Of a stretch of 64,000 bases of DNA, positions 1 through 64,000 are shown piece after piece (position 1 is the first letter of the stretch; each line of letters starts with the position of its first letter). Made by a program: the position numbers and the translations under genes. The notes under the pieces are model-generated. The model did no database searches, was not told the origin of the DNA, and saw only the letters and a program-made list of their open reading frames with translations. The DNA comes from Sphingomonas sp. URHD0057 (GTDB lineage: Bacteria; Pseudomonadota; Alphaproteobacteria; Sphingomonadales; Sphingomonadaceae), in assembly GCF_000620665.1 (NCBI RefSeq), contig NZ_JIAU01000005.1, positions 301,501-365,500 of the forward strand. The letters run 5' to 3'.

Positions 1-600
1 ATGATCCGCCGCCTGCCCATCCTGCCAACGATCGTTGTCGTTGCCGCGGCGGCGTTGATGGTCGGGCTGGGGTTCTGGCAGATCCAGCGCGCGAGATGGA
101 AAGAGGGGCTTCTCGCCCGCTATGCCAACGCCGACCGCCAGCCGCCGATCGTGTGGCCGACGGTGCCGCTCCGCCAGGACCTGCTCCCGCTGTTCCGTCA
201 TGCGACGGGCGTCTGCCTGAGGCCGGTCGGCCAGCGCGCCGTTGCGGGCGAGAATCGTGCAGGCGAGCCGGGTTATGTCCATATCGTCGACTGCGTGACC
301 GGCGCCGAAGGGCCGGGCATGAGCGTGGAGGTCGGCTGGTCGAAGAATCCGAACGCCAGGGTCAATTGGCCCGGCGGACCAGTCAGCGGGGTCATCGCGC
401 CCGACCGGCGGACGGCGATGCGGCTGGTGGCGGGAAGCGCGCCGACGGGGCTCGAGCCGAGCGCGCCGCCGTCCTTATCGGCGATCCCCAACAATCATCG
501 GTTTTATGCTGTGCAATGGTTTGCGTTCGCCGCAATCGCCTTGCTGATTTACGCGCTGGCGGTGAGGAAACGGCTGAAGGAAACGCCGCCTCCCCAATGA
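1..600 (+). CDS. SURF1 family cytochrome oxidase assembly protein
   Basis: SURF1-type protein of 199 residues. It helps assemble the aa3-type cytochrome c oxidase (heme a insertion) in the inner membrane. The expected two-helix layout is visible: a transmembrane segment at about residues 8-25 and a second at about 172-190, with a periplasmic domain between them. It is short for the family. The ATG is the first base of the window, so upstream sequence cannot be checked and an earlier start is possible. The stop overlaps the next gene (ATGA at 597-600). In related bacteria SURF1 follows the cox structural genes, which would lie to the left of this window. Confidence 0.82.
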   Translation: MIRRLPILPTIVVVAAAALMVGLGFWQIQRARWKEGLLARYANADRQPPIVWPTVPLRQDLLPLFRHATGVCLRPVGQRAVAGENRAGEPGYVHIVDCVTGAEGPGMSVEVGWSKNPNARVNWPGGPVSGVIAPDRRTAMRLVAGSAPTGLEPSAPPSLSAIPNNHRFYAVQWFAFAAIALLIYALAVRKRLKETPPPQ

Positions 601-1823
601 TGAAGCTGACCACTCTCGATAATGGCTTGCGTGTGGTGAGCCGCGACATGCCGGGTCTCGAAACCGCCTCGGTGGGCGTCTTCGCGCGCTGCGGTGCCCG
701 CGACGAGCCTGCCCACTTGAACGGGCTCGCGCATATCTTCGAGCATATGGTGTTCAAGGGCGCGGGCGGCCGCTCGGCGCGCGAGCTGAACGAAGCGATC
801 GAGGACGTCGGCGGCGAGCTCAACGCCGCTACCGAGCGCGACGGCACGTCCTTCACTGCGGCGGTGATGGCCGAGCATGTGCCACTGGCGGTCGAGCTGA
901 TCGCCGACCTGCTGCTCCGTCCGCACTTTTCAGCCGACGATTTGGAGCGCGAAAAAGAGGTCGTGCTGCAGGAATTGGCGGAGGTCGGCGACACCCCGTC
1001 GGACCTGATCTTCGACGAGCTGTGGGCAGCGTCATTCGGCGACCAGCCGCTCGGCCGCTCGATCCTCGGTGAGGAAGGGAGCATTCGGCGGGTTACCCCG
1101 GCCGACCTCCACGACTGGCGCGAACAGCAATATCGGGGGCAGGATCTGATTCTCGCCGCCGCCGGGAAGGTGTCGCACGACGCGCTGGTCGAAGTTGCCG
1201 AGCGGCACTTTAGCGAGCTTCCGACCGGCCAGGCGGAGATTGGCGAGCGGGCCAATTTCACCGGCGGCGTGCGGATCGGCCGCGTGGCAAGCGAGCAGGC
1301 ACACCTTACCTTCGGGTTCGAAGGCCCGGCCGAACGCGCGGATGATTATTTCGCGGCCCGTCTGTTCGCCGATGTCATCGGTGGCGGCGCTTCGTCACGG
1401 CTGTTCCACGAGGTCCGCGAGGAACGCGGGCTCGCCTACAGTGTCGGTGCGTCGCTCCACCCGTTCAGCGATGTCGGGCTGTTCTACGTTCACGCCTCGA
1501 CCTCGCCGCGCGAAGCTGCCGCCACGTCACACCTGATTGGCGAAATCCTTCGCGACAGCGTCGAGACGATTGCCGAGCGCGAGGTCGAGCGAGTGCGCAC
1601 CCGTGCAGCGGCGGGCCTGCTGATGCATCTCGAGACGCCGTGGGGACAGGCCTCCTACGCGGCGCGGCAGCTGGCGGTGTACGGCCGGCTCGTCGAGCCC
1701 GCGGAAGTGTTGGTGCAGCTTGCCAAGGTGACGCTTCAGGAGGTTTGCTCGGCGGGTGGGAGGATGCTCGGCGGGCCCCGCGCGACGGCGACGATCGGCG
1801 TTCCCGCCGTCCGTGCGGCGTGA
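597..1823 (+). CDS. M16 family zinc peptidase (pitrilysin / processing-peptidase type)
   Basis: Inverzincin metallopeptidase of 408 residues. The inverted zinc motif HxxEH is at residues 46-50 (HIFEH), with the downstream ELNAATERDGT segment supplying the third ligand region. A C-terminal M16 half follows (about residues 160-400). The single-chain length of about 410 residues matches the bacterial processing-peptidase-like group, which degrades peptides or processes precursors. Two adjacent ATG codons (597 and 600) are both possible starts; the first overlaps the SURF1 stop. Its own stop overlaps the GTG start of the next gene, so the three genes are probably translationally coupled. The natural substrate cannot be read from the sequence. 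Confidence 0.88.
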   Translation: MMKLTTLDNGLRVVSRDMPGLETASVGVFARCGARDEPAHLNGLAHIFEHMVFKGAGGRSARELNEAIEDVGGELNAATERDGTSFTAAVMAEHVPLAVELIADLLLRPHFSADDLEREKEVVLQELAEVGDTPSDLIFDELWAASFGDQPLGRSILGEEGSIRRVTPADLHDWREQQYRGQDLILAAAGKVSHDALVEVAERHFSELPTGQAEIGERANFTGGVRIGRVASEQAHLTFGFEGPAERADDYFAARLFADVIGGGASSRLFHEVREERGLAYSVGASLHPFSDVGLFYVHASTSPREAAATSHLIGEILRDSVETIAEREVERVRTRAAAGLLMHLETPWGQASYAARQLAVYGRLVEPAEVLVQLAKVTLQEVCSAGGRMLGGPRATATIGVPAVRAA

Positions 1824-2680
1824 GCGATCTCTCCACCATCGTCGCCGAGCCGTGGGCGGACTGGGGGCTGATCGACTGCGGCAACGGCCTGAAGCAAGAA
1901 CGCTACGGGCCGTTCAAGGTCGTTCGGCCGGAACCCCAGGCGATGTGGCGGCCGGGGCGCGACGATTGGGATCCCGACGCTACCTTCGTTCCCGGCTCGG
2001 ACGAGGAGGGCGGGGGCCGTTGGGTCGAGCACCGGCCGGTCCCGCGGCAGTGGCAGCTCGCGCGGGACGGCGTCACCTTCAACGCATCGCTGACGCCATT
2101 CCGCCACCTCGGCTTTTTCCCCGACATGGCGCCGCAGTGGGACTGGATGCGAAAGCGAGCGGCGGATGCCGACGTTCTGAACCTGTTCGGCTACACGGGC
2201 GTCGGGTCGCTCCTCCTCAGCGACGCCGGCGCGAGCCTGGTCCATGTCGACGCATCGAAGAAGTCTGTCGAACAGGGCAGGGAGAATGCGAAGCTCTCGG
2301 GCCTCGACGATCGCCCGATCCGCTGGATCGTCGATGACGCCGGCAAGTTCACCGCCCGCGAGGTTCGCCGCAAGCGCCGCTACGATGGAATCCTGCTCGA
2401 TCCGCCGAAGTTCGGCCGAGGCCCAGAAGGCGAGGTGTGGCGGCTGGAGGAGAATCTGGCGCCGCTGCTCGCCGATTGCCGGAAGCTGCTCGACGCAGAC
2501 AGCCGCTTCCTCGTGCTGACGATCTATGCCGTTCGCATGTCGGCCTTGGCGATCGGCGAGCTGGTCAAGCAGACTCTCGCTGATCTGGGCGGAATGGTCG
2601 AAATGGGCGAGATGGCGGTGCGCGAGGAATCTCGCGGATTGCTGCTGCCGACCGCCATTTTCGCGAGGTGGAGCCGCTAG
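1820..2680 (+). CDS. Class I SAM-dependent methyltransferase, RlmI/COG1092-like
   Basis: Methyltransferase of 286 residues. The SAM-binding part has NLFGYTGVGS at about residues 121-130, an acidic VDASKKSVEQGR segment for the ribose, and the motif IV-like DPPKFGRG at 194-201. This combination marks the COG1092 group, related to the rRNA m5C methyltransferase RlmI, but the N-terminal PUA domain of RlmI is absent, so the RNA target is uncertain. The GTG start at 1820 lies inside the stop of the M16 gene (GTGA). The TAG stop overlaps the end of convergent ccmB by three bases. Confidence 0.8.
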   Translation: MSDLSTIVAEPWADWGLIDCGNGLKQERYGPFKVVRPEPQAMWRPGRDDWDPDATFVPGSDEEGGGRWVEHRPVPRQWQLARDGVTFNASLTPFRHLGFFPDMAPQWDWMRKRAADADVLNLFGYTGVGSLLLSDAGASLVHVDASKKSVEQGRENAKLSGLDDRPIRWIVDDAGKFTAREVRRKRRYDGILLDPPKFGRGPEGEVWRLEENLAPLLADCRKLLDADSRFLVLTIYAVRMSALAIGELVKQTLADLGGMVEMGEMAVREESRGLLLPTAIFARWSR

Positions 2681-3294
2681 GTCCTGGAGGCGCGGATCGC
2701 GGCGCCGGCGACGAACGGCGCGCCGGCAGTGAGCAGCAGCGACACGGCCGCTTCGAGCAGCAAAGCATTCGCCGCGCCGAAGATCAGCAACGGGACGGCG
2801 AGCGGAAGCAGCAGCAGCCCGGCGAGCGAGCCGGCGCGCGGCAGGCCGGCAGTGACCGCGGCCACCGCGACCGCCAGCGCTGCAAGACCTGGAGTTCCGA
2901 TCGCCAGCGCGAGTTCGGCTTTGGCAAGCGATGCGCCGTCCGTCGCCAGCAGCGCCGAGGCGGGGATCGCCGCGATGATCAGCAGCGGCGCGAAGGTCAG
3001 CCAGTGCGCGGCGATCTTGGCGAAGGCGACACTCTCCTCGGCGAGGCCGTGGAGCGCGAGCTGGTCGAGCACTCCGTCGGCGCGGTCGGGCTCGACCAGG
3101 CGCTCGATCGGCAACAGCGCGGCGGTCAGCGCGGCGATCCACAGGACGCCGGGACCGATGCGCGCCAGCAGCCGCGCGTCCGGCCCGATCGCGAACGGGA
3201 TGAGCGTCGCCACCAGGAGGAAGAAGGCGATCGGCAGCCACGCCGCGCCGGTAAAGCCGCGGCGCAGGTCGCGAGTGATCAGGTCCCAGATCAT
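2677..3294 (-). CDS. ccmB: Heme exporter protein CcmB
   Basis: Polytopic membrane protein of 205 residues, about six hydrophobic helices. It is the permease partner of the CcmA ATPase in system I cytochrome c maturation; the CcmAB complex releases holo-CcmE at the periplasmic face. The N-terminal start MIWDLITRDLRRG and the segment LVEPDRADGVLDQL are typical of CcmB. The ATG overlaps the stop of ccmA (ATGA, 3291-3294), so it is cotranslated with ccmA. The other ccm genes (C, E, F, H) are not in this window. Confidence 0.9.
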   Translation of the reverse strand: MIWDLITRDLRRGFTGAAWLPIAFFLLVATLIPFAIGPDARLLARIGPGVLWIAALTAALLPIERLVEPDRADGVLDQLALHGLAEESVAFAKIAAHWLTFAPLLIIAAIPASALLATDGASLAKAELALAIGTPGLAALAVAVAAVTAGLPRAGSLAGLLLLPLAVPLLIFGAANALLLEAAVSLLLTAGAPFVAGAAIRASRT

Positions 3295-3842
3295 CGGCCG
3301 AGCTCCAGCTTGCGCCAGTCGCCGCCAAGCTGCTGATGTGAAGCTGCGAGGACCGCTCCTCCGCCCTCGAGATGCCGCTCGACCAGTGCGCCCAGCCGCC
3401 TCCTGCCGTCGGTGTCCAGCGCGTTGAGGGGCTCATCGAGCAGCCATAACGGCGCGCCCGAGGCGGCGACGCGGGCCAGCGTCGCGCGCTTGATCTGTCC
3501 GGACGACAGCAGCCTGATCGGAATCTCGGCGAGATGATCGATGCGGAGCGCGACCATCGCCTGTTCGATACCGCCACCCCAGAACCCCAAAGCGTGCCTC
3601 AGGAGCAGGTCGCGGTCGAGCGCCACATGGTCATCATCTAGCGCGACCGCCGAGCGCTCGACCCCGCCGGCCTCGGCGTGCAGCAGCCCGGCCGCAAGGC
3701 GGATCAGGCTTGACTTGCCGCTTCCGTTCGGGCCCGCCACCTGCAACCGCTCGCCGGGCCCGAGCTCGAGATCGAGGCCATCGAACAGCAGCCGCCCGCC
3801 GCGGCGCAACGCGACATTTTCGAAGCGCAGCAGCGGCGTCAC
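3291..3842 (-). CDS. ccmA: Heme exporter ATP-binding protein CcmA
   Basis: ABC ATPase of 183 residues. Walker A is GPNGSGKS at 37-44, the signature is LSSGQ at 112-116, and Walker B leads into LLDEP at 134-138. It powers CcmB during cytochrome c maturation in the cytoplasm. The GTG start at 3842 was chosen because it forms a GTGA overlap with the upstream metallopeptidase and the protein then begins with the conserved LLRFENVALRRGG strand; a longer reading would only translate the neighbour out of frame. Slightly shorter than typical CcmA (about 200 residues). Confidence 0.9.
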   Translation of the reverse strand: MTPLLRFENVALRRGGRLLFDGLDLELGPGERLQVAGPNGSGKSSLIRLAAGLLHAEAGGVERSAVALDDDHVALDRDLLLRHALGFWGGGIEQAMVALRIDHLAEIPIRLLSSGQIKRATLARVAASGAPLWLLDEPLNALDTDGRRRLGALVERHLEGGGAVLAASHQQLGGDWRKLELGR

Positions 3843-4249
3843 TCGGCGCTGTCCTCGAGCGCATGCATGTCGTCGTCGGAAAATCCGAAATGGTGCCCGA
3901 CCTCGTGGATGACGATGTGCGAGACGAGCTGATCGAGGCTGACCCGGGTCCCCTGCCACTCGGCGAGAATCGGCCGGCTGTAGAGGGTGATGCGCTCGGG
4001 CAGGATGGTGGGGTAGCTGACGCTTTGATGGTTGAGGGGCACGCCTTCGTAGAGGCCGCTCAATTGCATCGGATGCCGCAAGCCGACGCGGCGCGCAGTC
4101 TCGGCATCGGCGACCGGCTCAATGAACAGCAGAATCTCGCCGAGGCTCTCGCGAAAGGGCGACGGCAGGCGCCGGAGCGTGGCTCTCGCAATCGCCTCGA
4201 TCTCGTCGTCGTTCGGCCTTCGGCCGGAGAGGCGCTCGGCGGGTGTCAT
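3839..4249 (-). CDS. Small zinc metallopeptidase family protein
   Basis: Protein of 136 residues with a zincin motif HEVGHHFGFSD at 115-125 near the C-terminus, preceded by the helix VSHIVIH. This is the layout of the COG3824 predicted Zn-dependent protease family, whose function is unknown. No signal peptide is seen, so it is probably cytoplasmic. The ATG at 4249 is preferred; a TTG at 4285 would add 12 residues. The stop overlaps the ccmA start. The linkage with ccmAB is conserved-looking but its meaning is not clear. Confidence 0.8.
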   Translation of the reverse strand: MTPAERLSGRRPNDDEIEAIARATLRRLPSPFRESLGEILLFIEPVADAETARRVGLRHPMQLSGLYEGVPLNHQSVSYPTILPERITLYSRPILAEWQGTRVSLDQLVSHIVIHEVGHHFGFSDDDMHALEDSAE

Positions 4250-4287
4250 GGATGCGCAACTAGGGAGCGTCGCTAGGCCCGGCAACC

Positions 4288-4316
4288 TTGCCCAGCCGAA
4301 CGTCGATCCCTAGAGG
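4288..4316 (+). promoter_or_regulatory. Candidate sigma-70-type promoter for tRNA-Ser(GGA)
   Basis: TTGCCC (4288-4293) and TAGAGG (4311-4316) are separated by 17 bases, and the second box ends 21 bases before the tRNA. This spacing fits a housekeeping promoter. It is a pattern match only. Confidence 0.4.
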
Positions 4317-4337
4317 AACGCGCTTCCAGCGATATGC

Positions 4338-4428
4338 GGAGCGGTGGCCGAGTGGTCGAAGGCGCTCGCCTGGAAAGTGAGTATACGGCAAAACCGTATC
4401 GAGGGTTCGAATCCCTCCCGCTCCGCCA
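4338..4428 (+). tRNA. tRNA-Ser (anticodon GGA)
   Basis: A 91-base class II tRNA. The acceptor stem GGAGCGG pairs with CCGCTCC, the anticodon loop is CTGGAAA (GGA), there is a long variable arm (the self-complementary GTATACGGC...CCGTAT region) and a T arm GAGGGTTCGAATCCCTC. The discriminator is G and CCA is encoded. It reads UCC and UCU codons. Confidence 0.97.
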
Positions 4429-4430
4429 CT

Positions 4431-6161
4431 TCAGCCAAAGGTGAAGGAGAAGGCCTCGGCGCCCGGATCGAGAAACTCGATCGTGAAGGTGCGGTCGCGG
4501 ATCGGGCCTTTCTGCCGGACCAGCTGGTAGAGGCGCTGAGCTGTCACTGTGCCCGAACCGTCGGCCTTCGCGTCCATGCCTGTGTCGGAGCCGAGCGGTT
4601 GACCGTCGAGGGTGACGCGATAGCGCACCGGCTTGCCGCTCGCCGAGCCGAGCACGAGGTGAAGGTCGCGGGCGTGGAAGCGGAAGCTGATCTTCGCGCC
4701 CGCCGCCAGCGATCGCGCGCTCTGCCGTCCGTCCAACCACTGGCCTTCGAATGTCCAGTCGTTCCGGGCCAGCGGCGCCGCGGCGTAGTTCTTCGCCTGG
4801 TCGTGAACGAGCCCGCCCGGCGAGACGAAGCGGTCGGCGCGGGCATAGCCGATATAGGTTTCGGGTGAGCCGATGTCGTTGCGAGCCGCCGCCGCCTCGG
4901 CGCCGGCGGCGCTGATACCGGTCAGCGAGCCTGCGGGCGCGTGACCGGCCTCGGCAAGAAGCTGGCGGATGACGCGTTCCGACATCGCATAATCGCCTTC
5001 GCCGAAATGATGGTAGCGAACGCGCCCCTGCGCATCGACGAAGTAATGCGCGGGCCAATAGTTGTTCTTGAGCGCGCGCCACAAATTATAGCCATTGTCG
5101 AGCGCGACAGGGTAGCGGACGCCGAGGTCGTGGATCGCTCGCTCGACATTGGCCGGCTCACGCTCGAAGGCGAACTCCGGCGCATGGACGCCGATGACGA
5201 CGAGGCCGTCCTTGCGGTATTTCTCGTCCCACGCCTTCACATATGGCAACGAGCGCAGGCAATTGATGCAGCTGTAGGTCCAGAAGTCGATCACCACGAC
5301 CTTGCCCTTGAGCTGCTCGCGGGTCAGCGGGCTGGTGTTGAACCATGGTCCCAGCCCGTCGAGTGGGGGAAGCGCGCCCTCGACCGGGAGGATCAGCTCT
5401 CCCATCTTGCCCGTTCGAGCAGTCGTCTCGTTCATCTGCTGGCTCGCGCCGAGCTTGCGCGCGAGGCTTGATTCGAGGCTCGCCGTCTGGGCGCTCGACA
5501 GCTTGGACAGGACTCGGGTGTCGAAACCGAGCGCGATTGCGCCGACGCCGATGAGCACGAGGACGCCGAGCACTTGGCGTATGCGCTCGCTGGCCCCGAG
5601 CGACTTCTTCATCCGCGCGAACACGGTGCCGCCGACCAGCAGCGCAAGGGCGAGCGAGGTTGCGGCGCCGAGCGCATAGGCCAGCAGCAACAGCGACGTC
5701 GTGGCGCTGGCCCCCTGGAATGCCGCGGCGGTGAAGATGATGCCGAGGATCGGACCCGCACACGGCGCCCACAGCAGGCCCGTGGCGACGCCCAGCACGG
5801 CCGATGACCAGATACTCTCCTTTTCGCCGGGCTGCCGCTCCGACAGGCGCGAGCCGAGCGCAACCAGCGGCCGGGTCATGCGGTCCGAGATGGATGGGAA
5901 GACGAGAGCAATGCCGAACAGGGCGAGGAGGATCAGCGCCGCCCAGCGCCCGATCTCATTGGCACGCACGGCCCAGCCGCCGCCGACCGCGGCAAGCGTG
6001 GCGACGATCGCAAAGGTCGCGGCCATGCCGACGAGCATCGGCAGCGTGCTGCGGGCGAAGCTCCGTCCGGCGCGCGCGAAGACGAACGGCAGCACGGGCA
6101 GGATGCACGGGCTGACAATGGTGAGGATGCCGCCGAGATAGGCGAGAAGGATGATCAGCAT
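4431..6161 (-). CDS. dipZ: DipZ-type fusion: CcdA electron transporter plus thioredoxin-like domain
   Basis: Fusion protein of 576 residues. Residues 1-215 form a CcdA/DsbD-type membrane domain with the two functional cysteines in SPC (C19) and APC (C134). A periplasmic thioredoxin-like domain follows, with the CxxC site SCINC (C298, C301) after VVVIDFWTY. The C-terminal 120 residues form the beta-sandwich domain typical of DipZ. It should carry electrons from cytoplasmic thioredoxin to periplasmic thiol targets. It is divergent from the periplasmic methionine sulfoxide reductase gene next door, a sensible partner because MsrB needs a reductant. The 74-base gap between their starts must hold both promoters. 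Confidence 0.9.
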   Translation of the reverse strand: MLIILLAYLGGILTIVSPCILPVLPFVFARAGRSFARSTLPMLVGMAATFAIVATLAAVGGGWAVRANEIGRWAALILLALFGIALVFPSISDRMTRPLVALGSRLSERQPGEKESIWSSAVLGVATGLLWAPCAGPILGIIFTAAAFQGASATTSLLLLAYALGAATSLALALLVGGTVFARMKKSLGASERIRQVLGVLVLIGVGAIALGFDTRVLSKLSSAQTASLESSLARKLGASQQMNETTARTGKMGELILPVEGALPPLDGLGPWFNTSPLTREQLKGKVVVIDFWTYSCINCLRSLPYVKAWDEKYRKDGLVVIGVHAPEFAFEREPANVERAIHDLGVRYPVALDNGYNLWRALKNNYWPAHYFVDAQGRVRYHHFGEGDYAMSERVIRQLLAEAGHAPAGSLTGISAAGAEAAAARNDIGSPETYIGYARADRFVSPGGLVHDQAKNYAAAPLARNDWTFEGQWLDGRQSARSLAAGAKISFRFHARDLHLVLGSASGKPVRYRVTLDGQPLGSDTGMDAKADGSGTVTAQRLYQLVRQKGPIRDRTFTIEFLDPGAEAFSFTFG

Positions 6162-6235
6162 ATGGGGAGTCTGGCTCCATTCAGGTCGAGTCGGCTAGTC
6201 GACGGACGCATAACGTTTCGGAGCTATAACCAAGA

Positions 6236-6718
6236 ATGAACGACCGCAGGATGTTTTTGGGCATTGCCGGCGCGGGGGCGGTCAGCCTGCTGCTGTTCGG
6301 CCGATCGAGCGGCGCAGCTGCGAACCTGCATTTCGCCGTCAACCGCAGCCCCGCGCAATGGCGGCAGATCCTCGGATCGGAGCGGTATCACGTGCTGCGC
6401 GAGGCGGGGACCGAACGCGCGTTCACCAGCCTGCTGCTGAACGAGCACCGCAAGGGCACGTTCGTCTGCGCGGGCTGCGCGCTACCGCTGTTCAATTCGG
6501 CGACGAAGTTCGAGAGTGGCACCGGCTGGCCAAGCTTCTGGCGGCCGTTGCCGCACGCCGTCGTCGAGCGCGCCGATCGCAGCCTGCTGATGGAGCGCAC
6601 GGAAGTGCTGTGCGCGCGCTGCGGCGGCCACCTCGGCCACGTCTTCGACGATGGGCCAAGGCCGACCGGTCTTCGCTATTGCATGAACGGGCTGGCGCTG
6701 AAGTTCAGGCCAGCCTGA
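6236..6718 (+). CDS. msrB: Exported peptide-methionine (R)-S-oxide reductase MsrB
   Basis: MsrB of 160 residues. Zinc cysteines are C78/C81 (VCAGC) and C126/C129 (LCARC). The catalytic cysteine is C149 in RYCMNG, and the GTGWPSFW segment is intact. The N-terminus MNDRRMFLGIAG followed by a hydrophobic run and an Ala-rich cleavage region looks like a twin-arginine signal, so the enzyme is predicted to be exported folded to the periplasm, where it repairs oxidized methionine. Divergently transcribed from dipZ, a possible reductant source (inference). Confidence 0.92.
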   Translation: MNDRRMFLGIAGAGAVSLLLFGRSSGAAANLHFAVNRSPAQWRQILGSERYHVLREAGTERAFTSLLLNEHRKGTFVCAGCALPLFNSATKFESGTGWPSFWRPLPHAVVERADRSLLMERTEVLCARCGGHLGHVFDDGPRPTGLRYCMNGLALKFRPA

Positions 6719-6721
6719 GCG

Positions 6722-7045
6722 TCAGCCGACGATGCGCAGTTTCCCGCGCTTACCCGGCGCGGCGTAGCACACCACGCCCAGCTCGGCCTGGAGCCGCTCG
6801 AGCTCCTTCGCCTTGGCCTCTTTCTCGGCCTCGGCGTAGCGCTTCTCGCACTCCGCCTCTTCCGCCGTCTGATCGCGCATGTAGGTGATGGTGATCCGGC
6901 GGCCGAACACGTCGTCGCCGCGCAGCCTCAGCTCGGCTTCGGCATGGTCGGGAAGGCTGCCGCGCACTTCAGCAAGTTTTTCGATCAGCTCGTCGAGCGG
7001 AACATGATCGCCGATATCGACGAACTCTTTGACGCGTCTACTCAT
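6722..7045 (-). CDS. Hypothetical protein with a C-terminal coiled coil
   Basis: Unrecognised protein of 107 residues. The N-terminal half (MSRRVKEFVDIGDHVPLDELIEKL...) looks like a small globular fold, and residues about 60-92 are a charged Glu/Lys/Ala-rich helix likely to form a coiled coil. No signal peptide is seen. The start is supported by a strong GGAGGG ribosome site about seven bases upstream. Convergent with msrB, four bases apart. No function is proposed. Confidence 0.7.
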   Translation of the reverse strand: MSRRVKEFVDIGDHVPLDELIEKLAEVRGSLPDHAEAELRLRGDDVFGRRITITYMRDQTAEEAECEKRYAEAEKEAKAKELERLQAELGVVCYAAPGKRGKLRIVG

Positions 7046-7172
7046 TCGTGACCCTCCCCGGCCCCCGGGGCGTTAAATACCTTTGGCGCGATTCGGCGCG
7101 CAATGCTGGGAGCCGATTTATCCCCAACGAAGTTTCCTCCTTGTGAATAGTTTTGAAAGGCAACCTGCAGGA

Positions 7173-8051
7173 ATGGATCGGCTCACATTGTCGTGCGGCC
7201 GGCTGCGACTGGCGCTAAGTCCTTCAGTCGGTGGCAGTATTTCGGCATTTGAATGGGACGATGGGGATAACGCGCGACCCATATTGCGCAAATGCCACAG
7301 CGGTTCCGAAAACGTCCTCGAAGCCGCCAGCTTTCCCCTCGTGCCCTACGTCAATCGAATCCGCGAGGGGCGTTTCACTTTCCGCGGCCGGCAGGTGCGG
7401 ATCGCGCCCAACATGCCGGGCGACCCCAGTCCGCTGCACGGCCAGGGCTGGCTCAATTCCTGGACAGTCGAAGAGGCAAGGGAAGATCGGGCCCTGCTGA
7501 GCTTTCATCACCCCGCCGGTGAATGGCCGTGGGAGTATGACGCGCAACAGGAGTTCGTGCTCGACGAGACGGGCCTTTCGGTGGGACTGATCTGCCGAAA
7601 TCGGAGCCAGGAACCGATGCCCTGCGGGCTTGGCCAGCACCCGTATTTCCCATGCGGTCCGGAGACGCAGCTGGACACCCGCGTGACTCATGCGTGGACG
7701 ATCGATCAGCATGTCTTGCCGGTCGACAAGGTTGTCGCTGACGGCCGCTACGATTTGCGGGAGCGCCTGGTGTGCGGCCAGGACCTCGACAACGGCTTCG
7801 GCGGGTGGAACGGGGAAGCAAGGCTGACCGATCCAGGTTGGCCCTACGCGGTGACGCTGTCCTCGCTCGAGGCGCGCTTCTTCCAGCTTTATTCGCCGGT
7901 CGATGGGGGCATTTTCGTCGCCGAGCCGGTGACTCACGCCAATGCCGCGCTCAACGCGCCCGAGGAGCAATGGGCCGAGCTCGGCATGCGAGTACTCGAG
8001 CCGGGGGAAGCGATGCGGCTCGACCTGCGGCTGGAGGTTGTCGCTGCCTGA
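7173..8051 (+). CDS. Aldose 1-epimerase family protein
   Basis: Galactose-mutarotase-like protein of 292 residues. It has the family landmarks NRIREGRFTFRG (residues about 66-77), PLHGQGW and GQHPYFP, which contribute the substrate-site arginine and histidines, and a C-terminal YSPVDGGIFVAEPVTHANAA segment. Members interconvert alpha and beta anomers of sugars or act on related carbohydrates; the exact sugar is not evident. No signal peptide. The ATG at 7173 has a GCAGGA site just upstream; the reading frame is open 90 bases further upstream but that part is not conserved-looking. Confidence 0.83.
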   Translation: MDRLTLSCGRLRLALSPSVGGSISAFEWDDGDNARPILRKCHSGSENVLEAASFPLVPYVNRIREGRFTFRGRQVRIAPNMPGDPSPLHGQGWLNSWTVEEAREDRALLSFHHPAGEWPWEYDAQQEFVLDETGLSVGLICRNRSQEPMPCGLGQHPYFPCGPETQLDTRVTHAWTIDQHVLPVDKVVADGRYDLRERLVCGQDLDNGFGGWNGEARLTDPGWPYAVTLSSLEARFFQLYSPVDGGIFVAEPVTHANAALNAPEEQWAELGMRVLEPGEAMRLDLRLEVVAA

Positions 8052-8061
8052 GCCGTTCAGG

Positions 8062-8090
8062 TTGAAGCCGGGGAATCTCGCCTATATAGG
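8062..8090 (+). promoter_or_regulatory. Promoter for tRNA-Ser(GCT)
   Basis: TTGAAG (8062-8067) and TATAGG (8085-8090) with a 17-base spacer, 29 bases before the tRNA. A good housekeeping-type match in the short gap after the epimerase gene. Confidence 0.55.
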
Positions 8091-8119
8091 CGCGTCTCCC
8101 CAATCGGGGGCCGCTTAAC

Positions 8120-8212
8120 GGAGACGTGGGTGAGTGGCTGAAACCAGCGGTTTGCTAAACCGCCGTAGGGGGTATTCCCCTACCGAGGGTTCGAATCCCT
8201 CCGTCTCCGCCA
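8120..8212 (+). tRNA. tRNA-Ser (anticodon GCT)
   Basis: A 93-base class II tRNA. The acceptor GGAGACG pairs with CGTCTCC; the anticodon stem GCGGT/ACCGC encloses loop TTGCTAA (anticodon GCT). The long variable arm is TAGGGGGTATTCCCCTA, the T arm is GAGGGTTCGAATCCCTC and CCA is encoded. It reads AGC and AGU codons. Confidence 0.97.
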
Positions 8213-8223
8213 TTTAGCGCGCG

Positions 8224-9810
8224 TCAGGACCCTTCGCGGGTGAACAGCAGGTCCTGATAATCCCAGCTGAAGTCGGCGGTGGGGGACACCGGCTTCATCG
8301 TTACCCGGTCGACCTTGCCGTCCGCGTCGATCGAGAAACTCACATAAGCGGGCTCGACCCATTTCAGCGCCGGGTTCGTCTTGAACGTGTCGTATTGATA
8401 GTGGGTCAGCGGCCCCTGCATGCCGGTCGAGTGCGGGAAGTCGATGGTCAGGCCCGCGCCGGCCTGGCGCACCTTGATCGTGCCGTACCACGGGTCAGCA
8501 TAGTCGCCGACGTAGCGATCGAGCGTAAGCGAAGGGCCGACGCCCGCGGGCTTCGCTGCGGCCGCCTGCACCTGTTTCGCGGCCTGGTTGAGCTTGTCGA
8601 TCTTGTAGTCATGCCACTTCTCCGGCCACTGGTACCGTGGAAGTCCGAGATAGTGGTCGAGAAGCTCGTACTCGAGGCCGCGGATGATCTCCCCATCTTC
8701 GCTATTCGCCGCGATGTAGATCCCGACGTTCTTGTCCGGAATCAGCGTCACGGTCGCTTGCGAACCGAGCACGGCACCATCGTGCGCCACCAAATGCGCG
8801 CCGCGATAGTCGGTCCGGTCCCAGCCCAAAGCGTAGAGGTTGTAGTGCGGTTGGGCCGCCGCGAACTCCGCCGGATAATGCGGGATCGGCTGGATCACCA
8901 ACGGCGTCCACATCACGTCGGACTGTTCCTCGGAGAACAGCCGCTTGTCGCTGCCCGGGATCTTGCCGCGGCCGAGCTGGGTCAGCAGCCATTTGCTCAT
9001 GTCGTTGGCGCTGATGGCGAGGCCGCCGGCCGGCGCGGAGTTCTGCGCGATGGTCGCATTTTCATCGAGCGGCGTCTGCGTGCCGAGCCCGACGATCGCC
9101 CCGCCGAAGCGGCTGTGCGGCCGGGCATGGTTGGGGTTCGCCTGATAATCCGCGTCGGTGTCGGTCGAATTCCTCATTCCGAGCGGAGCGAAGACGCGGT
9201 TCCGGACATATTGCTCCCAGGTCTCGCCGCTGACCTCCTCGATCAACTGGCCCGCCGCCATGTAGAGGATGTTGTCGTAGGCATAATCGCTGCGGAAGCT
9301 GGTTGCCGGCTTCAAATGGCGAATGCGCCGCACCGTCTCCTTGCGCGACAAGGTGCTGTTCGGAAGGAACAGCAGGTCGCCCTGGCCGAGACCCAATCCG
9401 CTGCGGTGGACGAGGAGGTCGCGGATCGTCATCTCGCGCGTCACCCACGGGTCCCACATGCGGAAATCGGGCATGTGATCGATGACCTTGTCGTCCCATT
9501 TGAGCTTGCCGGCATCGACCAGGGTCGCGAGCGCCGCGTTGGTGAAGGCCTTGCCGGTCGATCCGGTGAAGAAGATCGTGTCGGCGTCCACCGGCTGGTT
9601 GGTCGAGATGTCGCGGACGCCCCAGCCGTGGGCGAGCGTGACTTGGCCGTCCTCCACGATCGCGATCGTCACTCCGGGGACGCCGAACTGCTTTCGCAGC
9701 TGCTCGACACGCTGCTCGAACCCGGCCGGCGGCGCGGCCGCCGCGACCGAGGCGAGCAAGGACGCGGCAAGGGCAATGGACGCGCGGGCGAAACCGGCGG
9801 GTTTCAGCAT
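8224..9810 (-). CDS. Exported SxxK serine hydrolase (beta-lactamase/D-aminopeptidase superfamily)
   Basis: Serine hydrolase of 528 residues with a signal peptide (residues 1-26, ...SVAAAAPPA). The penicillin-binding-protein fold motifs are present: SxxK at 84-87 (STGK), YxN at 178-180 (YDN) and HDG near 345. A C-terminal beta domain of about 120 residues follows, as in many DUF3471-type esterases or D-aminopeptidases. It is likely periplasmic and cuts an amide or ester, possibly at a D-residue. It is the last gene of the minus-strand operon reaching back to 20906, four bases behind the YkvI-like gene. The substrate is unknown; beta-lactam resistance is not implied. Confidence 0.85.
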   Translation of the reverse strand: MLKPAGFARASIALAASLLASVAAAAPPAGFEQRVEQLRKQFGVPGVTIAIVEDGQVTLAHGWGVRDISTNQPVDADTIFFTGSTGKAFTNAALATLVDAGKLKWDDKVIDHMPDFRMWDPWVTREMTIRDLLVHRSGLGLGQGDLLFLPNSTLSRKETVRRIRHLKPATSFRSDYAYDNILYMAAGQLIEEVSGETWEQYVRNRVFAPLGMRNSTDTDADYQANPNHARPHSRFGGAIVGLGTQTPLDENATIAQNSAPAGGLAISANDMSKWLLTQLGRGKIPGSDKRLFSEEQSDVMWTPLVIQPIPHYPAEFAAAQPHYNLYALGWDRTDYRGAHLVAHDGAVLGSQATVTLIPDKNVGIYIAANSEDGEIIRGLEYELLDHYLGLPRYQWPEKWHDYKIDKLNQAAKQVQAAAAKPAGVGPSLTLDRYVGDYADPWYGTIKVRQAGAGLTIDFPHSTGMQGPLTHYQYDTFKTNPALKWVEPAYVSFSIDADGKVDRVTMKPVSPTADFSWDYQDLLFTREGS

Positions 9811-9813
9811 GAT

Positions 9814-10980
9814 TTACTCCTGGGCTTCGGCAACGCCGTGGGGACGCGGGGTCGGGGCGTCGGGATCGGGAGCGGTTCCAAGCACTTCCTTGGTGTGTGA
9901 GAGCTGCCAGATCCCAATCGTGACCAGCGGAAGGATAAAGGTGGCAAGTAGCGCGTAAGCCAGCGCGCGATACCCCGTGGCGATCAGCGCGACGAGGCCG
10001 AAGCGGCTCGCGAGGAACATGCAGCCGACGAGCAGGACGAGCGCGATGGCGAGGCGTGCACGACGCGACAAAGGCTCGCCGCGGCGAGCGAGGACGACAT
10101 GGTTGATCCGCTCGTTGATGGCGTGGACCGAGCTGGTCCCGCTCTCGAGCAGAGCCGAGAAAATCATCAGCTGGAACAACAGGTGGAAGGCTGGAATGCC
10201 GATGCGCTGAAGCATGAAGTCCGCGGGCAGGGTCGCGCTTTGGACCTCGGGATAGAAGGCCACCATCGGAATGAAGAAGAGAAGCGCAGGGATCATCGTG
10301 AGTGGGCCCGCGACGACGCCCGCAACGACCGCATCGCGATCGCTGACCAGGTGCCGCAACACGGGGAGGATCACGGCCGCGCCGATAATGTTGTAGCCGA
10401 AATAAGTGAGCCCGCTCAGCGCCCACCCGGACGTTTGCGGATGTGTCGCGAAGCCGCCCGGGACGCGCGCGCCGAATTTCCACAAGGCGAGGACAATGAA
10501 CACCGCGTAGATCGCGTACAGATAGTAGGAGACGTCGCGGAACAGCCGCTCGACGGCCTTGTTGCCGAACGCGACGACGCCCGCGATGCATGCCGCGAGG
10601 ACGACCGTCCCGGCCCACACCGGCGCACCGAAGACGGCATTGCCGATCGCTCCGGCCGCCGCGCCGTAAACCGCGAGGATCAGCACCACGAAAAGGGCAT
10701 AGGCGAGCTCGAACAAATGCCAGGCGGGGCCCATCAGCCGCTTGAAGAAGCTCCGGTAATCGAAGGTCTGGAAGCGCCGCGCGAGGACGAAGGTGAGCGC
10801 GCAGAAGATGCTGAACAGCAAGGTTGCGAACAGGATCGCATAGAGCCCGCCCCAAGGCCCGTTTGAGAGGAAGAACTCGGCAAGCTCGCGGCCGGTCGCG
10901 TAGCCGCCTCCGATCACAACGGCTTTGACGCCGAGGCCGGGGAGGAGGAGGCGATTGAACCAGCTCGGCCGCTCGCTCAT
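9814..10980 (-). CDS. YkvI-like polytopic membrane transporter
   Basis: Integral membrane protein of 388 residues with about ten hydrophobic helices. The N-terminal LLLPGLGVKAVVIGGGYATGREL and the helix FGYNIIGAAVILPVLRHL match the COG3949 (YkvI) group, distant relatives of amino-acid/sodium symporters. The substrate is not known for this group. It sits between two exported SxxK hydrolases in the left operon and overlaps the upstream gene by ATGA (10977-10980), which suggests it moves a hydrolysis product, perhaps an amino acid (inference). Confidence 0.75.
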   Translation of the reverse strand: MSERPSWFNRLLLPGLGVKAVVIGGGYATGRELAEFFLSNGPWGGLYAILFATLLFSIFCALTFVLARRFQTFDYRSFFKRLMGPAWHLFELAYALFVVLILAVYGAAAGAIGNAVFGAPVWAGTVVLAACIAGVVAFGNKAVERLFRDVSYYLYAIYAVFIVLALWKFGARVPGGFATHPQTSGWALSGLTYFGYNIIGAAVILPVLRHLVSDRDAVVAGVVAGPLTMIPALLFFIPMVAFYPEVQSATLPADFMLQRIGIPAFHLLFQLMIFSALLESGTSSVHAINERINHVVLARRGEPLSRRARLAIALVLLVGCMFLASRFGLVALIATGYRALAYALLATFILPLVTIGIWQLSHTKEVLGTAPDPDAPTPRPHGVAEAQE

Positions 10981-11957
10981 CGCGCGGCCCCGAACAGGAA
11001 ATAATCGTATAGCGCCCGGGCGACGTCGGCGATCACTCGCTCGCGTACCTCGAACGGCTGTCGGCTTTCCTTGATGAAGATCGCCATGATCACTTTGCCG
11101 CCGTCGCCCGGCAGCGTGACCAGCCCGACATTGTTGACCGAGCCGCCGATCGTCCCGGTCTTCTCGGCGACCACGGTGTCCTCAGGCAGCCGGGCGCGAA
11201 TGCGCGCCTTGCCCGTCGTGTTGCGCTCCATGATCCCGGTCAGGAGCTTGGTGCTCGCAGAGCTCAGCGCCTTGCCGGTAAAGATGCGCTGGAGGAGCGT
11301 GCCCATGGCGAGTGGCGTCGCAGTATCCTTGGGATCCTTGTCGAACTTGGGATCGGGCTTGTCGCCGATGTCTTCGAGCTTGGGATTCGCCTTCAAGCCT
11401 GCTTCGAGCGATTCGGGGAACGACGGGCCCGGCGGCAGGCCGTAAAAGTCGCGGATGAGACCCGCGGTGTCGCGATCGACACGCAGGCCTTCGATGCCCT
11501 GGGAGCGCACCCATGCCGTGACTGCGGTGGGGCCGCCGGCGAGCTTGGTCAGTACATCGGTCGCGGTGTTGTCGCTGACCGTCAGCATCAACTCGAGCAG
11601 GTTCCTGACCGACACGCTGACGCCGTCGTAGCGGAAGGTCGAGGCAAGTCCTTCGGACTCGACCATCATCGCGTGCGGAACCGGCACGAGTTGGTCGAGC
11701 GAGAGTTTTCCACCGTCGACATCCGCCAGAATTTTTCCCGCGACCGCGACCTTGAAAGTGCTCGCCATGGGGAAGCCCTGGTCGGCGTTGACGAGCACGC
11801 GCGGCCCCGCGCCATCGAGCCGCCAGGCGGCAATGCCGACAACGCCTTCGGCGGGCTTCGCTAGATGCGAAAGCTCCGACTGCAGCGCCTGCGTCGGCTC
11901 GGCCGCCAGGGCCGGTGACGAGAAACCGATCATCAGCGCGAGGATCAACGTACGCAT
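10977..11957 (-). CDS. Exported class A beta-lactamase-like serine hydrolase
   Basis: Protein of 326 residues with a clear signal peptide (1-19, ...SSPALAAE). Class A-like motifs are present: SxxK at 66-69 (STFK), SDN at 128-130 and KTG at 266-268, plus the DTATPLAM helix start that follows the omega loop in class A enzymes. The omega loop itself (about residues 172-211) is longer than usual and rich in Lys/Asp/Pro, and I cannot find the ExxLN motif that supplies the deacylating glutamate. It may therefore be a peptidase or esterase rather than a true beta-lactamase. It overlaps both neighbours and belongs to the left operon. Confidence 0.83.
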   Translation of the reverse strand: MRTLILALMIGFSSPALAAEPTQALQSELSHLAKPAEGVVGIAAWRLDGAGPRVLVNADQGFPMASTFKVAVAGKILADVDGGKLSLDQLVPVPHAMMVESEGLASTFRYDGVSVSVRNLLELMLTVSDNTATDVLTKLAGGPTAVTAWVRSQGIEGLRVDRDTAGLIRDFYGLPPGPSFPESLEAGLKANPKLEDIGDKPDPKFDKDPKDTATPLAMGTLLQRIFTGKALSSASTKLLTGIMERNTTGKARIRARLPEDTVVAEKTGTIGGSVNNVGLVTLPGDGGKVIMAIFIKESRQPFEVRERVIADVARALYDYFLFGAAR

Positions 11958-12994
11958 GAATCGACCAGCCTTTCGAACTCGCTTCCGCCGCGCATCGGGT
12001 CGGCGACAGGCACGCCTAAGCGCAAGCTTTCCTGCTCCATCAGCTGGCGCGCTTCGTCCGCGTCGAGCGAAGCCGTATTAAAGCTGACGCCGCCGAGGCG
12101 GATCGCAGGGTTGGTGCGCGAACCAAGTATGATCGTCAGGTCGATGATCTCCTCGACGCTCGGTACCGCGAACGCCTCATCGCCGAGCAGGCGCTCCCGG
12201 CTCGGGTCGTGGCAGACGACGAAGACGTCCGCCTGGCTTCCCTGGAGCAGCGAGAGGGAGACGCCGGCAAAAGCCGGGTGGAGCAGCGAGCCTTGGCCCT
12301 CGATCACGTCCCAATGATCGTCCGCCGCTTCCGGACTGAGCATTTCAGCGGCGCCGGCGGCGAAGTCCGCTACCACCGCGTCCAGCGGGATGCCGCGCCC
12401 GGCGATCATGATCCCGGTCTGCCCGGTTGCGCGAAAGTCGGAGTCGATGCCGCGCTTACGAAGCGCGCGGGCGATCGCGAGCGCCGTATATTTCTTGCCC
12501 AGGGCGCAATCCGTCCCGACCGTCAGCAGCCGGTTGCCGCCGCGCTTCAATCCGGTTGCGATCGGGATTCGGGCGGGCGGCCGGCGAACGTCGATCAGCT
12601 GTCGCCCCGACTTGGCCGCGGCATCGCGAAGCGCGGGCAAGTCGCCCAACCGCGCGTGCATCCCGCTGATGATGTCGAGGCCCGCTTCCAGCGCTTCGAC
12701 AAGGGCCGCAAGCCAAGCGTCGGCAATGAACCCGCCGGAGTTTGCGACACCGATCACCAGCGCTTGCGCGCCGGCGGCCTTGGCTTCCCGGGGCGACAGG
12801 CGCGGGAGGCCTGTCGTCACCGTCGCGCTAGGCAACGCAAACTCCCCGACGCACTTGTCCCCCGCCCAGTCGCGAAGCCCGAACGCGGTCTTGGCGTAAC
12901 CGGGTTCGGTCGTATCCCCCAAGAACAGGAGGTAGGGCTGGGGAAGGTCCAGCTCGTCAGATGCTGGCGAGCCCAGGCTCCGCACGCTTGCCAC
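11945..12994 (-). CDS. dgcN: DUF1611 protein, DgcN-type D-glutamate N-acetyltransferase
   Basis: Protein of 349 residues covering both DUF1611 domains. The C-terminal half has a P-loop-like turn GTDCALGKKYT (160-170). From established knowledge, DUF1611 proteins named DgcN acetylate D-glutamate with acetyl-CoA, and their product is racemized by DgcA; a DgcA-type gene lies at 17899-18915 in the same operon. The GTG start is supported by a near-perfect AGGAGGT site four bases upstream. The stop overlaps the next gene by 13 bases. In described loci dgcN and dgcA are commonly close together; here receptor, dipeptidase and transporter genes separate them. Confidence 0.8.
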   Translation of the reverse strand: MASVRSLGSPASDELDLPQPYLLFLGDTTEPGYAKTAFGLRDWAGDKCVGEFALPSATVTTGLPRLSPREAKAAGAQALVIGVANSGGFIADAWLAALVEALEAGLDIISGMHARLGDLPALRDAAAKSGRQLIDVRRPPARIPIATGLKRGGNRLLTVGTDCALGKKYTALAIARALRKRGIDSDFRATGQTGIMIAGRGIPLDAVVADFAAGAAEMLSPEAADDHWDVIEGQGSLLHPAFAGVSLSLLQGSQADVFVVCHDPSRERLLGDEAFAVPSVEEIIDLTIILGSRTNPAIRLGGVSFNTASLDADEARQLMEQESLRLGVPVADPMRGGSEFERLVDSCVR

Positions 12995-13027
12995 TACCTC
13001 CTGCTTCCTGCTTGCACTTGACTGATC

Positions 13028-15412
13028 CTAACGATCGAAATTGGCCGTGAGAGTGAGGCCGATGGTCCGCGGACGGATGACGGAAACCGCGGCGGCGTTG
13101 TTCGGGAAGCTGGGCGAATTGATCGGCGGAATGAAGTCGGGGAACGCGAAGGCGTCTGTGATCCCGCGCTTGTCGAACAGGTTGTGCGCGAACGCTTCAA
13201 TCCTGAACCGGTCAATGGTCACACCGGCGCGAAGATCGACCTCGGTATAGCTCGGAATCTTGACCAGCGAGCCGTCTTCACGCCGCTCGCCGAACTCCGT
13301 GGTCCGCTTCCCGACATAGTTGGCGCTCGCGCCCACGAAGCCCTCGGTGCCGCCTCCCAGCGAGAATTCGTAGTCGGCGTGGAGAGCACCGCTCCACTTC
13401 GGCACCCACGGAAGCGGGTCGCCGCGTAATCCGCCCGTGTCCTCCGGCGTGTCTTCCTTGAGCTTGCCGTTCGTATATGCGCCGTTGGTAGTCAGGGTGA
13501 GCCCGGGCGCTGGCCGCAGTGCGCCCGAAAACTCGAGACCGTTGACCCGTGCCTTGCCGCCGTTGCCGTTGATGCCTGTGTCGTTGACGCGGGCGAAGAT
13601 CTGAATGTTCCTCCAGTCGATGTGGTAGAGCGCCAATTCCGCCGACCACAGCCGGCCATCGGGGGCTTCAGCCTTGATCCCCGCCTCCCAGTTGGTGAGG
13701 CGATCGGCGTCATAGGTCGCCGGCACGCCGGGCGGACTTCCTACAGGTATGACGTTCGGGCCGCCGGGGCGATAGCCGCTGGCCACCCGTGCATAGACCG
13801 ACGCGTGATCGCTCAGCTCATATCGCGGCGCTACCGAGTAAGTGAACACCGTCTCGGAAGAGTGAAGGTCGTTGCCCTCGGCGTTGCCGAGCAGGTCGGA
13901 ATCGATCAGCAGGTCCGCCCGCTGCTTGTTGTGGGCGAGCCGGCCGCCGACCGTCACGTCGAAGCGCGGGGTCGCGTGCCAGGTCGCGTTCGCGAAGCCG
14001 GCGGTCTCGGTATATTTCGAATGAAGGAAGATGTTCGCGATCTGCTTCACGTCGGGCGCGATGATGTCCGTGCCGAATTCCGTCGCGAAGTAGTTTTGCG
14101 GATCGATGGCCGACTTCTCATGCGTGTAGAAAGCGCCGATCAGCCATTCGAAATGCTCGTTGTTGGGCGACGATAAACGAAATTCCTGCGTGAACTTGTC
14201 CGTCGCCGTCTGTTGGAAGAGCTCGAGGCCAAGCGGGCGCGTAACCGGCGCATCGACGACCAGCGGATTGCCGATCGCCGCCAGGAAGCTGATCGTTGCC
14301 GCGAGGTCCTGAATGAACGACGCGTCGGTTTCCAACTTCTCGGAGAACGTGGAATAGGCGGTCGATGAGAAGAGGTTGGCGAAACCGAGATCCCAGTCGA
14401 GCGTCCCGTTGTAGACCCGATATTTGATCCGCGTCGGCTCGGGCTGATAGCGTGACTGGACGTAGTCGCCGTAAAGCGGTTTCAAGGTATCCGGATCGGC
14501 TTCGAACGCGTCACTTGCCCCGGAATTCAAGTTCTGCGCGAATGCTGTCAGACGGACCGAAACCGCCTCGGTCGGACTCAACAGCAGCGAGGCGCGGCCG
14601 CCGAAGCTTTTCTTGTCGTTGATGTCGTCCTTGACGAGGGTGCGACCGAGTTCTCCGCCGAGGAAGTTCGCGATCGGGTTGTTGCCGATCGAATCGATGT
14701 ATCCGTGATCCTTACGGTAGAATCCGTTGATGCGAATGGCGGCCTTGTCGCCGAGCGGAGCGTTCACGACCGCGGCACCGTTGTATCCCATTCCACCGTG
14801 CGCGGTGGTCTCGATGCCAGTCTGGGCGCGCGCCTCGAACCGGCCCAGTTTGGGCGCAGTGGTGATGTACCGCAGAACGCCGCCAAACGAGCTTGCACCG
14901 TACAAAGTGCCCTGCGGGCCGCGGAGGACCTCGATGCGATTGAGGTCGAACGGATCGAAGTCGCCCGAAAGAATGGCGCCGTTCGCTAGTCCGGTGCTCG
15001 ATCCGAATGGCACATCGTCCATGAATATGGCGACGGTCGAGGCAACTCCTCCGGTGTTCGCGCCGCGCAACGTGATGCGCGTCACGCCGGCGGTGCTTCC
15101 ATTGATGCTGAATCCCGGGACGAGCGAGAGATAGTCCTGGAAATTGGTTGCCTGATGCCGCTCCAGTGTATCTCCGCCGATGACCGTCACCGAAGAGGGA
15201 ACCTCGAGTAGCACCTGTGCGCGCTTCTGCGCGGTGACGATGATGCCCTGCGAATTGTCATCCGTGACCCTCTGGTTGGCGGGCGTCGCGTTGGTCGCTT
15301 CGCTGACCGCCGTCGCCGGCGACGACGGAGCGTCCTGCGCATAGGCCGGCGTGCAGACGGCGAGACCCGCCGCGGCGGATGCCATCAGCTGCGTTTTCGT
15401 TCCCACTAGCAT
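13028..15412 (-). CDS. TonB-dependent outer membrane receptor
   Basis: Outer membrane receptor of about 794 residues. A signal peptide (...AVCTPAYAQ) is followed by a TonB-box-like region (GIIVTAQKR at about 55-63), the plug (VIEVLRGPQGTLYGASSFGG-like core, read here as IEVLRGPQGTLYG) and a 22-strand barrel ending in NFDR with a terminal aromatic-Arg pattern. The ligand is not evident. Its place between DgcN and a dipeptidase suggests uptake of peptides or a peptide-like compound. ATGs at 15430, 15418 and 15412 are all in frame; 15412 has AAGGGGAG at the best spacing. Confidence 0.9.
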   Translation of the reverse strand: MLVGTKTQLMASAAAGLAVCTPAYAQDAPSSPATAVSEATNATPANQRVTDDNSQGIIVTAQKRAQVLLEVPSSVTVIGGDTLERHQATNFQDYLSLVPGFSINGSTAGVTRITLRGANTGGVASTVAIFMDDVPFGSSTGLANGAILSGDFDPFDLNRIEVLRGPQGTLYGASSFGGVLRYITTAPKLGRFEARAQTGIETTAHGGMGYNGAAVVNAPLGDKAAIRINGFYRKDHGYIDSIGNNPIANFLGGELGRTLVKDDINDKKSFGGRASLLLSPTEAVSVRLTAFAQNLNSGASDAFEADPDTLKPLYGDYVQSRYQPEPTRIKYRVYNGTLDWDLGFANLFSSTAYSTFSEKLETDASFIQDLAATISFLAAIGNPLVVDAPVTRPLGLELFQQTATDKFTQEFRLSSPNNEHFEWLIGAFYTHEKSAIDPQNYFATEFGTDIIAPDVKQIANIFLHSKYTETAGFANATWHATPRFDVTVGGRLAHNKQRADLLIDSDLLGNAEGNDLHSSETVFTYSVAPRYELSDHASVYARVASGYRPGGPNVIPVGSPPGVPATYDADRLTNWEAGIKAEAPDGRLWSAELALYHIDWRNIQIFARVNDTGINGNGGKARVNGLEFSGALRPAPGLTLTTNGAYTNGKLKEDTPEDTGGLRGDPLPWVPKWSGALHADYEFSLGGGTEGFVGASANYVGKRTTEFGERREDGSLVKIPSYTEVDLRAGVTIDRFRIEAFAHNLFDKRGITDAFAFPDFIPPINSPSFPNNAAAVSVIRPRTIGLTLTANFDR

Positions 15413-15447
15413 TCCCATTCTCCCCTTCATTTCGCGCCCATCGAGCG

Positions 15448-16578
15448 TCAGCTCCACGTCGCGCCGAGCAACCGGCGAAAATTTCCCCCAAGGACCAGGC
15501 GGATATTGTCGTCCGAGTAGCCGCGCCTGATCAGCTGCTCGGTTAGGTCGAAAATCTTTTGGGGGTGATCGAAGCCGTCGATGTCGATCTTGTCGCGGAA
15601 AGCGTAGCTCGCTTTGTAGCCCGCCTTCAGCTGCTTGTACTGGTCCGGCGGCATGTCGTCGTAGCCGTTCAAGTCGGCGTCCGAGCCGATGCCGACATGC
15701 TCTATCCCGACCAGCTTCGCGACATGATCGACGTGGTCGGCCATGTCGGAGACCGTCGTCGGATCGGTCGCCTTGATGAACATGCGAACGCCCGTGATGC
15801 CCATTACTCCGCCCTTGGCGGCGAGCTTCTGGATCACTTCGTCGCTCTTGTTGCGCGGGTGCGGATTGAGCGCCTTGCAATTGGAATGGGTGACCGCGAT
15901 CGGCTTAGCGGACAGCGCGATCGCGTCGAGCGTGGTTCGCTCGCCCGAATGCGATGTGTCGATCAGCATGCCGGTCTTGTTCATCGCGGTGATGATCTCT
16001 TGGCCGAAGTCGCTGACGCCGCCGTCGATGCGGTCCGTCGATCCCGAGCCGATCAAATTCTGGCTGTTGTAGGTGAGCTGCGCGCAGCGAAGCCCGAGGC
16101 GGTAGAAATATTTGACGTCCTCGGCAGTCTCGAACTGGTCGGCGTTCTGCAGCCCCATGATGATCGCGTACTTGCCCTCGGCCTTGGCGTGGTCGATGTC
16201 CGCCGCGGTGCCGACCAGCGTGAAATAATCCGCCTGCCGCCCGACCCAGCCTTGATATGACGCGAGGAAATCAAGCGCCTGGGTCTTCGCGCCCGGCGCG
16301 CCGATGCCGATGCTGTGATGGAAGCCGGTAATCCCCGAAGCCTTGAACTCGGCGATGTCCTTGGGTCCGAACGGCTGGTCGAAGAACTTGGGATCGAAAT
16401 CGAGCTTGAGCGGCGCGAGCATGTCGATGACGAGGCTGTCGTGGACGACCTTGATCGCGCGCGCCGAATAGGTCCGGCCAGGCGCCGCGGCAAAGGCGAA
16501 GCTGCCGCGGTTGATCATCGGGAAAGCGCTCGCTGCAAGCGCGCCCTGCAAGACTCGGCGGCGGGTCAACTTACGCAT
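15448..16578 (-). CDS. Exported membrane-dipeptidase (M19) homolog with altered metal site
   Basis: Renal-dipeptidase-like protein of 376 residues. The N-terminus MRKLTRRRVLQGALAASAF is a twin-arginine-type signal. Family landmarks kept: histidines in LIDTSHSGE and VTHSNC, the PRN segment, and GIGSDADLNG with the substrate-site aspartate. Family landmarks changed: the usual DGHND metal ligands read DMLAP (near residue 53), and the bridging glutamate of GxEGG reads GLQNAD. The second M19 gene of this window (48307-49566) has all canonical ligands. M19 enzymes cut dipeptides, often with a C-terminal D-residue. Located in the left operon 35 bases before the TonB receptor and overlapping the POT gene by eight bases. 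Confidence 0.85.
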   Translation of the reverse strand: MRKLTRRRVLQGALAASAFPMINRGSFAFAAAPGRTYSARAIKVVHDSLVIDMLAPLKLDFDPKFFDQPFGPKDIAEFKASGITGFHHSIGIGAPGAKTQALDFLASYQGWVGRQADYFTLVGTAADIDHAKAEGKYAIIMGLQNADQFETAEDVKYFYRLGLRCAQLTYNSQNLIGSGSTDRIDGGVSDFGQEIITAMNKTGMLIDTSHSGERTTLDAIALSAKPIAVTHSNCKALNPHPRNKSDEVIQKLAAKGGVMGITGVRMFIKATDPTTVSDMADHVDHVAKLVGIEHVGIGSDADLNGYDDMPPDQYKQLKAGYKASYAFRDKIDIDGFDHPQKIFDLTEQLIRRGYSDDNIRLVLGGNFRRLLGATWS

Positions 16579-17902
16579 TCAGGGGCCTCGCAATGCCTTC
16601 GGCAACGTCGGTGAGGTCGTCGCCACGGTCGGCGTCCGCGCTTGCGAGGATCCTCCGTGTCGGCTGATCGAGCAGGTAAAGGAACAAAGCAGCCGCAGTC
16701 GCGATTGCCGCCAGCACGACGAAGAAGCTGACGTGGTCGACGCGGCTCCACAGTCGGCCGACCTGGCCCGCCGCAAGGCTTCCGCCAAAGATCGCGAAGT
16801 ACCAGGCGGCGACCGTGCTCGCGCCGAGCTTAGGCGGTGCCAGCCGCGCGAAGATGCCGAGACCGTTCGGCAGGATGTAAAGCTCGCCGACGGTGAAGAT
16901 CAGGAAATAGCCGAGCAGCCACAGCCAGTGCGCGCGACCGCCGCCGGAAAATGCTTCGGCGGCCGCGACCAGCAGATAAGAGGCGGCGACCAGCAGCGCG
17001 CCGACGGCCATCTTCTGCATCACGGAAAGCTCGCGTCCCCGCTCCGCCTGGCGCCGCCAGCGAGCCAGCAACAACGGCGTCACGACCATCACCAGCAGCG
17101 GATTGAGCGAGAAGAACATCGCCGCGCCGACTTCGACGCCGCCGATCACGCGATCGACATCGTCGCGCATCCACAGGGCAATGGTGTTGCCGATCTGCTC
17201 GTACGACGCGCGGAACACGGTCACTGCCAGGCCGATGCCGAGCAGCAACAGCGCCGTATCGCGGCCGCGATGACTGGGGCGCCGATCCGTCTCAGGGGCG
17301 GCGGCCGCCTGCTCCGGCGGAAGGTAACGCTGCCCGGCGAGATAGAGGATCAGGCCGGTGAGCATCCCCACGCCGGCCGCGCCGAAGCCGTAGTGCCAGC
17401 CGTATGTCTCGCCGAGGAAACCGCAGGCGAGTGGGGCCAGGAACGCGCCGACGTTCACGCCGACATAATAGACGTTGTAAGCCCACGGCCGCCGCGGGTC
17501 GTCGGCGCGATAGAGGTCGTTGATCTGGCTAGGCAGGGTCGGGAGGAACAGGCCGTTGCCGATCGCGATGGTGGCCAGCGCAAAATAGAGCGCCGGCTGG
17601 ATCGCCATCATGAAATGGCCCGCGGCCATCACCGCCGCGCCAATGATGACGGCGCGTTTCTTTCCCAGCCAGCGGTCGGCGATCGTGCCGCCGATGATCG
17701 GCGTGAAGTAGGCGAAAGCCGTGTAGAAACCGTAGATGCTGGAGGCCTTCTCCTGGCCAAACAGCAGCGTCGAGGTCATGTAGTAAACGAGGAGCGCTCG
17801 CATTCCGTAGTAGGAAAACTGCTCCCACATGTTGGTGAGGAAGAGGACGGTCAGCCCCCGCGGCTGGCCGAACCAACTCGAGGGTTGAGCCGTCGCGCTC
17901 AT
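16571..17902 (-). CDS. POT/PTR family proton-coupled peptide transporter
   Basis: Major-facilitator protein of 443 residues, about 12 to 14 helices. The first helix ends in NMWEQFSYYGMRALL, corresponding to the ExxERFxYYG motif of peptide transporters; the first Glu is Asn and the Arg is Gln here. GGTIADRWLGKKRAVIIG (loop 2-3) and LPTLPSQINDLY also fit POT. It should import di- and tripeptides across the inner membrane with protons. The start at 17902 forms an ATGA overlap with dgcA. Its position between a dipeptidase and dgcA supports a peptide role in the operon. Confidence 0.87.
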   Translation of the reverse strand: MSATAQPSSWFGQPRGLTVLFLTNMWEQFSYYGMRALLVYYMTSTLLFGQEKASSIYGFYTAFAYFTPIIGGTIADRWLGKKRAVIIGAAVMAAGHFMMAIQPALYFALATIAIGNGLFLPTLPSQINDLYRADDPRRPWAYNVYYVGVNVGAFLAPLACGFLGETYGWHYGFGAAGVGMLTGLILYLAGQRYLPPEQAAAAPETDRRPSHRGRDTALLLLGIGLAVTVFRASYEQIGNTIALWMRDDVDRVIGGVEVGAAMFFSLNPLLVMVVTPLLLARWRRQAERGRELSVMQKMAVGALLVAASYLLVAAAEAFSGGGRAHWLWLLGYFLIFTVGELYILPNGLGIFARLAPPKLGASTVAAWYFAIFGGSLAAGQVGRLWSRVDHVSFFVVLAAIATAAALFLYLLDQPTRRILASADADRGDDLTDVAEGIARPLNA

Positions 17903-18915
17903 GCGGCAGCGGGCAGTGCGGCGCGCGATCCCCAGACGTCGTCCGGGCAGCGGATCATGCCGTCGCGATATTCGACGCTCGGCTCGCGGTCGGCGATGAG
18001 GAAGGTCGGACCGTCGAGGTCGACGACGTCGCAATGCTGGCCGACGATGAAGGCCGGCGCCATGGCGAGGCTGGTCCCCACCATGTTGCCGACCATCACC
18101 CCGAGCCCGAGGCTTTTGGCTTCCCGTGCGATCAGAAGCGCCTCGGTCAGGCCCCCGCACTTATCGAGCTTGATGTTGATCACGTCGAAGCGCGCGACGA
18201 GGCCCGCCACGTCGTCGAGCGTCAGCGCACTTTCGTCCGCGGCGATCGGTATCGGACAACGATAGCCTTCGAGATCGGCCTCGCGCCCGCGCGCCAGCGG
18301 CTGCTCCAGCAGCGACACGCGATGCGTGTTCAGCGCTTCGACCAGCGGATCGAGCTGATCCCGGGTGTATCCCTGGTTCGCATCGACGCCGAGCCACACG
18401 TCGGGCCGCGCCGCGCGGATCGCTTCGACCCGCGCAATGTCGAGCCGCAGCTCGCCGGTCAGCTTGACCTTGATCGCGCGCGCGTCCGCATAACGCCGGG
18501 CACCCTCGGCCATCACTTCCGGCTCATCGGCGCCAAGGGTGAAGGTGGTGATCAGCGGCTTGGGATCGGCGATGCCGGCGAGGCGATGCGCAGGCACGCC
18601 CTCGCGCTTGGCTTCGAGGTCCCATAGCGCGCAGTCGACCGCGTTGCGGGCGCCGCCGGCGGGCATCAGCCGGCGCAGATCCTCGCGGTCGGGGCCGTCC
18701 TCGATGGCGTGCCGGTGGGCTTCGATCTCGGCGACGATGTGGTCGGAATCGTCGCCAAAATAATAAACGCCGGCGGCTTCGCCCCTTCCGGTGAACTCAC
18801 CGTCGGAGAGCTCAGCCACCACCACGTCCGAAGTTTCGAAGGTGAACCCCGAAATCCGGAACGGCGCGGAGAGACGATGAGTCTCGACGCGGTAGTGGAG
18901 GCTGAACCGGGCCAT
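17899..18915 (-). CDS. dgcA: Enolase-superfamily racemase, DgcA type (N-acetyl-D-glutamate racemase / dipeptide epimerase)
   Basis: Enolase-superfamily enzyme of 338 residues. Catalytic pattern: KVK at 149-151, metal ligands D178 (DANQGY), E204 (EQPL) and D227 (ADES), and the second lysine region NIKLDKCGG (K249/K252). The neighbours VMVGNMVGTS and DVVDLDGPTFL are typical of the group named DgcA, which converts N-acetyl-D-glutamate to the L-form after DgcN has acetylated it; close relatives are L-Ala-D/L-Glu epimerases of peptidoglycan recycling. The name must not be confused with the unrelated dimethylglycine demethylase also called DgcA. Start 18915 shares one base with the stop of the upstream hydrolase. 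Confidence 0.8.
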   Translation of the reverse strand: MARFSLHYRVETHRLSAPFRISGFTFETSDVVVAELSDGEFTGRGEAAGVYYFGDDSDHIVAEIEAHRHAIEDGPDREDLRRLMPAGGARNAVDCALWDLEAKREGVPAHRLAGIADPKPLITTFTLGADEPEVMAEGARRYADARAIKVKLTGELRLDIARVEAIRAARPDVWLGVDANQGYTRDQLDPLVEALNTHRVSLLEQPLARGREADLEGYRCPIPIAADESALTLDDVAGLVARFDVINIKLDKCGGLTEALLIAREAKSLGLGVMVGNMVGTSLAMAPAFIVGQHCDVVDLDGPTFLIADREPSVEYRDGMIRCPDDVWGSRAALPAAA

Positions 18916-20906
18916 CAATAGCTCGTGGTGAGCGAGATCAGCTTGAACACCAGGGCGATGTAGAGAACCATCCCCGCCGCGATGACGAGCAGGGTGCTCC
19001 AAAGCTTGCCCGGCCAGCGCCAGCCATTCCGCCACGCGGTGTAGGCGTACCACAGCATGACCGCGAAGCCGCCGATGAAAATGATGATGCTGAGCAGCTC
19101 GAGCGGGAGGAGGAGCGTGTTGAACGATGCCTGATTGGCTAGGTCGCCAAGCATCGTCTGCGCCGCCACAAGCCAGCCGACCAGCAGCGCCACGATCGCG
19201 ATCGATGCGATCCGCGTTGAGCGATAGGCCCACAGCTCGCGCTTCTCGAGCCCGAACTCCGCCTTGTACTTGCGCCGCACGAGGGCCCGTGTCGGCCACA
19301 GCAGCGCCGTGATCAGCAGGATCGCAAGCGAGAAATAGAGCAGCGGCAGGATCCAGGCTGACGAGCGGTACGTCGGGGTCCGATCGAAATCGATGATCGG
19401 CGCCAGCTCGCCGAAGCTGAAGCGCGTGGCTTTGCCGCCGGCGACATTGGCGGTGAGCAGGTCATGGCCCTCGGAATCGCGCCAGGTCATCGGTCCGACG
19501 TGGATCCACTTGCGCGGCTGGCCACCCAGATTCTTGGCGTCGGTAATCTCGGGATTGCCGTCCTTGTCGAGGGTGACCTTGGTCTGGCCGAGCAGGTCGA
19601 GCGCGGAGAGGAAGTTGGTGCGCCCGGCGCGGGTCGTCGAATAGGTCCCGACGAGTTTCTCGGCGTCAGCCCTGACGTTGGCCGGATCGACTTTGACGGC
19701 GTTCGCCGGCTCCGGGAAATAGCGGTCGGCGAAATCCGCGAACAAAGTGTCGCGGAGCGGCTGAGCCGCTCCCTCTTTCCCGGCGCTGTTCAGCGACACA
19801 TAGATCCCGACATTCTTATCGAGAAACAAGTGAAGGTCGCTGTGGAACGCCTCGGTGTCGCCGCCATGAGCGATCACGCGCATCCCGTTGATGTTCGTCT
19901 CATAGAAGCCGTGCGCCATGCCGTCCCCCGCCGCGAACGGCGAGTTCGCGCGCGCATGCATGAGTTGGGCGGTTTCAGGCTTCAGGATCTGCTGGCCGTT
20001 GAATTGGCCGTTCTGGAGGTGCGCGATCATGAACCTGGCCATGTCGTCGCCCGTCGCCGACAAGGCGCCGGCCGGGGAGGCGTTCACGAATTCGAAGCCC
20101 TTCGGCTCGTCCTTGCCTGGGACATAACCCTCGGACATGAGTGGGGCGAGGTTCGCCGGCAGCGGTTGGCGGAAGGTCGAGTGGGCCATGCCGAGCGGCC
20201 CGAAGATGTGGCGCTCGAGATAGGCGTCGAACGGCTCGCCCGAGGTGCGCTGGACGATATAGCCGGCAAGGCTCGCGCCGTAGTTCGAATAGGCGGGTGT
20301 CGTGCCCGGTGCGTAGATTCGAGCCGGCGCTCCACGCTTCAACAGCGTCTCGAACGGGACTTCCTTTGGCCCGAGCGTGATCAGGTCCTTGACCGCTTCC
20401 TCGAAGCCCGGCGTGTGGGTCATCAGATTGAGGACGGTGACGGGTTTGCCCTCGCGGGGCGGAATCTTGAAATCGATGTATCGGTTGACGTCGGCGTTGA
20501 GGTCGACCTTGCCCTGCTCGACCTGCTGCATCAGCGCCGTCCAGGTGAAGAGCTTCGAGATCGATCCGGGGCGGAACAGCGTCGTCTTCGGGTCGACCTT
20601 TATTTTCTTGGCGACGTTCGCATAGCCGTAGCCTTTTTCGGCCAGGACCTGACCGTCCTTCACGACGACCACGACGGCACCAGGGATATCGCCCCTGGCG
20701 ATCGCATAGGGCATGAAGCCGTCAAGCCAGGCATCGACGTCGGTCGCGGTGAGCTGTGGAGCGGCGGCCGTGGCGGTGGTGACTGGCGCAGTCGCGACCT
20801 CGGCCGATTTCGCCGCCGGAGCGGGGACCAGAGTCGGTTGTGCGATTGCGACTGACAGGCCCAAGGCTGCCAGGACGCCAGCGACAAGCGGCGCGAATTT
20901 CTTCAT
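18915..20906 (-). CDS. Exported, membrane-anchored SxxK serine hydrolase
   Basis: Protein of 663 residues. Signal peptide (1-22), Ala/Thr/Pro-rich linker, then a beta-lactamase-fold domain (about 55-400) with SxxK at 115-118 (SISK), YSN at 206-208 and HGG near 337. A linker domain is followed by about four transmembrane helices at the C-terminus (about 520-660). It resembles PbpE/FmtA-like esterases and D-aminopeptidases fixed to the inner membrane with the catalytic domain in the periplasm. First gene of the left operon; the ATG at 20906 has a GGGAGAG site at good spacing, while an upstream in-frame start at 20939 lacks one. Confidence 0.85.
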   Translation of the reverse strand: MKKFAPLVAGVLAALGLSVAIAQPTLVPAPAAKSAEVATAPVTTATAAAPQLTATDVDAWLDGFMPYAIARGDIPGAVVVVVKDGQVLAEKGYGYANVAKKIKVDPKTTLFRPGSISKLFTWTALMQQVEQGKVDLNADVNRYIDFKIPPREGKPVTVLNLMTHTPGFEEAVKDLITLGPKEVPFETLLKRGAPARIYAPGTTPAYSNYGASLAGYIVQRTSGEPFDAYLERHIFGPLGMAHSTFRQPLPANLAPLMSEGYVPGKDEPKGFEFVNASPAGALSATGDDMARFMIAHLQNGQFNGQQILKPETAQLMHARANSPFAAGDGMAHGFYETNINGMRVIAHGGDTEAFHSDLHLFLDKNVGIYVSLNSAGKEGAAQPLRDTLFADFADRYFPEPANAVKVDPANVRADAEKLVGTYSTTRAGRTNFLSALDLLGQTKVTLDKDGNPEITDAKNLGGQPRKWIHVGPMTWRDSEGHDLLTANVAGGKATRFSFGELAPIIDFDRTPTYRSSAWILPLLYFSLAILLITALLWPTRALVRRKYKAEFGLEKRELWAYRSTRIASIAIVALLVGWLVAAQTMLGDLANQASFNTLLLPLELLSIIIFIGGFAVMLWYAYTAWRNGWRWPGKLWSTLLVIAAGMVLYIALVFKLISLTTSY

Positions 20907-21033
20907 TTCAGGCTCTCCCCAACCTATATGTTTGCCCATGCGGGCGGTTGGCCTTATCGTATATCAATTGGCCTGATGGGGACCATATGATCCTGATTAG
21001 AAACTTGTCAATTCCAGTTGCAGGACCGCCAAA
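20907..21033. promoter_or_regulatory. Divergent control region between the two peptide-catabolism operons
   Basis: The only spacer between the nine-gene minus operon and the seven-gene plus operon, 127 bases and more AT-rich than the surrounding genes. It holds a near-palindrome GGACCATATGATCC (20980-20993, one mismatched pair) and two copies of a TCAATT core (in TATCAATTGG near 20964 and TGTCAATTCC near 21005). These are candidate operator sites for the XRE-cupin regulator encoded immediately to the right. Promoter boxes are not clear. Confidence 0.5.
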
Positions 21034-21723
21034 GTGAGCGGGCATCCGACCCTCGGGCGGATCCTGCGCGAGCTTCGCGCCAACCGCGGGTGGACGCTGA
21101 AAGAGATGAGTGAACGGGCGGGAATTCCGGTCTCGACGCTGTCGAAGGTCGAGCATGACCGGCTTACCCTGACCTACGACAAACTGCTCCAGCTCAGCCA
21201 AAAGCTGAATATTCGCATGTCCGAATTATTCGCAGAAAGCGAAGCGGCGGAGGAAAGCGTCACCGCGCGGCGGAGCATCGGCAGGATCGACGATTCGGTG
21301 CGCGTGACGACGCCCAACTACGATTATTATTATTTGTGCACAGAGCTTCGGCGGAAGCGGATGATTCCCGTGCTCACCCGCATCCGCGCGAAATCACTGA
21401 GCGAATTCGGCGACCTCGTGCGGCATTCGGGAGAGGAATATATCCACGTCCTCGAAGGCGCGATCATCGTCCACAGCGAATTCTACGACCCGGTGACGCT
21501 CGATGCGGGCGAGGGCATCTACATCGATTCGAACATGGGCCACGCGTACGTCGCGGCGGAAGGTTGCGACGAGGCACTCGTGCTCGGCGTCTGCTCGAGC
21601 GCGGACGAAGGGCTGATGGACTCGCTCATGACCATTCACGAGCCCACGCTTGCTCATGATCGCACGGAAATCCCCGCCCCTGCTTCATTTCGCGTACGGC
21701 GCTTGAGACGAACGGCCGCCTAG
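21034..21723 (+). CDS. XRE-family regulator with C-terminal cupin sensor domain
   Basis: Transcription factor of 229 residues. An N-terminal helix-turn-helix (about residues 8-62, TLKEMSERAGIPVSTLSKVE) is joined to a cupin domain (about 105-190, GEEYIHVLEGAIIVHSEFYDPVTLDAGEGIYIDS), the usual binding domain for a small effector in this class. It is the first gene of the right operon and faces the left operon, so it is the natural candidate to control both. The start is GTG, with AGGA nine bases upstream. The ligand is unknown; a product of the encoded pathway is the simplest guess. Confidence 0.88.
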   Translation: MSGHPTLGRILRELRANRGWTLKEMSERAGIPVSTLSKVEHDRLTLTYDKLLQLSQKLNIRMSELFAESEAAEESVTARRSIGRIDDSVRVTTPNYDYYYLCTELRRKRMIPVLTRIRAKSLSEFGDLVRHSGEEYIHVLEGAIIVHSEFYDPVTLDAGEGIYIDSNMGHAYVAAEGCDEALVLGVCSSADEGLMDSLMTIHEPTLAHDRTEIPAPASFRVRRLRRTAA

Positions 21724-21755
21724 CTCAAGCACGCCACGGACGTTAGGGTGGCGCA

Positions 21756-23087
21756 ATGGCCGGGGGGCACGTTTTTCATCGTTCGACGGGGTCGCGGCCT
21801 CCGCTTGCCGCTGGTGGCGATGGCATCTTCCTCATCGACGCCGATGGCCGCCGCTATGTCGACGCGTGCGGAGGCGCGGCGGTATCCTGTCTCGGCCACC
21901 GCCATCTGGCCGTGGTTGCCGCGATCGCGGAACAGGCCGCCCAACTCGAATATGCTCACACCGGCTTCTTCACGACCGATGCCGCTGAGGAGCTTGCGAC
22001 ATCGATCGCGGAGATGTGCCCAGGCGCCCTCGACCGCGTCTGGTTCACGGGCAGCGGCTCTGAGGCGATCGAGGCGGCGCTCAAGTTGGCACGGCAATAT
22101 CATCTCGAGCGCGGCGAGACGGCGCGCAGCCGCGTGATCGCGCGCCATCTCAGTTATCACGGCAATACGCTTGGCGCGCTTGCGGCCGGCGGCAGCGCCT
22201 GGCGGCGCGCGCCGTATCAGCCGCTGCTGATCGACGTTTCGCTGGTCGCCCCCTGCTTCGAATACCGTTTTGCCGAGCCCGGAGAGTCCCCGGAGGCTTA
22301 TGGCCAAAGGGCGGCCGATACACTCGAGCAGGAAATCCTCGAACTGGGCCCTGAGACCGTCATGGCGTTCGTCGCCGAGACCGTCGTCGGCGCTACCGCC
22401 GGCGCCGTCCCGCCGGTACCGGGCTATCTCAAGCGCGTTCGCGAAATTTGCGACCGACACGGCGTGCTGCTCATCCTCGATGAGGTGATGTCCGGCTCAG
22501 GGCGGACCGGCACGTTCCTGGCGTGCGAGCAAGACGATGTCGTTCCGGACATGGTGACCTTGGGGAAGGGCCTCGGCGGAGGCTACCAGCCGATCGGGGC
22601 GGTGGTTTGCACCCGCGCTGTTTACGAGGCGGTCGCCAACGGCTCGGGCGCGCTCAAGCACGGGCAGACCTACAATGCGCATCCGGTCGGCTGCGCGGCT
22701 GCGCTCGCGGTCCAGCGAGTGATCCGGGAAGAGCAACTGCTTGATCGAGTGCGACAGGCGGGGAACCGGCTGGCCGACCTCCTCAACCAGCGCTTCGGCA
22801 ATCATCCGAACATCGGCGACATCCGCGGCCGGGGGCTCCTCCTCGCGCTTGAACTGGTTGCCGACCGTTCCACCAAGGCGCCGTTCGATCCGGCTCTCAC
22901 CACGCACCAACGCGCGAAGGAGGACGCCTTTGAGCGCGGGCTGCTGATCTATCCGAGCGGAGGAACCGCCGACGGCCGCTTGGGCGACCACATCCTGCTC
23001 GCGCCGCCCTACAATGTCACCGACGGCGAGCTCGACATGATCGTCGACCTGCTAGGCGAGACGATCGACGCGGTACTCCCGTCATGA
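21756..23087 (+). CDS. Class III PLP-dependent aminotransferase
   Basis: Omega-aminotransferase-type enzyme of 443 residues. PLP-site elements: GSGSEA (99-104) for the phosphate, the catalytic aspartate in LDEV (D242) and the Schiff-base lysine K271 in TLGKGLGG. Class III members transfer an amino group, often a terminal one, to pyruvate or 2-oxoglutarate. Within the right operon it could make the aldehyde oxidized by the dehydrogenase at 26319. It follows the regulator by 32 bases and overlaps the next gene by ATGA. Substrate not predictable from sequence alone. Confidence 0.87.
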   Translation: MAGGHVFHRSTGSRPPLAAGGDGIFLIDADGRRYVDACGGAAVSCLGHRHLAVVAAIAEQAAQLEYAHTGFFTTDAAEELATSIAEMCPGALDRVWFTGSGSEAIEAALKLARQYHLERGETARSRVIARHLSYHGNTLGALAAGGSAWRRAPYQPLLIDVSLVAPCFEYRFAEPGESPEAYGQRAADTLEQEILELGPETVMAFVAETVVGATAGAVPPVPGYLKRVREICDRHGVLLILDEVMSGSGRTGTFLACEQDDVVPDMVTLGKGLGGGYQPIGAVVCTRAVYEAVANGSGALKHGQTYNAHPVGCAAALAVQRVIREEQLLDRVRQAGNRLADLLNQRFGNHPNIGDIRGRGLLLALELVADRSTKAPFDPALTTHQRAKEDAFERGLLIYPSGGTADGRLGDHILLAPPYNVTDGELDMIVDLLGETIDAVLPS

Positions 23088-25150
23088 GCCGCGATCCGCG
23101 TTACGACATCCTGTTCGAGCCGGTGCGGATCGGTCCTGTCACCGCGCGCAACCGCTTCTACCAGGTGCCGCATTGCACGGGGATCGGCTGGACCCAGCCG
23201 GAGACGCTGGCCCGGCTGCGCGGGATCAAGGCCGAAGGCGGCTGGGCGGTCGTCGCTACCGAAGAGACCGAGATCCACCCGAGTGCCGACTGCGAGCCGT
23301 TCCACGAGGGGCGGCTGTGGGACGACCGCGACATCCCCGCGCTCGCCATGACCGCGGATGCCATCCACGAACATGGCGCGCTCGCGGCGATCGAGATCAT
23401 GCACCATGGCGGCTCGGTCGCGAATTGGGGGACGCGGCTCGCGCCGATGGCACCGTCGCACCGGCCGATCATCTACAATTATCCCGTTCAGGCGCGGGCG
23501 ATGGACAAGCAGGACATCCGCGACCTTCGCCGCTGGCACCGCGACGCCGCGCTACGCTCGAAGAAAGCGGGCTTCGACATCGTCTATATTTATGCGACTC
23601 ACGATCTTTCGATCGCCCAGCAGTTCCTCGAGCGGCGCAAGAACGACCGCACCGACGAATATGGCGGCAGCCTCGAGAATCGCGCGCGGCTGCTTCGCGA
23701 ATTGATCGAGGACACTAAGGAGGCCGTCGGCGACACCTGCGCCGTCGCGGTCCGCTTCTGCGCCGACGAGCTGATGGGCGATGCCGGCCTGACCCACGAC
23801 GGCGAAGCGCGCGACGTGATCGGGATGCTCGCCGAATTGCCCGACCTGTGGGACGTCAACATCTCCAATTGGCCCAACGACAGCCAGACGTCGCGCTTCG
23901 CGAAGGAGGGGTTCCAGGAGGAATATACGCGCTTCGTCAAGCAGCTGACGACCAAGCCGGTAGTCGGCGTCGGCCGCTTCACCTCGCCCGATACGATGGT
24001 GTCGCAGATCAAGCGCGGCGTGCTCGATTTCATCGGAGCGGCGCGACCCTCGATCGCCGACCCGTTCCTGCCCAAGAAGATCGAGGAAGGTCGGATCGAC
24101 GACATCCGCGAGTGCATCGGCTGCAACATCTGCGTGTCGAGCGATTACACCTCGACCAACCTGCGCTGCACCCAGAACCCGACGATGGGCGAGGAGTGGC
24201 GCCGCGGCTGGCATCCCGAAATCATCCCGCCGAAGAAGTCGGACGGATCGGTGCTGGTGGTCGGTGCTGGGCCCGCAGGACTGGAAGCCGCGCTCGCAGC
24301 GGCCCGGCGTGGGTTTGAGGTGCACCTTGCCGAGGCGACGTCGGAGCTCGGCGGCCGGGTTACCCGCGAAAGCAAGCTCCCCGGCCTCGCCGAATGGGCC
24401 CGGGTGCGCGACTGGCGCGTCGACCAGCTCGAGCGCATGGACAACGTCTCGATCTATCGCGACAGCGCGCTCGAAGCCGAGCACGTGCTGGAGTTCGGGG
24501 CGCGCCACGTCGCGATTGCGACGGGGTCGGTGTGGCGGCGCGACGGTGTCGGCCGCGATTCCGGCTTTCCGATCTTCGACGGCCCACTCGTCTATACCCC
24601 CGACGACATCATGTCCGGCCGGGACCCCGAAGGGGGGCCGGTGATCATCTGGGACGACGACCATTATTACATGGGCGGGGTCATCGCCGAGCTGTGCCGC
24701 TACGCCGGCCACGAAGTCGTGTTGGTGACGACCGCCGCCACGGTCTCGGCATGGACGGTCAACACGCTCGAGGCCTTGCCCATCGCCAAGCGCATGGCGC
24801 GCATGGGTGTCGAGGTGGTTCCGTACACCAGCGTGTCCGGTTTCGAGGGCGGTTCGGCGACGCTCACCAGCGTTCTCACGGGTGAAACAACGGATCGCCC
24901 GGCCGCGGCACTCGTCACCGTCACCGGACGCCTTCCCATCGACGGATTGTTCGAAGATCTGCGCGACCGATGGGCCGAGGCAGGCATTGCGAGCGTCACC
25001 CGGATCGGCGACTGCTGGGCCCCGAGCACGATCCAGCAGGCCGTTTACAGCGGTCACAAATGGGCGCGGGAGCTCGATGAAGCGCCGGAAATCCTCATCC
25101 CACGGGAATTGCCGATGATCGAATCCGGTCGCCTGAAGATGACGGAATGA
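23084..25150 (+). CDS. Trimethylamine-dehydrogenase-like flavoprotein (FMN, [4Fe-4S], ADP/FAD domain)
   Basis: Protein of 688 residues. The N-terminal Old-Yellow-Enzyme barrel has NRFYQVPHC with C31 at the position that carries covalent 6-S-cysteinyl-FMN in trimethylamine dehydrogenase. Four cysteines C344, C347, C350 and C362 (CIGCNICV...RCTQN) bind a [4Fe-4S] cluster, and the nucleotide-binding domain has GAGPAG at 394-399. The family (tri/dimethylamine and histamine dehydrogenases, N-methyl-amino-acid demethylases) oxidizes C-N bonds and passes electrons to ETF; etfAB lie at 58833-60505. Substrate uncertain, probably a secondary or tertiary amine such as an N-methyl amino acid. Overlaps both neighbours by ATGA. 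Confidence 0.87.
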   Translation: MSRDPRYDILFEPVRIGPVTARNRFYQVPHCTGIGWTQPETLARLRGIKAEGGWAVVATEETEIHPSADCEPFHEGRLWDDRDIPALAMTADAIHEHGALAAIEIMHHGGSVANWGTRLAPMAPSHRPIIYNYPVQARAMDKQDIRDLRRWHRDAALRSKKAGFDIVYIYATHDLSIAQQFLERRKNDRTDEYGGSLENRARLLRELIEDTKEAVGDTCAVAVRFCADELMGDAGLTHDGEARDVIGMLAELPDLWDVNISNWPNDSQTSRFAKEGFQEEYTRFVKQLTTKPVVGVGRFTSPDTMVSQIKRGVLDFIGAARPSIADPFLPKKIEEGRIDDIRECIGCNICVSSDYTSTNLRCTQNPTMGEEWRRGWHPEIIPPKKSDGSVLVVGAGPAGLEAALAAARRGFEVHLAEATSELGGRVTRESKLPGLAEWARVRDWRVDQLERMDNVSIYRDSALEAEHVLEFGARHVAIATGSVWRRDGVGRDSGFPIFDGPLVYTPDDIMSGRDPEGGPVIIWDDDHYYMGGVIAELCRYAGHEVVLVTTAATVSAWTVNTLEALPIAKRMARMGVEVVPYTSVSGFEGGSATLTSVLTGETTDRPAAALVTVTGRLPIDGLFEDLRDRWAEAGIASVTRIGDCWAPSTIQQAVYSGHKWARELDEAPEILIPRELPMIESGRLKMTE

Positions 25151-26322
25151 GAGTGCTCGCTCTGCTTCTTGCGCTGGCAGCGAGTCAGGCTGGTGCACGC
25201 GCCCGCGATCTTGGCGTTCCGTTCGAGGGGAAGCCGGGGCCGCTGAATGCGATCTCCGATGTGCCGGGCGTCGAGGTCGGCCAAAAGACGCTGATCGAGG
25301 GATCGAACGTTCGGACGGGCGTCACCGTGATCTTTCCGCGTGGCCATGCGAATCCCAAGCCCGTGTACGGCGGCTTTTTCGACCTCAATGGCAACGGCGA
25401 GATGACCGGGCGGGCATATCTGGAGGATTTCGGGATCGTCCAGGGCCCGATCGGCATCAGCGACACCAATGCGATCGGCCAGGTTTATGCGGGTACCCAG
25501 ATATGGTCGTCAAAGACGTTTGGCGTGGCGACCTGGCCGGTCGTGGCCGAGACCTGGAGCGGCTACCTGAGCGACATCGAAGGCTTTCATGTCACCCCTG
25601 ACACGGCGACGTCCGCGCTCGACGCCGCCAAACCGGGTGCCGTCGAGGAGGGCAATGTCGGCGGCGGCACGGGCATGGTCTGCTTCGGCTTCAAGGGCGG
25701 GATCGGCACCGCTTCGCGCGTCGTCTCGGCCGGCGGGGCCAGCTATACGGTCGGCGTGCTCGTCCAATGCAATAGCGGGGATCGCAAAACCTTGCGCATC
25801 GCCGGCGTCCCCGTCGGGCAGGAGTCGGCCGAGCGCTGGCTGCCGTGCTTCGATCCGCAGCTCGGAAAGGGCGATGGCGACCTGAAACCATGCCAGGCCG
25901 ATCCGTCGCAGCAGCATGCGCCACCCGATCAAGGCTCGATCATCATCGTCGTCGGCACCGACGCGCCGTTGATCCCGCTTCAGCTGAACCGCGTCGCCAA
26001 GCGCGCCGCAATGGGCCTTGCTCGTCTCGGCTCCTACGCGGGCAATTCCTCGGGCGACCTGATCGTCACCTTCTCGACGGTGCCGGCCGAAGTGAATGGC
26101 GAAGACCAGAAGCGACCGAGCGCAATCACTCCGGTTGCCAATGCGGCGATCAACCCGATCTTCGAAGCGACCGTGCAGGCGACGGAGGAAGCGGTGGTCA
26201 ACGCCCTCGTCGCCGCCCGGACCATGACGGGCTTCAGGGGCACACGAATCTTCGGCATCCCGCACGACGAATTGCGCGCGATCCTCAAGCGCTACAACCG
26301 GCTGGACGGGGCGGCACGATGA
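25147..26322 (+). CDS. P1 (S58) family aminopeptidase, DmpA-like
   Basis: Protein of 391 residues with a probable signal peptide (1-17). DmpA-family enzymes are self-cleaving N-terminal nucleophile hydrolases. The expected cleavage site, Gly-Ser before a beta strand, is at G263-S264 in QGSIIIVVGTDAPL, matching the position of G249-S250 in DmpA. Other landmarks are NAISDVPGVEVGQ and the GNSSGDLIVTFS segment. Members remove D-amino acids, L-amino acids or beta-amino acids from peptide N-termini. It is thus a second D-peptide-competent enzyme in the locus. Overlaps both neighbours by ATGA. Confidence 0.88.
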   Translation: MRVLALLLALAASQAGARARDLGVPFEGKPGPLNAISDVPGVEVGQKTLIEGSNVRTGVTVIFPRGHANPKPVYGGFFDLNGNGEMTGRAYLEDFGIVQGPIGISDTNAIGQVYAGTQIWSSKTFGVATWPVVAETWSGYLSDIEGFHVTPDTATSALDAAKPGAVEEGNVGGGTGMVCFGFKGGIGTASRVVSAGGASYTVGVLVQCNSGDRKTLRIAGVPVGQESAERWLPCFDPQLGKGDGDLKPCQADPSQQHAPPDQGSIIIVVGTDAPLIPLQLNRVAKRAAMGLARLGSYAGNSSGDLIVTFSTVPAEVNGEDQKRPSAITPVANAAINPIFEATVQATEEAVVNALVAARTMTGFRGTRIFGIPHDELRAILKRYNRLDGAAR

Positions 26323-27893
26323 CCGACCTTCCGCGGGTAACATACTCGAACACCCGCGAGGATTTTTCGGGCGTCCACGCGCATCTCGACGCCATCATTC
26401 CCGAGATCGAGGCAAGGTTGCTCGGCAAATCGCGTCCGGCATTCATCGGCGGCCGCGACCGGAACGAGGGGGTGGTCGTCGAGGCGTACAGCCCGATCGA
26501 CCGCGAAATCCTGCTCGGCGAATTTCCGCAGGCCGGTCCCGCGCTGGTCGACGAAGCGGTGGAGGCGGCGCGCGCGGCATATCCTGCCTGGCGCGAGCTC
26601 GGCTGGCCCCGGCGCACCGCCATCCTCCGCGCAGGCGCGGACGTGCTTGAACAGCGTAAGTGGGACGTGTCGGTCGCGTGTCTGATCGAGGTCGGCAAAT
26701 CGCGGATGGAAGCCGTCGGCGAAGTCGAGGAAGCGATCGACCTCATCCGCCACTATTGCGATGAAATGGAGCGCACCGGCGGCTTCCGCGAAGAACGCGC
26801 CGGCGCCTCGTCGGCCGAGCGTTGTTATGTCGAGCTCAAGCCGTTCGGCGTGTTCGGCGTGATTGCGCCGTTCAATTTCCCGGTTGCCCTGTCGGTCGGG
26901 ATGATCTCGGCGGCGCTGGTCGCGGGAAATAGTGTGGTGTTCAAGCCGAGCGATTCCGCCGGGCTGACCGGACGGCTGGTCGTCGAAGCGCTGGCGGTCG
27001 GCGGACTGCCGGACGGCGTGCTGAACCTGGTCCAGGGCGGGCGCGAGACGGGCGAGGCGATGGTCGGCCACTCACAAATCGACGGTTTCGCTTTCACCGG
27101 CTCCAATGCCGTCGGCATGACCATCATGCGCGCGGCGGCGTCCGCGCAGGCGATGCGGCCGGTGCTGTGCGAAATGGGCGGCAAGAATCCGGCGTTCGTG
27201 ACGGCCAGCGCGGACCTCGCCATTGCCGCAAGCGGAGTTGCGCGTTCGGCGTTCGGCCTTTCGGGGCAGAAGTGCAGCGCCTTGTCCAAAGCCTACGTTG
27301 CGCGAGGCACGACGGACGCTTTCCTCGAGGCGCTAATTGAGGCCACGAACAAGCTCGTCGTCGGCGATCCGCGCCGCGCCGATGTGTTCATGGGCCCGGT
27401 GATCAATGAGGAAGCACTCGACCGCTACACGGGGGCCTGTGCGAAGGCGGCTTCGGGCGGCGACGTCCTCGCCGGCGGCAAGCAGCTCGAAGGGGGGTTG
27501 TTCGACCGCGGCCCTTATGCCGCGCCGACCATCGTCACCGGATTGCCGCACGATCATCCGATCAACCGCGATGAATTGTTCGCGCCGTTCCTGAGCGTGC
27601 TCGAGTTCGACGATCTCGACGATGCGATCGCCGACGCCAACCGCAGCGCCTACGGCCTCACCGCCGGCATCTACACCCAGGACGAGGCCGAATTGGACCG
27701 TTTCCTCGGCACCATCGAAGCCGGCGTCCTCTATGCCAACCGCGCGAGCGGCGCGACGACCGGCGCTTGGCCGGGTTTCCAGACCTTCTGCGGCTGGAAG
27801 GGCTCGGGAACATCGGGCAAAGGCGGGCTCGGCAGCTGGTACGTGCCGCAATTCATGCGCGAACAGAGCCACACCCTGTTCGGGGCGCTGTGA
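26319..27893 (+). CDS. Aldehyde dehydrogenase, P5C-dehydrogenase-like
   Basis: NAD(P)-dependent aldehyde dehydrogenase of 524 residues. Catalytic C319 lies in SGQKCSALSK, a motif resembling that of 1-pyrroline-5-carboxylate dehydrogenases; the general base E285 is in CEMGGKN and the Rossmann asparagine N186 in PFNFP. It probably oxidizes a semialdehyde such as glutamate semialdehyde or a related aminoaldehyde. It fits downstream of the aminotransferase and the amine-oxidizing flavoprotein in the same operon. Starts inside the DmpA-like stop (ATGA) and its stop overlaps the GTG of the next gene. Confidence 0.87.
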   Translation: MTDLPRVTYSNTREDFSGVHAHLDAIIPEIEARLLGKSRPAFIGGRDRNEGVVVEAYSPIDREILLGEFPQAGPALVDEAVEAARAAYPAWRELGWPRRTAILRAGADVLEQRKWDVSVACLIEVGKSRMEAVGEVEEAIDLIRHYCDEMERTGGFREERAGASSAERCYVELKPFGVFGVIAPFNFPVALSVGMISAALVAGNSVVFKPSDSAGLTGRLVVEALAVGGLPDGVLNLVQGGRETGEAMVGHSQIDGFAFTGSNAVGMTIMRAAASAQAMRPVLCEMGGKNPAFVTASADLAIAASGVARSAFGLSGQKCSALSKAYVARGTTDAFLEALIEATNKLVVGDPRRADVFMGPVINEEALDRYTGACAKAASGGDVLAGGKQLEGGLFDRGPYAAPTIVTGLPHDHPINRDELFAPFLSVLEFDDLDDAIADANRSAYGLTAGIYTQDEAELDRFLGTIEAGVLYANRASGATTGAWPGFQTFCGWKGSGTSGKGGLGSWYVPQFMREQSHTLFGAL

Positions 27894-28600
27894 ACAAGCT
27901 CTACGATTCGCCGAAGGCCGCGCTCGACGGCCTGCTGCGCGATGGAATGACCATCATGTCGGGCGGGTTCGGCCTGTCCGGCAATCCGGAAAGCCTGATC
28001 CCGGAGATCCAGGCCTCGGGCGTCAAGCACCTGACCGTCATTTCCAACAATGCCGGCGCCGACGGCTTCGGCCTCTGGCACCTCCTCGAAAGCCGCCAGA
28101 TCCGCAAGATGGTCGCGTCCTACATCGGCGAGAACAAGCTGTTCGAGCAGCAATATCTGTCGGGCGAGCTGGAGCTTGAGCTCAATCCGCAAGGCTCGCT
28201 GGCCGAGCGCATCCGTGCCGGCGGCGCAGGCATTCCGGCCTTCTTCACGCCGACCGGGGCGGGGACAATGGTCGCCGACGGCAAGCCGCAGGAGGAATTC
28301 GAGGGACGGATGTATGTCCGCGAGACGTGGCTCCGCGCCGATCTCGCCATCATCAAGGCGTGGCGCGCGGATGCGACGGGCAACCTCCAGTTCCGCAAGA
28401 CCGCGCGCAACTTCAACCCGATCATGGCAACCGCGAGCGAGGTCACGGTGGTCGAGGCCGAGGAGATCGTCGACGCCGGCGAGATCGACCCCGACTGCGT
28501 CCACACGCCGGGCATCTTCGTGCACCGGATCGTCCGCAGCACGATCAACGAAAAGCGCATCGAATTCCGCACGGTGCGGGCGCGAGACCCGGTCGCATGA
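27890..28600 (+). CDS. CoA-transferase subunit A (AtoD/ScoA type), no partner subunit nearby
   Basis: Alpha subunit of a class I CoA-transferase, 236 residues. Landmarks: MSGGFGLSGNPESLI near the N-terminus, the SNNAG turn, GAGIPAFFTPTGAGT and an acidic C-terminal segment. These enzymes move CoA between succinyl-CoA or acetyl-CoA and a 2- or 3-oxo acid. The catalytic glutamate lies in the beta subunit, which normally follows directly. Here the next gene is a metallohydrolase and no beta subunit occurs anywhere in the window, so activity depends on a partner elsewhere. GTG start within the preceding stop (GTGA). Confidence 0.87.
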   Translation: MNKLYDSPKAALDGLLRDGMTIMSGGFGLSGNPESLIPEIQASGVKHLTVISNNAGADGFGLWHLLESRQIRKMVASYIGENKLFEQQYLSGELELELNPQGSLAERIRAGGAGIPAFFTPTGAGTMVADGKPQEEFEGRMYVRETWLRADLAIIKAWRADATGNLQFRKTARNFNPIMATASEVTVVEAEEIVDAGEIDPDCVHTPGIFVHRIVRSTINEKRIEFRTVRARDPVA

Positions 28601-31122
28601 AGAGGTTTGCGGCCTTTGCTGCGTTGCTGTTCGCGGCGAGCGCGGCGATTGCCGCGGGACGGGAGCCGGTGCTCAAGCAGGTCGACCTGCCGCACAATTA
28701 CTATTGGCGCGAGCTGTACATTCCGCAGCTGACGACCGGCCCGTCGAGCGTGAGCTTCACCCCCGACGGCACGGCGCTGATCTACAGCATGGCGGGGTCG
28801 CTGTGGCGGCAGGCGATCGGCTCTGACGAAGCGACGGAACTGACCCATCCGCGCGGCGCCTACGACTATCAGCCCGATGTTTCCGCCGACGGGAGAAGCG
28901 TCGTCTTCAGCAGCTACAACGGCGACGGGATCGAGCTCTGGCGCCTCGATCTCGGAACCGGCGCCGAGCGTCAGCTGACCTTAGGCAGCGACGTCAATGT
29001 CGAGCCGCGGCTGTCGCCCGATGGCAAACGGATTGCATGGGTTTCGACCCAGGGCACGGGTCACTTCAACCTGTGCATCGCCGACCTCGACGCTGGCGGC
29101 ATCCACAATGCACACGCGCTCCTCGGCGACCGGCAGAGCAAGATCTCGCGCTATTATTATTCGACGTGGGACCATGCGCTGAACCCGTCGTGGACGCCCG
29201 ACGGCAAGCGCATCCTCTACGTCTCCAACCCCGAAGTGGCGTGGGGCACGGGCGACATCTGGTCAGTCGCCGTCGACAATCCGACGGACCGCCGCAAAGT
29301 CTACGGAGAGGAGACCAGCTGGAACGCGCGTCCCGAGACATCGCCCGACGGCAAGCTGGTGCTGTTCGCCAGCTATCACGGGCGGCAGTGGAAGCAGCTG
29401 TGGGTGACGACCCCCGGTGGCGCCGCGCCCTTGCCGCTGAGCTTCGGCGAGTTCGACCGCTGGAACGCGCGCTGGTCCCCCGACGGCAAGCGCATCGCCT
29501 ACGTCGACAACGAGCACGGCAACACCAGACTGATTGTGCAGACTGTGGCGGGCGGGGCAACGATCCCGATCGTCGCCAAGACGCGCCGCTACAGCGTGCC
29601 ACGTGCCCGTTTCACGCTTGACATCCGCGACGAACAAGGCCGGGCGGTCTCGGCGCGGGTGGCGGTGCTTGGCAGCGATCTGCGCGCCGCAGCGCCGGCC
29701 GACGTCTGGATGCACGCCGACGACGGCTTCGACCGCGCGCTGCAGTCGGCCGAAACCCACTATTTCGATTGCGCTTCGACCTGCACCATCGAGGCTCTCG
29801 CGGGCGATACCAAGGTCTGGGTTCAGCGCGGCTTCCGCTATCTGCCGTGGCAGCAGACAGTGAAGCTCGCGGAAGGGGCTGTCACCCTTCCGGTGACGCT
29901 TCAGCTCAACGACCTTCCGCCGTCGTTCGGCAAGTTCACCAGCGCCGACCTTCACGTCCACATGAATTACGGCGGGCATTATCGCAACACGCCGGGGAAC
30001 CTCGCCCGCCAGGCGCGTGCCGAGGATCTCGGGGTGATCTACAACCTCCTCGTCAACAAGGAGGAGCGGGTTCCGGACATCGCTTACTTCCAACCCGATC
30101 CGGACCCCGCCAGCGGCGATGGGGTCACCATCCTGCACAGCCAGGAATACCACACCAGCTATTGGGGTCATCTCGGCTTGCTTGGGCTATCCGACCATTA
30201 TCTGACGCCCGGCTTCGTCGCTTACCAGAACAGCCCGCTCGCCAGCGCCTGGCCCGACAATGGCGCGATCGCTGACCTTGCGCATGCGCAGGGCGCGCTG
30301 GTCGGCTACGTCCACCCATTCGACACCGTTCCCGATCCCGTCAACGACAAGTCGCTCAGCAATGAGCTTCCGGCCGACGTCGCCAACGGCAAGGTCGATT
30401 ATATGGAGATCGTCGGCTTCTCCGATCACAAGTCGACCGCGCAAGTCTGGTACCGCCTGCTCAATCTTGGCTTCCGCATCCCGGCAGGCGCAGGCACCGA
30501 CGCCATGGCCAATTATGCCTCGCCGCGGGGCCCGGTCGGGATGAACCGGGTGTTCCTCGAGACCGGAGGTGATGCCAGCCCGGCGGCGCTCAAGGCAGCG
30601 CTCAAGGCCGGTCGCACCTTCGCCAGCAACGGGCCGCTGCTCGGGCTGGAGCTGGACGGCAAGCATCCCGGCGCCACCATCGCGCGCCCGGCGCCGGGCA
30701 AGATCGCCTACCGCATCGCGCTTCGCTCGCCGGTCGCGGTCGACCATCTCGAGCTGGTGCAGAACGGCAAGGTTGTGAAGGCGTTCGCGCTCGCCGGCGA
30801 CCGCCGCAATTTCGACGCCCGGGGCGAGCTTGACGCCGACACCTCCGGCTGGATCCTGCTGCGGGCATGGAACGACGGCGCCGACCCGCAGGTGCTCGAC
30901 ATCTATCTCTATGCGACGACCAGCCCGGTCTATGTCGAGCTTCCGGGCGGAATGCCGGCCGCTCCCGACGATGCGCACTATTTCATCGCCTGGCTCGACC
31001 GCGTCATTGCCGATGCCGGCGCTCGAAAGGACTTCCGCAGCGCCGGGGAGCGGGACATGGTGCTCGCTTATCTGCGCAAGGCGCGGAATCGCTATGCGAA
31101 CCTAATTGTCGTTCGACGGTAA
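28597..31122 (+). CDS. Exported PD40 beta-propeller fused to CehA/McbA-type PHP metallohydrolase
   Basis: Protein of 841 residues. A signal peptide (1-19, ...AASAAIAAG) leads into a TolB-like propeller with repeated SPDGKR/TPDGKR PD40 motifs (about 45-330), then a linker of beta structure, then a PHP-type hydrolase domain beginning at DLHVHMN (about 449). Metal-ligand-rich segments include HVHMN, HSQEYH, YVHPFD and the C-terminal GAGTDA. CehA and McbA hydrolyse aryl N-methylcarbamates, but most family members are uncharacterised. Last gene of the right operon (ATGA overlap). Its end overlaps the convergent KTSC gene by 21 bases. Confidence 0.8.
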   Translation: MKRFAAFAALLFAASAAIAAGREPVLKQVDLPHNYYWRELYIPQLTTGPSSVSFTPDGTALIYSMAGSLWRQAIGSDEATELTHPRGAYDYQPDVSADGRSVVFSSYNGDGIELWRLDLGTGAERQLTLGSDVNVEPRLSPDGKRIAWVSTQGTGHFNLCIADLDAGGIHNAHALLGDRQSKISRYYYSTWDHALNPSWTPDGKRILYVSNPEVAWGTGDIWSVAVDNPTDRRKVYGEETSWNARPETSPDGKLVLFASYHGRQWKQLWVTTPGGAAPLPLSFGEFDRWNARWSPDGKRIAYVDNEHGNTRLIVQTVAGGATIPIVAKTRRYSVPRARFTLDIRDEQGRAVSARVAVLGSDLRAAAPADVWMHADDGFDRALQSAETHYFDCASTCTIEALAGDTKVWVQRGFRYLPWQQTVKLAEGAVTLPVTLQLNDLPPSFGKFTSADLHVHMNYGGHYRNTPGNLARQARAEDLGVIYNLLVNKEERVPDIAYFQPDPDPASGDGVTILHSQEYHTSYWGHLGLLGLSDHYLTPGFVAYQNSPLASAWPDNGAIADLAHAQGALVGYVHPFDTVPDPVNDKSLSNELPADVANGKVDYMEIVGFSDHKSTAQVWYRLLNLGFRIPAGAGTDAMANYASPRGPVGMNRVFLETGGDASPAALKAALKAGRTFASNGPLLGLELDGKHPGATIARPAPGKIAYRIALRSPVAVDHLELVQNGKVVKAFALAGDRRNFDARGELDADTSGWILLRAWNDGADPQVLDIYLYATTSPVYVELPGGMPAAPDDAHYFIAWLDRVIADAGARKDFRSAGERDMVLAYLRKARNRYANLIVVRR

Positions 31123-31329
31123 GATCTTGCCGCGGCGATAATCGTAGTTGGGGCGAATCCTCTCCTGAAAGAAGCGGCCGTGAGACTCTGCGGCCACGAA
31201 AGCGGCGTGGACCAGCGGCGGGACGTCGAAGTAGCTGTACCAGTCGCCATCGACGAACCGCACCCACAGTGTGTCGCTCGGCGGATGGTAATCGATCTCC
31301 GCGATGGCTTCGGACTCGACCATGACCAT
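31102..31329 (-). CDS. KTSC domain protein
   Basis: Small protein of 75 residues made almost entirely of a KTSC domain (IDYHPPSDTLWVRFVDGDWYSYFDVPP, here split by hydrophobic strands; the usual KTSC tetrad is replaced by GRFFQ). Such domains occur alone or fused to nucleases and lysyl-tRNA synthetase-like proteins; their function is unclear, possibly nucleic-acid binding. Two in-frame ATGs at 31329 and 31323. Convergent with the metallohydrolase gene. Confidence 0.75.
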   Translation of the reverse strand: MVMVESEAIAEIDYHPPSDTLWVRFVDGDWYSYFDVPPLVHAAFVAAESHGRFFQERIRPNYDYRRGKILPSNDN

Positions 31330-31547
31330 GACCGCACAACGTTTAGGCGCTTAAGCCGCTCCGCCCAAGATCGAGGTAAACGCCGCGCAAACCTTGTCTG
31401 TTGAGCAGGCGGTTAAAGCCATTGCGTCATTGTCCCATTCGCGTGGAATCGATGCGAACGGAGTGGACGCCGTTCCCATCCATGAAAATCTGCTGGCGAC
31501 GCGCGGCGTCGCGGACGTGAGCATTTTGCGTGAAGGGCAAGGCCGAG

Positions 31548-31826
31548 ATGAAGTTCGAAGGAAAGATCGAAGGCCGGGAAATTGCACGCCGGCCGACGCG
31601 CATCGACGTCTATTATGATGCGCTCATCGAGCTCGGCGGCGCCGACATCGCCGCACAGATTCTGAACCTTTCGGCGCACGGTTTCCGCGTCCGCACGTAT
31701 GTGGCTTTGAAAGAGGGCGACGACATCTACCTGACCGTGCCGAAATATCCGCCTGTTCGCGCCGAGGTGCGCTGGACCGACGGCTTCGAAGCGGGCGGCG
31801 TGCTGCTCGACGCGGTGGCTCTCTAA
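31548..31826 (+). CDS. PilZ domain protein
   Basis: Protein of 92 residues consisting of a single PilZ-like beta barrel: [14 protein letters not shown] at the N-terminus resembles the RxxxR c-di-GMP loop, followed by [13 protein letters not shown] in the place of the (D/N)xSxxG motif (N-L-S-A-H-G). It may therefore bind c-di-GMP and act as a small adaptor. An in-frame GTG at 31530 would add six residues; the ATG has AAGG upstream at better spacing. It overlaps the convergent flavoprotein gene by four bases. Confidence 0.75.
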
Positions 31827-34120
31827 ACCCTCAGCGCCGCAGCCGCTTCGGCCTCGCGCTTCAGGTTGCGGGCGAGCTGGCTCATGCCATTGAGATACTG
31901 CGGCGGGATGTGGATGTCGCGATAGTCGAGCGCGGCGGCCGCGCGGAGAGTCCACATCGGGTCAAGGAGGTGCGGCCTCGCCAACGCGACTAAGTCGGCG
32001 CGGCCCGCGGCCAGGATCGAATTGGCATGGTCGGGCTCGTAGATATTGCCGACCGCCATCGTCGCGAGTTTGCCTTCGTTGCGGATCTTGTCGCTGAAGG
32101 GCGTTTGGAACATGCGGCCGTAGACCGGCTGCGCGTCGGCCCAGGTCTGCCCAGCCGAGACGTCGATCAAATCCGCGCCTTCGCGTGCGAAGGCTTCGCC
32201 GATCGCGACCGCGTCGTCGGGGGTGATGCCGTTGTCGCCGGCCCAGTCATTGGCGGAGATGCGGATCGACATCGGCTTGTCCGATGGCCAGGCGGTGCGC
32301 ATCGCGGCGAACACTTCGAGCGGGTAGCGCAGACGGTTCTCCAATGAGCCGCCATATTCGTCACTGCGACGGTTCTGCAGGGGCGTGATGAAGCTGGAGA
32401 GAAGATAGCCGTGGGCGGCGTGGAGCTCGACCATGTCGAAGCCGCATTCCAGCCCCATACGCACGGCCGCGACGAACTGGTCGCGGACCGCATCCATGTC
32501 GGCGCGGGTCATCGAGCGCGGCACCTGGTTGACCGGCGACCACGGCACGTCGCTCGCGCTCATCACGGGCCAATTGCCGTCATTGAGCGGGACGTCGTTC
32601 CCTTCCCAGCCCACGCGCGTCGAACCCTTGCCTCCCGAATGGCCAAGCTGGAGGCAGATCTTTGCTTTCGAATTTGCGTGGACGAAATCGACGATGTGCT
32701 TCCACGCCGCGACATGGTCGGCGTTCCACATGCCGGTGCAGCCCGGTGAAATGCGGCCCTCGGGCGAGACGCAGGTCATCTCGGTGAAGAGCAGCCCCGC
32801 ACCGCCGATCGCCCGCTCGCCGTAATGGACGAAGTGGAAGTCGTTGGGCACGCCGTCGACTGCCGAATACATCGCCATCGGGGAGACGGTGACACGGTTT
32901 TCGAGCGTCAATTCGCGCAGCTTGAACGGAGCGAATATCGGCGCGGCTGATTTGCCGGAAACGCCGGCCTTCTCCCAGAACCAGCGCTCGACGGTCTCGA
33001 GCCATTCGCGGTCGCGGAGGCGAAGGTTTTCGTGGCTGATGCGCTGGCTGCGAGTGAGCAGCGAGTAAGCGAATTGCAGCGGCTCGAAATGGAGATAGCG
33101 GTCAAGCGTCTCGAACCATTCGGTCGAGTTGCGCGCGCTGTTCTGGAGCTTGAGCACTTCGAGGTTCCGCTCGCCGACATATTCGTCGAGGGCTGCCTCG
33201 AGCGAGAGCCCCGAACGGTTCAAAACCTGCGCGAGCTTGATCGCGTCTTCGAGCGCGAGTTTGGTGCCCGAGCCGATCGAGAAATGCGCGGTGTGCGCGG
33301 CGTCGCCCAACAGGATGACGTTGCCGGCGTTCCATCGCTCGCACTTGATCCGCCGGAAGTTGAGCCAGGCGGCCGAGCCGACGAGGTGCGAGGCATTGGA
33401 CTGCAACCGGTGGCCGTCGAGATATTTGGCGAACAGAGTCTCGCAGGCGGCGATGCTTTCGTCTTGCGACATGCGGTCGAACCCGAAGGCCTGCCACGTC
33501 TCTTCGGAACATTCGACGATGAAGGTCGAGCAATCGGGCGCGAAGCGGTAGGCGTGGACCCAGATCCAGCCGTGCTCGGTCTCCTCGAACGCGAAGGTGA
33601 AGGCGTCGAACGCCTTGGACGTGCCGAGCCACACGAACTTGTTCTTGCGTACGTCGATGTCGACGCCGAACGCCTCTGCTTGCGCGTCGCGAAAGCGCGA
33701 GTTGCCGCCGTCCGATGCGATGACCAGGTCGTACACGCGCCATTTCACGTCGGCGGGATCGCATTCCTGGTTGAAATGCAATTCGACGCCGAGCTCACGG
33801 GCGCGGTCCTGCAGGATTTCGAGCAAGCGCTTGCGGCCGATGCCGATGAAGCCGTGGCCCGATGACGTGATGGTCTCGCCGTGAATGTGGACGTCGATGT
33901 CGTCCCAATGTGCGAACTCGTCGGCGATGATCTTCGCGGACGTGGGATCGTTGGCGGTGAGGTTCTCGACGGTCTGGTCGGAGAAGACGACGCCCCAGCC
34001 GAAGGTCACGCCCGGCGCGTTGCGCTCGAACACTTCGATCTCGTGCGAAGGATCGCGCAGTTTCATCGAGATCGCGAAATAAAGTCCCGCCGGCCCGGCG
34101 CCGATGCAGGCGATCTTCAC
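31823..34120 (-). CDS. Bifunctional salicylyl-CoA 5-hydroxylase / oxidoreductase-like flavoprotein
   Basis: Fusion of 765 residues. Residues 1-385 form a FAD aromatic monooxygenase (GAGPAG at 7-12, [14 protein letters not shown] near 273). Residues from about 395 form an Old-Yellow-Enzyme barrel ([35 protein letters not shown]). This arrangement is that of salicylyl-CoA 5-hydroxylase/oxidoreductase and 2-aminobenzoyl-CoA monooxygenase/reductase, which hydroxylate and then reduce the ring of CoA-activated aromatics. The aryl-CoA substrate cannot be told from sequence. Divergent from an enoyl-CoA hydratase relative, consistent with CoA-linked aromatic catabolism. Confidence 0.88.
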
Positions 34121-34368
34121 GCCGCAAATCCTACGAAGTTGACGAAGTTGACGCCATCATGCGCGCGGGACCGCCAGCGTCGAAACGCAGCGATTGCAGC
34201 GAACGTACGCGTGCGCGCGCCCGCGTGCGCGACCCGCGACGGCGGCACGATCTTCAATCGGTAAGCACGAAAGGACATTGCCCCTGCATGCCACAGCCGC
34301 GCGGCTGTAGGACAGTGGAATGTCTGCTGCGGGTGGCAAGCCGACGTCGCCGGAGGTAGCTGTCGGGA

Positions 34369-35160
34369 ATGAGTGACACATTGATCGGTGCCGAGCGGCG
34401 CGGGGCAGTGCTTCGGCTGGCGCTGGAGAATCCGCCGGCGAATCTTCTCTCGCTCGGGGTCATGGAAGCGCTTCAGGCGGAGCTCGACGCGGCCGGCAGG
34501 GACAAATCCGTGCGCGTTGTCGTCATCGCCGCGGCGGGGAAACTGTTCTCGGCCGGTCACGACCTCAAGGAGATGACCGCCCATCGCGCCGATGCCGACG
34601 GCGGCAAGGCGTTCTTCGAGCGCACCTTCGCGGCGTGCGCGCGGCTCATGCAATCGATCGTCGACCTGCCGCAGCCGGTCATCGCCGAAGTGGACGGGGT
34701 CGCGACCGCGGCAGGATGCCAGCTTGTTGCGTCGTGCGATCTTGCCATCGCCTCCGACCAGTCGCGCTTCGGCGTGAACGGGATCGACGTCGGGCTGTTC
34801 TGCTCGACTCCGGCGGTCGCGCTGACGCGCGCCATCAACCGCAAGCGAGCGATGGAAATGCTGCTGACCGGGGAGATGATCGACGCCCAAACCGCGCTGG
34901 CATTCGGGCTGGTGAACCGGATCGTGCCGCGAGAGGGGCTGAGCGAAGCTGTCGTGGAAATTGCTAACAGGATTGCGGCAAAGTCGCCGACCGCGGTGCG
35001 GCTCGGGAAAAAAGCCGTGCGCACGCAAGCGGCGATGGGACTGGCGGACGCGTACGAGCACACGTCGAGGGTGATGATCGAGAACATGCTGGCTGCCGAT
35101 GCGGAGGAGGGCATCGACGCCTTCTTCGAAAAGCGTCGTCCGGTCTGGCGCGAACAGTAG
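34369..35160 (+). CDS. Enoyl-CoA hydratase/isomerase family protein, ECHDC3-like
   Basis: Crotonase-fold protein of 263 residues. The oxyanion-hole segments are present: FSAGHDLKEM (about 60-69) and GVATAAGCQL (about 109-118). The two catalytic glutamates of classical enoyl-CoA hydratase are not in place: the first site is in VATAAG and the second reads GLFCSTPAV, a pattern like the ECHDC3 group. It may act on another CoA thioester reaction than hydration. The 248-base gap to the divergent flavoprotein gene contains only a tandem 9-base repeat (CGAAGTTGA twice, 34134-34151) that I can describe. Confidence 0.82.
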   Translation: MSDTLIGAERRGAVLRLALENPPANLLSLGVMEALQAELDAAGRDKSVRVVVIAAAGKLFSAGHDLKEMTAHRADADGGKAFFERTFAACARLMQSIVDLPQPVIAEVDGVATAAGCQLVASCDLAIASDQSRFGVNGIDVGLFCSTPAVALTRAINRKRAMEMLLTGEMIDAQTALAFGLVNRIVPREGLSEAVVEIANRIAAKSPTAVRLGKKAVRTQAAMGLADAYEHTSRVMIENMLAADAEEGIDAFFEKRRPVWREQ

Positions 35161-35272
35161 CCATCCTCGACGACTTGCTGACATTCATCGAACAGTCTGC
35201 CTGTGCCGTCTATATCGATGGACAGCAGCGCTGACTCGGTTACGCTGGCGGGGATTGTGGGAAGGGGTGCGA

Positions 35273-36331
35273 GTGCGCGGGCGTCGGTTCAGTTTGCTCC
35301 TGGCATTGACGCTTGTCGGGTCGGCGATGGCCGCCGCGCAGGCGCCGCAAATCGCCAAGCCCAGGCCGGCCCCGCCCGGGCCGTCGACCGTGCCGCCGCT
35401 CCCGCGGGCGGCGTTCGACAATAAGCTCGACATCGGCGGAGACGACATCCGCGCGCGCAAGGTCGGCACGAGGATGACCGTGGACACGCATGTCAACGGC
35501 CGCGGCCCCTATCGCTTCGTCGTGGATAGCGGCGCCGACACGTCCGTCGTCGGCCTTCGCATCGCTCATGATCTGGCGCTGCCGCTCGGCACGCCCGCAA
35601 TCCTCAACGGCACGACCGACCGCAGCATCGTCGATCGCGTGAAGGTCGCCCAGCTGGCGCTCGGCCGGACCGCGATTACGGACCTCGAACTGCCGGCGCT
35701 GCGAGAACAGGACCTCGGCGGCGAGGGCATGGTTGGGATCGACGCCCTCGTCAATCAGCGGCTGATGATGGATTTCGAAAAGAAGGTCGTCAGGATCGAG
35801 GACGCGCGGCTTCCCGAGAGATACGATCCCGGAGCCATCGTGATCATCGCGCGCCGCCGGCATGGTCAGTTGATCCTGACCCAGGTCAAGGCCGCCGGCC
35901 TGGCGCTCGACGCGGTCGTCGATACCGGATCGGAAGTCACGATCGGCAACGTCGCGCTGCGCAACAAGCTCATCCGCGGCAATCGCGACAAATTCTGGAC
36001 GGTCGAGGCGACCGGCGTCACGGGCGTGACGCGAAACATGCAAATGGCGCTGATCGGCGAGCTCAAGATCGGCCCGATCACCTTGCACAATGTGCCGATC
36101 GCGTTTGCCGACGTGCCGCCGTTCGAAGTATTCGGCCTTTCCAAGCAGCCGTCACTACTGCTCGGAACCGACTTGCTGGGGACGTTCCGCCGGGTCTCGC
36201 TCGACTTCCGCGCGCGCAAGGTCCGCTTCCTGCTGAAAAGCTGCGCGTCAAGCGGTGTGGCAATCAGCACCGCTCCGGATGCCGGGTTCGCGCGTCTGTC
36301 AGCGAACGAACGGGAAGCCTGCCAAAGCTAA
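35273..36331 (+). CDS. Secreted two-domain retropepsin-like aspartic protease
   Basis: Protein of 352 residues with a signal peptide (1-24, ...GSAMAAAQA) and a Pro-rich spacer. Two retropepsin-like domains follow, each with its own catalytic motif: VVDSGADTS (D85) and VVDTGSEVT (about D217). Aspartic proteases need two such aspartates, so the two halves could form a pepsin-like pair within one chain. The GTG at 35273 is chosen because GAAGGGG lies six bases upstream and the signal peptide starts there; another GTG at 35267 is possible. It would act in the periplasm or outside the cell. Substrate unknown. Confidence 0.8.
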   Translation: MRGRRFSLLLALTLVGSAMAAAQAPQIAKPRPAPPGPSTVPPLPRAAFDNKLDIGGDDIRARKVGTRMTVDTHVNGRGPYRFVVDSGADTSVVGLRIAHDLALPLGTPAILNGTTDRSIVDRVKVAQLALGRTAITDLELPALREQDLGGEGMVGIDALVNQRLMMDFEKKVVRIEDARLPERYDPGAIVIIARRRHGQLILTQVKAAGLALDAVVDTGSEVTIGNVALRNKLIRGNRDKFWTVEATGVTGVTRNMQMALIGELKIGPITLHNVPIAFADVPPFEVFGLSKQPSLLLGTDLLGTFRRVSLDFRARKVRFLLKSCASSGVAISTAPDAGFARLSANEREACQS

Positions 36332-36339
36332 GCTCGCCG

Positions 36340-37119
36340 TCAGTCGAACCCCCGGATGAACTCGTCGACGATGCGGTTGAACGCGTGAGGCTGTTCGAGA
36401 TTGGTGAGATGCCCGGCATGCTCGATCGCATCATAACGCGAACCGCCGACGATGTGTGCGAGCTCGCGGGACAGCTCGGGCGGCGTGACCTTATCCTCGG
36501 CGCCGCACAGGATCAGCGCGGGCGCCTGAATGGCCGCGGCGCGGCCGGCCTGATCGGCGAGCCACACTGCCTCGGCGCCGATGCAGAAGGCGGCGGGATC
36601 GATCCGCGCCATGGTCTCCACCACCTCCTCGCGAATCGCCGGATCGGCGGGCTGGGCGAGCAGCACGTCGGCCCGCCCTTCCGCCAACGCCCGCATGTCC
36701 TCGCTCGCGGCGACCGACCGCTCATAGATTGCGGTCCCGTCGGGATGCCTGGCGAAGGTGTCGGCCAGGATCAGTGAGGCGCATCGTTCGGGCGCCGCAT
36801 GGTGAAGCGCAATGGCGACCACGCCGCCGAGCGACAGGCCGCAGACATGTGCTCGCTCGACCCCGAGCGCGGTCAGCGCGGACAGGATCGCGGTGGCATA
36901 ATCGTCGCGCGTGGTGCTGCGCGGAGCGGGATCGCTGTCGCCGTAACCGGGATAGTCGAAGGCGATCGCCCGCCGCTCGGCGGCGAAGTGCCGGAGCTGC
37001 AGATGCCATACCGACTTGTCCGAGCCGACTCCGTGCAGGAAGACGATCGGGGTCGCGTCGCCACCGCCAGCTTGGTCATAGCCGATCGAATAGCCCGCGC
37101 TCGTCTGGACCCGCCCCAT
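36340..37119 (-). CDS. Alpha/beta hydrolase (3-oxoadipate enol-lactonase-like)
   Basis: Cytoplasmic alpha/beta hydrolase of 259 residues. The oxyanion loop is FLHGVGSDKSVW, the nucleophile elbow GLSLGG (S96), and the catalytic histidine is in EHAGHLTNLEQP near the end. The overall pattern is closest to 3-oxoadipate enol-lactonase (PcaD), but no other protocatechuate-branch gene is nearby, so the substrate is open. Nearest neighbours are convergent (retropepsin, eight bases) and divergent ([2Fe-2S] protein, 47 bases). Confidence 0.82.
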   Translation of the reverse strand: MGRVQTSAGYSIGYDQAGGGDATPIVFLHGVGSDKSVWHLQLRHFAAERRAIAFDYPGYGDSDPAPRSTTRDDYATAILSALTALGVERAHVCGLSLGGVVAIALHHAAPERCASLILADTFARHPDGTAIYERSVAASEDMRALAEGRADVLLAQPADPAIREEVVETMARIDPAAFCIGAEAVWLADQAGRAAAIQAPALILCGAEDKVTPPELSRELAHIVGGSRYDAIEHAGHLTNLEQPHAFNRIVDEFIRGFD

Positions 37120-37166
37120 GCTTCACATCTTGGCAGCCGGGTCCCGCGCGCGCTAGCCTGACCGCC

Positions 37167-37691
37167 ATGACCCGGATGACCGTCAATGGCGAAGCGATTC
37201 ACTACAGGCTCGACCCGGCGACACCTTTGTTGTGGGCGCTGCGCGACGCGTCGAACCTGACCGGCACCAAATACGGCTGCGACAGCCGCGACTGCGGGGC
37301 GTGCACGGTGATCATCGACGGCACGGCGGTGACCAGCTGCAGCGTCGCCATCGGCGCGCTCGAGGGCGCGGTCGTGACCACCATCGAGGGCCTGTCACCG
37401 GACGGGTCGCACCCGGTGCAGCAGGCCTGGCTCGCCGAGCAGGTGACGATGTGCGGCTATTGCGAGCCGGGCTTCATCATGGCCATCGCCGCAATGCTCG
37501 ATGCGACCGCCAATCCTTCAAACGAGCAGGTTGCGGCTTTGCCCAACATCTGTCGCTGCGGCGCCTATCCGCGGATCCGCAAGGCCGTCGCGCGCGCCGC
37601 GCGAGCGGCGGCGGCGTCCTCGAAACCTGAACAAACGGACCCGAAACGGTTAAGCGGCGGCTCATCTGAAATGGAGCAGAAACCGTTGTAA
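37167..37691 (+). CDS. Orphan [2Fe-2S] subunit of a xanthine-dehydrogenase-family oxidoreductase
   Basis: Protein of 174 residues with both [2Fe-2S] sites of the small subunit of molybdenum hydroxylases: C38, C43, C46, C58 in the plant-ferredoxin domain and C96, C99, C129, C131 in the helical domain (MCGYCEPGF, NICRCGAYP). It resembles IorA-type subunits of isoquinoline or aldehyde oxidoreductases. The molybdopterin-binding large subunit normally adjoins it; here the next gene is rcnB-like and no such subunit is in the window. The last 25 residues form a polar tail. It passes electrons from the Mo centre to an acceptor if a partner exists elsewhere. Confidence 0.87.
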   Translation: MTRMTVNGEAIHYRLDPATPLLWALRDASNLTGTKYGCDSRDCGACTVIIDGTAVTSCSVAIGALEGAVVTTIEGLSPDGSHPVQQAWLAEQVTMCGYCEPGFIMAIAAMLDATANPSNEQVAALPNICRCGAYPRIRKAVARAARAAAASSKPEQTDPKRLSGGSSEMEQKPL

Positions 37692-37712
37692 TGAACTTGA
37701 AAGGTCACTGTC

Positions 37713-38522
37713 ATGCGTAAAGTCCTGATCTCCCTTTTGCTGGCAAGCGCGGCCGCATCGCCGGCACTTGCCGAGCGTCCCGATCCGTCCGACCGCGAGC
37801 AGGCCCGCGCCGAGCGGCAGCAGGCGCGCGAGGATCGCCAGTCGGCCCGCGAGGACCGTTCGTCGTCGAACCAGAGCGAGTCGAACAGCCGGCCCGAGCC
37901 GCGCAACATCGAGCCGCGCCAGCAGCCGCCGGTCGAGCGTCAGGAGGTTCAGCCTGCATATGAGCGCCAGGGGCACGCGAACTTCGGCGGCGGCGCCAAC
38001 ACTCCGCCTGTCCAGCGTCAGCAGCTCCAGGCCGACCGGAGCGAGCGCGCCGGCCAGCGTGCCGAGCGGCTTCAGCAGTTGCGCGACAATCGCGAGCTGC
38101 GCCAATCGTCGCGGCCGACGCCGCGGGTGCTGCACACCCGCCCGCCGGTGGTCAGCAACGTGCCGCGTCCGGGCACCCAGCCGCCGCTTCGGGTCGAGCG
38201 CAACCGCGCGCCGGTCCAGTGGAGCAGCAACTGGCGTAACAACAACCGCTACGACTGGCAGAATCACCGCCGGCATCACCGGTCGCTCTTCCACCTCGGT
38301 TTCTATTACGACCCGTTTGGCTGGGGCTATAACCCGTTTCAGATCGGGTGGCGGATGTGGCCGAACTATTACAGCAGCCGGTTCTGGATCAACGATCCGT
38401 GGTACTATCGCCTGCCCTATGCGCCGCCGGGAACGCGGTGGGTCCGCTACTATGACGACGCCATTCTCGTCGACACGTGGAGCGGCCAGGTCGTGGACGT
38501 GATCTACAACTTCTTCTGGTAG
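37713..38522 (+). CDS. RcnB-family periplasmic protein with low-complexity Arg/Gln/Glu region
   Basis: Exported protein of 269 residues: signal peptide (1-20), a long highly charged segment rich in Arg, Gln, Glu and Ser (about 21-165, with repeated RxxQAREDR-like units), and a C-terminal RcnB domain (about 195-269, ...RWVRYYDDAILVDTWSGQVVDVIYNFFW). In E. coli RcnB takes part in nickel and cobalt homeostasis. Here the Tyr/Trp/His-rich segment before the domain could bind metal, but the role is not established. A hairpin terminator follows at 38543. Confidence 0.8.
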   Translation: MRKVLISLLLASAAASPALAERPDPSDREQARAERQQAREDRQSAREDRSSSNQSESNSRPEPRNIEPRQQPPVERQEVQPAYERQGHANFGGGANTPPVQRQQLQADRSERAGQRAERLQQLRDNRELRQSSRPTPRVLHTRPPVVSNVPRPGTQPPLRVERNRAPVQWSSNWRNNNRYDWQNHRRHHRSLFHLGFYYDPFGWGYNPFQIGWRMWPNYYSSRFWINDPWYYRLPYAPPGTRWVRYYDDAILVDTWSGQVVDVIYNFFW

Positions 38523-38542
38523 GTCATTTCGTAACAAGGTTG

Positions 38543-38575
38543 AGGGCGTCGCGGGAAGCCGCGGCGCCCTTTCTT
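38543..38575 (+). terminator. Rho-independent terminator after the RcnB-like gene
   Basis: AGGGCGTCGCGG and CCGCGGCGCCCT form a 12-pair stem with a four- or five-base loop, one G-U pair, followed by TTTCTT. It lies between the convergent RcnB-like and lysK genes; the T tract serves the plus strand. Confidence 0.8.
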
Positions 38576-38576
38576 G

Positions 38577-40154
38577 TCAGCCAAGCGCCTCGGCAATGAG
38601 CTTGCGGCTGTTGTCGATGCCGTAGAGGGCGATGAAGCTGCCCAGGCGCGGCCCTTGGGACGAGCCGAGCAGGATTTCGTAAAGCGCCTGGAACCAGGCG
38701 CGGAGGCTCTCGAACGGGTGCCGCTTGCCGACCTCGAACACGGCGTGCTGGATGGCTTCGCCGTCGGCTTCGGACGGAAGTGTAGCGAGCTCCGAATCGA
38801 GGTCGCGCAGCGCTTCGATTTCCATCGCGTTGGGTGGGCGGCGGCGCAGCTCGGGGACGACGAAGTCGCGGGCGTAATTGACGGCGAGACCGATTAGCTG
38901 GTCGAGCTCGGGATCGGTTTCGGCTGACGTACCCGGCGCGTAGCGCTGCACGAACCGCCACGCCGTGTCCTTGTCGGCGACGCCGGGCAGGCTGACCAGG
39001 TTGAGCAGCAGCCCATAGGTTAGCGGCAGCGTGCCTTCGGGTACCTTGCCGTTGTGGATGTGGTGGACGGGGTTGCCGAGCTTTTGTTCGATCGGCTGGC
39101 CCGGATAATTGCCGCGGAACTGCCAATATTCGTCGACCGCGCGCGGGATGACCCCGATGTGCAGGCTCTTGGCGCGCTTCGGCTCGCGGTAGATGTAGAA
39201 AGCGAGGCTCTCCTCGCTGCCGTAGCGCAGCCAATCCTCGAGGCTGAGGCCGTTGCCCTTGGACTTGGAGATCTTCTCGCCTTTCTCGTCGAGAAACATC
39301 TCGTAATTGAAGCCGTCGGGCGGGCGGCCGCCGAGGACGCGGGCGATCTTGCCTGACTGGACGACGCTGTCGATTAGGTCCTTGCCGGACATCTCATAAT
39401 CGACCTCGAGCGCCACCCACCGCGCCGCCCAGTCGACCTTCCATTGCAGCTTGGCGAGGCCGCCGAACGCCGATTGCTGGATTCGTCCGCCGTCCTCGTC
39501 ATCAAAGGCGACGAGCCCCGCTTCGGCGTCGATCACCTCGACCGGAACTTGCAGAACGCGTCCGGTCGTCGGCGAGATCGGAAGGACCGGTGAATATGTC
39601 TTGCGGCGGTCCTCGCGCAACGTCGGCAGCATCACGCCCATGATCGCGTCCCAGCCGTGCAGGACCTTGCGGATCACGGCATCGAATTCGCCGCTGGTAT
39701 AGCAATCAGTCGCCGAGACAAATTCGTATTCAAAACCGAAGCGGTCGAGGAACGAGCGCAGCATCGCATTATTGTGGTGTGCGAAGCTTTCATGGGTGCC
39801 GAACGGGTCGGGAATCCTGGTCAGCGGGCGCCCCAGATTCTCGGTGAGCAGTTCCTGGTTGGGGACATTGTCGGGAACCTTGCGCAGTCCGTCCATGTCG
39901 TCGCTGAAGGCGATCAGGCGCGTGGCGCCGCCGCCGGTCAGCTCCTCGTACGCCTGGCGCACGAAGGTCGTCCGGGCGACCTCGTTCCAGGTACCGATGT
40001 GGGGCAGCCCCGAGGGACCGTAGCCGGTCTCGAAGATCATCGGTTGGTCCGCGGGCTTGCCCTCAGGCCAGCGTTTCAGCAGCTTGCGCGCCTCCTCATA
40101 GGGCCAAGCCTTGGACGCCAGCGCGGCGTTGCGGAGATCGGGGACGTCGGACAT
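38577..40154 (-). CDS. lysK: Class I lysyl-tRNA synthetase
   Basis: Class I enzyme of 525 residues that charges tRNA-Lys with lysine in the cytoplasm. The HIGH-type signature is HIGT at 52-55 (GPSGLPHIGTWNEVAR) and the KMSKS-type loop is KISKSKGNG near residue 291. This archaeal-type class I form replaces the class II enzyme in many alphaproteobacteria, which supports the taxonomic placement. The ATG start is preceded by an in-frame open region but no better start. It stands alone, convergent with the RcnB-like gene and divergent from the cupin-like gene. Confidence 0.95.
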   Translation of the reverse strand: MSDVPDLRNAALASKAWPYEEARKLLKRWPEGKPADQPMIFETGYGPSGLPHIGTWNEVARTTFVRQAYEELTGGGATRLIAFSDDMDGLRKVPDNVPNQELLTENLGRPLTRIPDPFGTHESFAHHNNAMLRSFLDRFGFEYEFVSATDCYTSGEFDAVIRKVLHGWDAIMGVMLPTLREDRRKTYSPVLPISPTTGRVLQVPVEVIDAEAGLVAFDDEDGGRIQQSAFGGLAKLQWKVDWAARWVALEVDYEMSGKDLIDSVVQSGKIARVLGGRPPDGFNYEMFLDEKGEKISKSKGNGLSLEDWLRYGSEESLAFYIYREPKRAKSLHIGVIPRAVDEYWQFRGNYPGQPIEQKLGNPVHHIHNGKVPEGTLPLTYGLLLNLVSLPGVADKDTAWRFVQRYAPGTSAETDPELDQLIGLAVNYARDFVVPELRRRPPNAMEIEALRDLDSELATLPSEADGEAIQHAVFEVGKRHPFESLRAWFQALYEILLGSSQGPRLGSFIALYGIDNSRKLIAEALG

Positions 40155-40203
40155 TTGCCCCGCGCTCCTAGCGAACGGGCGGCGGCGCTGCTAGCCGAAG
40201 GAC

Positions 40204-41211
40204 ATGCGGCCGATCGCCGAATATGAACCGATGGATCGGGAGCGCTTCGAGCGCGAAATCGTGCCGAAGGGCGAGCCGGCGGTGCTGCGCGGGCTGGTCG
40301 CCGACTGGCCACTGGTCAAAGCCGGCAACGACGGGCCCGAAGCCCTCGCTCAAATGCTCCAATTCGCCGCGACCGACGAGCCGTTCCAGGCATGGTTTGC
40401 TCCGCCTGAGGTCGATGGCCGCTTCAACTACAATGCCGACTTCAGCGGCTTCAACTTCGAGCGGAAGCTGGCGACGGTCGACCAGCTGCTCGATTTGCTG
40501 CTGCGCCAGCTCGGGCACGACAAACCCCATTCAATGTACGCGGGCGGGATTCCGATCCAGAAGCACCTGCCTCCACTCATTCCGAATATTCCGGTGACGA
40601 TGCTCGATATGACGCGCGAGACGCTCATCTCGCTGTGGCTCGGGAACCGGACACACACCGCCACCCACTGGGACCAGTCGCAGAATCTCGCCTGCGTCGT
40701 CGCAGGCCGGCGGCGGTTTACGTTATTCCCGCCCGAGCAGCTGAAGAACCTTTATGTCGGGCCGCTCGATTTCACCCTGGCCGGACAGCCGATCAGTCTC
40801 GTCGACATCGACACCCCCGATCTCGCGACCTACCCGCGCTTCAGCGAGGCGCTGAAGTCCGCGCTGCGAGCGGAGCTGGGTCCCGGTGATGCGCTCTACA
40901 TTCCGGCGATGTGGTGGCACGACGTCCTCTCTCTCGACGATTTCGGGGCGTTGATCAATTTCTGGTGGCGCGACGCCGAGCCGCCGCTGCTGACCCCGCT
41001 CAACGCGCTTTATCACGCGGTGATCACGATGCGGGACCTGCCGCCGCACGAGCTGGCGGCGTGGCGGAACATGTTCGGCCATTACATTTTCGGCGAGAAC
41101 AGCGATCCCGTCGAGCACCTCCCCGAGAACGCGCGCGGAGTGCTCGGCAAGCGCACGCCGGAGCTGGTCGCGCGGGTGAAAAAGCTGTTGATCGACGCGC
41201 TGAGCGGCTGA
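40204..41211 (+). CDS. Cupin-like (JmjC-related) oxygenase family protein
   Basis: Protein of 335 residues of the Cupin_8/JmjC group. The putative Fe(II) facial triad is HxD in THWDQSQN (about residues 156-158) and the distal histidine in PAMWWHDVLSL (about 239); N-terminal VPKGEPAVLRGLVADWP is the typical entry. Members are 2-oxoglutarate-dependent hydroxylases acting on proteins, tRNA or small molecules; many in this bacterial group remain uncharacterised. It stands alone 49 bases from lysK. The GAAGGACATG start region shows a reasonable ribosome site. Confidence 0.82.
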   Translation: MRPIAEYEPMDRERFEREIVPKGEPAVLRGLVADWPLVKAGNDGPEALAQMLQFAATDEPFQAWFAPPEVDGRFNYNADFSGFNFERKLATVDQLLDLLLRQLGHDKPHSMYAGGIPIQKHLPPLIPNIPVTMLDMTRETLISLWLGNRTHTATHWDQSQNLACVVAGRRRFTLFPPEQLKNLYVGPLDFTLAGQPISLVDIDTPDLATYPRFSEALKSALRAELGPGDALYIPAMWWHDVLSLDDFGALINFWWRDAEPPLLTPLNALYHAVITMRDLPPHELAAWRNMFGHYIFGENSDPVEHLPENARGVLGKRTPELVARVKKLLIDALSG

Positions 41212-41254
41212 TTTCGCGTTCCATTTTCGTTCCGCTTTGCCGTAAGGTGCGTGC

Positions 41255-43954
41255 GTGCGTCTTCTCCCGCTCCCAGCCCTCCACGCAACCCATGCCGGCA
41301 TCTGGTTGGCGAGCGGCGATGGCGAGGTGCGTGAGGCGAGCCGGGGCGAGGCGATCGCGCGTGCCGCCGAGACGCCGCACATCCTGTTGAACGCACCGCT
41401 GGTTGGACAGCGGCTCGGCTATCCCGAATTGTCGGGGCTCGACCTGCTCGAGCTGTTCGCCTTCCTTCACCCGGCACGATTCGCCGTCCCGACCGCGGCC
41501 GGGCTCAGCCGTGTGCTGGGTCTCGAGCCGCCGTCGAGCGAGGCCGAGGCGGCGGCGGCGTTGCGAACCACAGCGGAGCGCTTGCTCGCGGTGCTTGCCG
41601 ATTCGGAGTGGCGCGAGCGCGAGGGGGCGTGGATCAGCAATGTCACGCTGCATCGGCTCGGCTGGGGATGGTCGCCGCTGATCGGCGCCCGGCTCGAGCG
41701 GCCCAGCCAGGGCGAGCGGATGCTGTTTTCGCGACTGAAGCAGTGGGAGGAGGCGGGCGAGCGGCCGCTCCCGCGCCCGGTCCGGGTCGATCCAGGCGAA
41801 GCCTCGCGCCGGCTCGACCAGCTGACCGGCCGCGCCGAGCCGCGCGAAGGTCAACGCGCGATGGCCGAAGCGGCGACCTCGGTGTTCGCTCCAAAGCGCG
41901 CGAAGGACGTCCCCAATTTGCTCCTTGCGGAGGCGGGCACGGGCATCGGCAAGACGCTCGCCTATCTCGCGCCTGCTTCGCTGTGGGCCGAGGGGTCGGG
42001 CGGAACGGTGTGGGTGTCGACCTTCACCAAGGCGCTTCAGCGCCAGCTCGATGATGAGGGTCCCAAGCTGTTCGCCGACGCGCAGGAGCGTGCTCGCCGG
42101 ATCGTCGTGCGCAAGGGCCGGGAGAATTATCTCTGCCTGCTCAACCTCGAGGATGCGCTTCAGGACGCGTTCGCCGGGCGCGCCGCGATCCTCGCGCATC
42201 TGGTCGGCCGGTGGGCGGCCTATTCCAAGGATGGCGACATGGTCGGCGGCGACCTGCCGGGCTGGCTGCCGAGCCTGTTCCGCCGCGCCGGCGCCGCCGC
42301 GCTCACCGACCGCCGCGGCGAATGCGTTTATGCCGGCTGCCCGCATTATCGCCGCTGCTTCATCGAGCGCGCCGAACACGCCAGCCGCGAGGCCGACATC
42401 GTCATCGCCAACCACGCCTTGGTGATGGTCAATGCCGCGCGCGGCCGCGAGGACGCGCCGGGCCGGATCCTGTTCGACGAGGGCCATCATTTGTTCGATG
42501 CCGCCGATTCGACCTTCTCCATCACCTTCGGCGGGCAGGAGGTGATCGAATTGCGCCGCTGGATCGTCGGGCCGGAGGGCCGGTCCCGCGGGCGGCGCCG
42601 CGGGCTCGCCGCCCGACTCATGGATGTCGCCTCTTACGACGAGGAGGGCGGCCGAGCGCTCGAGGCGGCGATCGAAGCGGCGCGCGGCCTCGTCTCCGAC
42701 GGTTGGCTGCAGCGACTAGTCGAAGGGTCCCCGTTCGGCCCGATCGAAGCCTTGCTGAGCGAGGTGCGCGGCATGGTTTATGCACGCGCCAAGGCGCAGG
42801 AAGCGGGCTACGGGCTGGAGACCGAACTGGCCGACCCCGACGGGGCGTTGGTGTCCGCGGCCGTGGCCGCGAGCGAATCCCTCGACCAGCTGCAAAAGCC
42901 GCTCGCCGCTCTGGCGCGGCGGCTTGATGCCGTGCTGGAGGCTGCTCCCGACTGGCTCGACAGCCAGGCGCGGGCACGGGTCGAGGGCGCAATCCGTGGG
43001 CTGGCGTGGCGGCGAGAGACGCTTGCGGCGTGGATCGCCTTGCTCGGCCGTATCGGCGGCGAGGCAGATCCCGAGTTCGTGGACTGGCTCGCAGTCGAAC
43101 GGATCGACGGGCGCGAGTATGACGTCGCCATCCACCGGCACTGCCTCGACCCAACCAAGCCGCTCGCCGAGCAGGTGTTCAGGCAAGCCGATGGCGTGCT
43201 GGTTACCTCGGCGACGCTGCGCGGCGGCGAGGACTGGCCGGCGGCCGAGGCGCGGACCGGCGCCGCGCATGTCGCCGGCCCGGTCGAGCACTTCGAAGCC
43301 GACAGCCCGTTCGATTACGCCGGCTGCTCCGAGGTGCTGATCGTCACCGACGTGAAGGCGGGCGACATCGCCACGCTGTCCGGCGCCTATGCGCGGCTGA
43401 TCGAGGCGGCGCGAGGCGGCACGCTAGGGCTGTTCACGGCGGTCCAGCGCCTGAAGGCCGTCCACGCGCGAATCGCCGACCGGCTGGCACGGGGCGGGCA
43501 CCCGCTGCTCGCCCAGCATGTCGACCCGATCGACGCCGGGACGCTGGTCGACATCTTTCGCGACGACCCGCGCGCGTCCCTGCTCGGCACCGACGCGCTG
43601 CGCGACGGAGTCGACGTGCCGGGCGAGTCGCTGCGGCTGGTGGTGATGGAACGCGTTCCCTGGCCGCGCCCGACGGTACTCCACGCGGCGCGGCGCATGG
43701 CGGGCGGCGGCAGCGCCTATGACGACCGCGTCGTCCGCGCCCGCCTGGCCCAGGGGTTCGGGCGGTTGATCCGGCGCGAGGGCGACCAGGGCCTGTTCGT
43801 CATCTTGTCGGCGGCGATGCCGTCGCGCCTGCTGTCGGCATTTCCGCCCGGCGTCACCGTGCGCCGCGTGCCGCTGGACATTGCGATCCAGCGAGTCGAA
43901 GAAAGGCTCGCCCAGACGGTGCAGCCCGCCGGGCAAATGGAGGGGGTGGAATGA
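41255..43954 (+). CDS. DinG/XPD-family ATP-dependent DNA helicase
   Basis: Superfamily 2 helicase of 899 residues with an N-terminal extension of about 190 residues not seen in E. coli DinG. Walker A AGTGIGKT (about 228-235), DEGH box (about 407-410), and cysteines between them (C-L near 292 and CVYAGCPHYRRC near 357-368) that match the [4Fe-4S] cluster of XPD/DinG enzymes. The C-terminal motor has DALRDGVDVPG and QGFGRLIRREGDQG (motif VI). It should unwind DNA 5' to 3' in repair or R-loop removal. GTG start; the stop overlaps sixA-like by ATGA. Confidence 0.88.
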   Translation: MRLLPLPALHATHAGIWLASGDGEVREASRGEAIARAAETPHILLNAPLVGQRLGYPELSGLDLLELFAFLHPARFAVPTAAGLSRVLGLEPPSSEAEAAAALRTTAERLLAVLADSEWREREGAWISNVTLHRLGWGWSPLIGARLERPSQGERMLFSRLKQWEEAGERPLPRPVRVDPGEASRRLDQLTGRAEPREGQRAMAEAATSVFAPKRAKDVPNLLLAEAGTGIGKTLAYLAPASLWAEGSGGTVWVSTFTKALQRQLDDEGPKLFADAQERARRIVVRKGRENYLCLLNLEDALQDAFAGRAAILAHLVGRWAAYSKDGDMVGGDLPGWLPSLFRRAGAAALTDRRGECVYAGCPHYRRCFIERAEHASREADIVIANHALVMVNAARGREDAPGRILFDEGHHLFDAADSTFSITFGGQEVIELRRWIVGPEGRSRGRRRGLAARLMDVASYDEEGGRALEAAIEAARGLVSDGWLQRLVEGSPFGPIEALLSEVRGMVYARAKAQEAGYGLETELADPDGALVSAAVAASESLDQLQKPLAALARRLDAVLEAAPDWLDSQARARVEGAIRGLAWRRETLAAWIALLGRIGGEADPEFVDWLAVERIDGREYDVAIHRHCLDPTKPLAEQVFRQADGVLVTSATLRGGEDWPAAEARTGAAHVAGPVEHFEADSPFDYAGCSEVLIVTDVKAGDIATLSGAYARLIEAARGGTLGLFTAVQRLKAVHARIADRLARGGHPLLAQHVDPIDAGTLVDIFRDDPRASLLGTDALRDGVDVPGESLRLVVMERVPWPRPTVLHAARRMAGGGSAYDDRVVRARLAQGFGRLIRREGDQGLFVILSAAMPSRLLSAFPPGVTVRRVPLDIAIQRVEERLAQTVQPAGQMEGVE

Positions 43955-44469
43955 AGCGGCTGACGGTCCTCAGGCATGCCAAGTCGAGCTGGAAGGATCG
44001 CGGGATCGACGATTTCGATCGCCCGCTCAACGGGCGCGGACGCAAGGCCGCCCGGCGGGTGGGGCTCGAGATGAAGGACCGCGGGCTACGCTTCGATATC
44101 GTGCTCGCAAGCCCGGCTGCCCGGGTCCGGGAGACCCTCGAAGGCGTGCAGGAAAATTGTCCGCTGAACGTCCCGATTCGGATTGAGCCGCGCATCTACA
44201 TGGCGCGCGTTGCCGAGCTGCTCGAGCTTCTCGCAACCATCCCCGACGAGGTGAGCAGCGCCCTGCTGGTCGGGCATAATACCTCGGCGGAGCGGCTGGT
44301 CGCGAAGTTGTCGGCCGATGACGACGGCGGCTTGCGGAGGCGGGTCGAGGAGAAGTTTCCGACCGCGGCGCTGGCCGCGATCGAGCTCCCGGTCGAGAGC
44401 TGGGCCGATCTTCAGCCGGAGAATGGGCGAATCGTCGAGCTGATCTACCCGGCGGATCTGGCCGATTAG
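43951..44469 (+). CDS. sixA: SixA-type histidine phosphatase
   Basis: Histidine phosphatase of 172 residues. The catalytic RH motif is LRHAKSSW (R8, H9), with the partner arginine in ASPAARVRETL and the second histidine in LLVGHNTSAERL. SixA removes phosphate from phosphohistidine in histidine-phosphotransfer domains; relatives act on small phosphoesters. The ATG overlaps the stop of the helicase gene (ATGA), so the two are cotranslated. Its stop overlaps the convergent MerR gene by four bases. Confidence 0.82.
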   Translation: MKRLTVLRHAKSSWKDRGIDDFDRPLNGRGRKAARRVGLEMKDRGLRFDIVLASPAARVRETLEGVQENCPLNVPIRIEPRIYMARVAELLELLATIPDEVSSALLVGHNTSAERLVAKLSADDDGGLRRRVEEKFPTAALAAIELPVESWADLQPENGRIVELIYPADLAD

Positions 44470-44852
44470 GTGTCCAGCGCCGCCGCGAGCCGGTCGCGCA
44501 GGGTGATCAAGCGAAAGACGTCGACCGACTGGCCCTCGTCAGGCGCCTCATTGGTCGGGTGCGCAGTCTCGCGCGCGGCATGGGCGACCTCGACCGCTTG
44601 CGCTTCCTTGTCGCGCAGCACCTTCTGCACGCCGCGAACGGTATAGCCTTCCTGATCGAGCAGGCGGTGGATGCGTCGCGCAAGCTCGACGTCGGCGGGC
44701 CGGTAATAGCGCCGGTTCCCCGCGCGCTGCATCGGGCGGAGCTGCGAAAAGCGCGTTTCCCAGTAGCGCAGGATGTGCTGGGCGACGCCCAATTCCTGCG
44801 ACAATTCGCCAATCGTCTTTAGAGCGCCCGGGTCTTTTTCTCCGGTCGCCAC
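44466..44852 (-). CDS. MerR-family transcriptional regulator
   Basis: Protein of 128 residues with an N-terminal MerR winged helix (about 13-82, TIGELSQELGVAQHILRYWETRF...RYYRPADVELARRIHRLL) and a short, partly disordered C-terminus without effector-binding cysteines. This type follows ihfA in many alphaproteobacteria; its target is unknown. GTG start at 44852. It is the last gene of the rpmF-plsX-fabH-ihfA block, seven bases after ihfA. Confidence 0.88.
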   Translation of the reverse strand: MATGEKDPGALKTIGELSQELGVAQHILRYWETRFSQLRPMQRAGNRRYYRPADVELARRIHRLLDQEGYTVRGVQKVLRDKEAQAVEVAHAARETAHPTNEAPDEGQSVDVFRLITLRDRLAAALDT

Positions 44853-44859
44853 CCGTCGT

Positions 44860-45195
44860 TCAGCCCTTCGCGATCCGGTCGCGCATGATCTGGCTGGCGC
44901 GGAAGGTCATCACCCGGCGCGGCGCGATCGGCACTTCGACGCCGGTTTTGGGGTTGCGGCCGATGCGCTGCCCCTTGTCGCGCAGAATGAAGGTGCCGAA
45001 GCCCGAGACCTTCACATTCTTGCCCTCGGAGAGGGCGTTGCACATGTGATGGAGGACGCGCTCGACGAGGCCGGCCGATTCGGCCCGCGACAGTCCGAGC
45101 TTGCGGTGAACGACATCCGCCAGGTCAGCGCGCGTCAAAGTCCCGTTGGCATCAGAGTCTTTATTGTTCAGGCGCGCGATCCCGAGATCCGCCAT
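44860..45195 (-). CDS. ihfA: Integration host factor alpha subunit
   Basis: DNA-bending HU/IHF-family protein of 111 residues. Core [30 protein letters not shown], the beta-arm region [18 protein letters not shown] and C-terminal VMTFRAS match IHF alpha. It pairs with IHF beta (not in the window). The predicted ATG at 45195 gives an N-terminal extension of about 17 residues before the usual first residues; it has GGGAG at suitable spacing, while no start lies closer to the core. A 107-base AT-rich gap separates it from fabH and may hold its own promoter. Confidence 0.93.
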
Positions 45196-45302
45196 CGAAT
45201 ATTCTCCCGCAGCGCCGGCGCCCCCCGGCATTTCAATTACAGTTTCGTAACGTTTTTTAGTCCTGTCGGCAATTCGACATTTTCACGAATATCCGAGATT
45301 TT

Positions 45303-46262
45303 TCAATACCTGAGCGCAGCCGCTCCCCACGTAAAGCCACCGCCCATCGCTTCCAGGACGACGATATCGTTGCGCTTTATTCGCCCATCCTTCACCGCGG
45401 TGTCGAGCGCAAGAGGGACGGATGCCGCGGACGTATTGGCATGTTCGCCAACCGTCACCACGACTTTCTCGGGGGGAAGGCCGAGCTTCTTCGCGGTCGC
45501 ATCGAGGATTCGCGCATTCGCCTGATGGGGTACGACCCAATCGACCTCGGCGGTGGTCAGGCCCGCTTCCGCCAGCACTTCGTTGAGCACCCCGGCGAGG
45601 TTGACCACCGCGTGGCGGAACACCTCGCGGCCCTTCATCCTGAGCTTGCCGACGGTGCCCGTCGTCGACGGGCCGCCATCGACGAACAATAAGTCGTTGT
45701 GGCGGCCGTCGGCGTGGAGCTTGGTGGCGAGGATTCCGCGCTCGCCCTCCTCCGAACTCAGCACCAGCGCGCCCGCGCCGTCGCCGAACAGGACGCAGGT
45801 CGCGCGGTCTTCCCAGTCGAGGATGCGGCTGAACGTCTCCGCGCCGATGACCAGTGCCCGGGTCGCGTTGCCGGAGCGCAGCATCGAATCGGCGACCGCC
45901 AGCGCATAGAGGAAGCCGGTGCATACGGCGTGCACGTCGAAAGCGATGCAATCGTCGATCCCGAGCGCCGCCTGGACCTTGGTCGCCGACGACGGGAAGG
46001 TCTGGTCAGGGGTGGCGGTGGCGAGCACGATGAGGTCGATGTCGGTGGCCTGGAGCCCGGCATGCTCGAGCGCGCGGCGAGCGGCGTCGGTGGCGAGGGT
46101 GGCAGTGGTCTCCCCCTCCGCCGCGACGTAGCGGCTGCGGATCCCGGTGCGCTCGACGATCCACTGGTCGGTGGTGTCGACGGTCTGGGCCAGCTCTTCG
46201 TTGCTGACGCGGCGGCTGGGCAGCGCGCTGCCGACGCCGGCGATGACCGATCGGCGAGTCAT
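45303..46262 (-). CDS. fabH: Beta-ketoacyl-ACP synthase III
   Basis: Condensing enzyme of 319 residues that starts fatty acid synthesis by joining an acyl-CoA primer to malonyl-ACP. The full catalytic triad is present: C114 (AVCTGF), H246 (PHQAN) and N276 (GEHANTS). The C-terminal [13 protein letters not shown] is typical. Its ATG overlaps the stop of plsX (ATGA, 46259-46262), so it is cotranslated with the phospholipid-synthesis gene plsX. Confidence 0.97.
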
Positions 46263-47305
46263 TGGGCGGCCTCATTGAAGGCGTGCGCGCGGAAATTGTC
46301 GAGATCCTCGCCGATCTTGCGCGTGATGTCGTTCAGAACCATCCGGGCGGCGACGCCGATCGCGTTGGCGACGCCCTTGGGAGTCGCGCTGCCGTGGCTT
46401 TTCACGACCAGGCCGTTGAGCCCGAGGAAAACCGCGCCGTTATGATTGTTGGGGTCGAGATGGTGCTTGAGCAGGTTGAGCGCCGGGCGCGACAGGGCAA
46501 AGCCAGCCTTCGAGCGCAGCGAGCTCTTGAAGGCGCGGCGCAGCAGGTCGGTCACGAAGCGCGCCGTGCCTTCCGCGGTCTTCAGCGCGATATTGCCGGA
46601 AAAGCCGTCGGTGACGACCACGTCGACGTGGCCACGCGACAATTGGTCGCCCTCGGTGAAGCCGTCGAAGCGGAACGGCAGATAGTCCGCCTCGCGCAGC
46701 AGGCCTGCAGCCTCCTTGAGCTCGTCGGTGCCCTTGAGCTCTTCAGTCCCGATGTTGAGCAGCTTGACCCGCGGCTTGGCGATGCTCAGCCCGGTGCGGG
46801 CGTAGGCCGCGCCCATCACCGCGAACTGGACGAGGTTCTGTGCGTCGCACTCCGTGTTCGCACCGAGGTCGAGCATGACCATATCGGTTTCGCCGAGCGT
46901 CGGTAGCAAGGCGGCGAGCGCCGGGCGGTCGATCCCCGGCATGGTCCTCAGCGCAAGCTTCGCCATCGCCATCATCGCGCCGGTGTTGCCCCCGGACAAA
47001 GCGGCATCCGCCTGATTTTCCTTCACCGCGTTGATCGCCATACCCATCGATGTCGTGCGCGCACGGCGGATCGCCTGGGTCGGCTTCTCGCTGGCCGCGA
47101 TCTCTTCCGGCGAATGGACGACGATCACGCCGGTTTGGAGGTTGCCGTGGTGCTGCAACTCATCCCCGACGCGCCGCTCGTCGCCAAAGACGATAAACTG
47201 GAGCGTCGGGTCGCGGCGGCGCGCACGCGACGCTCCGGCGAGCATCGCGGCCGGGCCGCCGTCGCCTCCCATTGCGTCGATTGCGATGCGCGGGCCCCCG
47301 GCCAT
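46259..47305 (-). CDS. plsX: Phosphate acyltransferase PlsX
   Basis: Enzyme of 348 residues that makes acyl-phosphate from acyl-ACP, the first step of the PlsX-PlsY route to phosphatidic acid. Landmarks are the N-terminal [42 protein letters not shown] and [15 protein letters not shown]. Cytoplasmic, membrane-associated. It lies 18 bases after rpmF and overlaps fabH, the widely conserved arrangement. Confidence 0.97.
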
Positions 47306-47323
47306 CTCGAGGCCGTCCGCTGC

Positions 47324-47503
47324 TTAGGCCTCGGTCGGGACGATTTCGCGGCCGTTATAATGGCCACACGCCGCGCACAGGTTGTGCGGCAGCTTCAATT
47401 CGCCGCAATTCGGACATTCCTGGAATTTCGTCGGGGTCAGCGCATGATGGCTGCGGCGCATGTTGCGCTTCGACGGCGAGGTTTTTCTCTTGGGGACAGC
47501 CAT
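47324..47503 (-). CDS. rpmF: 50S ribosomal protein L32
   Basis: Short ribosomal protein of 59 residues. It starts [20 protein letters not shown] and carries the zinc-type CxxC pairs C30/C33 (CPNC) and C43/C46 (CAAC), ending [10 protein letters not shown]. The cysteine-containing (C+) form indicates zinc binding. It leads the rpmF-plsX-fabH operon; a candidate promoter lies about 100 bases upstream. Confidence 0.97.
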
Positions 47504-47603
47504 TGCGGCACACCTTTGAAATCAATAAAAATTGCGACGATCTGCGCCATGTCCCGGCGGGGCTGACCCCGCGGCGGCGGCCGGATCGTCGCGAACCGCC
47601 GCT

Positions 47604-47631
47604 CCTATAGCGGTTGTGCCCGAGGTTGCAA
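47604..47631 (-). promoter_or_regulatory. Candidate promoter for rpmF-plsX-fabH
   Basis: On the minus strand TTGCAA (47631-47626) and TATAGG (47609-47604) are separated by 16 bases, about 100 bases before the rpmF ATG. The leader between them and rpmF is GC-rich at first and AT-rich near the gene. Pattern match only. Confidence 0.4.
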
Positions 47632-47632
47632 G

Positions 47633-48310
47633 TCAGACGGCGGCCAAAACCCTGTCGCCGACGAACGGATTGGTCCGGCGTTCGTGGCCGAAGGTCGACA
47701 TCGGGCCGTGGCCGGGGACGAACGCCGTTTCGTCGCCCATTGGCCACAATCGGGTGATGATGGAGCGGATCAGCTGCTGCTGGTTGCCGCGCGGGAAGTC
47801 CCACCGACCCATCGACCCCTGGAACAGCACGTCGCCGACCAATGCGAGCTTCGATTCCGGGTGGTGGAAGACGACATGGCCCGGCGTGTGGCCCGGGCAA
47901 TGGGCGACATCGAGCGTCAGCTCGCCGACCGTCACCTGGTCGCCATCGACCAGCCAGCGCGAGGGAGTGAACGGTCGCCCGTTGATGCCGTAGCGCATGC
48001 CATCCTCGTGGAGCTGGGCGATCCAGAACAGATCGTCCTCGTGCGGTCCTTCGATCGGAACCCCGAGCTCCTCGGCGAAGATGCCGGCCGAGCCGCAATG
48101 GTCGATGTGGCCATGGGTGAGGAGGATCTTCTCGATTGTCACCCCAGCCTGCTGGGCGGCGGCCTTGAGCCGCGGCAAGTCGCCGCCGGGATCGACGAAC
48201 GCCGCCCGCATCGTCGCGGTGCACCACAGGAGCGAACAATTCTGCTGCAACGGCGTCACCGGGATGATCGCCGCTCGCAAAGGAGGATCCTTGAGCGGCG
48301 GCTCGTTCAT
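47633..48310 (-). CDS. Metallo-beta-lactamase-fold hydrolase (glyoxalase II-like)
   Basis: Protein of 225 residues. The metal motif THGHIDHCG gives H66, H68, D70 and H71; further ligands are in CPGHTPGHV and LVGDVLFQGSMGR, and the last histidine is in VPGHGPMSTFGHE. The pattern is that of YcbL/hydroxyacylglutathione-hydrolase-like proteins that cleave thioesters in the cytoplasm. The ATG overlaps the stop of the upstream dipeptidase (ATGA), so the two are coupled. Confidence 0.87.
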   Translation of the reverse strand: MNEPPLKDPPLRAAIIPVTPLQQNCSLLWCTATMRAAFVDPGGDLPRLKAAAQQAGVTIEKILLTHGHIDHCGSAGIFAEELGVPIEGPHEDDLFWIAQLHEDGMRYGINGRPFTPSRWLVDGDQVTVGELTLDVAHCPGHTPGHVVFHHPESKLALVGDVLFQGSMGRWDFPRGNQQQLIRSIITRLWPMGDETAFVPGHGPMSTFGHERRTNPFVGDRVLAAV

Positions 48311-49566
48311 TTGGCGGGTTCGAGCGTGGCCATCGATGGCGGTTCGTCCTTCATCGAGGCAGCGACCGCCTCCGCCTGGCGCATCGCGCGAAGGACGTTG
48401 CCGCCGGCGAGCTTGGCGAGGTTGGCGTCCGACCAGCCGCGGCGGATCAGCTCGGCGAACAGCAAGGGATAGCCGCTGACGCTGTTCATGCCCGCGGGCG
48501 CTTCGTCATATGGAATGCCATCGAGATCGCCGCCAATCCCGACATGATCGTAACCGGCGACCTGGGCGATGTGATCGACATGATCGGCGAGCTGAGCGAC
48601 GGTGACGACCGGCGCCGGATGGGCCTGAACCCACGCCTTCAGCGCGTCTTCGCGTTCCTTGGGCTGGCCGAGCATCGCCAGCTTGAGGCGCTCTTCCTCG
48701 GTCGACTTGGCGACATTCCAGGCTTGAAACTCATCGGAGACGTAGCCGGCGTAGAAATTGGCCATCACCACCCCGCCGTTGGCGGGCAGCAGGCGAAGGA
48801 CGTCGTCGGGGACATTGCGCGGGTGGTGATCGATCGCGAACGCGCCGCTGTGCGAGAAGATCACCGGGGCGCGGCTGATCTTGATCGCTGCGCGCATGGT
48901 GTCGGCGCTGACGTGGCTGAGGTCGACCAGCATGCCGATGCGGTTCATTTCATGAACCACGGCTTCCCCAAAGGCATTGAGCCCGTGATATTTGGGGTCG
49001 TCGTTGGCGCTGTCGGCGAACTCGTTGTTCTTGAAATGCGCGAGCGTCATGTAGCGCGCGCCAAGATCGTAGAACTGGCGCAGTGCGGGCATGCTGCCGC
49101 CGATCTGATGGCCGCCCTCGATCCCGATCAGCGAGGCAACGCGCCCGGTCTTGTGGATGCGCACGATATCGTCCGCGGTGCCGGCGAGGGCGAGGTCGCC
49201 CGGATATGCTTTGACCAGGCGCTTGACGACGTCGATCTGCTGGATCGTATCGCGGATGGCTTCATCGCCGTGGATGTCGGCGTCGATAAAGACCGACCAG
49301 AATTGCGCGCCGACATCTCCTTCGTGGAGCCGCGCCATGTCCGTCATCAGTGGGGTCGGTCGCTTGTCCGTGCCGCTGGCGAGACCTTCGACGCTCGACT
49401 TGTAGTAATCGCCGAGCTGGCCGGGCAAGTCGTTGTGACCGTCGATCAACGGCGTCGCTTTGAGGATGCGATCGATCCGGGCGCGAACCTTGGGATCGAT
49501 CTGCTGAGCGGACGCAGGGACGGCGATGGCGGCGAGCGTCGCCGCGAACAGGATGGCTGTCTTCAT
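48307..49566 (-). CDS. Exported membrane dipeptidase (M19), canonical metal site
   Basis: Zinc dipeptidase of 419 residues with a signal peptide (1-20, ...AVPASAQ). All expected ligands are present: H44 and D46 (DGHNDLP), the bridging Glu in GIEGGH, histidines in DLSHVS and FSHSGA, and the substrate aspartate in GIGGDLDG. M19 enzymes split dipeptides, including those with a C-terminal D-residue, and related acyl amino acids. It provides a good in-window comparison with the altered homolog at 15448-16578. The ATG at 49566 is preferred because the signal peptide begins there. Confidence 0.92.
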   Translation of the reverse strand: MKTAILFAATLAAIAVPASAQQIDPKVRARIDRILKATPLIDGHNDLPGQLGDYYKSSVEGLASGTDKRPTPLMTDMARLHEGDVGAQFWSVFIDADIHGDEAIRDTIQQIDVVKRLVKAYPGDLALAGTADDIVRIHKTGRVASLIGIEGGHQIGGSMPALRQFYDLGARYMTLAHFKNNEFADSANDDPKYHGLNAFGEAVVHEMNRIGMLVDLSHVSADTMRAAIKISRAPVIFSHSGAFAIDHHPRNVPDDVLRLLPANGGVVMANFYAGYVSDEFQAWNVAKSTEEERLKLAMLGQPKEREDALKAWVQAHPAPVVTVAQLADHVDHIAQVAGYDHVGIGGDLDGIPYDEAPAGMNSVSGYPLLFAELIRRGWSDANLAKLAGGNVLRAMRQAEAVAASMKDEPPSMATLEPAK

Positions 49567-49632
49567 GCACGGGGGTGTAGGAACAGCCGCAGCACTGCGC
49601 AATCGTACTTGCCCTTTGTCGCCGCCCCGACA

Positions 49633-49878
49633 ATGAAGAGACCGATGACAGACCTCGAGGAAGTGATGCGGTTCGATCCCGAAGAGGGGATCGCCGATCT
49701 CGACATGCATCTCGACCGTCTCAAGACTTCGGCGGAAAACCAGGGCTTCAAGTTCGACCGCCACGCTGCGCGCAACGAGCTGCAGGCGGCGACCTTCGGC
49801 AAGCGCCACCCGGCGATCGCGCGGCTGCTGCTGTCGCCGACCGGGGCGATGGCGATCGAGATCCGGCGGGCCGATTAG
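49633..49878 (+). CDS. Small hypothetical protein
   Basis: Unrecognised protein of 81 residues (MKRPMTDLEEVMRFDPEEG...), acidic N-terminus, helical middle (DMHLDRLKTSAENQGF) and a hydrophobic end. No signal or membrane segment. It is divergent from the dipeptidase gene and its stop overlaps pdeM on the other strand by four bases. The codon choice is like its neighbours, so it is probably real, but I assign no function. A second in-frame ATG lies five codons downstream. Confidence 0.6.
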   Translation: MKRPMTDLEEVMRFDPEEGIADLDMHLDRLKTSAENQGFKFDRHAARNELQAATFGKRHPAIARLLLSPTGAMAIEIRRAD

Positions 49879-50537
49879 GCGGCGAGGGGGAAACGGAGCA
49901 GCCGGTCGGAGACTGGCACCAGCGCCGCAGCGTTGCTTCCCACCGAACGCAGGATTTCAGGATGGTGCGCGTCGAGGCCGCCGGTCAGCGCTCCGAAGGC
50001 GGGGAAGATTACTTTGGTCGGCGACACCACGAAGCAGCGGCGCGACACCTGCCGGCCGCGCAGGTGAACGCGGAGCTTGGGGTGATAATGGCCCGACATT
50101 TCGGGTCGGGGATCGCTGCGCACGGCTTCGTGGCGCAGGATAATGCCGGCGAGCTCGACTTCCTTCGCGATGCGCCCGCCGCAATGGTCGGCAATGCCGG
50201 GATCGTGGTTGCCGACGATCCACGTCCAGTCGAGCTTCGCCGTCAACGTCGTCAGTAGGTCGCGGGCATTCGCCGGCAGGCGGTCGCAGCCGAAGGAATC
50301 GTGGAAGCTGTCGCCGAGACAAAACAGGCGGGCGGCGCCGGTCTGCTCGACGGCATCCCCGATCGCAGTCAGGGTCGCGTGCGAATCATAGGGCGGAAGG
50401 AACTGGCCGAGCCGCGCGAACCAGCTCGCCTTTTCGAGGTGCAGGTCGGCAACCAGCAGCGCGCTTTGCTCGGGCCAGAACAGGGCCCCGCCGGGGGTCG
50501 CGAAGAATGTTTCGCCTGCGAACGAAAAGGGAACCAT
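49875..50537 (-). CDS. pdeM: Ligase-associated DNA damage response endonuclease PdeM
   Basis: Calcineurin-type phosphoesterase of 220 residues. Metal motifs: DLHLEK (D31, H33), LGDSFHD (D76), GNHDP (N110, H111) and GHYHPK (H150, H152). The pattern is that of PdeM, which in other bacteria is encoded with an ATP-dependent DNA ligase, a Lhr-type helicase and an exonuclease in a repair set. None of these partners is next to it here. The stop overlaps the small plus-strand gene. Confidence 0.85.
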   Translation of the reverse strand: MVPFSFAGETFFATPGGALFWPEQSALLVADLHLEKASWFARLGQFLPPYDSHATLTAIGDAVEQTGAARLFCLGDSFHDSFGCDRLPANARDLLTTLTAKLDWTWIVGNHDPGIADHCGGRIAKEVELAGIILRHEAVRSDPRPEMSGHYHPKLRVHLRGRQVSRRCFVVSPTKVIFPAFGALTGGLDAHHPEILRSVGSNAAALVPVSDRLLRFPLAA

Positions 50538-50543
50538 GAGTCA

Positions 50544-50624
50544 GTCATTGCGAGGAGCGAAGCGACGAAGCAATCCAGATTCTGAAGCGAGGCTACTGGA
50601 TTGCTTCGCTACGCTCGCAATGAC
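50544..50624. repeat. Palindromic intergenic repeat between pdeM and rpoZ
   Basis: An imperfect inverted repeat with long arms: GTCATTGCGAGGAGCGAAGC...CAATCCAG (50544-50578) and CTGGATTGC...CGCTCGCAATGAC (50596-50624). It would fold into a hairpin of about 28 pairs with small bulges. It resembles dispersed REP-like elements found in many proteobacterial genomes. It sits between pdeM start and rpoZ stop and may also stabilise or end the rpoZ transcript. Confidence 0.85.
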
Positions 50625-50638
50625 GAGTGTTTTGGCGC

Positions 50639-50980
50639 TTACTCGTAATCGCCGCCCGACGGAGTCGGACGCGGCGGCGCCGCTGCCGTCAGGCGCAGCG
50701 CCTCGGCCGCATCGCTCAGCGAGGCCAGCTCTTCCGTCTCGTCTTCCTCGTCGATGCGCACCTTCTGGAGGTTGGTGACGATCGCTTCGCCGAGTTCTTT
50801 GGGCTTCACCGTCTCCTCGGCGATCTCGCGCAGAGCGACGACCGGATTCTTGTCACGATCGCGGTCAAGGGTGAGGTCGGCCCCACCCGATATCTGCCGC
50901 GCGCGCTGGGCCGCGATCAGGACCAGATCGAACCTGTTCGAGACCTTATCAACGCAATCTTCAACTGTAACGCGCGCCAT
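50639..50980 (-). CDS. rpoZ: RNA polymerase omega subunit
   Basis: Omega subunit of 113 residues. It starts [30 protein letters not shown], the highly conserved segment that binds the beta' C-terminal region, and has [13 protein letters not shown] in the middle. The C-terminal 40 residues are acidic then Pro/Ala-rich, longer than in E. coli (91 residues). It helps assemble RNA polymerase; a spoT/rel gene often follows but is absent here. Confidence 0.95.
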
Positions 50981-51080
50981 TGGCTGCTCCGAAAAATCTA
51001 TTCCGAAGGGGAATATGGGATGTCAGGAAGGCCGCGCCAATAGCTTGCGGTCCCTCGCAAAGTCAAGGAAAGCTCCCGGA

Positions 51081-52253
51081 ATGGCGGACCATCCGACCGA
51101 GCCGGTAACCGATCCGCCGATCCGCGCCGAAATCGCCGGCAACCGCATCGAGGTGATCGAAACCGGCGCTGCCCGCCTGAACGCGCTGCTCCAGCTCATC
51201 GCGGACGCCGAGCGCAGCTTCAAGATGCTGATGTACATGTTCAACCCGGACCACGTCGGCGGGCTGGTCCACGATGCATTACTGGCGGCGGCGCGGCGCG
51301 GCGTCGAGGTCAAGCTGTTGATCGACGGCTTCGGTTCGGACGCGCGACCCCAGTTCTTCGCCGACCTCGACCAGGCCGGCGGCGAATACTGCGTCTTCAA
51401 CCCGAGCTACGGCCGCCGCTATTTGCTGCGCAACCACCAGAAGCTGGTGATTGCCGACGACAGTATCGCGATCTTCGGCGGCGCCAACATCGACGACACC
51501 TATCTGACCGACGTCGGGCCCAAGCATTGGCGCGACCTGTGGCTGCGCATCGAGGGTTCGGAGGCAATGGTCGGGAGCCGCTATTTCGACGCGGTCTTCC
51601 GCTGGTCGAAGCGGAAGCGGACCACGCTCCGCTCGCTGCGCCGGATGATCGGCGAATATAACGAATGGCGCGGGCCATTGCAGTGGAAGTTCAGCGGGCC
51701 CTTGAGCATGCGCAACAGCTGGTGGCGGAGCATCGGCCGCGACATGAACGGCGCGACGCGGCTCGACATGGAGTTCGCCTATTTCGCGCCGCCGGGCGCG
51801 ATGCTGCGGCGGATTGGACGGATCGGCCGGCGCGGCCGGGCGCGGATCATCGTCGCGGCCAAATCCGACAATAACGCGACCATCGCCGCCGCCCGGCACA
51901 GCTACAGCCGGCTGCTTCGCCGCCACGTCCAGATCTACGAATATCAGCCGGCCAAGCTCCACACCAAGCTCGCGATCGTCGACGACATCGTCCACATCGG
52001 CTCGTCGAATTTCGATTACCGCAGCTTCTACATCAACCTCGAGGTGATGCTGCGGATCAAGGACGCGAGTTTCGCCGCCGCCATGCGCGCCTATTTCGAA
52101 CGCGAGCTCGAGGATTGCAAATGGATCACGCCCGAGCTCCACAAGCGGCGCGCCAGCCCGTGGCGGCGGATCAAGTGGGCAATCTCCCACTTCCTCGTCA
52201 ACATCGCGGATTATACGGTGACCCGGCGGCTGAACTTCCGCGGGGAACGTTAG
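51081..52253 (+). CDS. Phospholipase D-like / cardiolipin-synthase-like protein
   Basis: Protein of 390 residues with two HKD motifs: NHQKLVIADDS (H119, K121, D126) and LHTKLAIVDD (about H294, K296, D301), each followed by the IGGAN/IGSSN turn. This double-HKD layout is that of cardiolipin synthases and other phosphatidyltransferases. It lacks the N-terminal membrane helices of ClsA, so it is closer to ClsB-type enzymes. It could join phosphatidyl groups into cardiolipin or a related lipid. Convergent with a phospholipid N-methyltransferase-like gene. Confidence 0.83.
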   Translation: MADHPTEPVTDPPIRAEIAGNRIEVIETGAARLNALLQLIADAERSFKMLMYMFNPDHVGGLVHDALLAAARRGVEVKLLIDGFGSDARPQFFADLDQAGGEYCVFNPSYGRRYLLRNHQKLVIADDSIAIFGGANIDDTYLTDVGPKHWRDLWLRIEGSEAMVGSRYFDAVFRWSKRKRTTLRSLRRMIGEYNEWRGPLQWKFSGPLSMRNSWWRSIGRDMNGATRLDMEFAYFAPPGAMLRRIGRIGRRGRARIIVAAKSDNNATIAAARHSYSRLLRRHVQIYEYQPAKLHTKLAIVDDIVHIGSSNFDYRSFYINLEVMLRIKDASFAAAMRAYFERELEDCKWITPELHKRRASPWRRIKWAISHFLVNIADYTVTRRLNFRGER

Positions 52254-52891
52254 GCCGCGGGCTCGCCCTTGTACGCCCAGAACAGCACGGCCGGAGGGAC
52301 GTTGATCCATTCAAATCCGCGCACCAGACGATCGAAGTAAGGCGCGATGAATTGCCGGACCTTGGGGCTGAACTGGTACACCAGGAAAGCGCCCCCCGGC
52401 CGGATCACGTTCGCGGTCGCTTCGGCAATGTCCTCGCCGACGCCCGGCGGAAGCGTTGAGAAGGGGAGGCCCGAGAGCACATAATCCGCGGAGCCGAGGT
52501 TCCGCTCAGCGAGAATCTTTTCGACATCGGCCGCCGAGCCGTGGACCGCGACCAGGCGGGGATCGTCGATCGCTTCCTTGAGGTAGCGGGTGAAGTCCGG
52601 GTTGGTGTCGATGGTGACCAGCGTCGCATCGGCACCGAGCCGGTCGAGCACCGGCCGGGTGAAGGTCCCGACGCCGGGCCCATATTCGACGAACACCCGG
52701 GTGTTGGCCCAATCGACCGGGCCGAGCATCTTCTCGATCAGCACCTTGCTCGACGGAATGATCGAGCCGACCATCACCGGATTCTTGAGGAACCCGCGCA
52801 GGAATTGCCATTGCGGGCTCGGTGAACGGCGGTCGTGGCGGCGCTGAAGTCGGCGTGAACCTTTCAACGTTCGCGCGGGTGAGGTGGACAT
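52250..52891 (-). CDS. Class I SAM methyltransferase, PmtA-like
   Basis: Protein of 213 residues. The segment FLRGFLKNPVMVGSIIPSSKVLIEKML with EYGPGVGTFT (69-78, SAM motif I) resembles the phospholipid N-methyltransferase (PmtA) group, which methylates phosphatidylethanolamine; the final part SGLPFSTLPP and WINVPPAVLFWAYK also fits. A Lys/Arg-rich N-terminus could bind anionic membranes. The ATG at 52891 has GGAG at proper spacing; a longer reading from 53041 lacks a clear site. A role in lipid methylation is an inference. Confidence 0.7.
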   Translation of the reverse strand: MSTSPARTLKGSRRLQRRHDRRSPSPQWQFLRGFLKNPVMVGSIIPSSKVLIEKMLGPVDWANTRVFVEYGPGVGTFTRPVLDRLGADATLVTIDTNPDFTRYLKEAIDDPRLVAVHGSAADVEKILAERNLGSADYVLSGLPFSTLPPGVGEDIAEATANVIRPGGAFLVYQFSPKVRQFIAPYFDRLVRGFEWINVPPAVLFWAYKGEPAA

Positions 52892-53088
52892 TGATGCTCC
52901 GTCTGGGCGCTGGGCAAGGAGCGGAGCGTTGGCAAAAGCGCCGCCGCTTTGCAAGTTACCCAAGGCGGACGCCTCGTCGGCGTTCCACCCAACAGCCGTG
53001 AAGCGCGCCATTTCCGCGACGAAGGGGCGAAAGAAATTCATGGCCGATGGGCTTCACTTTTGCGCTCGAAGGCGGTTGAAGCGCGCAA

Positions 53089-54060
53089 ATGCCACACGCC
53101 ATTCGAATCCATGAAGTCGGCGGGCCCGAGGTCCTTCAGTGGGAAGACGTCGAGGTCGGGGAGCCCGGCCCGGGCCAGATCAAGCTGAAGCAGGAAGCGG
53201 CCGGCCTGAATTTCATCGACGTCTATCACCGGACCGGCCTCTATCCGCAGCCGCTGCCATTCACGCCGGGCGTCGAGGGCGCGGGGACCGTCGAAAGCGT
53301 GGGCGAGGGCGTTGCCAATGTGAATGTGGGGGATCGCGTCGCCTACGCCGGCCCGATCGGCGGCTATGCCGAGGAACGGCTGATTGATGCCGACCGCGTC
53401 GTGAAGCTCCCCGATTCGATCGACGCCGAGCATGCCGCGGCGATGATGCTGCAGGGCATGACGGCGCAGATGCTGCTGCGTTCGGTGTTCCCGGTCCATG
53501 AAGGCGACACCATCCTGATCCACGCCGCGGCCGGCGGGGTCGGGCTGATCATGTGCCAGTGGGCCGCCGCGCTGGGCGCAACCGTGATCGGTACCGTCGG
53601 CACCGAGGAAAAAGCCGAGCTCGTCCGGGCGCACGGCTGCGTGCACCCGATCGTCTATTCGAAGCAGGATTTCGTCGCCGAGGTGCAGCGCATCACCGAC
53701 GGCGAGAAGCTGCCGGTGGTCTATGACTCGGTCGGCCGCGATACCTTCATGAAATCGCTCGATTGCCTCAAGGTCCGCGGCCTGATGGTCAGCTTCGGCA
53801 ATGCGTCGGGCGCGCCCGACCCGTTCCCGCCCAATGTGCTGGCCCAGAAGGGCTCGCTCTACCTGACCCGGCCGACGCTCTTTCACTATATCGCGAGCCG
53901 CCAGCAGCTCGAGCAGAGCGCCGGCGAATTGTTCGAGATGGTCGCCAGCGGCAAGGTCAAGATCGAAGTCCAGCAGCGCTTCCCGCTGGCCGATGCCGCC
54001 GAGGCGCACCGTGAGCTGCAGGCCCGCCGCACGACCGGGTCGACGATCCTCACCATCTGA
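53089..54060 (+). CDS. qor: NADPH:quinone oxidoreductase (zinc-independent MDR family)
   Basis: Enzyme of 323 residues of the medium-chain dehydrogenase family. N-terminal GroES-like domain (GLNFIDVYHRTGLYP), Rossmann domain with LIHAAAGGVGLIMCQWA, and C-terminal RTTGSTILTI. Zinc ligands of alcohol dehydrogenases are missing, as expected for QOR, which reduces quinones with one electron at a time. 197 bases separate its start from the divergent methyltransferase. No obvious operon partner. Confidence 0.88.
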   Translation: MPHAIRIHEVGGPEVLQWEDVEVGEPGPGQIKLKQEAAGLNFIDVYHRTGLYPQPLPFTPGVEGAGTVESVGEGVANVNVGDRVAYAGPIGGYAEERLIDADRVVKLPDSIDAEHAAAMMLQGMTAQMLLRSVFPVHEGDTILIHAAAGGVGLIMCQWAAALGATVIGTVGTEEKAELVRAHGCVHPIVYSKQDFVAEVQRITDGEKLPVVYDSVGRDTFMKSLDCLKVRGLMVSFGNASGAPDPFPPNVLAQKGSLYLTRPTLFHYIASRQQLEQSAGELFEMVASGKVKIEVQQRFPLADAAEAHRELQARRTTGSTILTI

Positions 54061-54089
54061 GGCCGCGCCCGCCTTCCCTTTCGCCGCAT

Positions 54090-54116
54090 CGCAGAGTAAG
54101 GCTCCGCGACTTTTTG
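54090..54116 (+). terminator. Weak candidate terminator after qor
   Basis: CGCAGAG (54090-54096) pairs with CTCCGCG (54102-54108) except for one mismatch, followed by ACTTTTTG. A short stem; it may end the qor transcript before infA. Confidence 0.35.
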
Positions 54117-54138
54117 CCTGGAACGAATAGGAGATCTT

Positions 54139-54387
54139 TTGGCCAAGGAAGAATTACTCGAGATGCGCGGGAAGGTGGTCGAGCTGCTGCCCAATGCGAT
54201 GTTCCGCGTCGAGCTCGAGAACGGCCACGAGATCCTTGGGCACACCGCCGGCAAGATGCGCAAGAACCGCATCCGCGTACTGACCGGCGACGAAGTGCTG
54301 GTCGAGTTGACGCCTTACGACCTGACCAAGGGCCGTATCACCTATCGCTTCATGCCCGGACGCGCAGGACCGCCCGGCTACCCATGA
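54139..54387 (+). CDS. infA: Translation initiation factor IF-1
   Basis: IF-1 of 82 residues, an S1-type OB fold that blocks the ribosomal A site during initiation. The core [19 protein letters not shown]...[14 protein letters not shown] is standard. Two details are less common: the start codon is TTG (a clear AGGAG site lies six bases upstream) and a C-terminal tail [11 protein letters not shown] extends the usual 72 residues. Leads the cluster infA-maf-rng-yacG. Confidence 0.95.
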
Positions 54388-54388
54388 G

Positions 54389-54961
54389 ATGAAGCTGGTC
54401 CTCGCCTCGGCGAGCCCGCGCCGTCTCGATCTGCTCGCCCGCATCGGCGTGACTCCGGATGCCGTCGTGGCGGCGGACGTGGACGAGAGCGTCCCGCGCG
54501 GCGAGCTGCCCCGCGACCATGCGCTGCGGCTGGCGCGGGAAAAAGCGCAGGCGGTCGCGACGAAGGCGCCCGATGCGCTGGTGCTGGGCGCCGACACGGT
54601 GGTCGCGGTCGGCCGGCGCATCCTGCCCAAGGTCGAGGACGAGGCAACCTTGCGCGCCTGCATGCGGCTGCTGTCGGGCCGCCGCCATCGCGTGCTCACC
54701 GGCGTCGCGCTGGTCCTTCCCGGTGGCGGCCTTCGCGAGCGGCTGGTCGAGACGACGATCGCGATGAAGCGCCTGACCGATGCGGAGATCGACCATTACG
54801 CATCGCACGGCGAATGGCGCGGCAAGGCCGGCGGCTACGCGCTCCAGGGCTATGGCGAAGTCTATGTCCGGCACATCGCCGGCAGCTATTCGAACGTCGT
54901 CGGCCTGCCGCTCGCCGAGACGCGCGTGCTGTTGAAGTCGGCGGGGTACCCGCTTGCCTGA
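54389..54961 (+). CDS. maf: Maf family nucleotide pyrophosphatase
   Basis: Protein of 190 residues. Maf landmarks: SASPRRLDLL at the N-terminus, REKAQAVA, GADTVV (catalytic aspartate region), SGRRHRVLTGV and GKAGGYALQGYG. These enzymes hydrolyse nucleoside triphosphates such as dTTP, UTP or modified nucleotides to monophosphates. It starts one base after the infA stop and its own stop overlaps the TTG start of rng. Confidence 0.93.
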   Translation: MKLVLASASPRRLDLLARIGVTPDAVVAADVDESVPRGELPRDHALRLAREKAQAVATKAPDALVLGADTVVAVGRRILPKVEDEATLRACMRLLSGRRHRVLTGVALVLPGGGLRERLVETTIAMKRLTDAEIDHYASHGEWRGKAGGYALQGYGEVYVRHIAGSYSNVVGLPLAETRVLLKSAGYPLA

Positions 54962-55910
54962 GTGGCTCATCGAGCGCGGGATCGGCGAGACTCGAGCGGT
55001 GCTGGTCGACAGCGGTGAGATCATCGAAGCGCGCATCATGCTGGATGGGGTCATCGCCGCTGGAAGCATCGTCCCGGCACGCCTCGCGAGCCTTGGCACG
55101 GACGGCCTCAACGCCATCGCGGTTGGTGACGGCGGCATCGAATTCCTGCTTCCGCGCGGCGCACCCGGCGTAACTCAAGGCGCGTCGCTGACGATCGAGG
55201 TCATACGCGAGGCCATCCCCGGCGGCGAGCCGTGGAAGCGGCCGCTCGCGCGCGTTTCGAACGATACTCCGCGACCTGGTCCGGCGTTCGAACCGGACGC
55301 GCTCGAGCTGCAGTTCCCGGCTCCGACCGATCGGCTCGGGGGTTGGGGCGATCTTGTCGATGAAGCACGAACCGGGATCACCAGCTTCGCCGGCGGTGAG
55401 TTGCGCATCTCGCCAACGCCGGCGATGACGCTCATCGATGTCGATGGGACTCTCGCGCCGGACGAACTGGCCGTGCTTGGCGCCTCCCAAGCGGCGCGGG
55501 CGATCCAGCGGCTCGACATCGGAGGGTCGATCGGAATCGACCTGCCCACGTCCAAGTCGCGGACCGCGCGCCAGCGCGCGGCCGAGGCGATCGACGCCAT
55601 CCTGCCGCAGCCGTTCGAGCGGACGGCGGTGAACGGCTTCGGCTTCGTCCAGATCGTGCGGCCGCGGCGGCGCGCCTCGCTGCTCGAGCTGGCGCAGGAC
55701 CGCGCGGCGTTCGAGGCGCGGGCGTTGCTGCGGCGCGCGTCGTTCGAGCCGGCGGGGCCGAAGACACTGGTCGCGCACCCCGCCGTGGTCGCGGTGCTCG
55801 AAGGGAAGCGCGAATGGCTGGATGCGCTCGCCCGGCAGTGCGGCGGCGCGATCGGGTTGCGGGCCGATCCTTCTCTCACCATCTCCGGTGGCTATGCGAC
55901 GAGCAACTAA
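54954..55910 (+). CDS. rng: Ribonuclease E/G-type protein (short)
   Basis: Protein of 318 residues of the RNase E/G family. It lacks the N-terminal S1 length and the CxxC Zn-link of RNase E; the catalytic part has TLIDVDGTLAPDELAV (metal-site aspartates) and the RIDIGGSIGIDLP-like strand, here LDIGGSIGIDLP, and FGFVQIVRPRRR. A short form with yacG next to it and maf before it is usual in alphaproteobacteria. It probably cuts single-stranded RNA, for example in rRNA maturation. TTG start, overlapping maf by eight bases. Confidence 0.85.
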   Translation: MPEWLIERGIGETRAVLVDSGEIIEARIMLDGVIAAGSIVPARLASLGTDGLNAIAVGDGGIEFLLPRGAPGVTQGASLTIEVIREAIPGGEPWKRPLARVSNDTPRPGPAFEPDALELQFPAPTDRLGGWGDLVDEARTGITSFAGGELRISPTPAMTLIDVDGTLAPDELAVLGASQAARAIQRLDIGGSIGIDLPTSKSRTARQRAAEAIDAILPQPFERTAVNGFGFVQIVRPRRRASLLELAQDRAAFEARALLRRASFEPAGPKTLVAHPAVVAVLEGKREWLDALARQCGGAIGLRADPSLTISGGYATSN

Positions 55911-56085
55911 ATCCAAGGGATGCCCGCTGTGCGGTAAGCCGCCGACACCGGATCACGCGCCTTTTTGCAGCCAGGGCTGCAAGGACCGCGACCTGCTGAA
56001 ATGGCTCGGCGACGGCTATCGCATCCCCGGCCCGCCCGCCGACGACCAGCATCTCCGGGTGGACAGCGAAGAGGGCGAGAGTTAG
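55894..56085 (+). CDS. yacG: DNA gyrase inhibitor YacG
   Basis: Small zinc protein of 63 residues. The zinc motif is CPLC...CSQGCKDRDLLKWL (C11-x2-C14 and C26-x3-C30 by position). YacG binds GyrB and lowers gyrase activity in E. coli. It overlaps the end of rng by 17 bases and is followed by tRNA-Phe, a common arrangement. Confidence 0.92.
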   Translation: MRRATKSKGCPLCGKPPTPDHAPFCSQGCKDRDLLKWLGDGYRIPGPPADDQHLRVDSEEGES

Positions 56086-56126
56086 GGAGCGCTCCGCTCC
56101 AACGGGCGATCGGTCCGGATGCGAGA

Positions 56127-56202
56127 GCCCAGGTAGCTCAGTTGGTAGAGCACGTGACTGAAAATCACGGTGTCGGTGGTTCGATCCCGCCCCTGGGCAC
56201 CA
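56127..56202 (+). tRNA. tRNA-Phe (anticodon GAA)
   Basis: A 76-base tRNA. Acceptor stem GCCCAGG/CCTGGGC, D arm GCTCAGTTGGTAGAGC, anticodon stem-loop GTGACTGAAAATCAC (anticodon GAA), T arm GGTGGTTCGATCCCGCC-type, discriminator A and encoded CCA. Confidence 0.97.
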
Positions 56203-56209
56203 CTTTTGA

Positions 56210-57187
56210 TCATTCGGCGGCGAGCAGCACCCCGGACGCGACCTGCGATTCGAGCCAGGCGATGGTTGCCGTCAGACCCGTGTCGAGGGTCACGGTCGGC
56301 TGCCAGTCCAGAAGCTGCCGCGCGCGGCCGATGTCGGGCCGCCGCCGCCGCGGATCGTCTTCCGGCAATGGACGTCCGACGATCCGTGAGTTGCTCCCGG
56401 TGAGGGCGAGGATTCGCTCGGCCAGGGCCTGGACCGAAACCTCCTCCGGGTTGCCGAGATTCACCGGCGCGGCGGGGCCGGTGCTGTCCATCAACCGTAG
56501 CAATCCCTCGACCGTGTCGTCGACGAAGCAGAAGCTGCGGGTTTGCGATCCGTCGCCGTAGATGGTGATGTCGCGGCCCTCGAGCGCCTGGCAGATGACG
56601 TTGGAAATGACCCTGCCGTCGTCGGGACTTATCCTTGGCCCGTAGGTGTTGAAGATGCGGGCGACCCGCGCCTCGCACCGGCCGGCGCGGACGAAGTCGA
56701 AGGTCAGCGCCTCGGCGGCGCGCTTGCCTTCGTCGTAGCAGGCGCGGGGCCCGGTGCAGTTGATGGCGCCGCGATAGTCCTCGCGCTGCGGATGCTGCTC
56801 GGCGTCGCCGTAAACCTCGCTGGTCGAGGCCAACAGGAAGCGCGCGCCGCATTGCTCGGCCACCTGCAGCAGATTGCGCGTGCCGACGACATTGGTGAGC
56901 AAAGTATGTTCGGGGTCGGCCTGGTAATGCGGCGGCGAGGCCGCACAGGCGAAGTTGAAGACGTGGGTGAAGCGCATCGCCCAGCGCGGCAGCGGGTCGA
57001 CGACGTCGTGCTCGATCAGGCTGAAGCGATGATTGCCCTCGAGGTGGGCGATGTTTTCGAGGCGGCCGGTGAGGAAATTGTCGAGACAGACGACATAGGC
57101 GCCGGCGTCGATCAGCCGGTCGCAAATGTGCGACCCGATGAACCCTGCGCCCCCGGCGACGAGGGCAACTTGTGCACCGCGCTTCAC
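56210..57187 (-). CDS. NAD-dependent UDP-sugar epimerase/decarboxylase (UXS-like)
   Basis: Extended short-chain dehydrogenase of 325 residues. The Rossmann motif is GGAGFIGSH (12-20), and the catalytic YxxxK is YDEGK (Y151, K155) within CTGPRACYDEGKRAAEAL, the signature of UDP-glucuronate decarboxylases. STSEVYGD and ARIFNTYGPR also fit. It would make UDP-xylose from UDP-glucuronate for surface polysaccharide. The start is GTG (57187). No other glycan genes are nearby. Confidence 0.87.
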   Translation of the reverse strand: MKRGAQVALVAGGAGFIGSHICDRLIDAGAYVVCLDNFLTGRLENIAHLEGNHRFSLIEHDVVDPLPRWAMRFTHVFNFACAASPPHYQADPEHTLLTNVVGTRNLLQVAEQCGARFLLASTSEVYGDAEQHPQREDYRGAINCTGPRACYDEGKRAAEALTFDFVRAGRCEARVARIFNTYGPRISPDDGRVISNVICQALEGRDITIYGDGSQTRSFCFVDDTVEGLLRLMDSTGPAAPVNLGNPEEVSVQALAERILALTGSNSRIVGRPLPEDDPRRRRPDIGRARQLLDWQPTVTLDTGLTATIAWLESQVASGVLLAAE

Positions 57188-57360
57188 GCTTCGACTCCCT
57201 CAACTCCCGGGGGCGGAAGCGCTTGCGAAGCGGAAGCGTTCCCTCGGCTCGGTCCGCTCGCTAAACCGGAATGGATGCGATGCTTTCGGGACCAGCGCCA
57301 ACGGGCCCACGCGCCCGAAGCGCTCGGTGCCAATGTCGCCGAGTTCCTGGGGGGATTTGA

Positions 57361-58836
57361 ATGAGAGTCATGATCGCTTTCGCCGCACTGCTGCTGGCCG
57401 CTCCGGTCCAAGCCGCGGATCGTGCGGCGCAGCTCAAGGAGTTCAGTGAGCTGCTTGCCATCCCCAATGTCGCGACGAGCATTCCCGACATCCGCAGGAA
57501 TGCCGACCACATCATGGCGATGATGGAGAAGCGCGGGCTCAAGCCGCGCCTACTCGAGGGGGACAGCGCCGACGTTCCGCCGGCGATCTACGGCGAATGG
57601 CTGGTCCCGGGCGCGAAGCGGACTTTGGTGCTCTACGCCCATTACGACGGCCAGCCGGTGACGCCCGAGGATTGGAAGGCGACCCAGCCGTTCGAGCCCA
57701 AGTTCTACTCAGACCGGCTCGACCGCGGCGGGAAACCGCTTCCGTTTCCGGCGAGCGGTCAGCCGATCGCCGACGAGTGGCGCGTCTACGGGCGCGCGGC
57801 GTCGGACGACAAATTGGGGGTGATGGCGATCCTCGAAGCGGTCGCCGCGCTGAAGGCGGCGGGCAAGCGCCCGGCATACAACCTCAAGATCTTCTTCGAG
57901 GGCGAGGAGGAGCAGGGCTCGCCGCACCTCGCGGCGCTGCTCGCGAAGCATCGCGAAACGCTCAAGTCGGACGGCTGGGTGATCTTCGACGGGCCGTCGC
58001 ATCCGAGCGGTGCGCCGCTAGTGTCGCTCGGCGTGCGCGGCGACGTCAATGTCGACCTGACCGTCTATGGCCCCGTCCGCCCGCTGCACAGCGGCCACTA
58101 CGGCAATTGGGCGCCCAATCCGGCCATGACGCTGGCCCAGCTGCTGGCATCGATGAAAGACTCGAACGGTCGCGTGACCGTTGCCGGCTGGTACGACGAT
58201 GTCGTGCCGCTGACCGAAGCCGAGCAAGCGGCGATCCGTGCGGTCCCGGCGGCCGACGCGCAGCTCAAGTCCGAGCTCGGACTCGGCTGGACCGAGGGCA
58301 ACGGCCTGTCGCTGCTCGACGCGATTCAGCAGCCGTCGCTGAACATCAACGGGATGCGCGCGGCCGACGTCGGGGACAAGGCGCGCAACGTCATTCCCAC
58401 GGTCGCAATGGCGACGCTCGACCTCAGGCTGGTCAAGGGCAACGACTGGAAGCGCCAGGTCGACAAGCTCGTCCAGCATATCCAGGGCCAGGGCTTCACC
58501 GTGCTCGACCGCGAGCCGACGATGGACGAGCGGCGACGCTTTCCGAGAATCGCGATGGTGACCGTAGGCCCCGGGTACAATGCCGAGCGCACGCCGCTCG
58601 ACGATCCGTTGGCCAAGAGCGTCGCGGCTGCGGCGAAGCCGTTCGGCGCGGTCGTTCTTCCGTCGACGGGCGGATCGCTGCCGCTGTTCGTGTTCCGCGA
58701 GACGCTCGGCGCGCCGACGGTCACCGTGAGCCTCGCGAACTACGACAACAACCAGCACGCCGAGGACGAGAATTTGCGGCTCGGCAATTTGTGGCGAGCG
58801 ATCGACGTCGCCGCCGCGATCATGGAGATGCGCTAA
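57361..58836 (+). CDS. Exported M20-family metallopeptidase
   Basis: Zinc exopeptidase of 491 residues with a signal peptide (1-19, ...LLAAPVQAA). Metal ligands: H94 and the following D96 in YAHYDGQP, the aspartate in AASDDKLG, the Glu pair in FEGEEEQGS and the late His in [12 protein letters not shown]. The lid domain (about 215-385) is present. Members (carnosinase/CPG2-like) hydrolyse dipeptides or N-acyl amino acids; here in the periplasm. Its stop overlaps convergent etfA by four bases. Confidence 0.9.
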
Positions 58837-59762
58837 AGCTTCTCCGTCAGCTCCGGAACGATCTTGAACAGGTCGCCGACGAGGCCGATGTCGGCGACCT
58901 GGAAGATCGGCGCGTCCTCGTCCTTGTTGATCGCGACGATGACCTTCGAATCCTTCATGCCCGCGAGATGCTGGATCGCGCCCGAAATGCCGATCGCGAC
59001 ATAGACTTGCGGCGCGACGATCTTGCCGGTCTGGCCGACCTGGTAGTCGTTGGGGGCATAGCCGGCGTCGACCGCGGCGCGCGATGCGCCGACCGCGGCG
59101 CCGAGCTTGTCGGCGAGCGGGTCGAGCAGCCCGTGGAACTGTTCGCTTGAGCCGAACGCGCGGCCGCCGGAGACGATGACCTTGGCGCTGGTCAGCTCCG
59201 GGCGTTCGCTCTCGGACGCGTCGAGCGAGACGAAGCTGCTCGTGCCGGGATCGCCGCCGGCGTCGACTTGCTCGACCGACGCGGAGCCACCCTCGCGGGC
59301 AGCTTTCTCGAAGGCCGTAGTGCGGACGGTGATGACCTTCTTAGCGTCCTTCGACTTCACCGTTGCAATCGCGTTGCCGGCATAGATCGGGCGGGTGAAG
59401 GTATCGGGTCCTTCGACCGAGAGGATGTCGGTGATCTGCATCACGTCGAGCAAAGCGGCGACGCGCGGCGCGATGTTCTTGCCGGTCGTGGTCGCCGGCG
59501 CGACGAAGGCGTCGTGGCTCTCCATCAGCTTCGCCGCGATGGGCGCGACGGCTTCGGCCAGCTGGTGCTCGAGCGCGGGCGAGTTCGCCGCATAGACCTT
59601 GGCCACCCCGGCGACTTTTCCCGCCTCGGCGGCGACCGCGTCGGTGTTATTGCCGACAACGAGCGCGTGGACCTCGCCCAGTTGAGCGGCCGCGGTCACC
59701 GTCGCCAAAGTCGCGTCCTTAACGGCTTTGCCGTCGTGCTCGACCAGGACCAGAACGCTCAT
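58833..59762 (-). CDS. etfA: Electron transfer flavoprotein alpha subunit
   Basis: ETF alpha of 309 residues, the FAD-binding half of the heterodimer that takes electrons from acyl-CoA, dimethylglycine and amine dehydrogenases and hands them to ETF-quinone oxidoreductase. C-terminal [44 protein letters not shown] and [20 protein letters not shown] are diagnostic. It overlaps etfB by ATGA. The trimethylamine-dehydrogenase-like enzyme at 23084 is a possible donor. Confidence 0.97.
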
Positions 59763-60505
59763 TTCGCAATCCCCATACCCTTGAGCTTCTCGACCAGCTC
59801 GTCGACGCTGCCGACCTTGATTCCCGCCTGGCGTCTGGCCGGCTCGACGACCTTCAGCGTCTCCAGCCGCCGCGCGACGTCGACCCCGTAATCGCCCGGG
59901 GATTTGATCGCGAGCGGCTTCGACTTGGCCTTCATGATGTTGGGCAGCGAGGCGTAGCGCGGCTCGTTCAAGCGAAGGTCGGTGGTGACCACCGCCGGCA
60001 GGTTGAGCTTTACGGTTTCGAGTCCGCCGTCGACCTCACGCGTGACGGTCGCGCTATCGGCAATCTCGATCTTCGAGGCGAAGGTACCCTGCGGCCAGCC
60101 GAGCAACGCCGCGAGCATCTGCCCGGTCGCATTATTGTCGTCGTCGATCGCCTGCTTGCCGAGGATGACCAGCTCGGGCTTCTCCTCGTCCGCGATCTTC
60201 GCAAGAATCTTGGCGACCGCGAGCGGCTCGACCTCTTCGTCGGTCTGGACCAGGATCGCGCGGTCGGCGCCCATCGCCAGCGCGGTGCGCAGCGTCTCCT
60301 GCGCTCTGGCGGGGCCGATCGACACCGCGACGATTTCGGTCGCGACGCCCTTTTCCTTGAGCCGGATCGCTTCCTCGACCGCGATCTCGTCGAACGGGTT
60401 CATGCTCATCTTGACGTTGGCGAGATCGACGCCCGAGCCGTCCAGTTTGACCCGCGGCTTGACGTTGAAATCGATGACGCGCTTGACCGCGACGAGTAAC
60501 TTCAT
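59759..60505 (-). CDS. etfB: Electron transfer flavoprotein beta subunit
   Basis: ETF beta of 248 residues, binding [41 protein letters not shown] and [22 protein letters not shown] are typical. The ATG at 60505 matches the conserved N-terminus; an earlier ATG at 60526 would add seven residues. Heads the etfBA pair; a palindromic repeat lies just upstream. Confidence 0.97.
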
Positions 60506-60521
60506 CGGTTCACTCTCTTTC

Positions 60522-60588
60522 GTCATTCCCGCGAAAGCGGGAACCTAGATTCTTTGTTCGTCTGGGTCCCCGCTTTCGCGGGGATGAC
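60522..60588. repeat. Palindromic repeat between etfB and sucC
   Basis: GTCATTCCCGCGAAAGCGGG (60522-60541) and CCCCGCTTTCGCGGGGATGAC (60568-60588) form a strong inverted repeat around a short AT-rich loop (GAACCTAGATTCTTTGTTCG plus TCTGGGTC). Each arm also contains the small palindrome CGCGAAAGCG or CGCTTTCGCG. It is of a different type than the element at 50544 and looks like a second family of dispersed intergenic palindromes. Confidence 0.85.
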
Positions 60589-60598
60589 CAATGGAAGT

Positions 60599-61804
<1,206 letters not shown>

Positions 61805-61835
61805 TGGCGCCGCCCTTAATCAGAAGCTCGCGGTG

Positions 61836-62918
61836 ATGCAAAGTAACGACCGGCCCTTACGCAAGATCATCCATGTCGACATGGATGCCTTCTACGCGTC
61901 CGTTGAGCAGCGCGACGACCCGGCGCTGAAGGGCAAGCCGGTCGCGGTCGGCGGCGGCCATCGCGGCGTGGTCACGGCGGCGAGCTACGAGGCGCGGCCG
62001 TTCGGGGTGCGGTCCGCTTTGCCGTCGGTCACCGCTAAGCGCCTTTGCCCGGAGCTGATCTTCGTCAAGCCGCGGTTCGACGTCTATCGAGCGGTCTCGC
62101 AGCAGATCCGCGGCATCTTCGGCGACTATACCGACCTGGTCGAGCCGTTGAGCCTCGACGAGGCCTATCTCGACGTGACCGAGGATCGGTTGGGTCTCGG
62201 CAGCGCGCGGGCGATCGCCGAGGACATTCGCCGGCGCATCCGCGAGGAATGCCAGCTCACCGCCTCGGCCGGAGTCAGTTACTGCAAATTCATCGCCAAG
62301 CTCGCTTCCGATCATCGCAAGCCCGACGGGCTGTGCGTCATTACGCCGGAAAAGGGCGCGGACTTCGTCGCCTCGCTCCCGGTCGCGCGCTTTCACGGCG
62401 TCGGCCCGGTGACCGCGCGCAAGATGGAGCGGCTGGGGATCCAGACCGGCGCCGATCTTCGCGAATGGACGCTGCCGGCGCTCGAGGCGCAATTCGGCAG
62501 TTCCGGCTCCTGGTACTGGCGCATCTGCCGCGGGATCGACGAGCGGGAGGTGCGGCCCGACCGGCCGTACAAGTCGGTCAGCGCCGAGCGGACGTTCGAC
62601 GAGGATTTGCGCGATGCCGACCGGCTCGCCGCCGAGCTCGAGCGGATCGCCGGCTATGCCTGGGCGCGGGTCGAGCGCGCCGAGGTCGCCGGGCGCACGG
62701 TGACGCTCAAGGTCAAGTTCGGCGATTTCAGCATCATCACCCGGTCGAAAAGCTTCGCGTCGAACGTGCCCGACCAGGCGGCTTTCACGGCCGCCGGGCA
62801 CGGGCTGCTCGCTGCCCTCCATCCGCTTCCCAAGGGCATCCGGCTGCTCGGCCTGGGCCTTCACAACCTCGTCGAGGGCGAGGTCGAATCACCCGTTCAA
62901 CTCGGACTCGCAATTTGA
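61836..62918 (+). CDS. dinB: DNA polymerase IV (Y family)
   Basis: Translesion polymerase of 360 residues. Catalytic acids lie in HVDMDAFYASVEQ (D15, D17) and SLDEAYLDVT (about 105-114); palm, fingers, thumb (helix-hairpin-helix FHGVGPVTARKME) and little-finger domain (VTLKVKFGDFSIITRS) follow in order. The C-terminus is LGLAI, without the usual QLxLxF clamp motif in clear form, although SPVQLGLAI is close to it. The ATG at 61836 is preferred over the GTG one codon earlier. Confidence 0.95.
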   Translation: MQSNDRPLRKIIHVDMDAFYASVEQRDDPALKGKPVAVGGGHRGVVTAASYEARPFGVRSALPSVTAKRLCPELIFVKPRFDVYRAVSQQIRGIFGDYTDLVEPLSLDEAYLDVTEDRLGLGSARAIAEDIRRRIREECQLTASAGVSYCKFIAKLASDHRKPDGLCVITPEKGADFVASLPVARFHGVGPVTARKMERLGIQTGADLREWTLPALEAQFGSSGSWYWRICRGIDEREVRPDRPYKSVSAERTFDEDLRDADRLAAELERIAGYAWARVERAEVAGRTVTLKVKFGDFSIITRSKSFASNVPDQAAFTAAGHGLLAALHPLPKGIRLLGLGLHNLVEGEVESPVQLGLAI

Positions 62919-63081
62919 GGTCGGTTGTGATATAAAATTGTCATACGGGGCCGCACGCGATTCAGCTGTGGCCCTTAAATTCTAAGGAAGCTTCGAAATA
63001 GGCGACGAGCCACGACCAACGGTCGTTCTGGGGGGCGACGCGAACGTGTCGGCTCCGTCCGCCGCAACAGAAAGGTTAGCA

Positions 63082-63615
63082 ATGGCTAGTAAGGCGCTCA
63101 GCTTCGACGTCGGTGATTATGTTGTTTACCCCAAGCATGGCGTTGGCCGCGTTGTCGAGCTGCAAAGCACCGAAATCGCCGGATGCCGTCTCGATCTCTA
63201 CGTCCTTCGCTTCGAGAAGGAAAAGATGACGCTCCGCGTGCCCGTCAACAAGGCGGACTCGGTCGGCATGCGCAAGCTCTCCTCGGACAAGACGATGAAG
63301 GACGCGCTCGCGACCCTCACCGGCAAGCCGAAGGTCAAGCGCACCATGTGGTCGCGCCGCGCCCAGGAATATGAGGCGAAGATCAACTCGGGCGACCTGA
63401 CCTCGATCGCCGAAGTGACCCGCGACCTGTTCCGTCCCGACGATGCGCCGGAGCAGAGCTATTCGGAGCGGCAGATTTTCGAGGCCGCCTCGTCGCGCCT
63501 GGCGCGCGAGCTCGGGGCGATGGAGCAGACCGACGAGAAGTCGGCGCTCGCCAAGATCCTCGAGATCCTCAATAAAGCTGCGGTGATCCATCATGCGGTG
63601 AAAGAGCCCGCATAG
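63082..63615 (+). CDS. carD: CarD family transcriptional regulator
   Basis: Protein of 177 residues. N-terminal Tudor-like RNA-polymerase-interacting domain (about 8-68, FDVGDYVVYPKHGVGRVVELQ...LRFEKEKMTLRVPV) and a helical C-terminal domain (RTMWSRRAQEYEAKINSGDL...). CarD binds the RNA polymerase beta subunit and stabilises open promoter complexes, notably at rRNA promoters. The ATG at 63082 has AAAGG upstream; an earlier start at 63046 is less likely. The 163-base gap before it holds an inverted repeat ACGACC-AAC-GGTCGT (63012-63026). A strong terminator follows. Confidence 0.93.
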   Translation: MASKALSFDVGDYVVYPKHGVGRVVELQSTEIAGCRLDLYVLRFEKEKMTLRVPVNKADSVGMRKLSSDKTMKDALATLTGKPKVKRTMWSRRAQEYEAKINSGDLTSIAEVTRDLFRPDDAPEQSYSERQIFEAASSRLARELGAMEQTDEKSALAKILEILNKAAVIHHAVKEPA

Positions 63616-63638
63616 TCTCGGCTGGCTTGAGAAATCGG

Positions 63639-63672
63639 AAAGGGCGTCCCTCGCGGGGCGCCCTTTCTTTTT
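63639..63672 (+). terminator. Rho-independent terminator after carD
   Basis: AAAGGGCGTCCC and GGGGCGCCCTTT form a 12-pair stem (one G-U pair) around TCGC, followed by CTTTTTG. A clear intrinsic terminator. Confidence 0.9.
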
Positions 63673-63698
63673 GCGCTTGCCCCATTTTCGCCGATTGT

Positions 63699-63716
63699 GT
63701 ATTAGTTGCATAATAC
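63699..63716. promoter_or_regulatory. Candidate operator: GTATTA-GTTGCA-TAATAC
   Basis: A perfect inverted repeat of six bases each (GTATTA and TAATAC) with a six-base centre, 19 bases before the GIN-domain lipoprotein ATG, overlapping where promoter elements would be. It has the form of a dimer-binding operator. The cognate regulator is not visible in the window. Confidence 0.5.
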
Positions 63717-63735
63717 AGCGTAACGGAGGGAAAAT

Positions 63736-64000
63736 ATGCGCAAGTCGATCGCCGCGGCCCTGATTGCCGCTTCCGCCGCGAGCGCGGCCTGCAGCCATGA
63801 TCGTGACGAAAATCCAGGTCCGGTCGTTGCGCGCGCTTACCAGGTCGGGAACTTCACCGAGCTCGAGGCCGCCGGCCCGTTCAACGTCACCGTCCGAACC
63901 GGCGCGAGGCCGAGTGTCCAGGCGAAAGGCAATCAAAGCCTGATCGACAAGCTGGTGGTCGAGGTCGACGGCAACACGCTCAAGATCCATCCCGAGAAGA
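63736..64000 (+). CDS. GIN-domain (DUF2807) lipoprotein, truncated by window end
   Basis: The first 88 residues of an exported protein. Residues 1-19 are a lipoprotein-like signal (IAASAASAAC, Cys19), followed by a polar linker and the start of a head GIN domain (YQVGNFTELEAAGPFNVTVRTGARPSVQAKG), which forms a repetitive beta structure of unknown role. The ATG has a strong GGAGGG site. The remainder lies beyond base 64000. Confidence 0.82.
   Translation, partial: MRKSIAAALIAASAASAACSHDRDENPGPVVARAYQVGNFTELEAAGPFNVTVRTGARPSVQAKGNQSLIDKLVVEVDGNTLKIHPEK

Follow-up and report, generated by a model that had tools for sequence, protein, structure and literature searches.

Two catabolic gene modules, probably inherited separately, adjoin in Sphingomonas sp. 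URHD0057

Introduction

Among described systems, the one closest to the left half of the locus studied here is the DgcN-DgcA pathway for D-glutamate (Yu et al., 2023, ISME J 17:537, as cited in PMC12363236), and PMC12363236 describes a pathway that racemises D-acidic amino acids, with dgcN as its key gene. The right half is to be compared with single enzymes, namely the histamine dehydrogenases (PDB 3k30, 6de6), trimethylamine dehydrogenase (1djn) and the S58 aminopeptidases BapA (3n2w) and DmpA (1b65), the latter two reported in PMC9570944 to make L-carnosine (beta-alanyl-histidine). The regulator lying between the halves has the domain order of PuuR, an XRE followed by a cupin domain.

The locus occupies positions 8224-31122 of a stretch of 64,000 nt from Sphingomonas sp. 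URHD0057 (the window). Its preliminary description had joined sixteen genes into one system for a single class of peptides containing D-glutamate and perhaps N-methyl residues. The reading preferred here, and considered moderately probable, is that the locus consists of two adjoining catabolic modules with separate histories of inheritance, module L being directed at D-glutamate peptides and module R at an amine or amine-linked amide.

Results

Sixteen open frames were found in two divergent runs, in which neighbours mostly overlap or are 3 bases apart; exceptions are the gaps between the DgcN-like gene and the receptor (33 bp), between the receptor and the M19 homologue (17 bp, with the receptor start at 15430) and between the regulator and the aminotransferase (32 bp). 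Families were assigned with Pfam and NCBIfam models, and these bore out the families as first described, with refinements given below. The control region between the runs, put at 127 bases, has this length when counted from the downstream ATG (20906) of the first left gene, but shrinks to 94 bases with the upstream ATG (20939).

The left run, on the reverse strand, begins with SH2 (18915..20939), an SxxK hydrolase (PF00144) with a hydrophobic C-terminal part as judged by eye, and ends with SH1 (8224..9810), an SxxK hydrolase with Beta-lactamase (PF00144) and DUF3471 domains; both are putatively exported, as read by eye from their N-termini. Behind SH2 follow a DgcA-like protein (17899..18915), a relative of N-acyl-D-Glu racemases and dipeptide epimerases in the enolase superfamily, and a POT-family oligopeptide:H+ symporter (16571..17902; PF00854; TIGR00924, 282.8 bits, cut-off 130.2). 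The next gene encodes an M19-family homologue (15448..16578; PF01244). The metal ligands of M19 zinc dipeptidases include HxD and Glu; in the protein of the window and in 13 aligned orthologs, MLAP stands in place of HxD and Gln in place of Glu, so that the earlier assignment as an M19 dipeptidase homologue holds for the family, but not for the expected metal-binding residues. A TonB-dependent receptor (13028..15430; PF00593/PF07715; computed likely start MKGRMGML...), a DgcN-like N-acyltransferase (DUF1611; 11945..12994; PF07755/PF17396), a class A beta-lactamase-like SxxK hydrolase (10977..11957; PF13354; export likewise judged by eye) and a membrane protein (9814..10980) complete the run. 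The last, a putative transporter named YkvI-like in the preliminary description, gave no Pfam or NCBIfam match at E 0.001.

The DgcN- and DgcA-like genes sit in one cluster, as the DgcN-DgcA pathway requires, and the corresponding models are their best NCBIfam matches. However, both scores fall under the curated equivalog cut-offs (NF041892, 439.7 bits against 480; NF042940, 373.2 bits against 400), for which reason the label "DgcN-like" was chosen; against the L-Ala-D/L-Glu epimerase model the DgcA-like protein scores 238.3 bits, under the cut-off of 343. A further difference from the described pathway is the larger peptide-uptake cluster, comprising the TonB receptor, the SxxK hydrolases, the POT symporter and the M19 homologue.

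To follow conservation of the left run, the surroundings of the best DgcN matches in the family were compared in 20 loci (the best 20 of 55 DgcN places outside this genome), which reach about 10 kb to each side of DgcN, one of them spanning 3.6 kb in all. The YkvI-like gene is present in 19, SH2 in 16, the DgcA-like gene in 15 and SH1 in 13 of the 20, and in 17 the XRE-cupin gene is transcribed divergently from the left cluster. The left run and this regulator together form a conserved cluster of Sphingomonadaceae type, centred on DgcN- and DgcA-like proteins and consistent with the handling of D-glutamate peptides that had been proposed for this run. A search of the same 20 loci for the six right-run proteins gave no match under the criterion used.

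That the locus serves beta-lactam defence, by way of its SxxK hydrolases and the class A-like gene, is highly improbable. The class A-type protein does pass the NCBI class A beta-lactamase model (NF033103, 226 bits, cut-off 200), but its gene is uncommon (1/20 family loci, plus locus L077), SH1 and SH2 remain far under the beta-lactamase cut-offs shown, and the remaining genes are of catabolic or transport types.

The XRE-cupin regulator (21034..21723, forward strand; PF01381/PF07883) had been counted with the right run; instead, it travels with module L. It scores 44 bits against the PuuR model (cut-off 211), and, unlike for PuuR, no putrescine genes were seen around it. A conserved 39-bp element at 20973-21011, whose motif was derived from 27 intergenic sequences, is a putative operator over the leftward promoter, for which a promoter scan gave a -35 TTGACA at 21011-21006 and a -10 TATGGT at 20987-20982. 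With up to 3 mismatches allowed, the core of the element has a single match in the genome and its reversed control 0. Within 260 bp upstream of the aminotransferase gene the element was not found, either in the window or in 7 relatives, and control of that gene by the regulator was rejected on this ground. The 32-bp junction (21724..21755, forward strand) holds a leader, CGGACGTTAG..AATG, that resembles the one before the aminotransferase gene in L013, L020 and L071, and no terminator-like site was found in 20850-21850.

Module R, on the forward strand, opens with a class III aminotransferase (AT; 21756..23087) of the PRK07483 family (NF005685, 701.7 bits, cut-off 485); among AT homologues in L015-L019 the same conserved gene adjoins in 5/5, and it is BKACE in the 2 tested. 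The flavoprotein (23084..25150) belongs to the histamine/trimethylamine dehydrogenase family; it had been called trimethylamine-dehydrogenase-like, which is right as to family, but among enzymes of solved structure it comes closest to histamine dehydrogenases (780 and 774 bits; trimethylamine dehydrogenase, 524). Near full-length matches to both enzyme types include the FMN-Cys, the 4Fe-4S cysteines (CxxCxxC) and the active-site Trp and Asp. We take Gln and Asp, at the positions of Tyr60 and Trp355 in trimethylamine dehydrogenase, to be the mark of histamine dehydrogenases. In the alignment the Asp is kept, but position 61 is Glu here, Gln in the histamine dehydrogenases and Tyr in trimethylamine dehydrogenase. 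Of 29 homologues, 17 have Glu61 and 24 have Asp354; these residues are hence not decisive for the substrate and were set aside as discriminators. As a side observation, an M81 protein adjoins a flavoprotein homologue in L146, a locus of a different family.

The S58 (BapA/DmpA) aminopeptidase (25147..26322; PF03576, 350 bits), likewise putatively exported as judged by eye, was first described as DmpA-like; its membership in S58 stands, but it scores nearer to BapA (295.9 bits) than to DmpA (274.1), a difference that does not decide between their specificities. Both matches are near full-length and include the Gly-Ser site; the enzyme is similarly distant from both, and its beta-specificity is putative. 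The aldehyde dehydrogenase (26319..27893) is nearest to P5C dehydrogenase, as had been noted, although it falls below every NCBIfam cut-off shown. For the 3-oxoacid CoA-transferase subunit A (27890..28600, likely GTG start; TIGR02429, 268.4 bits, cut-off 128.5) the identification as an alpha subunit was upheld. The arrangement of alpha and beta genes together was not found: no beta subunit lies beside it, and the sole beta-family match in the genome is on another contig, C5. The last gene encodes a TolB-like propeller fused to a CehA/McbA metallohydrolase (28597..31122; PF07676; NF038032, 233.7 bits, cut-off 80), with export again predicted by eye.

In a census of 71 genus genomes, DgcN was found in 16 and AT in 7, or 8 including one frameshifted copy, and module R, that is the right run minus the regulator, is the rarer unit. 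G196 has AT, and no DgcN was found in it. The right-run block was met on its own, with no left genes in the flanking sequence fetched, in G158 (L011, L069), G167 (L013, L067) and G181 (L020), and without CoA-transferase also in G215 (L071). Since S58 is absent from L014 and CoA-transferase from L071 and L005, these two need not belong to the core of module R. Seven genomes carry both modules, and in the six with known distance these adjoin in 2 and are separated by about 32 kb in 1 and by roughly at least 0.4 Mb in 3.

Discussion

The separate conservation of the modules, the presence of AT in G196 and the modules being more often apart than together speak against a single locus that serves a single class of peptides. 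The joint occurrence of both runs in relatives that this idea called for was largely not encountered: the modules are mostly apart (4/6 genomes with known distance, and no right run found in 20/20 family loci). A functional link keeps some plausibility, however, because two independent junctions exist. The two genomes with adjoining modules, Sphingomonas sp. URHD0057 (G000) and G157, belong to different rpoB clades, and the modules meet at opposite ends: in G000 module R stands behind the regulator, whereas in G157 it follows SH1, from which genes for an amidohydrolase and an amino-acid permease separate it. Under random placement the probability of at least 2/6 within 3.3 kb is about 1e-4, or 0.009 with a tenfold hot-spot. 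DgcN occurs in 6/7 AT genomes (Fisher p 3e-4) or, with G181, in 7/8 (p 6e-5), both values uncorrected for kinship. All this would suit an integrated pathway, in which both runs attack a class of peptides with D-glutamate and beta-amino or N-methyl residues and selection reunites them. Against it stand, besides the separations just given, the regulator's element missing upstream of AT and the rpoB tree (61/71 genus genomes), on which the co-occurrence is not significant, the pairs being too few to reach significance: on the starred branches 4 independent pairs divide into 1.7 with, 0.3 against and 2.0 without difference, and in the opposite direction 8 pairs into 2.5, 0 and 5.5. Co-occurrence was therefore discarded as proof of function, the Fisher p being lost once phylogeny is considered, and an integrated pathway is regarded as unlikely.

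That the modules are mobile sets which landed close together in an accessory hot-spot, with no functional link, is quite possible, if short of probable, and overlaps with the two-module reading rather than excluding it. It agrees with the patchy distribution, with state changes on the rpoB tree of at least 7 for AT and 10 for DgcN, and with a tRNA-Ser gene 11 bases from the left end; yet a search for direct repeats of the tRNA end gave none, and the genes beyond the modules differ between G000 and G157 as compared by eye. A genomic island was considered for the tRNA-Ser at the edge and rejected, no att-like repeat having been found.

Under the preferred reading of two modules, module L (8224-21723) would scavenge D-glutamate-containing peptides, probably cell-wall fragments. 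The TonB receptor and the exported SxxK hydrolases would take up and trim peptides, POT and the YkvI-like protein would carry the pieces into the cytoplasm, and DgcN may acylate and DgcA racemise D-glutamate en route to L-glutamate. The left run would be controlled by the XRE-cupin regulator, whose gene points away from it, through the element over the leftward promoter. POT and SxxK proteins also recall MlrD and MlrB of microcystin degradation; a microcystin-type route was set aside, as no M81 match was found in the genome, the same search being without match in any control genome either.

Module R (21756-31122) would degrade an amine or an amide of an amine and a beta-amino acid. The S58 aminopeptidase and the CehA-type hydrolase may liberate the parts, the flavoprotein could oxidise the amine to an aldehyde and the aldehyde dehydrogenase the aldehyde to an acid, while AT would yield a (possibly 3-oxo) acid that the CoA-transferase could activate. 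The regulator gene ends 32 bp before the module, which has a short leader of its own; transcription may in part run through from the one into the other. Likeness to histamine dehydrogenase and to a beta-aminopeptidase prompts the guess that the substrate is carcinine or another beta-alanyl-amine, for which no bacterial catabolic system stood out in the open-access literature searched. A demethylation of methylated, betaine-type amines instead of a beta-alanyl or histamine-type amide route appears doubtful. It draws on flavoprotein relatives (62-63% identity) that adjoin MTTB, OpuAC or Rieske proteins in L150, L152, L153 and L154, i.e., in 4/10 hand-picked neighbours from other Alphaproteobacteria, three of these four belonging to a single family, by which N-demethylation is indicated as much as primary amines, and on a homologue in G056 with a Rieske oxygenase and also an amino-acid permease beside it. 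Yet the closest solved enzymes are those for histamine, the S58 enzyme is nearest to a beta-aminopeptidase, and the sixteen genes encode neither a Rieske oxygenase nor a methyltransferase nor a betaine transporter. For the N-methyl residues of the preliminary description, the flavoprotein comparisons speak neither for nor against.

The functional link between the modules may be understated here, since two adjacencies are improbable under random placement. It is conceivable, if distinctly unlikely, that modules twice joined independently together mineralise an undescribed class of peptides containing D-glutamate and capped by an amine or a beta-amino acid, the D-glutamate regulator having captured a second operon here.

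Conclusions

Dissolved organic nitrogen includes a pool that is consumed slowly, and D-glutamate as well as D-residues bound in peptides belong to it. Module L, a defined cluster that has a putative switch of its own, is a candidate for the scavenging of cell-wall peptides, and module R forms a compact enzyme set; the case illustrates that two accessory operons can resemble one system in a single genome.

Gene content and conservation of the left run

The reading frames and protein families named in the preliminary description were found at their places in the window, which belongs to a genome of 2.79 Mb in 11 contigs. The left run occupies 8224-20939 on the minus strand; on the plus strand, 21034-31122 holds the right run in a span that includes the XRE-cupin regulator gene (XRE). 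The reading of both runs as one system, scavenging one class of peptide with D-glutamate and perhaps N-methyl residues, went too far: no right-run protein was found, at the threshold given below, in any of 20 family loci with the left cluster, and the runs often lie apart.

The DgcN-like protein was searched in 149 genomes of the family (E up to 1e-40) and matched in 35, the window's genome included, at 56 listed places. Among the 55 places outside this genome, 20 were fetched from 19 genomes, namely the 19 best and one ranked slightly lower, all with at least 64% identity; the remaining 35, many at 45-60% identity, stand outside the counts that follow. Full loci extend about 10 kb to each side of DgcN, and one (L055) is only 3.6 kb long. 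With presence defined as a match of 35% identity or more that covers at least half of the query, the 20 loci held DgcN (20), the YkvI-like transporter (19), XRE (18), the terminal SxxK hydrolases SH2 (16) and SH1 (13), DgcA (15), the TonB receptor (12), the M19 homologue (10), the POT transporter (four) and the class A beta-lactamase-like protein (one). None of the six right-run proteins was found at this level in these loci, a class III aminotransferase at the edge of L043 reaching 30% identity, below the threshold. The regulator had been described as a member of the right run; because it is divergent from left genes in 17 of the 20 loci (partner SH2 in 15, M19 in two), it belongs with the left run. 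Left run and regulator are here called module L, and the six other right-run genes module R.

Conservation of the right run

The aminotransferase (AT), used as a query, gave 32 loci, of which L011-L020 showed at least 53% identity; the other 22, at 35-37%, were outside the comparison. AT, flavoprotein, S58 peptidase, aldehyde dehydrogenase, CoA-transferase and CehA follow in the same order in L011, L013 and L020, and no left-run genes were found in the flanks of these three. L014 has no S58 between flavoprotein and aldehyde dehydrogenase and carries CehA upstream instead, its contig stopping after the aldehyde dehydrogenase; the sequence of L012 stops within S58, and L015-L019 possess AT without other right-run genes. 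A gene for an M16 peptidase (Pfam) stands divergent upstream of the right run in L013, and L014 and L020 have homologues of it in the matching position. The named genomes with an AT of at least 78% identity are Sphingomonas isolates or bins. Within the family, one genome (G011, L005) holds only AT to aldehyde dehydrogenase, with a DgcN match (54%) on a different contig. The flavoprotein was detected at E up to 1e-80 in four of 149 family genomes, the window's included; in two of these (G056, G085) no other right-run gene was found in a 20-kb stretch.

In G181 (L020 and its locus L074) many genes of the assembly are broken by frameshifts, perhaps through sequencing error, and because of them its right run was missed at the AT threshold (E up to 1e-120). 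About 700 bp past the right run, at 31823-34120, the model for a bifunctional salicylyl-CoA 5-hydroxylase/oxidoreductase was passed (1276 bits, cut-off 1078).

Co-occurrence and distance of the modules in the genus

AT was present at E up to 1e-120 in seven of 71 genus genomes, or eight with the frameshifted right run of G181, and DgcN at E up to 1e-40 in 16, three of which (G162, G191, G207) showed only 47-48% identity. Six of the seven AT genomes also carry DgcN (Fisher p 3.4e-4), or seven of eight with G181 (p 6e-5), both values uncorrected for kinship. An rpoB tree of 61 of the 71 genomes (six of the absent ten had no rpoB match and four fragments only) requires seven changes for AT and 10 for DgcN; independent pairs lean towards an association of the two and are too few for significance to be reachable.

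Across related genomes the two runs are in most cases not neighbours: they adjoin in the window's genome and in G157, and lie about 32 kb or more apart, or on separate contigs, in the other genomes with both. In the window the right run starts 32 bp after the regulator gene. In G157 it follows SH1 on the same strand, with an amino-acid permease and a PF07969 amidohydrolase, which we take to be D-aminoacylase-like, in between. DgcN and AT are separated by about 32 kb in G167, about 400 kb in G181 and about 533 kb in G215, and occupy separate small contigs in G194. In G158 a partial DgcN locus (L068) lies 427 kb from AT on the same 1.07-Mb contig, with AT more than 460 kb from both contig ends, and a fuller left cluster (L080) is on another contig. 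The chance of two in six genomes falling within 3.3 kb is about 1e-4 under random placement and 0.009 if hot-spots give tenfold odds, and the window's genome and G157 belong to different starred sets of the tree. These two separate adjacencies, improbable by chance, are the best evidence of a functional link and suggest it without going further.

Control region and junction

A 39-bp element with the consensus CTAATTAGGACATAATGATCCTGATTGGAAAATTGTCAA (scores 12.8 to 65.0; weak in L043, L047 and L057) is common to 27 regulator-side intergenic sequences, from the window and 26 relatives with XRE. By eye, its consensus halves form an imperfect inverted repeat, CCAATnAGG/CCTnATTGG, from which the left half of the window copy departs. 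A promoter scan found TTGACA-18-TATGGT on the reverse strand; the element and a leftward promoter-like site therefore overlap. With up to three mismatches allowed, the 25-base core of the element has a single occurrence in the genome and its reversed control has none. Upstream of AT (260 bp, window and seven relatives) the element was not found, the best scores being only -2.2 to -22.4.

The 32-bp junction between XRE and AT retains the CGGACGTTAG...AATG leader found before AT in L013, L020 and L071 (G215), so module R arrived with a short leader. Terminator-like sites were absent from 20850-21850, where shuffled sequences average 1.1, and read-through from the regulator gene into module R may be possible.

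Functional assignment of module L

The best named matches for two left-run proteins are the DgcN and DgcA models, both scoring below cut-off; conversion of D-glutamate to L-glutamate by DgcN and DgcA is described in PMC12363236 and PMC10845958 and reflected in NCBIfam names. TonB receptor, SxxK hydrolases and POT together fit peptide import. The M19 homologue (15448-16578) has MLAP in place of HxD and Gln in place of Glu, in the window and in 13 of 13 aligned orthologs. These positions are presumably the metal-binding residues of M19 dipeptidases, and with their loss the protein is therefore not to be counted as an ordinary dipeptidase; judged from its sequence, it possibly has a different activity.

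The class A-like protein (10977-11957) scored 226 bits with the NCBI class A beta-lactamase model, above its cut-off of 200, although it lies in a catabolic cluster. In two genomes of the genus, PF07969 amidohydrolase genes are next to YkvI or SH1 (L065, 12653-14446; L063, 16758-18482) and possibly provide a deacylase step of module L. A tRNA-Ser (gct) lies at 8120-8212, 11 bases from the last gene of the left run; no direct repeat of its end was found.

Functional assignment of module R

The flavoprotein had been called trimethylamine-dehydrogenase-like, and it does match that enzyme (524 bits), but histamine dehydrogenases (780 and 774 bits) and then 6l6j (750 bits) are nearer. It retains the FMN cysteine, the iron-sulphur cysteines and the Trp/Asp positions, and differs from trimethylamine dehydrogenase in Asp for Trp355 and Glu for Tyr60. 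Homologues at E up to 1e-200 occur in 43 of 385 alphaproteobacterial genomes, the window's included, and the 1.5-kb flanks of 29 such loci held no other right-run genes. Ten hand-picked neighbours comprised OpuAC (twice), MTTB, Rieske, M81, MFS, a luciferase-like protein, a solute-binding protein, an ABC permease and an esterase; four were of methylated-amine type, three of them from one family. Given these resemblances and mixed neighbours, both primary-amine oxidation and N-demethylation are possible. In four species of one other genus (L145, L146, L147, L149) the homologue seems to stand beside an M81/MlrC-family gene (M81 tested in L146), with an MFS transporter as a further apparent neighbour in L145 and L147 (tested in L147).

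The S58 protein, introduced as DmpA-like, matches DmpA, although BapA is nearer. Downstream of the AT homologues of L015-L019 a conserved gene was present in five of five, and the two tested (L016, L018) belong to the beta-keto acid cleavage family (BKACE); the 3-oxoacid CoA-transferase of the window might accept a product of this type. An NMT1-like binding protein and a DctM-type permease recur with AT homologue and BKACE-type gene in L015, L016, L018 and L019 (families tested in L016), a possible operon for beta-amino-acid uptake and cleavage. G157 has an amino-acid permease gene ahead of AT, and in L011 a 21-residue stretch before AT resembles the C-terminus of this permease (E 0.007).

The original observation is correct and useful. 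The locus holds parts of familiar kinds, grouped into two modules whose arrangement is uncommon.
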